A stretch of 64,000 bases of DNA from Paralvinella palmiformis (Eukaryota; Annelida; Polychaeta; Terebellida; Alvinellidae): NCBI GenBank assembly GCA_025642065.1, contig JAODUP010000011.1:474501-538500 (forward strand). Reading direction: 5' to 3'. The stretch's first letter is position 1, and the number at the start of each line of letters is the position of its first letter. Positions 1 to 64,000 of the stretch are shown here, piece by piece. The notes beneath the pieces are model-generated. The model ran no database searches. It saw nothing but the letters and a program-made list of their open reading frames with translations, and was not told the DNA's origin. The position numbers and the translations under genes are program-made.

Positions 1-292
1 TTAAGAACTACAATAGTTAGAATAGCATAAATTAGGTCAGGTTTGAAAATAATTCAAACAGTACGGAAGCTATGGCGCGCTATTAAGCTCTGCTTCAGCG
101 CAGATGTCAGTCTTTTAATAGCAATTAAGATAAACAGTTTTAATAGTAGTCGCTTCGTGACGCCTGCCCGTTGTAAAAACTGATCTTTGAAGACAGTGAC
201 AATTGGGTTATATGATTTATATAGTATTGCTTTGAAGAAAGATACAGCAATTAAACAATAGCTATAAATAGGGCTGCTTAGATAATTAATCT

Positions 293-529
293 AAACATTC
301 TCACTACTGCCGTGATCTGACTTGGGTGTTCTACTCCCAAACTCCACGGCTGTAGGTGATTCGCTTTTTGTTTTTGCTTGGCGGCTTAGGGACTGGTGAG
401 ACATTACACATGTCTCAGCAAGAAAAGTCGCCACTCTGGATTCAGTCCCCTGAAGAAACGTCCAGAGTTCGAATTCACGGTTCGAGATTCTCTGTGCCTG
501 TGCCTTATTATACACAGCTAAAACACACA
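293..529. repeat. Dispersed repeat R1, copy 1
   Basis: About 235 bases beginning AAACATTCTCACTACTGCCG are nearly identical to 19052-19284, differing by a few substitutions and single-base indels. Both copies end in GCTAAAACACACA followed by CA/TA-rich sequence, so the repeat has a simple-sequence tail and behaves like a SINE or other short retroposon. No clear tRNA promoter boxes were seen. Confidence 0.85.
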
Positions 530-556
530 TTATAACAAAATCAACACACACAAACA

Positions 557-625
557 TATATATATAATTTTATATAAATTATAATAAAATGAACATATAT
601 ATATATAAATGATAATAACAAATAA

Positions 626-673
<48 letters not shown>

Positions 674-1040
674 CAAAATCAACAGGGTTAAATATACCTA
701 AGACTCACCTGTTTAATAATGTATTTAAGACATTGATATTTTTCATGTTTAAAGGTTCACCTATATTTGTAATGAAAATTTTTTATATGTAAATCACATC
801 AGAATTACACGTTTATATGTCATTCTATGAAATAGCTCATTACTATTATTATTCCAATTCATTTTGAAATCTCCAAGTAGTAGTAGTAATAACTACCAAC
901 TACCTTCAAATTGAATTGTCTTGAACAGAAATGACATATCAGTGAGAATGATTGGGAATTCTGTGAATGTAGAAAGTACTGAATGTTCGAAATAAACTAC
1001 AACCCGTACACCGTATTGTCTGCTATTTGTGTGTGTGTGT

Positions 1041-1085
<45 letters not shown>

Positions 1086-1283
1086 GTATGTGTGTGCGTG
1101 TGTGTGTCAAGATGGTGTGGTGTTACATTGAAGGCCCCGCTGGTATGAATGCTCTACACATAGGCCTATGACATTTTCCTTGAAATATAAAACTTAATCT
1201 TTGCAAATTGACAATACTATAAACTATATGTGACAATAAATTGCTAGTTATGCACCCTATTGTTTCCATTATAAAATAATCTA

Positions 1284-1339
<56 letters not shown>

Positions 1340-2740
1340 ATATATATATATTTATATATATATATATATATATATTTTTAAGAAAAAAAAAGGCAGTTTC
1401 AAAATATAGTATGTTGATTTCATGAAGTCACTATTTAAACCCTATTTTACACTGGAAAATTACTGAATGCTTTTGGCTGATTAACATAAAGGTAATTGGA
1501 AAATTGAATGCCAAAATTCCTGTTTTAGTTTATTTTCTGGTGATTATAAAGGGACTTGATACTGTACTAGCAAGAGACATTTATGAAGGGATATATTTAG
1601 TTTAAAACAAGACATTACGCCATATTCAATGATTGTTACCTGGAGATGTGAATATGTGAATACTCCAAGCATTACATCACCACTTGGAGGTAATACAGTC
1701 TCACGTCGGGCAAGTATCACTATCAATGTGTCAATGTTAGATTGGTGTTAGCCCGAAATATTATCAGTTTTTAAAACACTCCGTTTCGCCAACTTCCGGT
1801 CGATCATTACTGATTGTTGTCAAAACACTTAAATCATATTGTTTGTGCTTAACATGCCATTCTTAAAATTTAAATACTGGGCCTCATGCTGATGTGATTG
1901 GTCAACGCCGAAACAATGGTTTTCCAATTTAATAATTACAGCTATTGTGGGCGCTGTTGTTGAATACTTGTACGAATGCATTTAATGTCGAGTAATGTTA
2001 AGAAGATTAGTAAAGTTTATTTGTTAAAGGAGAATTTCTTTTCCAGACTACTTAGCTTATTACCCATCCATAAGCTATCTAGCATCAGATGAAATTTTCA
2101 TAGATTTAGTACGAAAGTTTAATATATATTTGTTATTATTTACAACGGGTGATGGTCAGCGGATTTGGTGACATTAATTTTGTAGAAATGTAACTGATGA
2201 ACTATTCTATTCCAAAAGTAGGACACCCAATGACTTCTTTCTTGGCCATGGTATTGTTTACCAACTTATTTTCTGTGATTTCCCATCCGTCAATATCCTA
2301 ATTACTATAATGATCACCAATAAATGAACGTATTCATTGGTCTATGCTGCAGGTATATGTACGGATAGTTTAATAATGATGTATTATCAAGTTAAGTTAA
2401 CCATTTGTCACGCGAAAATAGCAAGCACAGAAGTGCCATATCATATATGAAATATACTAAAGCATTATAAATGTACCAGAGTTTGACTTGTTGGTCCTTC
2501 GGACCGTTTACTGGATGTAGTTAATTGAGATTTCTTTACTTTTTAGACTATGTGATAAATGTATTGTACATTGTTTTTTGTCACGAGAATATGAATTTGA
2601 ATACTATCGGATGTTCAGAATAAGACATTTTAAACTATGTCAAATGGTTCAAAATAAGCATTTCCATATCATAACTATACTGAAATAATTCTATCTACAT
2701 TCGTCACATGTTAATAAATTTTATATTGTCTATGAGAAAA
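557..2740. other. No gene seen; simple repeats
   Basis: Holds (TA)n near 630-668, (TC)n at 1045-1083 and 1287-1335 followed by (TA)n, and otherwise AT-rich sequence with only short chance ORFs. Nothing else supportable. Confidence 0.6.
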
Positions 2741-2773
2741 ATGTTTGTTAATGGAAATTGTGAATAAAGTGTC

Positions 2774-2789
2774 TATCTATCTATCTATA

Positions 2790-2856
<67 letters not shown>

Positions 2857-2861
2857 TTATG

Positions 2862-2890
<29 letters not shown>
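2774..2890. repeat. (TATC)n microsatellite
   Basis: About 29 copies of CTAT with few interruptions. The apparent Tyr-Leu-Ser-Ile repeat ORF over it is simple sequence, not a gene. Confidence 0.95.
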
Positions 2891-2893
<3 letters not shown>

Positions 2894-3195
2894 AGTCAAT
2901 CATAATTTCACATCGGCCGCACCGTGTCGCATCAATCGTTCTACAAAATCTCTTGTTCGGTGTACAGTCCTGTGGCAGTTATGGAGTTTAATTTCGAATT
3001 TCATAATAACGTATATAAATATTACGGTTAGAGTACGATTATCACGACCGGGATATGTATAAAGCTGTACATATTACGATTTGGATTGTTAGCTTTATTT
3101 CGTAAGTGACTAGATCTATAATGAAATATTTATATCACATTGTATGTCATATATGAATATAAACATACACACATATACTGCGCCACCCACATGAT

Positions 3196-3239
<44 letters not shown>

Positions 3240-3988
3240 TTTGCTTGTGTGTGGTTATCTCACTCCATTTAGCATAATGATTTTAGTTGTGGAATGCTTC
3301 TTGATATGGCAAGACCTCAATTAGGGTTGGAATTTTTTATTATTTTTCTTTAAAGTAAAAATAAATGATTTTTTATTTAAACCAGTTTTTTAAATTATTT
3401 AAATCGATTTGCTATTCTGGTGAGAAATCCCTGCATAGTGCAGAGTCAAGTTTTGTATCTGGTATGTATATAGCATGTGATAACTATCAATAGTGAATCT
3501 ATGTAAATGCTCACATTATATACTCATCTTGGTTAAATACCAAGTTCATAGCATTAAATCCATGATCCTCTAAAGGCATAAAAATATGCGACTTCAATGT
3601 CAAATCATCCCCAAATTCACCCAGTTTACAACATTGAAGCACCATGGCTTCACTTGACACCATTTATTGTGTTGATCTCCCAATATCATCCCAACCATTG
3701 GGAATTGTCACTTATTACTATGACTATGATATGGTGTTGAAATCTGATTGCAATTCAATTATAAATAAATGTAAAAATACTTATCTAGTATAAGTAACTC
3801 AATCTGAATGATACTTGTGTTTGTAGGAGGTTCTCCTAAATGGTTACCTACCCCTCAATTACATATGCCACGTATGATCAATGACAAGGCTAAATCTAAC
3901 AATCAATCGACCAACCAAGTTATATGAATACAGATTTATCTGACACCATATTGGTAGTTTATTTATCGTTTCAGCATTTGTACCTAAA

Positions 3989-4061
3989 ATGGAAAAGACC
4001 TCGATGATATGGGTCACCGGACTGGTGACTTTGACCTTCGTGGTTTTAGCCAATCAGAAAG
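3989..4061 (+). CDS. PTN/MK-like multi-module gene, exon 1 (signal peptide)
   Basis: This is the first coding exon of the seven-module secreted protein. From ATG at 3989 it reads MEKTSMIWVTGLVTLTFVVL, then ANQK. That is a short charged start, a hydrophobic core of about 14 residues and a small-residue site (V-L-A before N-Q) typical of signal peptidase cleavage. The exon stops after one base of a codon (phase 1) at AAAG/GTTTGT, which fits every module exon downstream. A TTTCAG at 3969-3974 just before the ATG could be the acceptor joining an untranslated first exon; no promoter was identified. The start was chosen because it is the only ATG giving a signal peptide in the required phase. The donor GTTTGT is weaker than the GTAAG-type donors downstream. 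Confidence 0.72.
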
Positions 4062-4431
4062 GTTTGTTAGCTTTAAGTGTGACATAGATACGTTGAAAGA
4101 CAAATAAACAGATTGATTGACTGATGTGAACAAGCAGTGACTCGAGAATATAAGACGTTTTGAATATGGACGGTTTGGTCATAACATACACCTCCGGGTG
4201 TTTTGATTATGAGATTTTATCAGAGTGGGTGTTTTGGTTATATCATATTTTTTAAGTTGATATTATGATTTAAAGTGATATTTACAAATGTAAATTAAGT
4301 GTAAATTTTAATAGAAGTATTTAGAAGTCAAATTTGATATCTGTTATCAGAGTTAATTATGCAAAATACATTTAATTTAGAAGCCATTAATATATTACCT
4401 TAATCCTGATGAAGCAATTCATTGTAATTTC

Positions 4432-4617
4432 AAGTGGTTATTGCAGTTAGAGTATGTCATTAAATAAGAAGTTCAAACTATGGAAATATAAAGACATTTG
4501 TTTAAAAAATAATAATTGAAGAGCAAGTGGTGATTGTGGTTAGAATATGTAACTAAATGAGAAACTCAAACTCTGGAAATACAAAGGGATTTGATTAAAA
4601 TCGTTGAAGAAACAATT
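4432..4617. repeat. Diverged tandem duplication, about 92-bp unit
   Basis: Two adjacent units share AAGTGGT.ATTG..GTTAGA, TATGT.A.TAAAT.AGAA, TCAAACT.TGGAAATA and ATTTG.TTAAAA in order. They lie in the first intron of the PTN/MK-like gene. About 80 percent alike by eye. Confidence 0.65.
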
Positions 4618-4879
4618 GGGGAGTGAAAGTTATTATACTATAATGCCACACGGTCTACTCCATGAATTACCTTAAATCTACTGCAATGCGTGTATAACCC
4701 AAAACATATAAGTTAATATCATATCTGATTCCATTGAGTTAATCTCTCAATATGGAAGTTATTAGTACGAAGAGAGGTTACCAGAAGATATGTTTAGATT
4801 GATTCATGTACACTCGGAAACATGTACTCAAATCTGTTTATCAGATTGTAATGCTAGGAATACCAAATGTTCATCACTC

Positions 4880-5690
4880 TTGAAGACTTCCAAGGCCTTC
4901 GCGAATTCTGAAGTTACCGAGGGTCACAGCCATCCAACTGATGTTGATACGTGTGTTGTTTAGACGTGTCGGTAAGATATGAAGCAGAAGCAGCGTGGCA
5001 CAAACGACAAACCCAAGTAGATACTGGCATTCATGACCGCTACTATCCCAGCTGAAGCAAAATCCCGCATTCCACTCCCTGACACTCTGTCATGTACTAG
5101 CTGTCCACCGGCCTAAAGATCCACAATCTCTCCAGGATCTGGACCTTACTGGTTACTGGACTATGACCAGTGGTGATACTCCGTCACGTTTCCTCCTCCA
5201 CGACAATGACTAAGAGGCTGATGATTGTGTTATCATCTTCGCCACCGACAACCAACTAGAACAGTTGACTCAGTGTGATGAGTGGTGTATGGATTGGGAC
5301 ATTTGGTGTTGCACCATGCCTGTTCAGTCAGTTGTATGTGATCCAGGCTAGAGCCAATGGTGTCTTCCTTCCATTGGTGTACGTACTACTATAGCGATAA
5401 CTGATAAGCTACGATGAGACGCTTTGTGTTATTGAGGAGTTTGATTGTGATCCAAGATCATCGACTTTGAGACGTCTGTTGAGTTGGCTCTCTATGCTGT
5501 ATTTGGTGAGGCAGTAAAAGTCCAGTACTGCTTCTATCACCTGACTCAATCTATCTGACGTCATATTCAGTCTCTGGTACTGTAACACCTGTATATAGAG
5601 GACAACGAGTTCAGTCTCTTTTGTGGACAAGTCAATAAAATTTCATTCTTCGCAGCGTGGGATTCATCCTGTCAAGAGGACGAAAATGGT
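4880..5690 (+). pseudogene. Decayed MULE-type DNA transposase
   Basis: Pieces of a Mutator-like (MULE) transposase can be read in order on the + strand across stops and frameshifts. They are H-S-H-P-T-D-V (the linker after a FLYWCH-type zinc finger), I-F-A-T-D-N-Q-L-E-Q-L (near 5230), C-D-E-W-C-M-D-W-D at the usual F-M-D-G-T-F catalytic site, then IDFETSVELALYAVFGEAV and VQYCFYHLTQSI (5455-5550), and D-N-E-F-S-L-F-C-G-Q. The catalytic region is degraded and no single frame is intact. It lies in intron 1 of the PTN/MK-like gene. Terminal inverted repeats were not identified. Confidence 0.72.
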
Positions 5691-5699
5691 ATGTGGCCA

Positions 5700-6280
5700 A
5701 CTTCAAACTCGCCAGAAAAATCCATTTCAGACATGATGATTGGTGTTAGCCATAACTTCCGTGGTCAAACCAACATCTGATGTGTATATTGTTAGCATGT
5801 GTTATGCAGTCGGTGTCATTCCACTTAGACGAATATCCTATGGATGAAAACGGATAATATTCCGAAGGAACGAGTTGAAATGGACGTTTTCGATATTTTC
5901 ATTCCGAGTATACAAAATATGGACTAGATCTATGATGTCTCCAATAACCTATGCAATTAAAGTAAACTAGTTTTGTGTTTAATTTGTTTATGCGATTTAG
6001 CCCAAACCATCACCCAGATTAAGACATCCAGGGGTGCATAGGTCGGCCATGACCAAAACCTCCATAGCCAAAAGGTCAGTGGCCAAAACGTGAGACATAC
6101 AGGCAGCGAGGCAAAGAGATAGATAGGGGACAAAAAGCAACCCATACCTCGGTGAATGGTCTCCAATATACAGATTATGTCGCTAACATAAAACAAATAT
6201 TTCACCGGATAAAATTAGCTTAATAATAAGGTCATATTACTCTAATATCGCCTATTGGTACCAATTTTAATCATGACGCA
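5700..6280. other. Intronic sequence, nothing recognised
   Basis: AT-rich sequence between the MULE remnant and module 1. No repeat or exon is evident apart from a few bases resembling the acceptor region of exon 3. Confidence 0.5.
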
Positions 6281-6290
6281 GATGTATCAG

Positions 6291-6437
6291 CTGATGATGA
6301 ATGCAAGTATGATCCGAAAAGTGTCACATACCAGGAATGTAACGAGAAAATAAAGAAGAGATGGCAGATGGAGAACCTAATGACCGGACAACCGGACAGC
6401 TGTATCCCGATCAAGATGACTTTAGTGCCATGCGAAG
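6291..6437 (+). CDS. PTN/MK-like gene, exon 2: cysteine module 1
   Basis: First of seven four-cysteine modules. It begins A-D-D-E-CKYD, and the cysteines follow C-x11-C-x20-C-x9-C (CKYDPKSVTYQEC, then DSC...VPC). This matches the C-terminal heparin-binding domain of the pleiotrophin/midkine family, which starts C-K-Y, has a central Leu region and ends K-P-C. The exon begins and ends in phase 1, and the donor is GAAG/GTAAGG. A second in-frame acceptor, GACGCAG ending at 6281, would add three residues (start 6282). The Trp usually found two residues before the second cysteine is absent here (Y-Q-E-C). The sequence is very close to module 2, and the intron after it is also related, so the two arose by a recent tandem duplication. 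Extracellular, probably glycosaminoglycan-binding (family knowledge). Confidence 0.8.
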
Positions 6438-7787
6438 GTAAGGATAGAAAAGATTTGCTTATGTTCATTGAGATTGCTGTATACAAATATAATTAATTAA
6501 ATGCTGATTAATCCAAAACGTTTGGCATATTTCATATTTTCATTTAATGTCACATCTTAACAAACACCTAAACCTTTAACCACGGCTAAATAGGAAAAGG
6601 GAACCATTGTCCTGGTTATAAATTTCTATTTTGTTTAAATATATAGAGTTTTGGCGAGTACATTTTTATAAAACCCGTGTACGTATAAGAGAAATTCGAC
6701 ATAATTTGTATTTAATAATATATGAAAATTAATTCCATGGCTAAACCAGTTTTAGTTATGACACTGGAAGCTCAATAAAATAAGCCAGTTTAAAGAAATT
6801 ACCATAACGAGGGATACATTGTTTCCATTGAATAACTTAAAAACATAGTAACAGTCATTAATAAGAACCCCCCTCCCCCAATGTGTCATATTATTACTAT
6901 TGTTAAGCATACCGTTGCACTATTGCCTCTGACTTTATCGTAATTGTCTGGAATCTTACTTACATCAGCCTATCATAATTAAGAGAAAGAGTAATCAGCA
7001 AATATTAATGAAGAAATCGTCACGTTCATCTTAAACCACACAATATGTATCAACCGCTTAGAGTAAGATTAAAAGACAATCTTAAACACAAGCTTTTAAT
7101 AAGAAAATTTAAATTATTAGTCTGTCTACAAATAATTTAGAACATTAGTACATGGTACTATTAGTCGAATTTTAAATTGACAAATGCAAATGCTATATGT
7201 AAAATGACTGTTTATATAGAAAAAAATCGTATATAATACAGGTTTCATAACATTTTCCGTGTAGTTTATTTCACGCCATAAAATACGAGACATGAAAGAA
7301 ATTATAAACAAGGCAATGATTTAAACAAAAAGTACTTTATGCATATAAGCAATTTGAATAAACATGTTTTGTCCCATTCTATTTAATCAATAAGGATTTA
7401 AACAAGTAATGTATTAGTGAATGCGTGGTTTAAATGGTGAAACATAGGATTGAAAATCAAAGTCTGTACCGTAAATGGCGACCTTTGTTTATGAACTTTA
7501 CAAATGAAATATATTAGCTCGCATTATATTTTCACGACATCATTGATGTTCCCTATTTTACAGAAATAAAAATATCGCAAAATTATGTGTAATAACAACA
7601 TAATGTGCATGGATGCCAATCTTCCTCGGCTCAGCCGATTTCCGAGATTTTCTGCTTATTCTGGATCATAAACTTGGATTGTTCGCAATACACTCCAAAT
7701 ATTTTCAGAATTTTTTTCTTATTATTGTCCATTACGATCCTTGAATGCGCTCAATGACAATGTAATCTTCCCTCTAATATCCCACAG

Positions 7788-7928
7788 ATAAATGCAAGTA
7801 TGACAAACAAAGTACAAAATATCGAGAATGTAACAACAAAACAGAGAAGAGATGGCAAATGGAGAACTTAATGCCCGGACAGCCGGATACGTGTGATCCG
7901 GTCAAAATGACCTTGGTGCCATGCGAAG
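7788..7928 (+). CDS. PTN/MK-like gene, exon 3: cysteine module 2
   Basis: Second module, read D-K-CKYDKQSTKYREC and ending DTC then C-P-V-type spacing to VPC, with C-x11-C-x20-C-x9-C. The acceptor is CCTCTAATATCCCACAG with a good pyrimidine tract, and the donor GAAG/GTAAGG is identical to that of exon 2. Phase is 1 at both ends. The central stretch KRWQMENLM is shared exactly with module 1, the strongest between-module identity in the gene. Like module 1 it lacks the Trp before the second cysteine. The 47-codon length makes it the shortest module. Family knowledge gives an extracellular beta-sheet domain with two disulfides that binds heparan or chondroitin sulfate; that function is inferred, not seen. 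Confidence 0.82.
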
Positions 7929-8090
7929 GTAAGGATAGAAAAGATTTGTTTATTCGTTTATATCACTATTTATAAAATATAATTAACTACGCGTTGATTA
8001 ATCCAGAACGTTTGGGTGTATTTCATATTTCCATCAATTCTGACGTCTAAACAAACCGCCTAAATCTTGAATGCCACTAACCTTCAACGG

Positions 8091-8370
<280 letters not shown>

Positions 8371-8384
8371 ATGTTGCAATATAT

Positions 8385-9746
8385 ATACATATATATTTGT
8401 GGCATTTTGAGCAAACAGTTGACGTCTTGTTGTCTTGTAGCTTCTGCGTAGTTGGCATCGTTTTCTAACAGAAGTTCCAGCTTGACTTGGTCTCTGGATT
8501 GTTCCAGCAACCATTCCAAGCTGATGTAATGCGGTCACTACGGCTGGGTGGAGAACATTGACAGTCTAAGTGCGCAAAGCAATCCAGTCATTGGTAGGCC
8601 ATATACCACCTGCTTGAGGCATTCATTTACAGCTTTGGCCCTTTCTCTCATTTGCTGTCTATCCAGGATTTAAATCCAGCAACTCCAACCATATTCAACA
8701 TGTTGTAAAACAATACTAGAGGCCATCGGTTTGGCACTATAGTGAAGCATGATGGTAGGCTTCTGACCTTCCCCCGCCGTGGTTGAATTGTGATACATGT
8801 TAGGTAATGTCAGAACAGCCTTAGCTATGGCTGGAACATATGATGTGATAGTCAGATTATCACCAAAGCCAAACAGAGAAGAATGGTCGTGTCTATTATT
8901 TGATGGCTGGTGGAATGTCAGTTTTAGTAGAGTTCTAACAATTATGAGATGTTGTTGGAGCAAATCTCCACCAGAGGAATGGATGTAAACAAGTTATGTA
9001 AACAAGAAATGTAGCATAATTTCAAACGTCCTGAAATATTTCCCTTATATAATGGGATGCGGCTAACTTGTCTGTTGTTTTCCTTCTAGCACTGGTATTT
9101 CTATTATCCAATCGTAGAAATCTCAGCGGACTTTGCAAGCCATTTAGAGCCACTGTAGCAGCAACAATGGGTCTTCTACTCTCAGGAGACAATAATTCGG
9201 ATATTATGTAGATGATCAAATTCGGCTCAGGAATGGAAAGGGGCTTCCAGTGTTTCATTTTATCGGGGTTTGTAGCATTTCATTCGGCATATATTTGATT
9301 TGCTTCCCTGTTGGTTTCTCTCATTATGATATCCAAAATATTTGTTGTTATGAAAAGCTCATAAGACGCCTCCATGCCATGGACGGTACCTGCTCTGGTA
9401 ACACCAGGTGGATTGGGAATAATATCTTGCATTTCTCTATCTATATGATGCAGGTGGATTGGCATACCATACCTGAAAATGCTATTATTTTCAGTTTCAA
9501 CAGGACAAGAGATTTTGAAGTACTAAATGCCAATCAAACATTCGCAAATCCATTGACAAAATTAATCTCATTTACCATTTAACTGGTGACTACCCTATAA
9601 TCTTACTGCCTATTTGTCCTACAACTCATTGGTTCTACAACCAAAAATAACTGTTAGGCTTAGACTGTAGGACAAATGGATTGTAAGATTATAGGCATGG
9701 AACATTAGCTGATGACCGTGCAACAACAATGTATACTTTAGATTTA

Positions 9747-9831
<85 letters not shown>

Positions 9832-10165
9832 CACTATTCACGAATGTCAACTACTCTTTCCAATTTTGTCCTGTCACTTCGTTATCATCAGGGGCTGGTT
9901 GAATTATACGATTCTCTGCACGACGTATGACCTTTGCCCCTAGCTCGACTTCTGACATGACCTTTCTGCTATGGCGTGGCCTTGATGATCATTGTTATTA
10001 TGAGATTGAATGTGAGGATGTTTAGAATCAGCAGATATGACATATGGCTGCTATCAACGTCAGCTACATGATCTTCATCTGAGCTTCCTCATCTGGTGCA
10101 TACGAATCGTCATCGCCTAGATCAGATAAAGAATCACTGTCATATATTAATATTTGTTTGACAAC
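8385..10165 (-). pseudogene. Decayed full-length piggyBac transposase (PGBD-like)
   Basis: Read on the - strand, the fragments occur in the correct order. An acidic N-terminus (S-D-L-G-D-D-D-S-Y-A-P-D-E-E) lies near 10,100. PPGVTRAGTVHGMEASYELF and ILDIIMRETNREANQIYAE follow (9280-9450). Then come RPIVAATVALNGLQSPLRFL, D-N-R-N-T-S-A-R-R-K-T-T-D-K-L-A and I-R-E-I-F (9022-9200), then R-W-P-L-V-L-F-Y-N-M-L-N near 8720, and finally the C-terminal cysteine motif C-S-K-C-H-K-Y-I-C near 8400. These match the DDE transposase domain and zinc-binding end of piggyBac. Frameshifts, stops and a (TA)n insertion at 9748-9828 show it is dead. It lies in the intron between modules 2 and 3. TTAA-flanked ends were not located. 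Confidence 0.78.
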
Positions 10166-10730
10166 ATCAACAACACAATACCGTCCTCAACGTCGGTTGG
10201 CGTTATGAACTTCAGTTGCGTTTAAAAAAAAGAATATCCCATTTCCAGTAAAGAGCAATCCCAGAACCTTTCCAATCAAATTTGTTTCCCGATGAAAAGG
10301 TTCAGTAAAGTGGGGTAACTTGTTTATTGTTATCTTTGAGAAATATTAACAACCTATGGAAATAAAACTGGGATAAAGTATGCATAGTTGTGAATTTAAA
10401 AATGTTCAGTTATTCTCCTAGCCCTGGTCATATAGATCCCACCTTTATCACCCGTAAACATATCCTATATACGTTGTTCTACATTCATTACATTTTACAG
10501 CGATGACAGATATCAGGGGTGTGAGGTTAAACAAAAGCCATGGGCTAATATATTTCTCTAAAAAATAATTACATTTCAAAAAGCTGTATTTATTATCATT
10601 TCAAGACCGACGTCATCCCGACAGAGATCGGTAAGTTTCAATAAACAAATTAAACTAAAAGAAACTGTTGGTTATGCAATATTAAAACAACGTCCTGATC
10701 TAGGTTTATGTCAACGATATGTACACGTTG

Positions 10731-10920
10731 ATGATGATGATGATTGATGTTTTACGGCCACTTTTGTGCACAAGGTAGGCTAAATGGGCCGAGGGACCTC
10801 CAACGGTAATGAGGCCAAGTCAAAGACGAAACAACCTTCAGATAAGCCCACGCCGAGATTTGAACACGGGTGGTAGTGATCTGTAGTCCAACACGCTACC
10901 GCTAGACCACGGAGGCGCCC
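10731..10920 (-). mobile_element. tRNA-derived SINE (family S1)
   Basis: The - strand starts GGGCGCCTCCGTGGTCTAGC (A-box-like TGGTCTAGCGG) and has GTGTTCAAATCTCGG (B-box-like), then a body with TTTCGTCTTTGACTTGGCCT and a tail ending in (GAT)n. A close copy is at 31545-31708, and partial copies of its body are at 21690-21740, 42965-43090, 48487-48580 and 51185-51335. Confidence 0.8.
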
Positions 10921-11900
10921 GATATGTATACGTTGAATTAACAGCGTTCAATTAGTGGGATTGCCCGAACTTGCTCACTTTACTCTATATTATTCCATGT
11001 TTGTTTATAGTACAATTTTCTAACCACCATTTTTATTTTGCCGCAAGCTTTGCTTCTGTCGACAAGAGGCCGATATATTATCGTAGAATATCATAAAAAA
11101 TAGTGCCCATTTCCATATTTCTGCCCGACTTTCTTCCTTTTTTAGCAATCTAACAACACTTAGCTATTCGGTTTATTTCTTCAGTATATCCTACGTGATT
11201 GCGGCTACCTCGCTGTATCTTGAATATGGTATTAGTCTTCCAGATAACTGGTATATAACATACAGTGACAAATGATTCCGTTTCGTTTCTACGCCATGCT
11301 GCTTACGTTGAACAATATGTCGTGAAATTATATTTAAATAATTTTATTACAGCAATTTGTCTAATAATAATAATAAGAACACTATAATATTAAAACAATA
11401 TTGTTCTTCTAACCAGCTGTAGCCAGTGGGTTACAATTTCAAAGAAGCCATCAGCTGAGATTTATACGAAGTTTACCAGTTATTTGTTTACATTAGGAAC
11501 ATATGACTAAGGGGTGACCGTATAGGGATAGACTCATCACACAAACAGATAGTATTGACTTCCTATCCTAATTTAAAGATTTCCATTGCTATATGTTATG
11601 TAAGAGTTACACAGTGTCTGAAGTAGAAACGTTTCCGGTCAGTGTGTGTTACATCCGGTCCAATTTATACGGTCTCAGATAGTGTTGACGACAAGGATGC
11701 ATTTGATTAGCAACCGAAATTTGGAATGAAAATATAAGTGTTTTTTAAATCATAAATTATTGTTGTATGGTGTTAACTAGTCTATATAAGTAGATTACTT
11801 TGTTTTGGGATAGTTACCAGTCCAAAAACTGGATTGTCAATAAATAAACATTATAGTTATGTGTAATCAGACTTAAAAACGGAGCTGATTAATCGATTTT
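10920..11900. other. Intronic sequence, no gene seen
   Basis: AT-rich intron of the PTN/MK-like gene; short chance ORFs only and no recognisable repeat. Confidence 0.5.
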
Positions 11901-11964
11901 ACAATTTTTGGGGTCAAGAACCATTTCTGTGGATTTGTTTACCGACAACAAAGCTTCATTTATA

Positions 11965-12125
11965 TCTAACGAGCGCTCTTACAGCGTATTGGTTAGAGCG
12001 TTCCGCTACAAACTTCCAGGCAGGTTGTCAGTTCGAGTCTTCGTTATACCTGGATTTGTGGGATGTTTCGCCTCGGCCGTATGTTCCAAGTATGACCAGT
12101 GCCAAGACTAAACTAACCAACTCAT
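11965..12125 (+). mobile_element. tRNA-derived SINE, related family, old copy
   Basis: GCGCTCTTACAGCGTATTGG with TTAGAGCG, then TTGTCAGTTCGAGTC (B-box-like), a middle with GGGATGTTTCGCCTCGG, and an end AACTAACCAACTCATCTCGA. The same 3' end recurs at 59140-59180. Diverged. Confidence 0.55.
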
Positions 12126-12869
12126 CTCGACTCATTTATATCCAAGCCTAACTATATACATGTATCAGGTTGGTAGTCTCGATTATAAAAGAAACTAAAT
12201 TTGATCTCCGACCGTAATATATTTTTTTCCAGCCAAACCGAATTAACGTATGGTCTACGATAAATAGTTGGGATTGATCCATATCAAACAGGAAACATAT
12301 CACCTCCCAGATATTATAATCTAGGCTATGAAGAAATTCCTTTGTAGACGAAAGGAGAGGCCAGGACAATTCGGTAGTTATCCAGAAATCTTTCTTTTGA
12401 AACTGTATTCATACCCAAATATCAATATATCGCTTTAACTGAATCTAAGATAAAATTTCAACATTCGGAATTGGACAGCAACCTCATATCAAAGACCTTG
12501 AAGTTGAGATTTTTTAATCAAGGAGAGAAATGATGCCTGCTAGATATCCGTATCTAAGATACATGATTGTTCTGAATAATTTGTATGCGAAGACGAACTC
12601 AGAGCTACTTTAGTTTATAATGGTGGTTAAAGAGAAAAACAGTAGCATCTCTGTGGTACGCGGTACCTGAAGGAGTGAACTACATACATATGTATCGGGC
12701 ACCTTGTTACTGTATCAGTTCTTCTCTCATTTGCGCTGATTTCATGTCCTGTTTGACACGGAATGACCTAAATTGTGCCGATGTGTGGTTAAACAACATC
12801 CATCCAAGTCCTGTTTGCAACCTAAAGAAAATTCCAATAGAGAAAACCCACGCGTCTTCGGTTTTATAC

Positions 12870-13000
12870 ACTTATGGTCTTCCTACTGATCTGGGAGTGA
12901 GGTCTCCGCGGCTTAACTGGCAGCTCGATCGGTCACATACCAGCCGGGTTTAAATCTCGGATAAGCCACATGACTGATGAGTGTTTCATCTCCCGCTTCA
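12870..13000 (+). mobile_element. tRNA-derived SINE fragment, old copy
   Basis: A tRNA-like head with GCGGCTTAACTGGCAGCTCG and CCGGGTTTAAATCTCGG, followed by GTGTTTCATCTCCCGCTTCA as in the SINE body. The end is lost. Confidence 0.45.
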
Positions 13001-13245
13001 TATCAATAATTTTGGAGGTCACTTGACCTTTTTAGCCTAACAAGTAACTAGTAATATTTAATTGTTAAAATCTGTTCATCATTTTTAATCTGATTTATAA
13101 ATACGCGTTGACATTTCCTATTAATATTCATTACTGTTTTTATATGTTTGTATATATTAAAAGGAGAAGAGTGTATATATATATATATAATTGATGGTTT
13201 TATTATTGGTCTAAATTTCATTCCGTCGATTCCATTTCTTCACAG

Positions 13246-13407
13246 GGAAGGCCCCCAACTGCGCGTATGCCAGGAGTGTCGGCAAGTGGTCGCAGTGTAA
13301 TAATAAAACTCACTTTATGAAAAAATCTTATATGGTACTAAAACACGGCCCACAAAAACAATGTCCTCCAAAGAAATTCAAGAAAAAACGGTGTGAAAAA
13401 AAGAAAG
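13246..13407 (+). CDS. PTN/MK-like gene, exon 4: cysteine module 3
   Basis: Third module, reading K-A-P-N-CAYARSVGKWSQC, then a basic Leu-containing middle, then KQC and KRC, with spacing C-x11-C-x21-C-x9-C. It keeps the G-K-W-S-x-C signature that is the clearest link to the PTN/MK C-domain. The second half is extremely basic (PPKKFKKKR between cysteines 3 and 4, then E-K-K-K), the strongest candidate polyanion-binding patch in the protein. The acceptor is CCATTTCTTCACAG and the donor AAAG/GTAAAT, phase 1 at both ends. It lies 5.3 kb after module 2; the intron between holds a decayed piggyBac element and a SINE. Confidence 0.83.
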
Positions 13408-14017
13408 GTAAATACAGTTAATGGTGAATAACGCGAGATATGTTCTCGCGCGAGCTTGCGTTATAGAAAATAAATTGCGTATTAAAGTAATGGGGCTTGA
13501 GCGGACGGGGGGGGAGGGGGTTGAAGTTGTCGCGTTCTTAAACGCCGTTTGAGTGCATTTAAAATATCGGTTTCATGTAATGTGATTGTACCTATTAGAT
13601 TTAGATTAATATATTAAACCAATTGCTTTCAATGTACCATTTATACATTCTTTGATGCATGAAAACCGAAAATCTAGCAAAATCTTTCTAAAATGTTTTT
13701 GTTGGATTATTTTTTAATAAAAGCTAAAATTCGGTATTTAACTTAAGAGTGAACACGTGCCTTGACAGAAACAATTGCTAACTGAATAAGTCGTACTGGA
13801 ATAAGCACAAGTTATTGACACGCCAATTAGCAGTGTATACTTCCTTCAATTAATCGCGTTTAATTAGTTTAAGGGGCTATGTCGAAAGGGTGTTTTGTTT
13901 TTTCGCTTCGATTCATTACATTTATATCACTTGACTGATTCAGCTCGCCATGTTCACAAATAGGTCATAAAACGAAACATTTAAAAATATTATTATATTA
14001 AATCTAATTATGGCCAG

Positions 14018-14167
14018 ACAGCCCCAAACAGTGTCACTATGATCCCGATTCTCGCATATACTGGAACTGTAACCCGAAGACAAAAATGAAGTGGAAGTTC
14101 GTGATCCTGAAACCTAAACAGCCGAAATTCTGTCATTTCGTACAAGCCACGTTGAAGCCATGCTTTG
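14018..14167 (+). CDS. PTN/MK-like gene, exon 5: cysteine module 4
   Basis: Fourth module: D-S-P-K-Q-CHYDPDSRIYWNC, then C-N-P-K-T and KFC...KPC, with spacing C-x11-C-x20-C-x9-C. A Trp directly before the residue preceding cysteine 2 (Y-W-N-C) resembles the W-S-x-C of the other modules shifted by one. The end L-K-P-C is the classic family ending. Phase 1 at both ends; donor TTTG/GTGAGT. The acceptor (TTATGGCCAG) has a poor pyrimidine tract, so the exact 5' edge is less sure than the frame. The intron to the next exon is only about 200 bp, by far the shortest in the gene. Confidence 0.78.
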
Positions 14168-14368
14168 GTGAGTAACGGGTGGAATCAGGATTTGTTAGCT
14201 TTAGTCAATGTTGGGGTGTACCCGTGACCGATTGAGCTGTATTTTAGAGACGCGCAAACACAGGTAGGTATGAGTGCCATTCAATTCACAACCTCGCCGT
14301 CACCTTAACCACGGCGCTATCTGACTGAATCGTGCCTAGTCTAGTGGTTTGTTTCCATTTCTCGCCAG

Positions 14369-14530
14369 GTAGTTATCCTTCCAGATGTCATTATATTAAG
14401 AAACTAGGTAAATGGTCGAAATGTAGTTTCTATTCCCACCGGAAGTCGAGAATCTGGGGGGTGTTGAAGCCTGGCCAGTCACCACTATGTCAAGGGGTGA
14501 AATACCAAAGAAAACCGTGTAAAGGTGGAG
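14369..14530 (+). CDS. PTN/MK-like gene, exon 6: cysteine module 5
   Basis: Fifth module: S-Y-P-S-R-CHYIKKLGKWSKC, then a basic middle with V-L-K-P-G-Q, then PLC...RKPC, spacing C-x11-C-x21-C-x9-C. It has the full G-K-W-S-x-C motif and ends K-P-C-K-G-G-G. The acceptor is TTTCCATTTCTCGCCAG and the donor GGAG/GTAAGT, phase 1 at both ends. Within 350 bp of module 4, so the pair may have been duplicated as a unit. The following intron carries the 3-kb CR1/L2-type LINE and several microsatellites before module 6 at 19.4 kb. Confidence 0.83.
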
Positions 14531-14781
14531 GTAAGTACAGTTAGTTCTGGATATGATACCTTCATTGTATTGTCGTGGGGCCATTGACCTGAAAGAAAAC
14601 TAAACCGAGCAGTCAGTGGTGTTAAATTGTGCCGCCATGACCAAACAGCGCTGACTTCCGGTAGGGACAAAAACAACGTTGAAGCGGCTGCGCTTCGAGT
14701 TTGAACCTATGAATACGGACATTTATTATGATGTGTGATTTATAATTTTGTGTGTTCAGACAATCTGTATTATTCATGTCC

Positions 14782-17700
14782 TAATAATAATAATAATAAT
14801 GTATATTTAATAAAGCGCCCTTACTAGCAGGAGCCATTCAAATGCGCTGTACAAATAATATTTAATATAATAGTACCCCAAATAATGTCTGTAAAAACCC
14901 TGTAATGATTTAAAAGACCTTAAATAGGTGTGTTTTTAGAAGAGACTTAAAATTTCCAAGAGACGACGCATTTATAATATTTGCCGGCAACTTATTCCAC
15001 AAAGTGGGGGCTGCAACACTAAACGCACAATCACCATATGACTTGAGCCGAGACACTGGCACCTGCAATAGTATCTGACTGGATGACCTGAGTTTTCGGG
15101 ATTACTTTCTAATGGAAACCAGTTCACACAGGTATTCTGGCGCCATATCATTAATAGATTTATAAGTTATTAACAGAATCTTAAGATGGATACGCTGTCT
15201 AACAGGTAGCCAATGTAGTTTTTGAAGAATTGGGGTGATATGATAATATTTTCTAATATTGAGTTACAATAGTCTATATGAGATGTAACAAAGGCATGAA
15301 CTACAGTTACAAGTGATTCTTGTGTCAAGAATGCTTTTAAACAGTGGATGTTCTTAAGATTGTAGTAGGCAGCTCGGCATACTGATTTTTTACTGACCCA
15401 TTAGGGGTAATCGAAGATTCACCATCTGTAATGCTGGTGTCTTTATGGATTTAACACAATGTGGTGATGCCAAATATAAAATATTTGTTTTATTATCATT
15501 TAGTTTTAGAAGATTTTGAGTCATCCATAGCCGAATATCAGCAATACAATGTTCAAATTCTTCAAGGAAGAGGAGAAATTTAACTCATTGTCAGGATCCA
15601 GTGATATATTCAGCTGTGTGTCATACAGCATACAAGTGATATTTAACCCCATATCGCTGCAAAGTGATCCCAAGAGGACGGGTATACATTGTGAAAACCA
15701 GAGGTCCAAGAACTGAACCCTGTGGTACACCAGATAACAAAAACTGAATGTCAGATAAAATACCATGAACAGACACTCTATGGGAGCGTTGTTCCAGATA
15801 GGATCTAAACCATTCAAGTACTCTACCTGACAGACCAAACATGTCTTTTAACCTAGAGAAAAGTACATTATGGTCAACTGTATCAAACCAGCAGACAGGT
15901 CCAGAAGAACAAGTATTACTGGCTTACCTTGATCAATTGACATCATAATATCATTTTTCACTCGAACCAAGGCTGTTTCAGTGCTGTGACCACTTTTATA
16001 GGCAGACTGTAGTGATTCATTAAGGTTATTATTGATTAAATATTTGTTTAGATGGAAAGCAACTGCCTTTTCTATAACTTTAGATAAAAATGTAAGATTT
16101 GAAACAGGTCTGTAATTGTTTAGAATATTACAGTCCATAGTGTGGTTTTTTATTAATGGTTTTTCAAGGGCAGCTTTCATGGATCTTGGGAAAACACCCA
16201 GAGATAATGATTTATTAACTATATTTGTAATTGGGTTTATCAGAACATCCAGACAATCTTTCACAAGCCATGTAGGCATAGGGTCAACTGCACAGAAAGC
16301 ATTAGATGACTTTTTCAGCAACTGTCTGATATCAGTCTCTGTAAAAGGCTCAAATGTATCCATCATGGATATGCAGGATTCTTCTACCAATGGTGTACCC
16401 TGTGATAAGGTGCTGGACTGGAACCCACTATGTATATTTAATATTTTTTGACAGAAGAAGTTATTAAAACAATGGGCCATATCTTTATCTGAGTTGATAT
16501 TATTTGGGAGGACAGTTTGACTTTTATGTAATACTTTATTCACAACACTGAAAACAGTCCTTTGATTTCCCTTGGATGCTTTGATCTTTTTATTATAATA
16601 TTCAGATTTAGCAGAGGCAAGGGCCTTTTTAACAAGTATTTTACTGACCTTGAACATTTCAAAATGAACACACAAACTGGTCCTGATCCACAGCCGCTCA
16701 CAATACCTTCTGTGTCTCTTTGCAGCCTGTATGTTTTTATTATACCATGGAAGCATTGGTCTGCTTGGCATTTCCTTTGTCCTTAAAGGTGCATGTTCAT
16801 CTACAATGTCTCTCAATATATTATCATAGATATCCACCAGATGATCCACGTCATCCGGTGGATCCAATACCAGAGAAGAGACTCGCAGATCAGTAAGAAA
16901 AGCCTCCTTGTCAATTGACTTATATCTTCTATATGAAATAACTTTAGCTGAAACAGATTGTTTCTATAAAGATACATTAATGTCAACAAGGAAATGATCA
17001 GACAGCATGGAAGACACAGACACACCTTTAATCAAATTGTCATCATCACGGCAGATGACAAGATCTAAGATGTGACCATGTCTGTGTTTTCTTTCTTGGA
17101 CATGCTGCCTGAGATTGGCAGATCTAAGAATGTCAGCCAGTTGTTTGGTATCTGCATTCCTCTAGCAATCCCAATATATATTGAAATCACATAAGATCAA
17201 CAGATGACCACTGTTGATAGCAAGAGAGTCAACAAATCCCGAAAATTCCTTGAAGAAATCTGCTGCTTTCAGGCCATTTTTCTTAGTGGGGTGTAATCGT
17301 AGATTATAGCTACACGAACACTTATCCCCCCAGATATAAATACACTTGGTAATTTTCAAAAGACTTAGCCTGAAAACGCAATGGGTTTCACACTTCAAAT
17401 AATTACTGAGAAGAATGCCGACTCTTTTTTGTGAATCCGAGATGCATGGTGGAATGAATATCCAGCTGGAGTCACATCACCAACAATTTTCTGGTCTGAA
17501 ACATTACCAGTCAGTCAGTGGTGTGTAATGACAAGAGCATCAAGATCCATATCCTTAACAACATCAGATATTTCATCAGATTTATTACAGATCGACTGAC
17601 AGTTAATAAGACCAATACTTACATTTTGTACAGCTGTGCCATTATATGGTGTTATTGGCACAGTGATCAAATTACTGGCATCAGACCCAATCTGCTTTAG

Positions 17701-17860
17701 ATGTTTTCCACTACGTGGGCGCAACGATAAACAAATGGTATTATCACCATAGGGTCGTAATGCAAGCAACTGATCTCTACTATAATTCATTATAATTATA
17801 TAAATAAAATAAAACAAAACATACACAAGCAAAAACCGAGTTCTTATGGGAAACACTGGA
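14782..17860 (-). mobile_element. CR1/L2-type LINE (non-LTR retrotransposon), inactive copy 1
   Basis: On the - strand, the 5' part (17856-17515) encodes the start of an apurinic-type endonuclease (I-N-C-Q-S-I-C-N-K-S-D-E-I, then L-D-A-L-V-I-T). The reverse transcriptase follows at 16867-15848, with N-N-Y-R-P-V-S-N-L-T-F-L-S-K-V-I-E-K and G-H-S-T-E-T-A-L. Next are S-G-V-P-Q-G-S-V-L-G-P-L near 15,720 and the C-terminal P-T-L-W-N-K-L-P region near 15,000. Breaks include a lost pair of bases around 15,890 just after D-L-S-A and a frame change at the YADD active site (about 15,625), so it cannot encode active enzyme. The 3' end is an (AAT)n repeat at 14782-14800 next to a GCGCCC tail. The copy near 63.3-64 kb is the same family. 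Confidence 0.85.
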
Positions 17861-17999
17861 GCAGGCGATAATATAGGGCGTCAAATGAGCAGTTAAAAAG
17901 AAAATACAAGAAATACAAAATAACTAAATATAATCAATTTATATTAATATAAATTAAATCTATATTACATAATATGCAAAATACACCAAAATATTCCGG

Positions 18000-18900
18000 T
18001 GCCATTACATCGAGAGCCGGTCATACTTCCCGCCACAAACATTATATGCCATGAAATATGTAAATGTCATTTTGTGCAAGTCCGTAGATCTAGCTTAATT
18101 GGGATCAAACGCCAGAGACAGACCGGGGGTTATCAAATAGGCTAAATATAATAATAGTTAAGCTTAATTTCCCAGCGATTTTAAATGTGTTCCTTATACT
18201 TACCGATGAAAAAAGATATCCCTTTTGCATTTCTTCCACGCCCACGGGTTATGCAACCAACGACACAACAATAATTCACCATGTTTATAAACCTGATTTT
18301 AGCAGTCTGCATTTATTTTGCCCCAACCGGAAGTTGGAATCTGTTTGCCATCAAATCAGCGGCCGTGTTCGGTCTAGTTTTATTTTAGGTCAATGGTCGT
18401 GGGGCTTTCACTAGTATAGAAGATGGCGCAATACAAATAAAATACGAACGTTGCTGTGTAGGCGCCATTTCTGAGTAAATATGGCAAGCGATGTCCGAAA
18501 GATAATGAGGCGACGTGAGACTCTTCGGGCATAGACAGACTTTGAACCGAGTGCGCTAGTAGTCTATGGCCAACCGCACTACCACCTGGACCATTGAGTC
18601 CCCGCCTACCCCGGTCTGCCGATGATCGGCCTGACGTAGCTGCTAAGTTAATTATATATGGTGTTGAAAGACTAAATTAGCTCAAACATTCACTTCGAAG
18701 AATTGTAAATAACTTGATATATTACCGAGTCGTGGATCCTCATCTCTATCTATAAGTGCGATTGTAACGTTGAAACGAAAATTAGTTAACCTGGCAGTGA
18801 AATGCCGTTTCTAGCGAAATATTAATCAAAAAGACGTTTTTGTGGGGAATTAAAATAGTCTTATTCCAATAAAATATTAGACCTAGCTGATAGTTTGTGT
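18000..18900. other. Intronic sequence with an old SINE-like fragment
   Basis: Around 18455-18620 a reversed, diverged tRNA-like head can be read (TTTGAACCGAGTGCGCTAGT and CACTACCACCTGGACC). The rest is AT-rich intron without an exon I can support. Confidence 0.4.
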
Positions 18901-18937
18901 GTTACAATGCACTTTATTAGTTGTACCGACAATGACG

Positions 18938-18938
<1 letters not shown>

Positions 18939-19030
<92 letters not shown>
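18939..19030. repeat. (CA)n(TA)n microsatellite
   Basis: About 37 CA units followed by TA units, directly upstream of R1 copy 2. Confidence 0.95.
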
Positions 19031-19051
19031 CACAAGCACACACACACAGAG

Positions 19052-19395
<344 letters not shown>

Positions 19396-19432
19396 ACACA
19401 CACACACATTAATTAATTTATTATATTTTCAG

Positions 19433-19591
19433 TCCCTGGGCACTTACCAAAGTGTTTTTACGAGGTAAAGAGAAGGAAATGGTCACTCTGTGATCCCGTG
19501 CTTAGGATGCGGCTGATGAAGATGACGTTGAAACCTCACATGCCGGCTCGGTGTAGCCGGATTAAATTTGCATACAGAAGGTGTAAAATCA
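19433..19591 (+). CDS. PTN/MK-like gene, exon 7: cysteine module 6
   Basis: Sixth module: P-G-H-L-P-K-CFYEVKRRKWSLC, then a middle with M-T-L-K-P-H, then ARC...RRC and K-I, spacing C-x11-C-x20-C-x9-C. K-W-S-L-C retains the W-S-x-C signature. The acceptor ATTATATTTTCAG is strong and the donor ATCA/GTAAGT is consensus; phase 1 at both ends. It sits immediately after a (CA)n/(TA)n microsatellite that is the tail of a dispersed repeat, with the splice acceptor only about 25 bp from the repeat. Highly basic between cysteines 1 and 2 (E-V-K-R-R-K). Confidence 0.82.
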
Positions 19592-20727
19592 GTAAGTAAA
19601 GCTGATGAAATGACGAGGAGGGCATGTAAAGGGAGTGGGAGTTGTGGAGAACATAAACTATTAGTAAACATTGATCGATGTAATACATTTGAAAGACTTA
19701 TTAAAATAATTAAATTTCTTTGTTATCTAAACAACCTGTTTAGCTGTGAATCTTAGAACATAGACAAGTTACGCTTAATGTGGTATATATAGAGTATGTT
19801 GTATCGCAGCTAATGTATAATTTTTCCTATATTTTCTAGGGTCGGTGCTGTCGTATTTATAATTAGCCGTCAAACCATAGAAATAGATAGTTCCGGGATG
19901 AGGAATATTTTTGTTTTAATAAGTGTCTAGATCCCAAAAACATTTCGATATTCATGAACACTTATTCATGACGATGATCTTTTCCAAATATGATGTAATA
20001 GTTGTACATTTTAATTAATAAGATTCATTGAACCGAACGTAAAAACCTCTCTAGACTGTCAAATATAAAATATAGATCAATCAGAGGACCATATGTCATC
20101 CGAAATGATCCGTAGACAGTTAATGATCCGGAGACAGTTAATGAAGTTATCCGAGACCAAATCCTTGTCTTGCCTGTGACGTAGTGAAAGTGTAATAAGT
20201 GGATAATGTTTGTTTATATAAATCCATTCTGAATGTATGTAGCTTAGTTAAATTTATAGAGTTCTGTAATATTATTTTATTGGAAGTCGGTCCTGGTCAT
20301 CTAGTAGACGAAATTGTAACAAGCCAATTATATTCCGTGAATCGAGGATTTATTTCCATAAAAATACAAATAATACAAACCAGAAAGGGAACTCATATCT
20401 CTTGAACATTTTTATGAAAATGATTAGTGTATTTTGTGTCTGAAACATAAACAATCCAACAGGAAAAAACAACACCGCCCGTCCAGTAGTTGTGTGAAAT
20501 CTATGAATATTCACTGTCACGTGATCACTGCTACAGCACAAATCGAGCACCCCCTTTTATTAAGTAGTTGTATGCTAATGAGCTAGTCGATACACTGAAA
20601 AACATATGTGTATAAGCCGATCGATGGGGATGGTGTTGCTGAATTGTAAATTTTTAGCTTATATAATTGCAAACATGAATAATAGAATTTATTTATTATC
20701 ATTGTGAGACTGTAAATTAATTACAAA

Positions 20728-21653
20728 TACCGTACTCACGCGAATAAGGGCCCCGGCGGCTATTGTTTTCGATGGCTGTTTTCCCCGGCGGCTATTGTTT
20801 TCGATGGCTGTTTTTCCCCGGCGGCTATTCAAGCATGCCTTATTTAAGCAAAGGCTCTTATTGTCTGATATAAACGATTATCGTACTGAAAATATTGTTC
20901 ATCCATCCAAAAATGGATAATAATCCCCCAATCAATATCTTAATCACTCTGTGATTGGGCTAATCTCGTCACAGTGACAGTGTGTGACAGGCCCATCATC
21001 CAGTCAAGCCGACAACACCACACCATGCACACACCGTCAATAAGAAGTAGTATTTGTCTGAAGCTAATTACACCCAGACATCATCTAATGTTATGTAACT
21101 AATGGCTTCGTTTGATCCTTTAATCCGCTTATAATTGACATGTTGATCCCCTGACATGCATGCTTGTTTAGGTGTGCGTTTCTTCCAGACAAAAGACTGA
21201 GTTAAAATTATCTTGGCTTCCCGTACTTACAGTTATCATGTGACCCTCAATAATGGCGTAGATTACAGAGAAAAAACAAAGCCGATGAATCAATTAGAAA
21301 CACAATTTTACTTGTAACTGATGAGCAACTGACAATTTATACGATGGAATTAGTTTTGTGCATGATTGTTTTCGCCGAGAATTTTCCAAAATAACAGTAT
21401 AAATTAACTGACATGAACATCAATGGCAAGTATGCGGCTGACGTGTCAATAGAATGTGGGCGATGATAAATAAATCTATGCTAGAGTATTCGTACATGTA
21501 TATCTTCGTTTGTTTTCTTCGAGAGGGGGCGCTGCATCAAACATGGGCGTTTATTTATTTCAAATCATATTTACCCCCGGCCCCTGTTCAAGCATGCCCC
21601 TGTTCGAGCATGCCCCTGTTCGAGCAGAGGCCCTTATTCGCGTGAGTACGGTA
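20728..21653. mobile_element. Non-autonomous DNA transposon with 25-bp perfect terminal inverted repeats
   Basis: The left end starts TACCGTACTCACGCGAATAA and continues GGGCC; the right end is its exact reverse complement. The terminal TA on each side is the likely target-site duplication. Inside the left end, CCCCGGCGGCTATTGTTTTC with GATGGCTG is repeated about 2.5 times; inside the right end, a short unit CCCCTGTTCGAGCATG is repeated three times. Both are subterminal repeats, commonly transposase-binding sites in such elements. No transposase ORF is present. Superfamily not assigned. Confidence 0.85.
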
Positions 21654-22008
21654 ATATTAATTAACCTTATCTGATGATGATGGTGGTTACGATGATTGGT
21701 GTTTTACGGCCACTTTTATGCACATGGAAGGCTAAATGGGCCGAATTAGCCTTATATGGTTAATGGGACAGAATACTGATTTCGATTCGTGGTTGGATCA
21801 AATAAAGTGAGCCACTTATTTGCCTTGTATTCCGAAATCCTATCCAAGAAGGCACGTCTTTCTAAACCCATCACTGAGCTTCAGAAATACACCGCTCGGT
21901 GTCGCAGTGGTAGCGGGATCGGTGCATTATTTTATAATCATGTTATGACATGTTGCTGTTAATCAAAATGGTGTCCGATTCTTTGACAAAATGTTCGTTC
22001 TTTTTTAG

Positions 22009-22170
22009 AAAAAAAGAAAATGCAAAACTGCGTGTATAACGGTAGAAATTCGTACTGGTCATACTGTGGTGAAAGATCACATCAGAAGACGAAACAATTA
22101 CAACAGGCTCTAGCCAGCAGGGGAAGAGACTGTCCGAAAACTATCACAATAATAAAGAAGTGTAAAATAA
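22009..22170 (+). CDS. PTN/MK-like gene, exon 8: cysteine module 7
   Basis: Seventh and last module: a Lys run, M-Q-N-CVYNGRNSYWSYC, then a middle K-T-K-Q-L-Q-Q-A-L and RDC...KKC, spacing C-x11-C-x21-C-x9-C. Of the seven it most resembles the vertebrate C-domain: Y-W-S-Y-C, then K-x-L-x-x-A-L, then D-C-P-K-T-I-T-I-I-K-K-C. The acceptor TTCTTTTTTAG is strong and the donor ATAA/GTAAGT is consensus; phase 1 at both ends, leaving an A that becomes Lys or Asn with either candidate terminal exon. The following intron starts directly with the 28-bp minisatellite at 22.2 kb. Confidence 0.83.
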
Positions 22171-22225
22171 GTAAGTATAGAGTAACCTCCAGGTAAGTAT
22201 AGATCGACCTTCACGAAACTAAACA

Positions 22226-23250
22226 CAATGTTATAGGCTAGTATTATACTATAGGTAGGCTTATACTGTAGGTAGGCTTATACCAGTCTTATACTGTAGG
22301 TAGGCTTATACCAGTCTTATACTGTAGGTAGGCTTATGCCAGTGTTATACTGTAGGTAGGCTTATACCAGTCTGATACTGTAGGTAGACTTACACCAGTC
22401 TTATACTGTAGGTAGGCTTATACCAATCTTATACTGTAGGTAGGCTTATACCAGTCTTATACTGTAGGTAGGCTTATACCAGTCTTATACTGTAGATAGG
22501 CGTATACCAGTCTTATACTGTAGGAAGGCTTATACCAGTCTTATACTGTAGGTAGGCTTAGACTAGTCTTATACTGTAGGTAGGCTTATACTAGTCTTAT
22601 ACTGTAGGTAGGCTTAGACTAGTTTTATACTGTAGGTAGGTTTAGACCAATCTTATACTGTAGGTAGGCTTATACCAATCTTATACTGTAGGTGCACATA
22701 GACCAAGCTTGTACTTTTGGTAGCTGTGTCCAGCCGTATAATGTAGATAAATATATATCAGCTTTGTAATGTAAGTAGATATGACCAGTCTTGTACAGCA
22801 GGTTCATATTGACTAGCCTTGTACTGGAGGTAGGTGTACACTGGCCTTTTACTCTAGATGGGCACGGACCAGTCTTGTACTGTAGCTACAGATACATGTA
22901 GATCAGCCTTATATTGTAGATAGGTATAGACCAACCTCGTACTGTAGGTAGGTGCAGACCGGCGTTTTACTATAGGATGGTGTAGACCCGCTTTGTACTG
23001 CAGGTAAGTGTAAACCAGTCTTGTATTGTAGGTAAGTATAGATAAGCCTTGTACTGTGTGTAGGTGTAGAGGCTTTGTACTGTAAGTAGGTATTGACCAG
23101 TCTTGCACTGTACGTATGGATTGACCAGGCTTGTACTATAGGTAGGTATTGACCAGTCTTGTACTATAGGTAGGTATTGACCAGTCTTGTACCATAGGTA
23201 GGTATTTACCAGTCTTATACTGTAGGTAGGTATTGGCCAGTCTTGTACTA
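22226..23250. repeat. Minisatellite, about 28-bp unit (left part)
   Basis: About 35 imperfect copies of a unit like AGGTAGGCTTATACCAGTCT followed by TATACTGT. Units drift in sequence from one end to the other, from CTTATACC to TATTGACC variants. It begins within 60 bases of the donor of module 7. The array resumes at 24727 after an inserted element. Confidence 0.93.
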
Positions 23251-23473
23251 TTGAGGTTTTGCACCTGACGTCACAGACACGTGTCTGTTTGTTTATGCCG
23301 CCATGTTGGAGGTCAAGCGGTGGTTTATAGTCCGGCATAACGCAGCGAACAATATCAATCTTAGACATGCTCCCGATATCTTGAATACTGAGCTTTATTC
23401 GTCTTAAAAGTAAAGTAAAACAGTATCATCTGTTGGGTTAGAAACCATAGAATTGTCAGATTTGATCATTAGC

Positions 23474-23773
23474 ATGGATTTACCACCAGATGCCTTAGCG
23501 AGGTATAAATATAAGATAATCCACTTTAGTCAAGATCCCTATACTATGCCGCCAGAGATCTATATCAGCTATGATAATGCCAGTATATATCTAGGGGTCA
23601 CGTATCCTGGTGTATAGAATTACTTGATTAGCACACCATCCCCTTATACTGAAGATCAACTGAAAGCGTATAAAGGTCTGGAGGCTTATATTTATTTTAA
23701 AGGTGGATGGGTCAGATCATTGATAATTGCTCACGCCCGATCTACATCAAACAGTGATTTTGTGGTGAAATGA
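23474..23773 (+). pseudogene. Coding remnant inside the TIR element
   Basis: From ATG at 23474: M-D-L-P-P-D-A-L-A-R-Y-K-Y-K, then P-P-E-I-Y-I-S-Y-D, Y-P-G-V, an in-frame TAG, then NYLISTPSPYTEDQLKAYKG with L-E-A-Y-I-Y-F-K-G-G-W-V and TGA. The N-Y-L-(x)-T-P-S-P-Y-T-x-x-x-L-K-A-Y-K-(x)-L-E-A-Y signature resembles the N-terminal part of invertebrate proteins I associate with SWIM/YqaJ-type domains; that is from memory and tentative. The rest of any such gene is missing, so the element is an internally deleted, non-autonomous derivative. Confidence 0.5.
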
Positions 23774-24187
23774 CACATGTATATAAATATTTATAACAAA
23801 ATGGTGTTAGTTTTAAGAGATCAATATACCCAGGTTAACTATGTTTTAACAGGTTATCATTGATAGAGTCATTGCTGTGGCTAGAGATATTGATTATTTT
23901 ATCTCCAATAAATGTAGTTAATCAGGTGGTATAATTGATTCTGAGAGATTTACCAAAGCACAAACGACACGAAGCATTTTATTTAATATTGTTAACTGAA
24001 AAGTTGGGTCATTTTGGAGTAAAGTTATATGTATTATACTTTGTAATTCTGTGTACTTTTGTCTAACAACACCAATGACCTTAACCTCAATCGCATAAGG
24101 GTCATCATATATTGTTGAAATGTAGAGAGTAAATATGTTGTTTTTATGTTAGGTAATACAAATATGGTATCCGGACATAATCCCCTT

Positions 24188-24396
24188 GCGGACATAACCC
24201 CCTGAATATAGGAATTGGGGTTAGGATTAATTGACAGTAATTAACACACATATAAAATGGTTGTTAGAATATGGCCACTGCAATTGAAAATTTGTGTTTA
24301 GCCTTATATAGTTATATTTTGAAAAACTATATATTAAATTCACATATAAACCATCTTTTTCAAAACAACCACTGACATTCAGGGGGTTATGTCCGC
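24188..24396. repeat. Nested inverted repeat pair (hairpin or MITE)
   Basis: GCGGACATAACCCCCTGAAT at 24188-24207 is the exact reverse complement of 24377-24396, with about 170 bases between. It could be a small MITE inserted in the larger element, or an internal palindrome. Confidence 0.8.
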
Positions 24397-24726
24397 AGGA
24401 AGTTTTTTCCGAGAATCAGTTGTGACCTAAGTGGCTGGCACTATAGTGTGTACTAGGGGTCCATAAGTGTCGGCTTTGGCTCGTTTGGACCTGTTTACTG
24501 CTGCTATCCATTTGTCCCTTTCTGCACGGCTGTTATAGCTTACAGCAACACATGTATGACGCATGATGTCGTTAATACAGATGTATTTTGTATTTGTTGT
24601 ACACCAGACACGAACGTGCCCTGGCTCTCATTGTACCAAGCCAGTGTATCCAGGGATAGCTTGCTCCTCAACATGGAGGCAACAACAAATATCACTTGAT
24701 TTTATGACGTCAGTGCAAAACCTCAA

Positions 24727-24950
24727 TAGGTAGGTATTGGCCATTCTTGTGCTGTGGGTAGGTATTGGCCAGTCCTGCAGTGTACATAGGTATTGACCAG
24801 TCTTGTACTGTACGTAGGTATTGACCAGTCTTGTATTGTAGGTAGGTATTTACCAGTCTTGTACTGTAGGTAGGTATTTACCAGTCTTGTACTGTAGGTA
24901 GGTATTGGCCAGTCTTGTACTGTAGGTATGTACTAGTGGTAGCCTAGACT
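24727..24950. repeat. Minisatellite, about 28-bp unit (right part)
   Basis: Continuation of the array after the inserted element, with units like GTAGGTAGGTATTGACCAGT followed by CTTGTACT. The units match those immediately left of the insertion, confirming one array was split. Confidence 0.92.
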
Positions 24951-25174
24951 ACACTTGTACTATAGTTAGTTATAGGATAAAATAATACTGTATGTAGCCA
25001 TCGACTATCCTTGTATTGTAGACAGCCAAAGACCAACGGATACTATATAAAGCTATCTTAATATATATTAGTATGATTAAGGTAATAATTGTTTCTATAT
25101 AATTGAACTTAATGTGTACGGTCATAGGAACATACACAAATACACGTTGGGGCACACGTACTCCCGTGCGCGCC

Positions 25175-25290
25175 CGCGTGCACACACACACACACACACA
25201 CACAAATAGTTATACACAGACAGATAGACACACACAGTTAAACACACACATACAAACATACACACACGCGTGCGCACACACACAGAGAGA
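25175..25290. repeat. Degenerate (CA)n tract
   Basis: Interrupted CACACA runs with GCGC and CAGACA variants, upstream of the proximal terminal exon. Confidence 0.85.
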
Positions 25291-25454
25291 AAGAGCAACA
25301 TAAAATACTATTTCTATTTTCAATTCCCGGGCATAGCCATACGTGCGATTTACGGGTTGGAGTACGAGCATTACGCGACCCGAATTAAATACACGCATCA
25401 GATTAGATATGTTCCAAAAACAACTCGATGACGTAATTTCCTGTCTGTCTTCAG

Positions 25455-25522
25455 AAATCCGACTCCGCGCGCGTACGACGTATAAACCATATACATACCC
25501 TAAGAACTATTGGGAGCATTGA
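25455..25522 (+). CDS. PTN/MK-like gene, candidate terminal exon (proximal)
   Basis: Good acceptor (CCTGTCTGTCTTCAG) followed, in the required phase, by a basic tail: after K it reads IRLRARTTYKPYTYPKNYWE, then H and TGA at 25520. Vertebrate PTN and MK also end in a basic, unstructured tail after the last domain, so a short Arg/Lys-rich end fits. With this exon the complete coding sequence is 1224 bases, 407 residues. A GTAAGTA donor lies at 25532, just past the stop, so the exon may splice to a 3' untranslated exon, possibly the one at 27301. An alternative is that this exon is skipped and 27301-27350 supplies the end. Confidence 0.5.
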
Positions 25523-25564
25523 TATCGTCATGTAAGTATCCCCCATTCCATTATGTTCCCCTCC

Positions 25565-25995
25565 CCTAGGCGCCCCATGACCTAACTGGTAGAGCGGTTG
25601 GCAACGGACCTATAGCAACTGGGTTCAAACCCCGGCCGACCTATGTCAGAAGGGTATTTCATCTTTCAATTCGCCTCATTATCTTTGGGTGTCGCTCCGC
25701 CCAGTTAGCCTACCTTGTGCATAAAACTAGCAGCGTTTACATTTTGTCCTATGTGGCTCCCCGCTTGATATAGCTAGTGTCAATCTAGCCTCATCGACCA
25801 TCTTCCTGATACTTCACATCAAAGTACATGCCTTCTATTAGTGTAGTGGGTTCAGAATTGCGTTGTAAATGCCCACGTCATGCGGACGAATCCGACTCAT
25901 ATCTGAATTTGCGGGAGGTTTCTCTAAGGAGGCTGAACAAACTACTAATTCATTCACTCACTCATTTACTCACTCGTTTACTCACTAAAAAATAT
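25565..25995 (+). mobile_element. tRNA-derived SINE with (TCAC)n tail
   Basis: The head GCGCCCCATGACCTAACTGG with TAGAGCGG (A-box-like) and GGGTTCAAACCCC (B-box-like), the body TTTCATCTTTCAATTCGCCT and GTTAGCCTACCTTGTGCATA, then a second segment ending GAACAAACTACTAATTCATT and CACTCACTC repeats. The head keeps good tRNA-type promoter boxes, but no complete cloverleaf is expected, so it is not called a tRNA gene. Confidence 0.7.
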
Positions 25996-26544
25996 ATTCT
26001 TGGATTGTTGTATCGGGTTCTGGTAGCTTCTATTGTTCCTGACTTACTAATTTTAATCGTAAACAATATTTTCCATTGTTAACAGTTTGTTTACAATCTT
26101 TTTTGTGCTAAAGTCATTTTGTCCAGAAAAGTGATTTTTGGGGGTGGGGGGTGATGGTACGGTGCTTTGCAGATCTTCCCCATTTACAACCAGATGCTTT
26201 ATCATTCAGCAACCACTAACCAGTTATGTTATTTCGTTGTCGCTCCCCTCCATGTCCGGCCCCTGGCCATTGTGTGTCCTTGACACAAGCGCAATTTCCA
26301 TCCGGCGATCAAATAACAAACAAATAAACAGAATGTTATCGATTTATAGTCACACTTTTAGTATACGGTAAGCTAAACAAATGAAAGATGAAACATCCTC
26401 CATACATTGCTGCGTCGGGATTCGAATCCGGGTGTCGGAGATCTGTGGCCAGCCATGGTGAGACAATTACGGGCATCATCTAAGTGTTATTGTGTTATAT
26501 AACGTAAAATTATATTATATTATAGTACACTAATTTACCTGTCG

Positions 26545-26780
26545 TTATATTATATTACATTATGTTATATGTTATGTTATATGTTATATGTTATGTTATA
26601 TGTTATGTTATATGTTATGTTATATGTTATGTTATATGTTATGTTATATTTTTACATTACATTATGTTAACATACGGTACGCTATATTACATTTTATTAC
26701 ATTTTGTTATATTTTATGTTATTTTATGTTATTTTATGTTATGTTATGTTATCATTATTATATATAATATAATATAATAT
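26545..26780. repeat. (TTATG)n / TTATATG minisatellite
   Basis: Tandem GTTATATGTTAT units, then TTTTATGTTA units and TA-rich sequence. The Leu-Cys-Tyr-Val repeat ORF over it is simple sequence. Confidence 0.92.
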
Positions 26781-27300
26781 TATTATATATAATATAATAT
26801 ATTATTAGATGTACTATTAGATCTACTACCATCATCTCAACTACCACTACTCACAAACACTACTGTTATTACTATTATTATTACTATGATAGCCATCGGA
26901 AATTTTGACTCGTATATACACGACATGAAAAATAATATCTGACTCCCGAACAGAGAAGAAATTACTTTATTAAAGTTAATCTTATCACTGATCAATTATT
27001 GGGTCGATAGTTAAATATTGTATACCGCGGCGAGTCAAAAACATTTAGAGGGTTAATGGCAAACGAGAGAAAGAACCCCTTAACCCTTTATCACAATATG
27101 TGATCCTTTGGAGAGTGTGACTGGATCTGACTGTAACCCAACAAATACTTTTAATGATTACATTTTATTGGTGACCAATGAACTCTGAACTTGACAGGGG
27201 TACACACTTATTTATAATTCCATGTTTCATTATGATTTAGTTGTTTGGGTTTTTAAATTTTGTTTTGAATAATAGTTATTCTGATTTATTTTCTCATTAG

Positions 27301-27350
27301 ATTTGCGAGGAGGAAGGCAGAATTTATATCAGGACAGACGACAAAAATAA
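27301..27350 (+). CDS. PTN/MK-like gene, candidate terminal exon (distal, alternative)
   Basis: The acceptor TTATTTTCTCATTAG is strong. In phase 1 it gives NLRGGRQNLYQDRRQK and TAA at 27348. The stop lies inside an AATAAA hexamer (27346-27351), which could be a polyadenylation signal, although cleavage would then fall very close to the stop. Joined directly to exon 8 this gives a 401-residue protein with a different basic tail. If the exon at 25455 is used and spliced at 25532, this exon would be untranslated. The choice between the two cannot be made from the genomic sequence alone. Confidence 0.35.
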
Positions 27351-27614
27351 AATGTTTGTTTGATCAAGAAGATGGCGCCATATTGTCTATAAGATGATCT
27401 ATGGAGAGAATAATATCATTATCTCTAGAGGAGGAGGAGTAGTGTAAATTGATGTTGTCGTTATTGGTGAATTTACAAGATCTAGCTTACAAAGAGCAGT
27501 TAGATACTGTTATTAAACATATTGTTACCTTAATGGATGTCACATAACACTTATTGGTTAATGGAGATAGATCTAATAGTGTGGAGTGACAACTAGATTA
27601 ATTATCTGTAGATA

Positions 27615-28140
27615 AGTTATGAAATGATAATTTGAGTTATGTTATGTGATGATATGTTCTGTGATATTATTTTATATAATATGTTATGTAATGATGTGTT
27701 ACGTGACGATAGGTTATGTAATATGTTATGTGATGATATGTTATGTTATGTGATATGTTATGTGATTATATGTTATGTGATGATATGTTGTGTGTAATAT
27801 GTAATAATATGTTATGTAATATGTTATGTGATTTAAGTTATGTTATGTGATGATATGTTGTGTGATGATATGTTGTGTGATATGTTATGTGATGATATGT
27901 TGTGTGATATTATTTTATATAATTGTAATATAATTATAATATTTTATATAATATGTTATGTGCTGATATGTTATGTGAATATATGTTGTGTGATAATATG
28001 TTGTGTGATATTATGTTATGTAATATGTTATGTGATGATATGTTATATGACGATATGTTATATTATGTGAAATGTTATATCATGATATGTTATGTAATAA
28101 TATGTTATGTAATATGTTATGTGAAAATACGTTACCATGT
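27615..28140. repeat. GATATGTTATGT minisatellite
   Basis: Imperfect units of about 10-15 bases combining ATATGTTATG and TGTGATGATATG over 500 bases. It is related in composition to the array at 26545-26780, so the distal terminal exon at 27301 sits between two related arrays. Confidence 0.9.
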
Positions 28141-28174
28141 TTATATTGTTATTCATGTTGTAGAAGAAAGTTTT

Positions 28175-28212
<38 letters not shown>

Positions 28213-28239
28213 TGGTATGTTTAATTATATCAATTAATA

Positions 28240-29250
28240 GTTGACTGTTGAAATGTTAAGACTGCAGCACACAACTCCATCGTGTATTATGACCATTGTA
28301 CGTTATGACAAGTAAACAACATTACAACACAGATGACAACACAGATCAGATTAACAATTAAAAAACACATTTAACAACAAAGGCACAAATAGTATTCGGT
28401 TTCTGAAATATTACCGAGATGTCTTCGATATATCAGTGATATGATACACAAATTTAAAAAACATTCACAATTCTGATATAAAACAAATTCTTCTGTGAAG
28501 CCTTTATATGACAATTGGCATTATTCGGTTTTGACTTTATTACCGCAGAGCGTCGGATTTTTAAAGTGATATATCCTATTATATCGGTGTTTAGATATTA
28601 CTTTGCCGAACACATCCTCACTAAAATCGATGATTAACAACAATCGTAACGTTTCACTTATCAATCCACTAATTGCGCGATGAATTAGTAATCTATGCTA
28701 GCTTTACATGTCCGATGGTCCGATTTGTTAGACAAGGGCAACACACACACATATCATAAACCAATGGCGTGTTTTTATTCCGTTCTTTCCCTAAAATAGA
28801 CGCACAATCTGATGACGTAATCCGAGATGTGAGATTGCATAAAAATGTTAATATTAATCCGTCTTCTTCAATCGAACAAGTACAGTCTCCGAAGACTATT
28901 GAAAGAAACACGAGAAGGGCTTTTGAGAGCTTTGCAAAGAGTGAAATATTTCCTTGGAAGGATCTGGCACTGCCATAGACATTCCCAGAGATATTCCCCG
29001 TATTCATTGATACACATTACGATATTGGATATTTACAAAGTCAGAATTCTAACTTGGCGTTAATCCTTTGGTCTACAATCCTATATATGCCACACACACA
29101 TACAATGGTGTATGACTGATAACGAATGTCTAATGCAAACACATCGTCATCTCTAAACCAGAGTATGACGAGGTATACCAAAACTCGTGACGTAGAACAG
29201 AAGTCGGCTGTTTGACGCTGGGATGCGCTGTTTATCGAAGGCTGCAGCTC
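28240..29250. other. No gene seen
   Basis: AT-rich sequence; the short ORFs at 28693-29063 overlap on both strands and show no splice-site or domain support. Confidence 0.45.
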
Positions 29251-29258
29251 TCCGACTG

Positions 29259-29832
29259 TTAGCATTTCTTCATCTGTGACAGTCTATAGGACTCCTGACC
29301 CCTGGCACCGACACGTCGCGACGTGCTGAAGAATAGGCTATCGTCGAACGACCTTGACCGTTTCCCTTTTTTGGCCTTGACTTTGTTTGATTTTGCCTTC
29401 CTCAATTCCGAGGCGAACGCACACAAACGACTTTGGTCCTTATAGGCACATGGGCCCGTTGGGACAGTATTTGGGCCGCCAACAATTGGGCTACCCGCAC
29501 ACCGTCCACCTATTCCCAGTATTGCTTCGGAAGAGCCACCTGCATCCCGCGTACCTGGATCAAAAGCGCCTGCTCCGGGTGTTGGCAGTATGTCTTCGGA
29601 CATGATGAGACCAGGCGGTAGATCAATCCATCTGCTGACTGAGAGCTGTTTCTGATGACCCGTAGAAGCCAATATGGCTGCCGGCTGGCGGGAGTACTCA
29701 CAACAGGAGTAAGCGTAGGACTCCAAAGAGAATCGTCTTAACAGCGTGGAGTAACGACTTCTTCTCGACTGGGAGAGAGATTGGAGGTAGATGCTTGAAG
29801 GTCGACAGCTTGGTGCTCGCTTCCTGAAATAC
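29259..29832 (-). CDS. Candidate terminal exon: cytoplasmic tail of the membrane protein
   Basis: From acceptor TTCTCACGACAG (- strand) the phase-2 frame runs 191 codons to TAA at 29259. It starts Y-F-R-K-R-A-P-S, continues Ser/Arg-rich (SLSQSRRSRYSTLLRRF), then a Gly/Pro-rich part with A-G-S-P-I-V-G-G-P-N, then a Lys-rich block (NKVKAKKGKRSR), and ends R-L-S-Q-M-K-K-C. The region is GC-rich. All three + strand frames are also open in the middle part, so ORF length alone is weak evidence. What supports it is the match of phase and the basic residues right after the helix at 36608-36686. An internal GTGAGT near 29697 could end the coding exon earlier. No known domain is recognised. Confidence 0.38.
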
Positions 29833-30411
29833 CTGTCGTGAGAACCAATATGACACTGTTAAACAGACAGACAGATAGCCAGACAGACATATAATCAGTC
29901 GGATAGAAAGACAGACATACATAAATAAATAATTCATTAGTGAAACAAGAAACAAGGCGTAAATTGTGAGTTATCCACTGAATGTAAGATTGATTGATGG
30001 AATGGCAGACTAGCCGACTGACTGACTTGTAGGCTATCAGACTGGCTCATTGACTGACTGACTAGGTAACTGACTGACTGGCTCACTCGTTAACTCACTC
30101 ACTAATTTGAAATAACCTCAGAACTGCTGGAGATGCCATCAATAGTACGACCATATTCATTCCAACAATATCAAAGCCTTGATAAAGTCTATTATAATTT
30201 TAAAGCATCATTTTCAGATATAATACTCATATCACAAGAAAACAGACCCACTACAACAATTAAAAAAGCTGAATTCCAAACCTTTCCAAACCATTCTGAC
30301 TAGCTTTCTATTGATGCCGTTGACGACTGTATCCGAGATGAATACAAAAACTTATTTATTACTATGCTATGTACGAGTACATATCAAGCAATGGCCATAT
30401 ATTTCACCAAT

Positions 30412-30437
30412 ATATATATATATATATATATATATTT

Positions 30438-30469
<32 letters not shown>

Positions 30470-30470
30470 A
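30412..30470. repeat. (TA)n(GT)n microsatellite
   Basis: TA units followed by GT units and a short GCGT run. Confidence 0.9.
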
Positions 30471-31120
30471 TGCGTGCGTGAGAGAGAACTATGTGTCTTG
30501 AATCAGATAAACTCGCCCAGAGGCGTACGTGTATCGTTTGCATTTCAGGATATTTCTTTTTATTCCAGTAATAATCCATTGTGCAGTATTGCCACTTTAT
30601 GTTTAGCTTAGTCATTTCACTGCTTCCATACGTAGGTAGTGTACACAACACATTTTTATCACATGTTCAACAAACTGTTGCGTTGCTTGACACGCCGGAG
30701 CCTATAAAAGGCCGAAGCTTTCTTTCCGATTGGACAAGAACTTGCGACATCGGAACTGTCGGAGCTCTGTCCAAACGGTTGATATAGGTAGAATTTGTTT
30801 AGTTATTCGAACCCAGAATGAAGCTACGGCCAGCATCTGTGGTGTTGAAATGTTCTCATGTACAAGTTTCTTTTGAACGACAGCAAATTACTGATGAATG
30901 TAAACTTTGGGGTTTAAGTAGTTCTCTTCGATATGTATTAACTTATCATTGAACCAACCACGTGTTCCTTACTGCAAGCTGTGGTGTCAAATGGTAGTTT
31001 TTGTTTTGTATTTGCTTCCGCTTTCTGTACGTAGCCTACATATAACTGCTTCCCTGTGACAGTGACACACTTGCGAAAACCGGATTAGCTGAACTCCACA
31101 AGGTGATGAGTAGCCCAGCC

Positions 31121-31155
<35 letters not shown>

Positions 31156-31544
31156 ATTAAACATGTATAGATGAGTGGAAGTTTTTTGGTATTATGAGAT
31201 TGAGCTATGTATAGATTTTATTACGCCTAGATGTATTGAGGTATATGTTTTAAAGAATGTTTACGTGTTGATGTTCAGAGAGAGTGCAGCCAAATATATG
31301 TATCCCAAGACACAACGTTACGGTTGGTAAGTTCTGTTTTCAGTGCATGGCGATTTATGTTTTCAGATCCGCGTGTTATAAGTAAAGTTGATCTAGAGAG
31401 ATAAATTCCGTGCACTGTTTGTGATTTTGGAGGTACACCATTTAGGTATTTGCACGTGGAATACGGCATTTAAAAGACTTTGTCAGATATAGTACACTCT
31501 TAAAGTATTTCAAAGTACTTCTGACTTTGCAATAGATGATCATG

Positions 31545-31708
31545 ATTGATGTTCTACGACTACGTTTGTGCACATGGTGGGCTAAACGGGCCGAGCGACC
31601 TCCAAAGGTAATGAAACGAAGTCAAAGATAAAACACCCTTCAGATATGCCCACGCCGAGATTCGAACACGGGTGGTAGTGATCTGTGTTAGACCACGGAG
31701 GCGCCCAG
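31545..31708 (-). mobile_element. tRNA-derived SINE (family S1), second copy
   Basis: Closely matches 10731-10920 (shared blocks: TTTGTGCACA.GGT.GGCTAAA, GACCTCCAA.GGTAATGA and CCACGCCGAGATT.GAACACG, then CACGGAGGCGCCC). About 15 bases are missing between the two promoter-box regions, which would inactivate the A/B-box spacing. Confidence 0.8.
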
Positions 31709-31719
31709 ACTCAGGAATA

Positions 31720-32640
31720 GAAACGTTTCGCATATTAATTAGTAGTATTGGGCTCAGCTCGCTTGTCTGGTATGTTTTTTTTATAACAACTTTAGTTGTA
31801 TATAATTCACTTTAACAATATGCGGAAATTGTGTGTCGCAGTATGAAAAAAAACGTTCCCTGGATTTAACTACCTGATGAATCTTATCTTCCAACGTTTG
31901 TCTTCATTCTTCGAAAGAGAGAGCACTATTTTTAGTCATTTCCTACTCGACATCATTTTTTTATTATATAATCTTCGTTTACATTTTATGCCAGACCTCG
32001 ATTGTACGTGTCGGTACATCCATTGATATTGTTTACATGCCAGTTATAATGTAGGCCATCGGATTTTTTCAAACCCAGACTTCGTTTAAGTTAACAGTTA
32101 TTAACTTATGACACACCATCGACTGACTCCAGATGATGTTGGCGACTGAAGTTCGTATTTCACACAGAACCTGAATCAGTCCATAATCTGATGTTACGGA
32201 AGAGAGCCGAGTTGGTTTTACAATTTCTCCGGTTTCTCATGTCACCATATCAGGACATCGGGAGTTTCGTACTTCGTATAAGTCGTTCAGGATACATCGT
32301 GTCCGGGTTTAGAATGGTAATTTCGCATTGCGTAATTACGTTGCCGGACTGAAACCTAATGACTTGAAACACAATTTTCTAAATGATGAAGAATTCTAAT
32401 ATTTGTAGAATATTTCTGTGTTGTTTCGTACAAGTAGCTTACAGTCCAACACTTCGGAGTATACAGAGTAAGATCACTCCAAAGCATTGTGTGTTTATCT
32501 CTGTTTATATTGACATCTTGCTATTATATTTATGAACATAGAATAGTGGTTGGACGATCGTAATACTGGGGGGAGGGGGGAGTCTTTTAATGTTAATGGA
32601 CACCTATATCTGCGTTCTGATACACTTCATCTGTCAATCT
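31720..32640. other. No gene seen
   Basis: Unique AT-rich sequence with no exon or repeat I can support. Confidence 0.45.
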
Positions 32641-32649
32641 ATTTTTTTT

Positions 32650-32650
32650 T

Positions 32651-32731
<81 letters not shown>
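32650..32731. repeat. (TC)n(TA)n microsatellite
   Basis: Compound dinucleotide repeat. Confidence 0.95.
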
Positions 32732-32733
<2 letters not shown>

Positions 32734-32824
32734 TTTCATATATATATAAAAGATAACCTTCATTTTATTAGTTTGTATATTATTGTCTAAAAGCATCACT
32801 ACTAGCCAAAGAACTATATTGCTA

Positions 32825-33310
32825 TATGTACACAATAATCTACAATAATCCATACAATAATTCGCTATAATCAACACAATAATCGGCATAATAATCAACA
32901 CAATAATCTACACAATAATCCAGACAATTACTTCGCTATAAACAGCACAATAATCCGCATAATAATCCACATAATATTCTACACAATAATCCACACAATG
33001 ATTCGCAACAATCCACAGAATAATGCTCCTAATAATCAACAGTAAACTACATAATAATCCAAATAATAATCCATTGAATACTCCAGACAATGATTAAAAT
33101 TATAAACACAATAATCCACACATTAATTCATATAATAATCACACAATAAGACACAAAATCATCGACCATAAAGTAATCCACACGATGATTTATAATAATC
33201 CAGCACTACTCCACACATTGATTCATAGTAACTCGCATAATAATCTGAACAATAATCCGCAATATAATAAGCATAATATTACACACAATAATCCACACAA
33301 TAATCCATCA
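32825..33310. repeat. ACAATAATCC minisatellite
   Basis: About 40 degenerate units of 10-14 bases based on CACACAATAATCCACACAAT, with variable spacers. Composition differs from the TTATG arrays at 26-28 kb. Confidence 0.88.
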
Positions 33311-33942
33311 TCCACAAACCAGTTACTCATTTATATCTCAATTAACTATTGGTCACGTCGAAATCCGATGGAAGGTTCGTAGATTCTAACCAAGAATCCC
33401 CACTCTCCAACTCATCACACAACCTACTGAGCTACGAAAATAAACATTGTTCCAATTGATGGGAAGGAATGGGGGGGGGGGAGTTGACAGACGGGTGACG
33501 ATATAAAAAGATATTAATTAGTGAATCTGAGATGACATCGTGTTTTCAATGAAGACGGAAAACACAGAATTGTCGTCATTTTTATTTGTCGACCACCAAA
33601 TAAGAGTCGAGAGATTTATCTCTCTGATGTATATCAAACGTATATTGGTTTATGGCTTGTCAAAAGGTGATGAAGTGAATCTGTCTTATTTATTGGTCAT
33701 CATTTAACGACATACGACTAACAGCTATCTCTGTTGATGGTCAATAACTCGTCGTCCATCAATAAGATGACCTCTTTAACGTGATTTTAACAATAGGAAG
33801 ATGATTGTAGATTGTTGTGTTAAAATGACAATAAAGATGATTGTAGATTGTTGTGGTAAAGGAGTTTTATGTAGGCAGCTGTTGTTGTTTACATGTTACA
33901 GGCGAGTGAAGATGAAAACCGTGCCAAGAAGGGACTTAATAA

Positions 33943-33947
<5 letters not shown>

Positions 33948-33989
<42 letters not shown>
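33948..33989. repeat. (TA)n microsatellite
   Basis: About 20 uninterrupted TA units. Confidence 0.95.
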
Positions 33990-33991
<2 letters not shown>

Positions 33992-34079
33992 CTGTTTAAT
34001 TGTGTACATTACCATAAATATTCAAGTAATATGTATATTATCTGAACAATTTTCAAATCATTTACATATTACCTGATTG

Positions 34080-35040
34080 TAAAGATTAACTTAAACATAT
34101 ATATATTGTTCTTATTATCTCATTTCCTCGGAGGACATTCTCAGGTGTAACCAGTCCGGGAGGCCAAACAAAACTTGTCTATCCTTTTTATACCCCTTTT
34201 CACTGTTATCCGTTTTGCATGATGATTAGCTAGTAATACCCGTACTATCCCTTATTATGCCACCACTATAAAACATCCAAAGGGTAGCTCTTTAAAGGTA
34301 CGAAATTATACTGTCCGTGACTAGAAAATATAATAAATAACATCATTAATTAACCTAGGAATCTGTACAAGAGGAATGATCTTTTCGGTTCTGAAGACGT
34401 TCTATGAGTACTATATTGTTGTCTTTTGGATGTGATAGGGTCCTAGAACTGATATCAGTGTTCATAATTATTTTTAGATAAACTGATTTACTTGAAGTTA
34501 TTTTCTACGCTCTAGATGATGGCATCGCCATGGCGCATTTACTGCCAACTCTCCCATAACAGATTGATTGAGTGCTTAGACAACAAATAATAATCCTTTT
34601 CTTTCGCTATTCATCAATCAACATAATAACCTATGTATTTTACCTCAAATCGGTCCTTAAATATAGTCAGTAATATAAAACAGTGGATTTTTGTTTGTCT
34701 TCTCGCGGACCTGTTCAACAAAGAGACACTATATTGATCATCTATGCCAACATATTGCCTACTGAACACCAGGACTTAGCGTACTTGCTATTGCCCTCCT
34801 TTTCTTTCTGATGTCTCCCAGACGGTGCTGCCTCTAGTGTCCGATATATCGATGTTCTAGGAGAAAGCTTCCTCTTCTAATACACCGCCCGAGGCTAATC
34901 TTCTTATTGTAAGAGAGATTAGAAAGTAAACCGACGAAGTTGGGCAACTTGAAGGTCACGAAATAAAAATATAAATCCTTACCGGCTCTAAATCCTGAAA
35001 TAGCCCGGAAAATGTCTCATGTCGTACAATATATTATAGG
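34080..35040. other. No gene seen
   Basis: Unique sequence. A 12-base open segment at 34983-34994 with - strand splice-like edges was considered and rejected. Confidence 0.45.
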
Positions 35041-35199
35041 CTCGATTGGCATTGAACTTCTCACTAACTAACTCACTGACTCACTGACTGACTGAATCAC
35101 TCACTGAATCAGTCAATCACTCACTCACTCACACTACCAATATACAATTATCATTATCATAACTATATTTTATTTTCTATATTAATCTGCTATAAATCC

Positions 35200-35290
35200 T
35201 TCTATCAGTAAATACAGTACTTCCAGCTGAGATACCAATACTGGCGGCCTCCGCAGCCACAGGAGCATACACCAGAGCGGTCTAAAGATG
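35200..35290. repeat. Inverted copy of the 54.6-kb segment
   Basis: The + strand here (AATCCTTCTATCAGTAAATA ... CCACAGGAGCATA) matches the - strand of 54602-54690 over about 85 bases at roughly 75-80 percent identity, with one small gap. It is followed by (CTCA)n repeats from about 35310. Confidence 0.6.
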
Positions 35291-35309
35291 AATACCACTT
35301 GTCTAAATG

Positions 35310-35365
35310 ACTCACTCACTCACCCACTCACTCACTCACTCACTCACTCACTCACTCACTCACCC
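35310..35365. repeat. (CTCA)n microsatellite
   Basis: About 13 CTCA units. A looser CTCA/CTGA tract is at 35060-35135. Confidence 0.92.
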
Positions 35366-35569
35366 ATTCAACCATTCATTCGTTTCACGATTTCGATCCT
35401 AGCAGCTATAGGTAGAGCCAGTAACCTTCTACACGATTATTTGCTCTTCCATAGATCAATAACTCTCATATTCCATACTCGGAAAGTTATGGGACTACTT
35501 CAATCTGATGTGACAATAATATCAATATGACATGGACACCTTAACATAAACTGGCTACCCGCAAAGTTG

Positions 35570-35570
35570 G

Positions 35571-35626
<56 letters not shown>

Positions 35627-35640
35627 ATATATATATACTG
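35570..35640. repeat. (TA)n microsatellite
   Basis: Two adjacent uninterrupted TA tracts. Confidence 0.95.
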
Positions 35641-36024
35641 TATATACTTGTTCATTCAGAGGCTGTGCTGAACAAGCGACAGTTTGGGTATACTCCCCGA
35701 AATAAATTTGTTCATTCGAAGTTTTATTGGAGTACACGTACTTCTATTTATATTCGATAATAACACAGAATGACTCGTCTTTCTTTGACAAATGTCATAA
35801 GATACCGAGATGATGCGACTTCCAAGGAGAGACGGATCCTATATCAGCTCAATCCCGTATATGATTGTTGCGTTTTTTAGACGGAATAGTAATATCAATA
35901 TTTATATTTGGAACTGTTTCAAGTTTCATGTATTAGATGGATTTATTTCAGAACTGGTTTAATTATGGGTCGTCATTCATAGAGTGCAAGAAGGGCGAAG
36001 GAATGGCTTCCCGGTTAATAGAGC

Positions 36025-36095
36025 TCTCTCTCTCTCTCTCTCTCTCTCTATGTGTGTGTGTGCGCGCGCGCGCGTGTGTGTGTGCGTGTGTGTGT
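36025..36095. repeat. (CT)n(GT)n(GC)n compound microsatellite
   Basis: CT units, then GT units, then GCGCGCGC and GT again; the alternating purine-pyrimidine part could form Z-DNA. Confidence 0.88.
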
Positions 36096-36607
36096 TCTGG
36101 ATAGAGGGTACTAGAAAACTAGCCAATTAGATGGGGGCATTAACGTCAAATCGATCCATATGTCACAACCAACATAGTATGAGAGGCTGATGAATATTAT
36201 CTCCATCCTGAGACAGGCCTTCATCATTATTATCATCAGAATCATTATTATCATCGACCTAATCTTCATCATCTTCGGCATCAGCATCATTATTATCCCA
36301 GATAATCAGCATTACCTCCATAAGTTTATGATTTATAATCGTCTCACCTAAGTTCTTTGTACGTCAGTGTTGACAATAAAGTGATGACATTAAATGTCAT
36401 TGTGTGCTGATGTGTCGATAAATCGTACACACTCACTCACACACTTACTCACTAACATACACTCTCATTTCGTCATGTTTTGTACTACCATCACTACCAC
36501 CACCATCATCATTATCATCACCATATCCGTAATTTTCGCCATCATCATCATCATCATCATCAACATTGTTATTCGTGATAACAGTTGTTTATTAGTTGAA
36601 CACTTAC

Positions 36608-36686
36608 CCTTTACAAAGCAGAACCCCGACCAGGTTGATGATGAGGAATATAAATGCTCCTGATGAGGCTACCGTGAGTAGGACAA
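36608..36686 (-). CDS. Candidate exon: transmembrane segment of a single-pass membrane protein
   Basis: On the - strand, acceptor TTTTTTATTTCCAG and donor AAAGG/GTAAGTG bound a 79-base exon whose phase-1 reading is VLLTVASSGAFIFLIINLVG then V-L-L-C-K. That is a clean hydrophobic helix of about 22 residues with no stop, followed by Lys. The exon ends in phase 2, and the only long open exon downstream with a phase-2 start (29832 to 29259) continues G-Y-F-R-K-R, a basic stop-transfer sequence that puts the C-terminus in the cytosol. The splice sites and topology together make this the best coding signal on the - strand outside mobile elements. The helix loosely recalls adhesion receptors such as neuroligins or nephrins, but I do not assign it. 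Confidence 0.5.
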
Positions 36687-37577
36687 CTGGAAATAAAAAA
36701 TCATCGTAAAAATAATGTAATGTTCTTCGAATTAAAGAGAAATATCGCTTAAATAATTTCGAAATATATGAAAGGCCTCTTAACGATGATGGCAAGGGAT
36801 TTTTATCATTTCCGAAGAGAGCTTGTCTCACGGACAGACATAGACATACAGACACACACACGTGTGCGTGTATGCGTGTGTATGTATGTATGTTAGAGAG
36901 AGGGGGGAGATGGAGAAAGAGAGAGGTAACATAAATGTGAAAACTTCCCCCATTTACGTCCCACATACTCTCGAGTACAAAAATATTACTATTATTTCCC
37001 TTTATGAACTGATTTCGACTTTCTGTCCGGATCTTTATCAAATATTTACATAAATATTTTTCTCCCATTACTACTCATAGGTTAACCTAAATGCCGACGC
37101 CACTGTTAAACTATAACTATTTATAAACAGAGCTCAAACGATCCTGGCTTTTGTTTAGATCCTGTGATTTAAATAAAGCAGACTAAATGACTTTTGTTCT
37201 TAAATAGCAAATGATACAATCATTAATATTAATTTAAGGTGCTATCAACAAAACGTTTTATTTCACATATTTGACTAGCAGTAAGATTGATCTAAGTACC
37301 GTTTATTGGCCAATCAAATTATTTGTTACTAAAAACATTTCTAGATCCTTACCTCAGTTAATCGAACTTCACTTACCCTCTGTATGAGCAGAGTAATAAG
37401 ATACACTGTATATTTTATTACATAACTTACGATTGTTAAAAACAACGAATGCATATAAATGTATATGTGAAAGAATTGTACATATACTATATAGCCTATA
37501 CATCTTTTAAATATCCAGATGGGTATTGTATGTCTTTGTCTGCTTCTTTCCAGCAAGATCAGTTCAGTATATACACC

Positions 37578-37608
<31 letters not shown>

Positions 37609-37915
37609 ATATTCGAATGTGTCTCTTGATATCAAACTACAGCTCTCTACCAGATGGACAAGAAGAACCAATTCAAGTTTGACTCAGTTAATGCACTACT
37701 CTGCCTGTCTTGTAATTTTATGTCATTCTGCAGTGAAACCTGTTAGCGAGAACACATCATAAACACCGACCGTTAGAAATAGTTATCAGTTTTGACTAAA
37801 GACAGATAAACTTATTTTTAAGATGGTTGTGTTTGAGGAGCAGGGAAGGTCTTATCTCAATGATGGTAGCTCAGTTTAGATTTATGCGTGTCCCATAAAG
37901 TTTACCATAACCTAC

Positions 37916-38155
37916 CGGTCTGGTTCCGATATGGACCAATCAGAGCTTCCCTCGCCGTGTCGTTTAGCAACGAGGACCGATGTTCTGTATTCCGATGGGG
38001 TCCGCTAGGCGGCGTCACGACCTCTTCGGCCCCGCTGAGCAGTTCGTTTCCAGTGCGCACATCGTCGCGCATCTCTGCGTGACGCTGGAATGTTGCCATT
38101 TCGTCGAGGCGACGACTTCCGGCTTCTCGTCTCTCCGTGGCTTCCGGAGAGCTGG
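37916..38155 (-). CDS. Candidate exon of a single-pass membrane protein, extracellular juxtamembrane part
   Basis: On the - strand, from acceptor GATGCGCCAAG to donor GACCG/GTAGGT, an 80-codon open exon in phase 1-1 reads a polar, charged, Ser/Glu/Arg-rich stretch (for example GSRRLDEMATFQRHAEMRDD) ending A-L-I-G-P-Y-R-N-Q-T. It is markedly more G+C- and CpG-rich than its surroundings. Its 3' phase joins the transmembrane exon at 36608-36686 without a stop. N-x-T near the end could be a glycosylation site. I recognise no domain, and the other strand is also open over much of the region, so coding status is uncertain. The pyrimidine tract of the acceptor is weak and the exon could begin further upstream. 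Confidence 0.35.
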
Positions 38156-38288
38156 CTTGGCGCATCACCGGATGTGACGCAATCAGAGAGAAATAAAAAG
38201 ATGGCGTCTTTGTTTCGATGTCAGATTTTGGCACGCCTCAATATTTGATGGCTCCTAGACTGTGATATTCAGTAAATAGTAATGATAT

Positions 38289-38454
38289 AAGTGAGTGAGT
38301 GAGTGAGTGAGTGAGTGAGTGAGTGAGTGAGTGAGTGAGTGAGTGAGTGAGTGAGTGAGTGAGTGAGTGAGTGAGTGAGTGAGTGAGTGAGTGAGTGAGT
38401 GAGTGAGTGAGTGAGTGAGTGAGTGAGTGAGTGAGTGAGTGAGTGAGTGAGTGA
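38289..38454. repeat. (GTGA)n microsatellite
   Basis: About 41 uninterrupted GTGA units. It abuts a reversed tRNA-like SINE head at 38490-38565, so the array is on the 3' tail side of that SINE. Confidence 0.95.
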
Positions 38455-38570
38455 ACAAATGGCAGGGTACATTCCACTGGCACAAGTTATACGGGGATTC
38501 GAAACCTAACACGAAGGTTTACAATGCACTACTCTAACCACTGCGTTATGGCGCGCCCTCTAGTAGCTAG
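38455..38570 (-). mobile_element. tRNA-derived SINE head with (CTCA)n tail
   Basis: On the - strand: GGGCGCGCCATAACGCAGTG with GTTAGAGTAG (A-box-like), then TAGGTTTCGAATCCCC (B-box-like), a short body, and GTTCACTCACTC running into the array at 38289-38454. Confidence 0.6.
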
Positions 38571-38579
38571 CAGGTGTAT

Positions 38580-38807
38580 ACAAATCGAATTCTTGATCTT
38601 TTCGTCCATCGCACTTATTACTGGATTACAAAAATGACGTCATCATGATTTTTGTTATTGTTGCTGCTGTTGTTGCTGTTGTTGCTTTAGAGAGTTAATA
38701 AAGTATTATAGAATACTATAAACATCATACGACTAACTAATATTGGAACATAATTATGGCTACAAAGACCATGTTGTTGTTATTGTTGCTGTTACTATTT
38801 TATAATA

Positions 38808-38839
<32 letters not shown>

Positions 38840-39170
38840 ACGATAGACCAAACAATGTTAGGAGATATCTATAGATACAGACCTCGATGGTATGGTCCTG
38901 TTAGATCACGTTTAGTGTCTTCTTCGCTGTCAGATAGCTATCTATGTGTTAGACTGTTGTCAGGGAAACTGATAACAGTCTTGTCTCCCAGATGGCGCCA
39001 TGTCACCGATGACGTCATCGTGACGTAACACCTGTCGTGTGAGCGATGATTGGGGGAGATTTGCTGATGTTTCTCCCTACGGGAAAGAAGAACCCGATAC
39101 AACGAGGTACTGGTGATGACAGCTCATCCCACTGTCACACGTCATAGATGTATGGTTGGCCGTGTTGATG
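38580..39170. other. No gene seen; (TTA)n and (TTG)n tracts
   Basis: Contains GTTGCTGTTGTTGCT and (TTA)n near 38640-38840. A - strand open stretch near 38950-39070 has an acceptor-like GTAG but no partner. Confidence 0.4.
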
Positions 39171-39178
39171 CATATATC

Positions 39179-39389
39179 ACAGTGAGTGAGTGAGTGAGTG
39201 AGTGAGTGAGTGAGTGAGTGGTGGTGGTGGTGAGTGAGTGAGTGAGTGAGTGAGTGAGTGAGTGAGTGAGTGAGTGAGTGAGTGAGTGAGTGAGTGAGTG
39301 AGTGAGTGAGTGAGTGAGTGAGTGAGTGAGTGAGTGAGTGAGTGAGTGAGTGAGTGAGTGAGTGAGTGAGTGAGTGAGTGAGTGAGTGG
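39179..39389. repeat. (GTGA)n microsatellite
   Basis: About 50 GTGA units interrupted once by GTGGTGGTGGTG. Adjacent to a reversed SINE-like segment at 39390-39525. Confidence 0.95.
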
Positions 39390-39525
39390 TAATTTTCACC
39401 CTCGGCACACCCATGACAGTTCAGCGATAGAAATGACCTGATCAGCTGATACATATGTAACGGTGGACTTCGAAACCTAAGCCTCGTCTTCTACAATGTC
39501 TTACACTAATAACTGGATCCCAAAT
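39390..39525 (-). mobile_element. SINE body and head with (CTCA)n tail
   Basis: On the - strand: ATCCAGTTATTAGTGTAAGA, then TTAGGTTTCGAAGTCC (B-box-like), then GTGCCGAGGGTGAAAATTAC running into CACTCACTC. Same layout as 38455-38570. Confidence 0.5.
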
Positions 39526-40149
39526 CTCGGAGTAGGCTTCGATAGTGACTTATACTTTTATCACAATCAACCAATATCGGTATACCTCTCAGGGAGCTTA
39601 CAATGGTCCAGGTTATACAGGTCCACGACCAAGTGAGGACAAAAAATCCGCCCCCCAACTCACCCCAAAACGCCCTCAACCTTAATGCAGATGTCAAGTC
39701 CTGACAGCTTCTCCGCTGGATTCCTATCGTAATTCGATCGATACACGAGGATATGATGACGTGAACACGCCAGATGAGTCGTTTGTTTACAACGTGACAT
39801 GTCACGCTAGATGGTGTGACTGTCACCTGGCGGACGTTTTATTCGCAATTTTGTCACTCCGTTCGCGTGACATGACAAAACATGAGGAGAAAAATCACTT
39901 TTCTGTTATTCGCTTGTCTGCTAAACATAAAACGGAATGAACCAAATAACAACTAAAGGCGTTCTACTGAATGAAATATTTACATCATGTCGGCTGCACT
40001 CTTACAACAAACATCCTACATTGGGACTGATGATTCGTCTAGATGTAATAACCTTGTATTATGAATGTGTAAATTTACAGGTGTACCAGTATCTTTTCTT
40101 GATACATATATTTATTATGTCCATTGTGTCTATAGTGTGTATTCAAAAG

Positions 40150-40315
40150 ACGGATGCTGGTGAGTGTAGGAACTACTGAGACATCACCGATGACACAGGA
40201 AAAGACGCTACTCTGGTATCGTAACCCTGATGAATCGTGTCATGAGTTTGAATGAACAATTTGGATTATCTTTGCGAGTACCTTATTCCTCACACAAACA
40301 CACATACACACACAC
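40150..40315. repeat. Dispersed repeat R1, diverged copy
   Basis: Shares the order of blocks with the other two copies (ACTGAGACATCA..., AAAAGACGCTACTCTGG, CCTGATGAA, GAGTTTGAAT, CCTTATTCCTCACACAAACA) and also ends in (CA)n, but many positions differ. It is an older member of the family. Confidence 0.55.
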
Positions 40316-40673
40316 ACACACAACATACACACACACACACAGTGCCTCACCAACGATAATAATAGATTTTAGAAGTACTTTCATATTTTAAATAAATAAA
40401 TGTCACTGTTATCTTCCCCAAAAATCTGACCATACAGAAGAATAGGATATAGTAATAGATAACAATAGATAGTATTTGTGTTTATAGATAATTTCTTTTA
40501 TATTTATTGTTGTTGTTGTTATTATTATTATTATTATTAGTAGTAGTAGTAAGTAGTAGTAGTATGGGAAAAGATGTAAACAAAGCATGATTTCAATCAA
40601 CATTCCCACAAAAACTTATACAGCAAACCAGACCATGAAATATTTTATCAAATAAATTATTACCCAATGTGTT

Positions 40674-40675
<2 letters not shown>

Positions 40676-40768
<93 letters not shown>

Positions 40769-40790
40769 TGCGTGCGTGCGTGCGTGGATA
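40676..40790. repeat. (TA)n(GT)n microsatellite
   Basis: TA units then about 28 GT units and a short (TGCG)n. Confidence 0.95.
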
Positions 40791-40859
40791 AGTATTTATA
40801 GATTATACCGTATCTGTTTGACTGCATTTCCGAGTACACCATCTTAGAAAGGCGAAATC

Positions 40860-41628
40860 GTAATACCCTGGGGGAGGGGGTGCTTGAGGGGGGAGGACTT
40901 ACTGCCAGAGTGGTTAACTATAATTGCCGTTCTAGAAATGTGTTATTTAATCACGTGACATGATAGATTGCTACTCGAAAATTGGAACAGTCATATTCAT
41001 ATATATATGTTGTCCTGGAACTGGTACATATTGTCATGTCATTATTATAAATTAGATATTTAGTAATAGTATTCTGCTGATTTGTTTCTATTCAAAAACG
41101 TATTATCTATATTATATTATGTATGTATGTGTGTGTGCGTGCGTGTGCGTGTGTGTGCTCGTCTGATATGTGTGAGTAGATAGATAGATCGATCAAGGAT
41201 CATTGGGGTATTATGGAACTCCGTAAACCTACTCGATTGATCCATTGCAGATTTCACTGTACACCACCCGATGTACGCGGTGGGGGCGGGTTGGAGTTAT
41301 ATCAGCCCCTTACAACATTGTATAGTATATAAATAAAATTAATATAGATATGCAAAAATTGAAGACACTACGAGGCCCTGTATATTATTGTCTACTGGAA
41401 GAGGACGATAATGTCTAGTTGAGCTTTCATCTCAAGGACACTTCAGAATCATCAGGTTATTAATAAAGTATGTAAACGAATGTAATCGTAATATTCGTAA
41501 ACAGGTATTTGGGCGATAATAAGTTGTTTCGGATATGAAGCCCAATCACTTAGCTACAGAAAATCAATGGCGGCAGAATAGCCAACAGCGTCGCACGTGT
41601 TAATAAATGATAAATGAACATATTTCCA

Positions 41629-41670
<42 letters not shown>

Positions 41671-42330
41671 CTCATTATAAATGTAGATTGCTAATTTAAC
41701 ATAAAGAAAAAGTGTCAATTGGATGACCAAAAAAGCGTTTGATGATAAACAGCTATCTCTGTATGTGTTTAATGGCATCCACAGGTAATGAGGAGAAATA
41801 AGATTTGGGGAATAATATTATATTCAAAGTGACTCTTGTAAAAAGAAACGCCTTAAGTAAGAGTTCAAAATAACATTCATTCACAGATGAGACCCTACGT
41901 TTAATTATTTTTAATGATTTTTTAATTCAATACAGTATATAGTTTGTACATTAATTGGAGATCATATTCTGTGATTTTCTTATATACAATTATCTGTTTT
42001 TATTGTATAAAATATATTGAGCTACATGAAAATAACATCCAATTGCCAGCAAACCATCGAAATAAATTGTATTTTTTTCGATCAATGTTTATGTTTTGAC
42101 AAGAGCCAACTCACCAAATCGATTTGAATATTCATGAGCCTGCACCAACACAGATGATCTTTATCAAATATGACGCCACTTAGGAGAAAGTCCCATCGCG
42201 GGGTCTTTTAATTTATATTTTTACTGGTCTCCTACCCATACTCTTGTTTTTCCTTACACTTACTTATTTGTAAGAACACAGACAATGAAACATGCAAGAG
42301 CTTAGTCCAAGCGCTTACAATTTATCGGCT
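40860..42330. other. No gene seen
   Basis: AT-rich; includes (CA)n at 41632-41669. Only chance ORFs. Confidence 0.45.
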
Positions 42331-42344
42331 AAACTATGAAAATA

Positions 42345-42412
42345 CATCTCTCTCTCTCCCTCCCTCTCTCTCTCGCTCTCTCTCTCGCTCTCTCTCTCTC
42401 GCTCTCTCTCTG
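42345..42412. repeat. (CT)n microsatellite
   Basis: Interrupted CT tract directly before a LINE fragment. Confidence 0.9.
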
Positions 42413-42645
42413 GCAAACCGTGTACAGCGAGTGCAGAACTGTGCTGCATGTCTGGTAACATGCACTGGCAAAAGATAAGTATATATCAGCGAGACTGTTC
42501 GCTGTTTCGGTGACAAGCAGCTGCACATCATGGTACGAAGAGATATTCGGAGAGCATCAGCTCCCAGACTATGGAATAAGGTGCCTGATCATTTTAAACT
42601 AGGCGCAAGTAAAGAAATATGTTGTGTGGTTCTTAAAACCTAACT
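42412..42645 (+). pseudogene. LINE reverse-transcriptase C-terminal fragment
   Basis: On the + strand, across frame changes: A-N-R-V-Q-R-V-Q-N-C-A-A-C-L-V-T near 42415, then RASAPRLWNKVPDHFKLGAS and C-V-V-L-K-T near 42550-42640. The V-Q-N-x-A-A-x-L-V and L-W-N-x-(L/V)-P-x-x-(I/F) motifs are standard in the C-terminal part of CR1/L2/Jockey-type LINE proteins. Only this end survives. Confidence 0.68.
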
Positions 42646-42959
42646 GGGACCCTCCATGGTCAAACAATTAATTTTCATGGCTACTACATACACCAACTTA
42701 AGAGCAGCCCTAACCTAAATCCAATATGAACACAAGAAGCACACAGACTGCTATAGATAGTAATTAATGCCTATTTTGTATTTCGTATATATATATTGTT
42801 GTATCTACTTGTTATATGGCATGATTGACTATAAATGTAATGGCCTTCAGCGAATTGACTACGATAGAACTTCCAGTGAAAGATACTATGACGTTTAAAA
42901 TAGCTACATTCTTCTTTTTTTATGTATCATATTTCTACTGTAAACACCCCACATATCTC

Positions 42960-43095
42960 AACCACCTGAATTCAACTATCGGCGTGGTCTTGTTTGAAGG
43001 ATGTTTCATCTTTCAGTTCGCCTCATTACATGTGGAGGTCATTCGGTCTATTTAGTTTACTTTGTGCACACACATGGCCGTGAAACATCATCCAG
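42960..43095 (+). mobile_element. SINE S1 body fragment
   Basis: GGATGTTTCATCTTTCAGTT CGCCTCATTA, then TTTGTGCACACACATGGCCG and TGAAACATCATC, as in the body of the 10.7-kb SINE; the tRNA-like head is eroded. Confidence 0.55.
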
Positions 43096-43309
43096 CCATC
43101 TTAAAACCGATTTATTTCAGTTAGTCGATTTATAATATCTATAAACTGATGTGTTTACGTATAAAATGTACCACGTGAGCCAGAATCAATGCTGAACTCC
43201 ATCTATTATACGTTCTGTGGCTAATGTGACCTGTCAATATCCATTTCCAGTTTTTAATTATTTCCATAATGTCAATAATTTTAGTTTGGTCTCTCACTCA
43301 CTTCTTAGT

Positions 43310-43840
43310 TTTTTTTTTGGTCTTTATAAGCGATGTTGAGCATGTTTCGTTCCATGTTGTGTTGTGCTGCAGACAATTTCTTTTCTACTTTTGTTGTTGA
43401 TGTCCAGGTATCTTCTCCATATGTCATTGCTGGAAGGATACACTAGTTGAACACCTTCCCTTTTAAGCATGTTGGTAGTGTACCATTCATAGTTGTGCTA
43501 TGTATTCCCAATGCCTGCCATCCTGCTTTGATCCTTCTTATTGTTTTGTTTTTCTCTGTTAATGTAAAACGTTGGCCTATGTAAACATACTCTTCTACTT
43601 GATCAAGTTGGATTCCATTTACATATACTGCCTTGGTTGTTCGTGTGGTTCCTGCCATGATCTTTGTTTGTCTCATGTTCATTTTCAGTCCACATTTCCT
43701 GCTTGTGTTGTCCAGCTTTTGAAGCATTATTTCAATGTCCTTTACAGCGTGAGCTATTAATATAATATCATCTGCTAATCGTAAATGGTTGAGTGTCTCT
43801 CCATTAATACTGATAGCCTTTTTGTCCAGTCTATAGACCT
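43310..43840 (-). pseudogene. RTE/BovB-type LINE reverse-transcriptase fragment
   Basis: On the - strand: C-G-L-K-M-N-M-R-Q-T-K-I-M, then VNGIQLDQVEEYVYIGQRFT, then RRIKAGWQALGI, and after a frame break Q-C-I-L-P-A-M-T-Y-G-E-D-T-W and M-E-R-N-M-L-N-I. The G-L-K-(x)-N-x-x-K-T-K-(V/I)-M, E-Y-V-Y-(L/I)-G-Q and V-L-P-(x)-(x)-(T)-Y-G-x-E-T-W order is diagnostic of RTE-clade elements. Upstream, A-D-D-I-I-L-I-x-x-A-V (43745-43780) preserves the A-D-D catalytic site. Stops and truncation show it is inactive. Confidence 0.82.
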
Positions 43841-44239
43841 AAATATTAGCTTTTTCCAAACTGAAACTTAATCAATTTCTATTTGGTAATTCGATTTATA
43901 GGCCACCCTGTATTTATAAGAAATTGATCAGTATTTGATCCTGTCTCGAAAAATTGCCGTTTTGCTGCCACTTTTGTGCTCACACAGCAAGCGCCGGCCA
44001 AGAGACACACCGGCACATTAGCCACTTGGTCTATAAACATCCAGCATCTTTGTGTATGTAAACCACGAGCCAGAATGTTTACAGTCTGTGACTGACACAC
44101 AGGAACAGCCACGATAGAAATCTCTTCGAATTTCTTACAGCGCCATTGTGCCATCATCAGTGAGCACATTCTTGACGATATTCCGATGAGGTTTACATCA
44201 TCACAAAGCTGCCAGTCTCAGCAGTAAGACGAGATAATA

Positions 44240-45825
44240 TATATGTTGTTGTCTATCGAGGAATCGATGTCGCTTTAGCCAAAAATATACGTCGGTTCGT
44301 GGTATGTGTGTGACGTGTTTTGTTTGAGCACTAAAAGTTGTCGATCAGTTTTGTTAATGGACCAAACAATGTCTGTGGATGTTCTGTGACGTTCTCCGTG
44401 AAAACGGCTTCCTGGTGGGAGAGAAAGTCTTTGTCTTTCCCTCTGGCTGTATGTATGTATGTATTCTGTCTGTATGTATGTATTTCTGTCTGTCTGTCTG
44501 TCTGCCTATTTGTTTGTCGGTGGATGTTTGTCTGACTGTTTATGTCTGAGAATTACGTCTATGTGAAGCTATGTTGGCGTGTTCGTGATAATCAAGATGA
44601 CATATAGTAATAGTCTATGTCAGCCAGACATTCATAAGCGTGTACCTGCCATCTACTGCTCATACCACGTGACTGCTATGTACTAAGAAAAAGACCGGAA
44701 ATGATGTAGCTGGCCCGTCAGAATAAAAATCGACAACATAAATGTACGGCACATTTTAACCAATAACAATAACTATATATAACAATACCTGTATTAGACG
44801 GAGATTGTACATGTACTCGCTGCAACCAAGGTAACATGACAAACGTCTCTTTATAACCTCTACAACAACAACAACAAAACAATAACAGTTATGTTATGGT
44901 GTAATATATTATTGTATCCTTTTCTCTTTGTGAATATCTGCCTTTGGCTGATGTTGAACGTTCTACGTCTATTGCGCTATAAAAATATATGTGTGTGCGT
45001 GCGCGCATGTGTGTGTGTGTGTGTGCGCGTGTGTGCGCATGCATATGTGCGCGTGTGTGTCTGAACATGTTTACATACAGACAGGTTTCAAGACATCTTT
45101 GGAAATCTCTATACAACCGTAAATAAGGATCAATAAACATATACGTTCGTATGATATCAAATTAAAACTAACAGTGCCCTATTGGAATATGAATCATATC
45201 TGGCTAGGGGTTAGTTTCTAGGCTGAGACATAATCAGAACATTAACCCTTTAGCCAGGTAACATCAAGTTTTTCTGCGCTGAAAGCATCGCGAAATCGAC
45301 CTTAATAACATCAGACTGGCTTAGATGAAGCTCTCCGCGAATTATTATCAATGTCGAAAGAAGAAGACGATTTCAGTTGTTTAATCTCAGTAATTGTCAC
45401 ATGTTAGACATATGGCCGAAGGAAGACTTCCTAAAGAAATATATCCCACACGAGACATCCCTAAAACAGATATGATAAAACCATGCAGTAAAGGACAGAG
45501 AAACCCGGCTTTAGCCTGTAGGCTTATTGCAAGAGAGAAATCTCGGTTATAGTGTGGATTAGATATATCGGGGACGAATTGTTGAGGGGACACATTTAAA
45601 GCAAATACAAAACGTCATCAGATTATAGGTTATCAATATACTATAATGATCGGGTTATTGCCGGACGTAGCGGTTATATTTATTTGTGGAGTTATCGTTG
45701 TTGTAAATGTCGTTGTTGTGGTGGTTGTTTTTGGAAGAGTTATGATGTTATTGTCGTTATTAATAGTAATTGGTTTACTGGTAGCTTCATATTACTTCGA
45801 TTTCGTGCTGAAATAAACCAAAATT

Positions 45826-45830
<5 letters not shown>
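44240..45830. other. No gene seen
   Basis: Short TG/CTGT tracts near 44450-44520 and an alternating GTGTGCGC tract near 44990-45060. No supported exon. Confidence 0.45.

Positions 45831-45872
<42 letters not shown>
45830..45872. repeat. (TA)n microsatellite
   Basis: About 20 TA units. Confidence 0.95.
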
Positions 45873-45876
<4 letters not shown>

Positions 45877-45879
45877 CGA

Positions 45880-47177
45880 TGTGTGGGTACGTACTTCAGT
45901 TCGTTCGTGCTTGTGCGTGTTTAACAATAAGTTGAAAATGCACTGACACAACGAATATAGAATCTTGATTGAAGCATTAAGACGATTCAGTAGGCCACTG
46001 AATCCAAACTCTAGATATTAGTATTGTCTCATCCGTGTCTTTGTGCAACAAAAGCTGACTACCTAGATTCGGAACACGGAATTTATGAGAAGTTAAAAGC
46101 TTAATTAGCTCTATTTATTTATGTCTCTTAACTGGTACTTTTTTATTAAAAGAATGTATTTCTTAATCATAGCCAACTATTGTGACTGTTCTGAGAGACC
46201 GACTTATTCAACGATTATTTGCAATAAGCTGACACTTGTTTAAAATTATTGTACGACGGCCACAGAAGAATGATATATCTACGTCTTTTTTTCGCCTTAA
46301 AATCCACACGATTTCGTGTCTGTTATCTAATCAACGAGATTTAAGTGACAAAGTCTTTTAATGTTATTTGTGCCAAAGTAGCCCAAACTGTCATAGTACA
46401 CCCTTAGTAGAACTGGACATGTAAAAAATAATTCTAGCCATACTATATATTACAGCGAATAATAATAATACACAACTAACTGTGTTTGTCGTCTATGTCT
46501 GTCTTCATGTCTATCTATGTGTCTTTTGTCTAGCTCATTGACTGGCTAGGTGATTGGCTGTGAGGTTATCCAATTGTTTTCCCTAAAGTTCTCCACCATT
46601 AATTATTAACAAATTGGCCAAATAAATAAGTTCGTTTAAATACAAGAACATAAAATCATTGCTTAGCAACTGAAACACCAGTCATGGTTTACAAAAAGAT
46701 CAGCACAACAGTGGTAACTGGAACATCCTTGAACGGCAAATAACAGCTTTATTTATAGAAGGTCTCTAGTTGGGTTGGTCTCGAAATCTAGATCACGTCC
46801 GTGTCACTCGGTCTAAACATTTCGAGACTAAATATAGAAAGCCACCTCATAATTTGACATCGTTGATACCTGAACTAAGTTGACCTTTTATTAGAATAAT
46901 CAGATAATGAACAATGTTCACCAAAATGAATCCCTAGTTAGAGGATATGGGCTTTCTACTGGATTCATTTCATCCATACAATGCATATATAATATCAACA
47001 TTTATAATGGGATAATTTACGGAACTGATCTATCCATAGGTATTTCAAGCGCAGAATCATCATCATAACAAAAGAAAACAGAAGAATAATGTTTTCATCA
47101 CCCCATTGAATTATTTGTTTGACCATTTTCTTTCTTTCACATATTAAAAAAACTTGTTTATCTCCTAGATATCATTC

Positions 47178-47256
<79 letters not shown>

Positions 47257-48030
47257 GTATAAAACCTTTTCTAGTTAGTAGTCATCCCTATGAGCTTATT
47301 TAATTAATTATATAGCTCAGATCTAGCATTACTAAATCAGGATCTCATTATTATTAGTAGTATTTAATCTTACAAATGTCTGTGTTTATACCCCCCCCCT
47401 CTCCAGTAGGGATAGACAATCTCATAACATCACCATATTTCCTTACTATCTTATCATCTGCTGTATGCTTATAACCAGTTATATACGAGGAGCTGGCTCA
47501 GTTATACTCCCACCAGTAGATTTGTCATCAACTCTCCGAGAAATAAATGGTTCCTAGTTTTCAATTTCAGGATCAATAAAATAATTCATCGCCGTCCAAA
47601 CTAGAAACTCATTTATGGCAGAAGCAGCCTTGGTACACATTTGATACCAACAGATAATTAGTGGATTAAAATCCAGAACCTTTAGGATTTTTGTTTCTCT
47701 CTTATCAATGGTCTACTATAGCCCTCATTTATTATTATTATTATTATTATTACTTCGATGACTGGAATGAGATAGTGAGTATTACTAAGGAGGACCTAAA
47801 CAGATATGGCCCCATCGTCCGATAAGTGCCGCCACTGTCAGTGTGAATATAATAGATAATATGAGGTAATTAATAAATACGTTTTAATTAAGTATTCCAT
47901 ATTTCGAAGATAGAATAACATGTGTGACAATTAACACAGTTTTCTATCAACCAAACATTCTTCACTGCGTAGTATGATGGCCTTTTTTTATAACAGTCAT
48001 CAACAAAAATCTTGCCGACTGATGTATTTT
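45880..48030. other. No gene seen; (TA)n at 47182-47252
   Basis: Mostly unique AT-rich sequence. (TA)n with one CA break near 47220 and (TTA)n near 47730. Confidence 0.45.
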
Positions 48031-48062
48031 TTAGTCCAGAAATCCGACGCCAGACTTGTAAG

Positions 48063-48162
48063 ATGTCGGTTTCCGGCGGCGACAGATTGGGAATGTTATC
48101 AGAATCTTCTAATATAATAATGGCGGAGGAAAATGGGTCGAATTATGCTAACGGGGCGAAAT
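48063..48162 (+). CDS. Candidate first coding exon of an unidentified gene
   Basis: A CpG-rich stretch contains ATG at 48063 followed by MSVSGGDRLGMLSESSNIIM, then A-E-E-N-G-S-N-Y-A-N-G-A-K, and a consensus donor (AAAT/GTAAGT) in phase 1. There is no signal peptide, so the product would be cytoplasmic or nuclear. An upstream TTTTTTAG at about 48032 may be an acceptor from an untranslated exon, or the exon may be first. The local G+C and CpG content contrast with the AT-rich flanks, as expected at a promoter-proximal exon. No internal partner exon was found; a phase-1 terminal exon candidate lies at 62100. Product unknown. Confidence 0.38.
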
Positions 48163-48486
48163 GTAAGTCTAAATAACAGTTATGAAGATGGAAAACGGAA
48201 AGTAGCGCGTAATAGGGCTTCATATATCGTCTTTGTTTACGATGTGTCAAACATTTGGTCTTACGGTGCTCGATAACAGACCGTCGATTTTTTTTAAAAA
48301 TTACTTCGTGTTTATTAAGATCGTGTTATGTTGTGTTATTTCATGACATGTTATATCAACTTGTATTGCATTATGTTATATTATATCATAAGTTAGATCA
48401 TAGTAAAATGATTGTTATCAGCTTAGTCTCATCAAAACATTTCAGCAATCTCCTGAAGATTGCACTTTTCTCTAAAGTAGAATGAA

Positions 48487-48585
48487 TGGCGTTTCATCTT
48501 CCGCTTCGCCTAATTGCCATTGGCGGTTGTTAATCGACCCATTTAGCCTACCATGTACAGAAAAGTGGCCGCAAAGCAGCAGCAG
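48487..48585 (+). mobile_element. SINE S1 body fragment
   Basis: GGCGTTTCATCTTCCGCTTC, GCCTAATTGCC and CCCATTTAGCCTACCATGTA with AAAAGTGGCCG match the S1 body; the head is missing. Confidence 0.55.
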
Positions 48586-49944
48586 TTACTTTTGTCAAAA
48601 GTGAAACAAAACAAATTGAGCAGACCAGAAGTAGCACCAGGCGCTGTCTGTAACAGAAACTGGTTTCCAAATTACAGCAACGATATCTGTACTAATATTT
48701 TAATCATTTAAGCAAGGCGCCTTTCCACGTGTTTGATCTGTGACTCATAACTTTTTACTTTATAGGGACGGTAACGATTAAAATCGCCCAATTATCGGCC
48801 ATTTTGTAAGATGGCGTAATGTGTTTTCGAAATTGAGCGTCAGATGTCGCCTTTTCCGTGTTTGGTCGATAGATGATGACAAAAATGTATCAGTCTGGTG
48901 ATTGACAGAAAATGTACTGATTATGACCTTTTGACACAGTCTGATCATTGTCAATTGTCCACTTTGACACTTATAATAATAAAAAGACAAAGGTGGAAGA
49001 TATTCCGTGGTTTTCATAAAAATCACAAAACAAAAATTAGACAACATCAATCTAAGAACTTACGAATAAAGCGGCACGGCGTCGTGTTGCGAGCAGAATA
49101 CAGGGATTATTGCTGTTAAGAGATATAATAGGTACATCCATGTACGTCTATCTTTATACACATGTACAAATATTGGTTTATTTGTTATCGAGTTGTACAT
49201 ACCTACATTACGCCTGGTTCGTTTCCAAATCTCATAAAAAATAAACACAGAAAATGGAATACGTCAAGTAGTCATCAGAAATAAGTTTAATTAATTAGAT
49301 TAATCATAATTGTCATTAAAATATTGTGTCAGGTCACCCGATATAAGTAAATGCTTGGATTATAATGGCAGACATTGTTATTTGTTGATTACTTTAGAAT
49401 CCCTATCCGGGGGGGGGGGAAATATAATCCAGGATTAAGTTATTATTTGTGTGTAGGAGAACTTGGAGGTCAAGAAGGACACGGAACTAGATCACATTGA
49501 ACTACTCCGGATGACTTCCTGTAAAATGTGTGACGTCTCTTGTAATTAGATTACTCTTTGGCAGCCATCTCAAGGGCATTTTTAATAATCTAGACTAATC
49601 TTATAATTTTATCATCATCAGCAGCATCACAACCTCCTCATAATAGCTTAATAATAGATATATATACATTTTTGGTTGACGGTTATTTGTTCAATAAAAT
49701 ATGAATCAGGTAACAGATCAGTTCGATCATTTTCTGGATTGATAAATCCCACAATGGAACAGTAAAATGGATGTCTTTACTTATCTGGCTGTCTTGCAAA
49801 TATGATGACTCTCTCTCTCTCTGTGCGCGTGTGTGTGTGTGCGTGCGCGTAAAACAATTAAACAGTCTAAGAGAGATTACTTATAACAATAGAGAAAACT
49901 TTAGTGGGTCAGCCATTTTCATGAGAAAAATCCCAATTTCCGGG

Positions 49945-50262
49945 GAACGAATTTAGTTTTTTTCCCAAAAAAAAATTTTTTTAAAAATTTTAAAAGAAAT
50001 TAGGTGTGAGACCCAAAAAACTTTTTAGATTAAAATTTACAAAAACCGGGGCGTTTTTAAAAAACTTTTAAACCCCCCCTGAAAAAAAAGTCATTAAAAT
50101 TTTATTAAAAAAATTAAAAAATTTTGAAAAAAAAAATTTTTTTTTCCCAAAAAGTTTACCTTTTGGGGGAATTTTAAATTTTTTCCTTTTTCCCCCAAAA
50201 AGCAAAATCGGGGTTTAATAAAAGCTAATGTGGGAAAAGCCGGGAAAAAAAAGGTTTTAGAT
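49945..50262. other. Homopolymer-stuttered stretch, probable sequencing or assembly artefact
   Basis: Nearly every run is a homopolymer of 3-9 bases (for example CCCAAAAAAAAATTTTTTTA, then AAACCCCCCC and GGGGGAATTTTAAA), unlike anything else in the window. It starts and stops sharply. This is what low-quality consensus of homopolymer-expanded reads looks like rather than a biological repeat. Confidence 0.65.
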
Positions 50263-51119
50263 AACAAATGTCGGGGATGGGATCTAATTGTCTGTCTTCA
50301 TTACCATATTCCAACATACGAATCATTATACCGATTGCTAATGTCAACAGTGACGCGTCTCCTTGACTACCAACTCGAAGCCGTCTACAGTCAATCGGGT
50401 CATTAACTGGTACCATTAATATCCCAGATTAGTGTTGTACTTGACAGCTATTATCTTTAACATAACAGTGGTACATCACTTCCATTACTAAGATCGTCGA
50501 TGTCAACCACGGTACAGGTAAATATCAATATTTAGCGCATCTCTCGCTTGAACACTTCAACACTTCGTTTTGATCTGTTAATAATCAAGCCCGATACATT
50601 CACTGAATGTTTATATTAGTCCCAATTGATCACGTGACATCAGTGTATTCGCTGCCGTCTTAAGAACATCTGCATATTACAACCTTTATTAACTCAGACA
50701 TCACTTCCTACTATATGACACCCCCTTTGTTACATCTTGCCGTGTTACTTGCCGCTCACTAGCGCACAGAGAGAGAAATGGATACTCGAAATTATAATCA
50801 TCTCACGCCAGTTGTTCTAACATTTCGATGGATACCATCAAAACATTCTATTCCTATTCAGATGTTGCAACCAATTTATGAATGCGTCACACAAATTTGT
50901 GTAATCAATTGTCCATCAGAATGTGACATCCATATATGAAATCATTCTAACATTAGAGTAATACTCGTCTCAATTCACACGACAATTGTCCATTGAGTTC
51001 AGGAGGCCAAAAGATGCACGTCGCGGAACGAGAGACGAAGCGAGTTATCTGTTTTTTAGTTTCGTCACATTTGAGTTTCGCTATCCAGCTGTATTCAATG
51101 TATATTAATATTTTAGTTG

Positions 51120-51122
51120 TTG

Positions 51123-51154
<32 letters not shown>

Positions 51155-51340
51155 GGTAGTTGAAGTAGTAGTGTAGTAGTAGTGAATGTTCCTGTTTTGT
51201 GGCCACTTTGGTGCACATGGTATGCTAAACGAGTAGAGCGACCTCTAAAGTTTATAGGCCGAAATGATAAATGAAACCCCCGGGGTTTGAACCCAGGTCC
51301 TATAGATCTTTACTCAACTGCGCTAAGAGGTTTTTTAGCC
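51120..51340 (-). mobile_element. SINE S1 copy, diverged, with (TAG)n
   Basis: TGTGGCCACTTTGGTGCACA, GGTATGCTAAACGAG, GCGACCTCTAAAG and GGGGTTTGAACCCAGG on the + strand are the reverse of the S1 body and B-box. (GTA)n lies at its tail end (51122-51183). Confidence 0.65.
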
Positions 51341-51445
51341 GTTTCTAAATTGATAAAGTAATTTATTAGTTATGTGTAAATCGAGTAATCGACTGACTTG
51401 ATATAGAACTTTTGTTGCCTGAAACATCTTATTTACAATGAAGAG

Positions 51446-51447
<2 letters not shown>

Positions 51448-51482
<35 letters not shown>

Positions 51483-51935
51483 TTTATATACCGCCTTAAT
51501 CAAACTGAGTTGTTTAAGGCCCCTTAAAATGAAAACGGAATTAAAACATATTCTGGCTCAAATAACACAAGCACCTTTTATACGAAAATACACCGGTTTA
51601 TAGGTATTATAACTAAAGAAATTATGTAAGTGGTATTTAAGAACAATACAAAATATTGTATTACCTGTTGCAAATTTAATATGATTAAACAACTTATTCC
51701 ACAGTCTGAGAGCTGATGGTCGGAAAGATTAATCTCCGTAGATTGTTGTGTGTCGTTTTGACCCCGTCAAAAGTTAACGAGACTCAGATCACAAGAGTCT
51801 CACTGATATATACGTTTGGATCAGATCACAGTGGTGCTGATCCACTCAGTACTTTGAATCTATGAAACAGGATCTTGTACAGTGATCTGGATCTTAGAGG
51901 AAGCCAGTGCAGCTGGAACAAAACATCCCTTTGTT
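51448..51935 (-). mobile_element. LINE 3' end (CR1/L2-like), old copy
   Basis: Begins with (AAT)n and TTTATATACCGCC, includes CTTATTCCACAGTCTGAGAG (the same position as TTATTCCACAAAGTGGGGGC in the LINE at 15 kb), then sequence consistent with a reversed LINE C-terminus or 3' UTR. No coding frame survives. Confidence 0.5.
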
Positions 51936-52267
51936 AGTGTTGTGCTCTGTACTATTTTAAAAGGCGCTGCCATAGCAACGATTAAACCGTGAACACTACT
52001 ATATACCTCCATAATCGGTCATATCGCTTTCATTGTTTTGCTATTTCCTTCCAAGAAAGAAATAAATCACTTCCCCCTCCAGTGAATGTCAAATGTTAAC
52101 TAATCCATGCACGAATCTGTGCCTGCGTGACTGGGGAGTTGCGGTTAGTGATATGTATCGCAGCTAAGAGCATGTGTCGCTGTGTTACAGACATAATATT
52201 AGGGTAATTCTGAATCACATTAATAGTGATGGGCATACGAGACAGAGATATATGAATATAAAATTAT

Positions 52268-52269
<2 letters not shown>

Positions 52270-52301
<32 letters not shown>

Positions 52302-52302
52302 C
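52270..52302. repeat. (TA)n microsatellite
   Basis: TA units; similar tracts lie near 52918-52940 next to (CA)n. Confidence 0.9.
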
Positions 52303-52893
52303 TTTATTCTTCAACATATTGTTGCCATGACAACAAATATTCTAACAATTGACAAGTGTACAGGTTTTTTTCTATCTCTTGTTTACCATTCTATTATTTA
52401 ACTTCATCGTATCTGACCATCCATCGAACATCATTCTATCATCTTATCTACTACTGTCTAATACTTTACCTGCTAACATTTTACAGTCTAGCATTTTACA
52501 CTGTACTAATCTATTTAATCGTCTTGAATAATCAACATCCCCCATCTTCTAACTTTGTATTAATACTGACCAGCTGTAAATCGATTATCTATACCATAAA
52601 GCCCGTAGCATCTAACATCAAAGCTGAATACAACGATTTATTATTAAAGCAAACCACAAACACGTGACTGAGTCATATTACATCATTCAGTAAAAGGAAG
52701 CCAATATTATTTAGATTACATTGTGTTCCAGTTAACAAGAAATAGGTGTGTAACCTGAATTTATTATGCGACGTTTAACGTCTGTGTGTGTGTGTGTGTG
52801 TGTTCAGTGTATTTTCCAGGTCAAATATTTACTATCAGTATCAGACAGTTGACCTAATTCCGTAATCCTATCTTCGGATCTGTGGTTTGTTTT

Positions 52894-52940
<47 letters not shown>

Positions 52941-53030
52941 CCCAGAAAGAGAGGTATGTTTTCTTAATCTTATCGGGTTTCTTAGAACCTGGAACTCCGT
53001 CCCTGGACAAAGTCTGAGACATTCACATGA
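52300..53030. other. No gene seen
   Basis: AT-rich; GT/CA/TA tracts at 52785-52802 and 52894-52940. Confidence 0.4.
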
Positions 53031-53049
53031 TGAGTGAGTGAGTGGTTCG

Positions 53050-53195
53050 TTTAGTAAGAGCACTACTCAGACCTGGATTATATGGCTGAGGGAGGAGGGG
53101 ATGAAACATCTTATCGATACCTGTAACTCTGGGATTGAAACCTTAACCTGGCGGTCTGCGGCTCGGTACGTTACCAGTTACGCCACGGGGGGGGG
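53050..53195 (-). mobile_element. tRNA-derived SINE, diverged
   Basis: On the - strand: CCCCGTGGCGTAACTGGTAA (A-box-like), then TTAAGGTTTCAATCCCAG (B-box-like), then GATGTTTCATCCCCTCCTCC as in other SINE bodies. GTGAGTGAGTG precedes it on the + strand, the tail side. Confidence 0.6.
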
Positions 53196-53847
53196 GGACT
53201 CACATGAATCCAGAAAGCTTACCCTGAAGTCCAAATACAACAATTCTGCTCAAAGGATATAATGATCATACTCATTCGCACTTTGACACTCATCGTGACT
53301 GATAGCATTATCAAGTTCCCGTAAAGTGTCCTTTTTCAATCCACCAATCAGGAGCTCAGAATCCCCAATATTCTATCCCGATACTAATTTCCGATTAATT
53401 CCCTCTCCTGTCGCACTAAGTCAACTTTAAGATCTCACTGTCAGCATAAGCCCAGAATAATATGGCCGAGGGGGTAGCGTGGCAGAATGGAAAATGAATA
53501 ATGTCCGCATCGAACCCCATGACATCTTCATCATACTTATTGGTCAACTCGGTCATGTGATTAATTATGATATATTATACGCCTAAAATAGTAATGACCG
53601 AAGAAAGTATACCTACCTGGCAGTTTATTGTGTACAACCGTAAAATTCAAACCCCTCAGCTATCAGTACGTCATAATTAAGGTTTATTTATTCCTATGGA
53701 AATGTACTGTCCGACTTCAAACGACCGGCTTAATTTGTATGGCTTTGAAGTTGATGTCTGTTCAAACAAATTACCGCAGGCCCTTAATTAACAGCGCCTG
53801 CACTAATTAGGTTAATAACAACGCCGTCAGCTAAAAAATATTCCTAC

Positions 53848-53894
53848 CTGGAAATAGCGACAGTCCTAATCCGCCGAATAGTTTGATCCGTTGC
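53848..53894 (-). CDS. Candidate small exon (47 bases)
   Basis: On the - strand, acceptor CACGTTGCTAG and donor TTCCAG/GTAGGA bound 47 bases. In phase 2 it reads E-QRIKLFGGLGLSLFP and ends in phase 1, matching the entry phase of the exon at 38155. Short open exons like this arise by chance, so the support is the two splice sites and the phase only. Confidence 0.18.
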
Positions 53895-54108
53895 CTAGCA
53901 ACGTGATGTAATAATCGAGATGATTACAAAGTATCAGAACGTTAGGTTATCGGTGACAACCACAATCCATCATCAAACACAACATCATCATCCGAGACGT
54001 CATCCAGCTCCGAATACTGTCTTCGCTGATAAATACGACAACTGACAGCCAATCACAGTCCGGAATGCTGTCATGTGGTCCAGAAGAACGGAAGTGTTGT
54101 GAACGCTC

Positions 54109-54110
54109 GC

Positions 54111-54146
<36 letters not shown>

Positions 54147-54147
54147 G
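54109..54147. repeat. (CT)n microsatellite
   Basis: Near-perfect CT tract between two candidate - strand exons. Confidence 0.92.
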
Positions 54148-54177
54148 CGTCCAAACTAAGACAATAAAGAAGCTTAC

Positions 54178-54231
54178 TCCAGCCAACTGAAGGATGCCCA
54201 TGAAGTCACCTGTCCCAGTGACGTCCCTACA
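54178..54231 (-). CDS. Candidate small exon (54 bases)
   Basis: On the - strand, acceptor TTATATTGACAG and donor CTGGA/GTAAGC bound 54 bases open in two frames. In phase 2 it reads VGTSLGQVTSWASFSWL; in phase 0 it reads CRDVTGTGDFMGILQLAG. The latter includes an ATG whose unspliced continuation (MGILQLAGVSFFIVLVWT) looks like a signal peptide, so this could instead be a first exon. Which reading is right, or whether any is, cannot be told here. Confidence 0.2.
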
Positions 54232-54334
54232 CTGTCAATATAAGACGGTTCGAGAGAATGTGTCAGAAGTAGGGCCGAACTAAACACCGCCTGCAAGACG
54301 CCTTTATTGAACTGGCAACGGCGGCAATGTTTAC

Positions 54335-54524
54335 GCGCGGTAAACATTGACAGGCTGCTGGATGGCCGAAGGTGGGAGGAACGCGTTCTGAGGAGTCCGA
54401 TTCGCTGACGAGTAGCAATGCGTTGGAGTTACGATTGGTGCAGAAGATTTCGGATTCGGCCCGGAAGATGGACGTCCTCGGATATCGCCTTCCGGTTCGG
54501 GTCGCTTGATGCTGGAGAAATTGG
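54335..54524 (-). CDS. Candidate Pro/Ser-rich exon, unknown protein
   Basis: On the - strand, acceptor GATCGTTCCACTTTCAG opens a frame reading N-F-S-S-I-K, then RPEPEGDIRGRPSSGPNPK, and ending I-Q-Q-P-V-N-V-Y-R. The stop in this frame is formed by a GTAAAC that may itself be a splice donor. The stretch is GC-rich relative to its surroundings. Two short - strand open exons follow (54178-54231 and 53848-53894) whose phases chain with it and could lead to the exon at 38155. No domain is recognised, and the chain is inferred from phase alone. Confidence 0.25.
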
Positions 54525-54601
54525 CTGAAAGTGGAACGATCAAGATATGTGGTGATCGTTCGGGGGACAGCGCTAATACAGCTGGTTGAGTGAATGTCTT
54601 T

Positions 54602-54690
54602 AAACTGGTCTGATATATGCTCCTGTGGTTGCGGAGGGGTTAGAATTAGTATCTCAGGTGGGGGTACTGCGATTACTGATAGAAGGATTT
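54602..54690. repeat. Inverted copy of the 35.2-kb segment
   Basis: Partner of 35200-35290 in opposite orientation. On the - strand it reads, after CTTCTATCAG, I-A-V-P-P-P-E-I-L-I-L-T-P-P-Q-P-Q-E-H, an open stretch; at 35.2 kb the equivalent frame is altered. Confidence 0.6.
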
Positions 54691-54721
54691 GTAGTGGATT
54701 AATAAAGAACAAAGAAAATGA

Positions 54722-55012
54722 TTAGATTAATAATAATAATAATAATATGTGCTATTTATATAGCGCCCTATTCAGCTAGAAGCTGCTCTTAGGTGCTTTA
54801 CAATATTATTTACAATATTATTATCCCTGACTCAGACCTGTTGCCACCCAGCACACATCTCAACTCTCAACGCATGGTGCCATTATAGGCGTAAAGCGTT
54901 ACTCAAACACACAGCCATCGCGTCCTATCAGGTACTAATTTTAATACATGACAGCATTGCAGCTCACGGAACCTCGAACCCGCGACCGTTCGGCTACGAG
55001 TCCTACTAGATG
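54722..55012 (-). mobile_element. tRNA-derived SINE (family S2), copy 1
   Basis: On the + strand it starts (AAT)n with TGCTATTTATATAGCGCCCT (the tail), then ACTCAGACCTGTTGCCACCC AGCACACATC and AGGCGTAAAGCGTTACTCAA, and ends CGAACCCGCGACCGTTCGGC, the reverse of a tRNA-like B-box. The extreme head is truncated. Matches 57262-57575. Confidence 0.82.
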
Positions 55013-55042
55013 GGGTATAGATTATAATTATGGTAACATTAA

Positions 55043-55243
55043 GTGAGTGAGTGAGTGAGTGAGTGGTGAGTGAGTGAGTGAGTGAGTGAGTGAGTGAGTG
55101 AGTGAGTGAGTGAGTGAGTGAGTGAGTGAGTGAGTGAGTGAGTGAGTGAGTGAGTGAGTGAGTGAGTGAGTGAGTGAGTGAGTGAGTGAGTGAGTGAGTG
55201 AGTGAGTGAGTGAGTGAGTGAGTGAGTGAGTGAGTGAGTGAGT
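55043..55243. repeat. (GTGA)n microsatellite
   Basis: About 50 GTGA units with one GTGGTGA break, beside a reversed SINE-like segment at 55245-55390. Confidence 0.95.
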
Positions 55244-55244
55244 G

Positions 55245-55390
55245 ATTTCTTTAGCCTCAACGCTGGTCACACGTGGAATATGTGACTGGAGGGCGACTCC
55301 TTACAGAAACATCCAATAAACGCCGGTAATTTAGAGATACGAACCCAGATAATACAGGCTTGAAGCGCATCACCGAGCTATAAGAGCAGT
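55245..55390 (-). mobile_element. SINE-like segment with (CTCA)n tail
   Basis: On the - strand a degenerate tRNA-like head (GCTCTTATAGCTCGGTGATG) and TGGGTTCGTATCTC (B-box-like), then a body reaching CACGTGTGACCAGCGTTGAG and the CACTCACTC array. Confidence 0.5.
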
Positions 55391-55439
55391 CTCTGTAGTA
55401 ATAAGAACAGTAGCCTGTTTAACTTTCACTTTACTTAGT

Positions 55440-56135
55440 CCACTAAACGTCGACAGACCTGAGTGCACTCAATCTCCACATACCTCAGTCCACTTAACCT
55501 CCACACACCTGGATCCAATCAACCTCCACATACATCAGTCCACTCAACCTCCACACACCGGAATCCACTCAACCTCCACATACCTCAGTCCACTTAACCT
55601 CCACACACTTGAATACACTCAACCTCCACATACATCAGTTCACTCAACCTCCACATACCTGAATTCACTCAACCTCCACATACATCAGTCCACTCAACCT
55701 CCACATACATCAGTCCACTCAACCTCCACATACTTAAGTCCACTCAACCTCCACATACCTCACTCAACTGAACCTATTCGCACTCCTTCCCATAGAGCTA
55801 TAAAGAAACATATAATGATGGGATGTTTACAGTTTCAGATTGTAGGCTATTACTCTATATTATAGCCTCCACATACATCAGTCCACTCAACCTCACATAC
55901 ATCAGTCCACTCAACCTCACATACATCAGTCCACTCAAGCTCCACATATATCAGTCCACTCAACCTCCACATACTTAAGTCCACTCAACCTCCACATACT
56001 TAAGTCCACTCAACCTCCACATACCTCACTCAACTGAACCTATTCGCACTCCTTCCCATAGAGCTATAAAGAAACATATAATGATGGGATGTTTACAGTT
56101 TCAGATTGTAGGCTATTACTCTATATTATAGCAAC
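55440..56135. repeat. Minisatellite CAGTCCACTCAACCTCCACA with a 266-bp duplication
   Basis: About 25 units of roughly 24 bases (CTCAACCTCCACATAC with CATCAGTCCA). The block 55705-55869, including unique sequence CTATTCGCACTCCTTCCCAT, is repeated almost exactly 266 bases later (to about 56135). Confidence 0.9.
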
Positions 56136-56139
56136 ATTA

Positions 56140-57245
56140 TAAACTATATATGGCTAGGATAGCAACTGTAAACAGACAACAATGATGGATAATAAGATAA
56201 CTTATAGAGTCATAACTGTCATTTTATACATAACACAAATATATACTTGTATATGCTTCATTAGAACGTTAAGAGCACAACTATGTTAAGCAGTGTTAAG
56301 TCATTTTGTAAAAGAAAAACAAAATATTAACATTTCACTTTTCGTAACCGTAAAATATAATTTTAAAGCGACAATTAGAAACCTGGCCAAAGTAAATTGT
56401 CTCAATGCGTTCAGTAATTTAGTAATTACGGGGAAAAAAACATCTTACCATCAAATAGTGTCTATAACACTAGGTTTAATATTATAGAAATATATCCATT
56501 AGCCCAATATCTCATAGTAAGACTGTAAGCTTAATGTTGGTTAGTTTAAACATGAAGCCTCGGAATTCACAACGTGGAAAAAATTATTGAAAATAATTAA
56601 GCTGTGAAACGACGCCGTAAAATATAATTATGTTATATATAAAGAAAGTAAATAACAAAGAATGTCATTAGAGAAGTAATAGGTCCCCAATGTATCATGT
56701 ATCATCTCTAGACAACAATTAATACAATCATATCTAATTCAGAATTACAGAGAAAGATCTTTAAATAAAAGACTCATTATTCAAATGGTCTCTGGACATT
56801 GAAAAACTCCAATTAATCAACAATTTATTTTCTCTAACGAATAGATCTATATCCAGTATTCCATGATTAAACATAATTATTTGTCTTGATGCCGTCTTTA
56901 TCGGATGTAAGTGCTACATATAGAAATATAGTTTATTATAAATTATTTATAAACAATTTGTATAGGTTGTTTATTTTTTCGATTAATTCCAAGAAATCTA
57001 GTGAAAACATCCTATCATTTTTTAAATTACACGGTAACTTTAGTATTATCATATTATTATCATATTATCATATTGTTATCATATCATATTATCATATTAC
57101 CATAGTATTATCATATTACCATTGTATTATCTCATACATTATGTTTAGAAAATACCGATCTCACATATTCGTGATATGTTCATTATGTGGTGTCACTAGG
57201 CACAATTCTAATGTGTTTCTAATGATACGATACAACATTATCTTG
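56140..57245. other. No gene seen
   Basis: Unique AT-rich sequence with a TATCATAT-rich tract near 57040-57120. Confidence 0.45.
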
Positions 57246-57261
57246 TAATATATATATATAT

Positions 57262-57575
57262 ATATAATAAGCATGTTTATATAGCGCCAGAACCAGGTAA
57301 CTCTGTTCTGAGGCGCTGTACAATATTAGTATCCATGACTCAGACTTGTTTCCACCCAGCACACATCTCAACTCCCAAGGGAGCATACAACGCATGCTGC
57401 CATTATAGGCGCAAAGCGTTACTCAAACACCTAATCATCGCGTCCTGTCAGGTACTCATTTTTATGGATGAGTGAACCAGTCGCCACATGACAACATTGC
57501 AACTCTCAGAGATTCGAACCCGCGACCCTTCGGTTACGAGTCCTACGCTCTAACTAACTGCGCTATCACGGCTCG
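57262..57575 (-). mobile_element. tRNA-derived SINE (family S2), copy 2, near complete
   Basis: On the - strand: CGAGCCGTGATAGCGCAGTT and AGTTAGAGCGTAGG (A-box-like), CGCGGGTTCGAATCTC (B-box-like), body, then the tail CAGAACAGAGTTACCTGG and GCGCTATATAAACATG. The head keeps tRNA-like spacing, so transcription by RNA polymerase III is plausible. The tail resembles the LINE 3' end at 14.8 kb. Confidence 0.85.
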
Positions 57576-57727
57576 ATCTTGTTACACAAATGACCTGTTA
57601 CTATAGGCAGATGTATATGAGGTGAGTTTGGTTTTGTATTTATGTATGTGTATGTGTGTTTAAGGGCACATATGTGTATGTGTCACACACTCACCACCTA
57701 CACACTCAACCACAGACATTTATACAC

Positions 57728-57965
57728 ATAATAATAATAATAGTATTTTATATAGCGCATTATTGAACTAGAATTTCTCTAAGGTGTTTTACATAATTAA
57801 AACATAATTAAAGCATATTCTAAGCTCATATAGCACAAATACATTTCATGCATAATAAACTGGTTTAAAAATAATAAATATGACAATTTAAATATATGGA
57901 TTTTAAGAAACTTACAATTTACTTGCTACGAGTTTAATGTGGTTTGGAAACTTGTCACACTATCC
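57728..57965 (-). mobile_element. LINE/SINE tail fragment
   Basis: ATAATAATAATAGTATTTTATATAGCGCATTATTGAACTA with GGTGTTTTACATAATTAAAA, then sequence aligned in order with 51500-51700 (ATATTCTAAGCTCATATAGCAC, ATAATAAACTGGTTTA, AATTTACTTGCTACGAGTTTAATGTG). A second copy of the same LINE 3' end. Confidence 0.55.
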
Positions 57966-57999
57966 AGATGTTTCGCAACAAATAAAACCAAATATAGCA

Positions 58000-59080
58000 A
58001 AAGATATTTGGTTATAAACAATGTTAGTGTCATAACGTCCACGATATATTAATGTTCAGAAATGTATATTTTATTATCCCATTTTCGGGATTTAATGGTT
58101 AATGTCTATGAAATTTTGTATTGTTATGTTGGATTATTTATAATATGTATCTATCTATATCTATCTATAGCCAAATATTTTGAAATTCTAAAATAATATA
58201 TGGAAATATAAGGATCTCATATCTGTTTCCACTTTCTGTTTTAAACAATTCGCACATTTTAATTGTCGAAACACACACATCATACCAAACTCCAGAGAAT
58301 TACGAAAAACGATCTGACCTTGACATTACTCCTTATCCAAGGATCAACCTCTCCCCGCGCTCCGCCATGTTGACGTCATTATAAAGCCTTTACCGTATGA
58401 TATGTCGGTAATTTTCTGTGATGTTTGAGTCAACGAGACATAAATGTGAATAATAGTTCTAATGTTTATAGAATATTCTTTAAGATATAGAAAACCGGAT
58501 CATATGTCATAAATGATGAGACCACATTCCGGATTCGAAGCCATAACTTGGAGGTTTGTTGTGAAGTGCTATAACTCCGGGGCCATTGGAAGGCCTCATT
58601 CTATATTAGAAGTCAGATCCTAATATCAGAGCCTTATTACACTTTGTTTGTTCTCTCCAATAGCAACAGTTTCGGTAAATGGCTTACAAGACATCACGTG
58701 ATGTTTTCGTTGGAATCTCCGTCCTATTTTCTTCGATGTTGGAGACTTTCGGTGTTTCTCGTGGACTGCGTCATCATATTTTGTGAAAACATCTTGACAT
58801 TCTTCATAGACAAGATTGTTGTGATGAGTGTACTTGAGTGTGTCCGATGGACTCCTTAATTAAGATGGTTACATTAGACACGTTTAGGTTGATCACAGAC
58901 AGTAATAGAATATATCGCGTATCATTCTGTAAAAATGTTATCTATCCTCTACAATGTCACTTTGAACCCAAAATTAACGATATTCCAAATACGACTGAAG
59001 CACCTTCCGATATCGTAGTCATTACATTACCGTGCTGCAAACTTCTGGGATGTGACTTCTAATCCGCCTCACACCTGTGT
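58000..59080. other. No gene assigned
   Basis: A reversed tRNA-like SINE head is readable at 58520-58605 (GGATTCGAAGCC and GCTATAACTCCGGGGCC). ORFs at 58644-59062 show no splice or domain support. Confidence 0.4.
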
Positions 59081-60454
59081 AAGACCTGTGTTTGCGGGTT
59101 GTTTCTCTAGAGAGTTGTTCCTCAACCTTATGATCCAGGTGTAACCAGCTTCGAAACTAATCAACTCATATCGACTCATCTCTAACCAGACTATTTATTG
59201 AATGTTAAAATATAAATTCTTAAACAGATATATAGCTACAGATTTATCAGAATATCAATAATTAATTAATAATTTTAATTCCATTCTTTATGCTTTCTGA
59301 TATAAATCATCTAAATCTTAGTTCGCGAATCAATGATTTTTCTGAACTGCATATTTCACCGAAAGTAAACCAGATTAGATTACGTGAGAACGGAATGTCG
59401 GTAAGTAAAACCCGGCTTTTAGCGTGATTATTTTCTCCCTTTTTTTCTATTCAGATATTTATTTTTCATCTTTAAACTATTTGTCAGCGAGCCGAGTAAT
59501 GTTTGACGTTTACCACATCCTCGTGTTAGAGATACACAGTTCAACAATGAACGCTTCAAGCTGAAAGTTCAAGGTAACACCGTTTACTGGTGGTATAGGT
59601 AAACTTAACATGCGGTTTATCTGCGGATCGATTGGAATAACAACATGAAGCGATCGCGTGTGTGTGTGTGTGTGTGTGTGTGTCATAGAAGTGGAAGATC
59701 ATGGTTTTAACATGAACGTTGGCTATATTGTGATTATATACCATCTGTAGTGGTATATCTGCTAACAAGACCCCGAACCAGGCGTTAAGACGTATACAGT
59801 AATATTTGTTAGCCGCTAACATTGATTGGTGAAAGCTTTCCACCAAGTAACTTTGACCTTTATACCTCGATCTGACGTCAGCGACTGTTCATTGACAGTC
59901 CTCTGACATTCTTATGACAGCCAAGGACGCCAATAATATAAAACACGTGTCCTCATGGATATAGCATTCCGGATCAAGTGACGGCTGTTATGATTAATGA
60001 TATCCGGATGATTGATGATGCTAGCCGACCACCCCTCCCCCCCCCCCCCACCTCGGCGTCTGGATAGAGTCATTCCATCAAAATCAAGACATTTGACCTG
60101 AACTGAACTCGGGCGGATCAAATGTGAACAACCTGATTTCCTATCTGGCATTTAGCGATGCTACTGATGGTACTCTAACCAAATGGTAACCTAACACTAC
60201 CGTCATTATTGTATTAAGGAGGTCTTCTTTACCTGATACAAACGGGATAGCTATAAGTAAAGGACCGTGTCACACTTTTCTAATCTAGAATATTTGATCA
60301 AGAATCACTTAGATAACTTACCCGATCTCTGCGAATTCGCTATTCAGAATTATTCCATGTGTCTTCCTGAAAGTTATAAGAGTTGTTGAGTTGTCTAACC
60401 ACAGCGCTGGCTACTCGTAGGACATCTGGTGTTGGCTTATTAGGGAAAGAAATG

Positions 60455-60545
60455 CCACAAGGACAGGTGCGAGCTTTCGAACCAAGAACCTGGAAGTTTG
60501 CGAGGCAGCTCTCTAATCACTGTGCCTTCGGGAGGCCCATTAAAA
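60455..60545 (-). mobile_element. tRNA-derived SINE head
   Basis: On the - strand: GGGCCTCCCGAAGGCACAGT with GATTAGAGAG (A-box-like) and CTTGGTTCGAAAGCTC (B-box-like). The body is not recognisable. Confidence 0.5.
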
Positions 60546-60697
60546 TCGTAAGAGCTTATTAAAAAGAAGAAAAGCAGGACAACTAGTATATTATCTTTTG
60601 CGATGATGGATGATTTGATTGTAAATATCAACTCATTCAAAGTTATCATGCAAATATCAAGGATGGGATTTGAATCCCAGTGATATCTATGATAACA

Positions 60698-60702
<5 letters not shown>

Positions 60703-60740
<38 letters not shown>
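60703..60740. repeat. (TA)n microsatellite
   Basis: About 19 TA units. Confidence 0.93.
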
Positions 60741-60743
<3 letters not shown>

Positions 60744-61019
60744 GATGATTCCAGATAATAGTATATGGTGTATTATGCCATATATCTAATATAATTATAC
60801 ATGCTTCACAGTAGTTCCCCCGAGAGAGTGACTGCTGGTATTTTACCCAGGAATAGTATACATCTCGGTGTGAAGGTGAGGATGTTGTGTGTTTGTGCGG
60901 ACCTATCCCGGGGGAAGGGAAGTTGGAAGAAATAATTTATATAGTTTTGGGAGCAATAGAACGGGATTTTGAATTTACTTCGTTATGACTAGACAATATG
61001 CGCGCGCAGAGATAACTAT

Positions 61020-61122
61020 GATGATGATGAGGATTATTATTATTATTAGTGGTGGTAGTAGTAATAGTAGTAGTAGTAATAATAATAATAATAATAATAA
61101 TAGTAGTAGTAGTAGTAGTATC
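61020..61122. repeat. (ATT)n/(TAG)n/(AAT)n trinucleotide tracts
   Basis: Adjacent GAT, ATT, TAG and AAT triplet runs. Confidence 0.9.
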
Positions 61123-61504
61123 TATATCACCATGACAATGACGACAGAGCCCGTGGTGGTAATGACCTGCAGCCATCTTGTCTCCCGGAAACACTGTGGT
61201 TGTGATGGCATAGTTGTATGAATGATTGATTACAAAGTTTGCACTTCAGCGTTCGAATCCACCTTCTGGCTGCTAACCTTTCCATGTTCAAATATTTAAA
61301 TTCGGTTTAGATAGTTTATAACATGTATAGGACGTTATACACTGATGGCAAAACGGTAATGGAACAGTTCACCTTCATCTCAAATTGTCAGGACTAATAC
61401 AAAGACATGCTCACAAAAATTATAAATGATGTCAAAATATGAACACAATCAACCACATATTAAATAATCCAGTTCAAGGTACTAGTTAATCGACTATTAA
61501 TAGT

Positions 61505-61640
61505 CTGTTGGCCTCATGGGTAGAGCGTGAGACTATTTACCTATGGCTGTGGTTTTTATGTGCGGGAGGTTGCTGGTTCGCGCCTCGGCCGTGGTACTAT
61601 ATATAGTACGAGGAGTTTTTCATCCGGCCAGACAAGGTTT
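61505..61640 (+). mobile_element. tRNA-derived SINE, another family
   Basis: GTTGGCCTCATGGGTAGAGC (A-box-like) and GGTTGCTGGTTCGCGCCTCG (B-box-like), spaced by about 50 bases, then TTTTTCATCCGGCCAGACAA. The body differs from S1 and S2. Confidence 0.55.
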
Positions 61641-62099
61641 TCTCCACCGAACATGTCATATATTATAAATTAAAAATTTATTTATAATTAGTCTCCGTGT
61701 GAAGCTATAGATTACTGACCAAATGCGTCTCCCTCATTTGAGGTTGCCAACCACGTTAAAAACTGCCATTTCGGCCAGGCAGAGACCGGTTGCTCCTGAA
61801 ATCTGACGTCACATAATAGAAGCTGTTTTTTTACTAACCAGTTATAACAATGTAAACGGGGATCAGTCAAGCATGTAACACCGAAATGTGTAATTTCGAA
61901 ACATGACTAAAGAAATCAATATTGTTTTTTTTAGAATGATTGTTTTGTAGGCTTACTCTTGTAACAAGACGTATATATCAAGCTGTCATATTTATGTAAA
62001 TGAACCAATGACGGCATCGGTTAGTATAGTAGTTAGTAGATTGAGTAAGGAGGTAGGTAAGGATAATATAATTATTTCCTTATTTCTATGATAGCATGT

Positions 62100-62201
62100 A
62101 GAATTCGTGATTATTATTGGAAGTTTGGGGTTAATTTTGATAAACATTACAGACCTAAGTCATATCGTTTGAGGGTAAACTGGGATCTTTTGGGATCGTA
62201 G
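62100..62201 (+). CDS. Candidate terminal exon, unknown protein
   Basis: After a pyrimidine-rich acceptor (TTTCCTTATTTCTATGATAG) the phase-1 frame reads CRIRDYYWKFGVNFDKHYRP then K-S-Y-R-L-R-V-N-W-D-L-L-G-S and TAG. It is rich in aromatic and basic residues and does not look like random AT-rich sequence, but it is short and I recognise no family. It has one cysteine and does not fit the C-x11-C pattern of the PTN/MK modules upstream. It could be the end of the gene that begins at 48063 (same phase), but no exons connecting the two were found. Confidence 0.22.
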   Translation, partial: RIRDYYWKFGVNFDKHYRPKSYRLRVNWDLLGS

Positions 62202-63239
62202 AAGGACAAGATGTTGCGCACAATGCCCAACAACATTCACCTTCCATGGAAGCCGCGTACCCCTGAACCAGCATTAAACAAACGGGCCCCGGAACCAGCG
62301 TTTAATAAATGGGCCCCGAAATCAGCACAAACTGGAACAAACATTAAATCAATACAACAGCTTACTACTACACATCAATTGGCACAGTTCTAGATCAGGT
62401 TCAAACGGTAATGGGGTTTCTAATGTAACTGGAACCTCCAGAAGTCCTACCTCGTGGTCTCAGTCTTAAACTAAGAACATCGATCATGATTCTTCGTATC
62501 TTGAATCGAGCACGCATGTGTAATGAGACAAGACCGTCTATTAAGAAACTTACCCTCTTATTGAAGATAAAATACCTTCTGGATGTGGCAAGGGTGAAGA
62601 GATATTCATTACGAGAATATCCACGGAGTTAAACAGAGTCCGAGTATATTTCCTATAATGTTATATGGCTAAGCTTCCCGATGTTCATCAAAATTCCGAG
62701 GTCAGACATTGAAGGTAACGGAACTCAACTTGAAAGATTCCTGCTTTTCTCTTTGACATCGTGTTAGATGTTCACGTTTTAGAAACCTGGACAGTCGTTA
62801 TATGAATACTACAGGTGGACAAACTAAAAGCACTGTTTATCTATGCTTTGCCAGTAAGAGGTTTTATTGTATTTCAATCGCCTACTGGGTGCTTTATTTT
62901 ACGGGATACGCAGACTTTCTGGAAACACGTCATATTGAATTTGCGGTTGTGTTGGCATGGACTAATATTTTGTTAATATTTCTTACGAAATTTATACAAA
63001 ATGTTTACTTTTTCATAATGAATTGGTTGTTCTTTGTTAATTGTTAATAGTAAAACTGTTGAAACGTCGTATGTATCGTTATGTTATTCGTGATTTTATG
63101 TGACTTAATGTCTCTGTACTAATACTACTGCCCTGAAATATTATATTGTCCTTAAATTAACTTTGTGTGTAGCAGGATTGATATCATGATAATATTAATT
63201 TTTAAATTATGTAACATTGCCTTATACAAAATTGCATGT

Positions 63240-64000
63240 GCCATTTAAAGGCACTGTACAAATAATAATAAAAATAATATGTCTATAAAATAACCTATAA
63301 GAGATTTAAAAGATAATATTATTTATCTGGAAAGCAACATTGAACAGGTGTGTTTTTAGAACAGATTATAAATTTTCAAGAGGCGGCGCAATTCTAATAT
63401 CTACCAGTAACCTATTCCACAAAGTGTGGGAGGGGGTGGGGCTGCAACACTAAACATACAATCACCATATGATTTTAGCTTAGACACAGGCACCTGCAAT
63501 AGTTTCTGACTAGATTACCTGAGTTTTCGGGATGACTTTCTAATGGACACCAGTTCACATAGGTATTCAGGTGCCATATCATTGATAGATTTATAAGTTA
63601 TTAATAAACTCTTGAAATAAATACCCTGTTTACCAGGTACCTAACGTGGGGTGAAGAATTGGGGTGATATGATCATATTTTCGAGTATTTGTCACTATGC
63701 GAGCTGCACTATTCTGAATTAGCTGAAGGAGATTGATGTTATAATCAGATATTCCATATAACAGGGAGTTACAATAGTCTATACAAAATGTAACAAAGGC
63801 ATGAACTACAGTTACAAGCGCTTCTTGTGTCAAGAATGCTTTTAAACAGTGTAATTTCTTAAGATGGTATTAGGCAGATCGGCATACTGATGTGACATGT
63901 TCATACATTTGTAAAAAGAATAATCTCTAGATTTTTTACTGGTCCATTAGAGGTAATCGAAGATGCACCTATCCGTAATGCTGATGGCTTTGGGGATGTA
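63240..64000 (-). mobile_element. CR1/L2-type LINE copy 2 (3' part, runs off the window)
   Basis: Aligns with 14840-15440 of copy 1 in order: GTGTGTTTTTAGAACAGATT, CTATTCCACAAAGTG, CAATCACCATATGATTTTAG, CTGAGTTTTCGGGATGACTT, CAGTTCACATAGGTATTCAG. On the - strand (63833-63640) it reads HAFVTFCIDYCNSLLYGISD, then L-L-Q-L-I-Q-N-S-A-A-R-I-V and H-I-T-P-I-L, the standard C-terminal RT region with Y-C-N-S-L-L-Y-G and L-Q-x-(I/V)-Q-N-(x)-A-A-R. It keeps two segments that copy 1 has lost. Confidence 0.85.

Follow-up and report, generated by a model that had tools for sequence, protein, structure and literature searches.

The window, a stretch of 64,000 nucleotides of contig JAODUP010000011.1 (positions 474,501 to 538,500) of the hydrothermal-vent annelid Paralvinella palmiformis, was found to contain on its forward (+) strand a gene whose predicted product of about 45 kDa carries seven C-type modules (M1 to M7) of the pleiotrophin/midkine (PTN/MK) family and no other recognised domain. 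Exon 1 (3989..4061) contained the start codon and a likely signal peptide (MEKTSMIWVTGLVTLTFVVLA-NQK), its hydrophobic start being judged by eye and by a simple hydrophobicity scan, followed by a phase-1 donor. The seven module exons were scored against the Pfam profile PTN_MK_C (PF01091) and, for the E-values given here, against a profile of seven Pfam-found modules from other contigs, without the modules of the window. Exon 2 (6282..6437) contained M1 (E=9.3e-8), which was without a Pfam match when taken alone, and exon 3 (7788..7928) contained M2, a tandem copy with 72% identity to M1 (E=2.7e-9; Pfam 15.7 bits). These were followed by M3 in exon 4 (13246..13407; E=1.1e-8; 23.4 bits), M4 in exon 5 (14018..14167; E=7e-10; 16.5 bits), M5 in exon 6 (14369..14530; E=8.9e-9; 25.9 bits), M6 in exon 7 (19433..19591; E=5e-11; 23.4 bits) and M7, the most divergent module, in exon 8 (22009..22170; E=0.0082; 21.3 bits). 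A putative terminal exon (27301..27350), unsupported except that its phase 1 fits, would add 16 residues and the stop.

When the gene was re-derived, GT/AG borders and phase 1 were found at every join between 3989 and 27350 and no internal stop was present, in agreement with an earlier note on this DNA, which had described a signal-peptide-like exon followed by seven module exons with phase-1 joins and no frame conflict. The length of 407 residues given in that note was not reproduced, the joined exons giving 404. The terminal exon was found to be the weakest part of the model, with two competing 3′ ends: the frame of exon 8 runs unspliced to a stop, for a protein of 396 aa, and splicing from a donor at 22193, which scores higher, would yield 427 aa in a different phase. 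One intron of the gene contained a retroelement-like frame. A tRNA scan and an Rfam scan of the whole window gave no matches.

The spacing C-x11-C-x20/21-C-x9-C was confirmed in all seven modules, each of which contained four cysteines with a terminal C-x9-C, and two disulphides per module are predicted from the cysteines, with the C1-C3 and C2-C4 pairing of midkine expected. The joined protein matched PTN_MK_C with E=2.3e-18 (66.7 bits over six stretches, cut-off 25.3), which upholds the family assignment by one of the two checks that had been set beforehand as refuting tests, and none of five shuffles of the protein with the cysteines held fixed matched this family. M5 was the only module above the cut-off when taken singly, the remaining six falling below it. 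Specificity was assessed on the 1,559 open frames of 25 codons or more that the window contains, all of which were ranked with a profile built from 28 modules of two other contigs. The seven modules of the window took the first places, with E-values between 6.5e-12 and 1.5e-5, and the frame after them had 0.83. Because those 28 modules had been collected with a profile seeded from the window, the stricter profile of seven exons found by Pfam only was also run, and the same seven modules ranked first, six with E≤9.3e-8 and M7 with 0.0082 (next frame 0.29). Addition of the human midkine and pleiotrophin C-domains to this profile brought all seven to E≤2.6e-5, the value reached by M7 (next frame 1.4). 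A profile of 35 modules, made from the seven of the window and the 28 of the same genome, was compared with the PDB, and its best five matches were midkine or pleiotrophin chains, each on the C-domain. The membership of the modules in the PTN/MK C-type family is firm.

A search with the single 404-aa sequence against a set of 5.8 billion proteins gave none of 576 candidates at E≤1, and phmmer of the PDB with the same protein gave just two lectin matches (E=1.5); the relatives surfaced through profiles and not through single-sequence searches. NCBIfam gave no match. A thrombospondin type 1 (TSP1) reading was rejected, as M7 reached 14.2 bits where the cut-off is 41 and the other six modules were without a listed TSP1 match; the PTN/MK domains have been assigned to the superfamily of this repeat in the available part of a review (PMC3267162).

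The position of midkine W69 was occupied by tryptophan in M3, M5, M6 and M7 and by tyrosine in M1, M2 and M4, and contained tryptophan in 30 of the 35 modules of the genome set. The two modules that were modelled, M1 (pLDDT 87) and M5 (pLDDT 84), were each predicted with three strands, and each of the seven may form a small three-stranded sheet held by disulphides. In Foldseek, midkine-a, midkine-b and the pleiotrophin C-domain were ranks 1 to 3 of 53 for M5, and midkine-b and midkine-a were ranks 1 and 2 of 201 for M1, with the pleiotrophin C-domain at rank 5; the E-values were weak in both cases. Chains of the thrombospondin repeat were found low in the fold lists.

Midkine and pleiotrophin have mostly been studied as two-domain cytokines. 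The vertebrate proteins (PTN_MK_N followed by PTN_MK_C) share with the present modules the four cysteines, the terminal C-x9-C, a tyrosine two residues past the first cysteine and the three-stranded predicted fold, and in most but not all modules the tryptophan and at least two of the basic positions of cluster 1. They differ in containing a single C-domain after an N-domain, whereas the present protein contains seven C-domains and no recognisable N-domain, and their first cysteine loop is x9, two residues shorter than the x11 of the window modules. PTN_MK_N was not matched in the protein, in line with the earlier description of a gene using the C-type module only. An exon-by-exon search of the whole genome for the N-domain (PF05196) also found none above the cut-off of 20.4 bits, the best of the two candidates scored reaching 17.9 bits over 21 of 57 positions. 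Tandem PTN_MK_C proteins were found elsewhere, all of them Miple-like: a spider protein with three modules (P0002), bee proteins with two each (P0004 and P0005), and P0003 and P0006 with two each; the repetition of MK/PTN motifs in Drosophila Miple is noted in the review (PMC3267162, in part). These short proteins are likewise basic with a hydrophobic start, and the N-domain is absent from them by spacing (P0002 and P0004 by Pfam scan). They contain only two or three modules with an x9 or x10 first loop, preceded by an acidic stretch, whereas the window gene contains seven modules and lacks the acidic stretch. Among the papers listed for midkine, pleiotrophin or miple together with annelids, no annelid midkine study was present, two of them merely citing annelid work, and the main texts of the Alvinella genome paper and of the P. 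hessleri paper contained neither 'midkine' nor 'pleiotrophin'.

The net charges of the modules were −2 (M1), +2 (M2), +16 (M3), +8 (M4), +13 (M5), +13 (M6) and +11 (M7), so that the strongly basic character claimed earlier holds for M3 to M7 and fails for M1 and M2. Residues K79, R81 and K102 form heparin cluster 1 of midkine and are common to pleiotrophin, according to the review excerpt (PMC3267162), in which the strong ligands also include the chondroitin sulphate E unit. All three basic positions were kept in M4, M5 and M7, two in M3 and M6, and one in M1 and M2. Positions 79, 81 and 102 were basic in 27, 26 and 28 of the 35 modules against 27% overall, and their basic content ranked 2, 4 and 5 of 40 columns, which was equalled by 0.1% of random triples. 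It is these conserved positions, and they alone, that suggest glycosaminoglycan binding by the protein. Cluster 2 of midkine differed, position 87 being basic in five of the 35 worm modules and position 89 falling on an alignment gap.

An origin by exon duplication, as proposed earlier, was borne out by M1 and M2, which share a block of 287 bases with 77.7% identity running beyond the exon into the intron. The comparison of M1 with M2 (dN 0.16, dS 1.15, Fisher p=1.7e-5) indicates that this pair is under strong purifying selection, and in the four C2569 pairs tested the excess of silent changes was not significant. Duplication of symmetric phase-1 exons would have produced the seven-module gene.

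Outside the window, and so outside the view of the earlier note, at least 28 further intact modules were found on two other contigs of P. palmiformis, 14 of them in series on one contig (counted per contig, in one gene or several); these counts are lower bounds, taken from contig stretches of which some partly read N. The paralogous arrays also contained three frameshifted modules. LSH36_347g04006 (P0001) and LSH36_975g00002 (P0007), which lie on other contigs than the window gene, contain mostly the same C-x11-C-x20-C-x9-C module in serial phase-1 exons, and their NCBI annotation includes joins from module to module; both NCBI models begin within a module and seem partial. P0001 was found to contain an additional short module with a Lys/Arg tail, and P0007 is far more basic than the window protein (pI 11.8, net +135). 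The sequences thus indicate that the gene is one of several multi-module members of the family in this species. A tree was built from 47 modules, comprising 35 of this genome, one short C-terminal module, nine from other animals (P0002, P0003, P0004 and P0006, with P0005 excluded) and two human ones. It grouped M1 with M2 and M4, and the two human modules joined eight of the nine other-animal modules; nine of its 44 inner branches were starred, so that few forks were resolved, and the bootstrap was not settled.

The best reading of the gene, judged moderately probable, is that of a secreted seven-module protein which would bind sulphated glycosaminoglycans multivalently and cross-link or coat matrix or mucus. 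M3 to M7 carry net charges of +8 to +16. The protein most likely binds sulphated glycosaminoglycans at multiple points simultaneously and would therefore cross-link or coat a sulphated matrix or mucus, whereas M1 and M2, neutral and with few cluster-1 residues, may form a head with a different partner. This matrix or mucus role is preferred over that of a classical cytokine. A signalling growth factor in the sense of midkine, pleiotrophin and Miple, which would activate cell-surface receptors during development or repair by way of proteoglycan co-receptors and gain avidity from its extra modules, is unlikely, even though the domain family is common to these proteins. The C-domain of midkine alone retains considerable neurite-promoting activity and its C-half binds heparin, and PTP-zeta binding requires cluster 1 (PMC3267162, in part), which is retained in M4, M5 and M7; Miple1 and Miple2 are secreted and heparin-binding according to the available text of PMC4224452. 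The same text reports, however, that flies lacking both miple genes are viable, dimerisation of midkine requires the N-half (PMC3267162, same excerpt), of which the worm genome contains no recognisable counterpart, and numerous modules and paralogues, recently copied, are unlike a conserved ligand.

That the protein is instead a secreted cationic antimicrobial or epibiont-managing factor binding bacterial surfaces is quite improbable, since M1 and M2 are not basic and are under purifying selection. It would accord with the charge of P0007, with the cationic, heparin-binding and antibacterial pleiotrophin of chicken and human (PMC9363672, in part) and with the absence of a significant silent-change excess in the four C2569 pairs, as is possible for a diversifying defence gene. 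Similarly low probability is given to a gene whose exons are real homologues but which is decaying or has never been transcribed in full, so that the nine-exon protein would not exist. The ambiguous 3′ end, the intronic retroelement-like frame and the frameshifted modules of the paralogous arrays point that way, and the window gene was not found among the proteins matched in the protein-set searches; against it stand the seven window modules, all intact in frame, cysteines and splice borders, the strong purifying selection on M1 and M2 and the annotated module-to-module joins of P0001 and P0007.

For the preferred matrix or mucus reading, the relative Alvinella pompejana is reported to have secretions with abundant sulphated glycosaminoglycans and an over-representation of carbohydrate sulfotransferases, with 34 genes of the CHST15 type among them (PMC12403961, in part). 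A bolder and rather unlikely extension is that the alvinellid C-module was repurposed from part of a cytokine into a repeat polymer, secreted polycations of many modules locking over-sulphated, CS-E-like chondroitin chains into a mucus or tube lining that resists heat, and having co-expanded with the CHST15-type sulfotransferases; the tube composition and the family table of A. pompejana in the same partial source (PMC12403961) count against part of it. A lineage that retained the C-module alone, with seven copies in one gene and 14 in series on another contig, would show this module to be usable as a stand-alone building block, and the vent animal would provide natural multivalent glycosaminoglycan binders. 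The joint expansion of sulphated-sugar enzymes and their protein partners in alvinellids also becomes testable.

The stretch was placed at C222:474501-538500 of an animal genome whose 2,597 contigs total 594 Mb, and the gene re-derived from its sequence was found to contain a start exon with a hydrophobic leader (window 3989-4061), seven module exons (M1 to M7, exons 2-8) and a possible end exon (window 27301-27350), the putative signal-peptide exon and the seven phase-1 module exons of the earlier note being recovered. The lengths of all the module exons were divisible by three and every join was in phase 1; as the exons are symmetric in this way, their gain or loss leaves the frame intact. 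The joined protein contained 404 residues in place of the 407 predicted earlier, with a mature pI of 9.9, 91 K+R against 27 D+E residues and 28 cysteines, and three options were found for the 3′ end (404, 396 or 427 residues). The gene is real and intact-looking.

The only family matched in the Pfam scan of the joined protein was the midkine/pleiotrophin (PTN) C-domain, PTN_MK_C (E=2.3e-18; 66.7 bits, cut-off 25.3), and the family named for the earlier prediction thus stood when checked against its profile. When all the non-cysteine residues were shuffled within each module, the match was lost in five of five shuffles, one of which gave a chance match to a different family (E=6.1). The modules taken singly were weak matches, with 25.9 bits in M5, 23.4 in both M3 and M6, 21.3 in M7, 16.5 in M4 and 15.7 in M2 against the same cut-off of 25.3, and M1 scanned alone against PTN_MK_C was without match. 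A profile of 28 modules from C1856 and C2569, two other contigs with paralogous module arrays, recovered all seven window modules, and no other frame among the 1,559 window frames was below E=0.83. Since the 28 modules had been collected with a window-seeded profile, a stricter test was made from seven exons found elsewhere by Pfam alone; the window seven ranked top, six of them at E<=9.3e-8 and M7 at 0.0082, followed by the next frame at 0.29. On the addition of human midkine and pleiotrophin to this profile, all seven scored E<=2.6e-5, against 1.4 for the next frame. In the leave-one-out search among the window modules six were recovered at E<=1e-5, whereas M7 came back no better than 0.29, which makes it the most divergent module.

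M1 and M2 were found to share a 287-base block of 77.7% identity, which spans the exon and continues into the following intron; it is direct evidence for exon duplication, by which the gene had been proposed to be built. The two modules contained amino-acid-changing differences at 16.5 of 112 sites against silent differences at 13.5 of 23 sites (dN 0.16, dS 1.15; Fisher p=1.7e-5 on rounded counts), and this silent excess indicates that both copies were kept under selection.

In the genome search with a threshold of E<=1e-3, the PTN_MK_C model picked out seven exons on C1856 and C2569, and no window exon was among its matches. With the window-module profile, at least 12 intact modules were found on C1856 and at least 16 on C2569, on one strand throughout (weakest E=0.0065), these counts being lower bounds from the contig stretches searched, which were partly N. 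On C222, no further modules were found in the readable part of the flanks searched (30 kb upstream and 20 kb downstream of the window). The best acceptor was in phase 1 in 34 of 36 module exons, a set including the window's seven and one frameshifted exon. Of the 35 exons with a donor, 33 had their best one in phase 1; M7 was one of the two donor exceptions, and several C1856 acceptors were low-scoring. On C2569, 14 of the modules follow one another between 2.6 and 21 kb, the last with a stop codon within its exon. Eight of 11 paralogue pairs were tested, three near-identical pairs being left out, and the silent excess was significant in four C1856 pairs but not in four C2569 pairs, the recent C2569 pairs thus giving no significant purifying signal. 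In this vent worm the gene family has expanded over several loci, and the window gene is one of its members.

Tandem copies bearing module exons, each roughly 0.5-2 kb long and with 71-91% identity, were observed at C2569:9013-19062. Three frameshifted modules (C1856:469865-470001, C1856:476591-476726 and C2569:16262-16397) represent either decay or assembly errors. An additional gene is probable on C1856, since a good signal-peptide-like exon (MKLSVLLLLAFVSLTLPNLTLAER) with a phase-1 donor was found at C1856:490115-490187, directly preceding the module series of 490.6-509.9 kb.

Among the annotated P. palmiformis proteins, LSH36_347g04006 was found in a profile search to match C1856, and LSH36_975g00002 in a second profile search to match C2569, both with stretches of 100% identity. 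These NCBI models look partial, as both begin inside a module; the module joins of LSH36_975g00002 coincide with the phase-1 joins derived here. LSH36_347g04006 was found to contain a shorter C-terminal module, C-x8-C-x17-C-x9-C, with a Lys/Arg tail, which is present on C1856 in two copies about 9 kb apart (473870-474046 and 483049-483213), and two adjacent tandem genes may have been merged in this model. The window gene was absent from the results of one single-sequence and two profile protein searches and hence apparently lacks a protein annotation of similar length. Beyond P. palmiformis, PTN_MK_C was found in five proteins of 151-216 residues among 1,497 candidates of a profile search, with three modules in a spider and two each in two bees and two others (sources 'jgi' and 'lgn'). 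Among the 1,322 candidates of the long-profile search (about 300 to 970 residues), the P. palmiformis protein was the only one found; this absence of relatives is weak evidence because the search first requires words shared with the query. The window gene is a further form of the known C-module-only, many-module PTN/MK proteins.

In PMC3267162, cluster 1 of midkine (K79, R81, K102), on two strands, is described as a heparin site common with PTN, and cluster 2 (K86, K87, R89) as absent from PTN. Strong ligands named there include the chondroitin sulphate E unit and the trisulphated heparan unit, and the N-half is described as required for dimerisation. Across the 35 modules of this genome, a basic residue was found at position 79 in 27, at 81 in 26 and at 102 in 28; in cluster 2, position 86 was basic in 28 and position 87 in five, with 89 on an alignment gap. 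The most basic column was that of midkine I98 (31 of 35), which would lengthen the basic strip next to K102. All three cluster 1 positions were basic in M4, M5 and M7, two in M3 and M6 and one in M1 and M2. From this distribution M3-M7 would form a chain of five predicted sulphated-sugar sites preceded by M1-M2 as a putative neutral head, and the serial modules would supply valency without the N-half.

The chondroitin sulphate E unit is made by CHST15. In Alvinella pompejana, of the same family, the secretions are reported to be rich in glycosaminoglycans that are sulphated, and over-representation against siboglinids is reported both for carbohydrate sulfotransferases (34 of CHST15 type, with 45 and 39 members in two other families) and for iduronate-2-sulfatases, numbering 35 (PMC12403961). 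By analogy with this other genus, a binder of sulphated matrix would be a sensible reading of the window gene. Counting against that reading, the composition of Alvinella tubes (25% Ser, 20.6% Gly, 11.8% Ala; PMC12403961) makes Lys-rich modules a poor fit as bulk tube protein, and no midkine/pleiotrophin family is named in the table of over-represented families of that paper.

Elsewhere in the window, an open frame of 199 aa with scattered cysteines and a Lys/Arg-rich end, without Pfam match, was found at 29262-29858 on the - strand. A short degenerate repeat of about 25-30 bases ('tactgtaggtaggctta...') was seen by eye to form an array in the intron after M7 (window 22200-23250 and 24720-24960). 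The M5-M6 intron was found to contain a LINE-like element with a 371-aa open frame on the - strand (window 15848-16963), followed by further frames to 17880, and the 371-aa frame matched a reverse transcriptase in part (RVT_1, 29.2 bits, slightly below the cut-off of 29.6).
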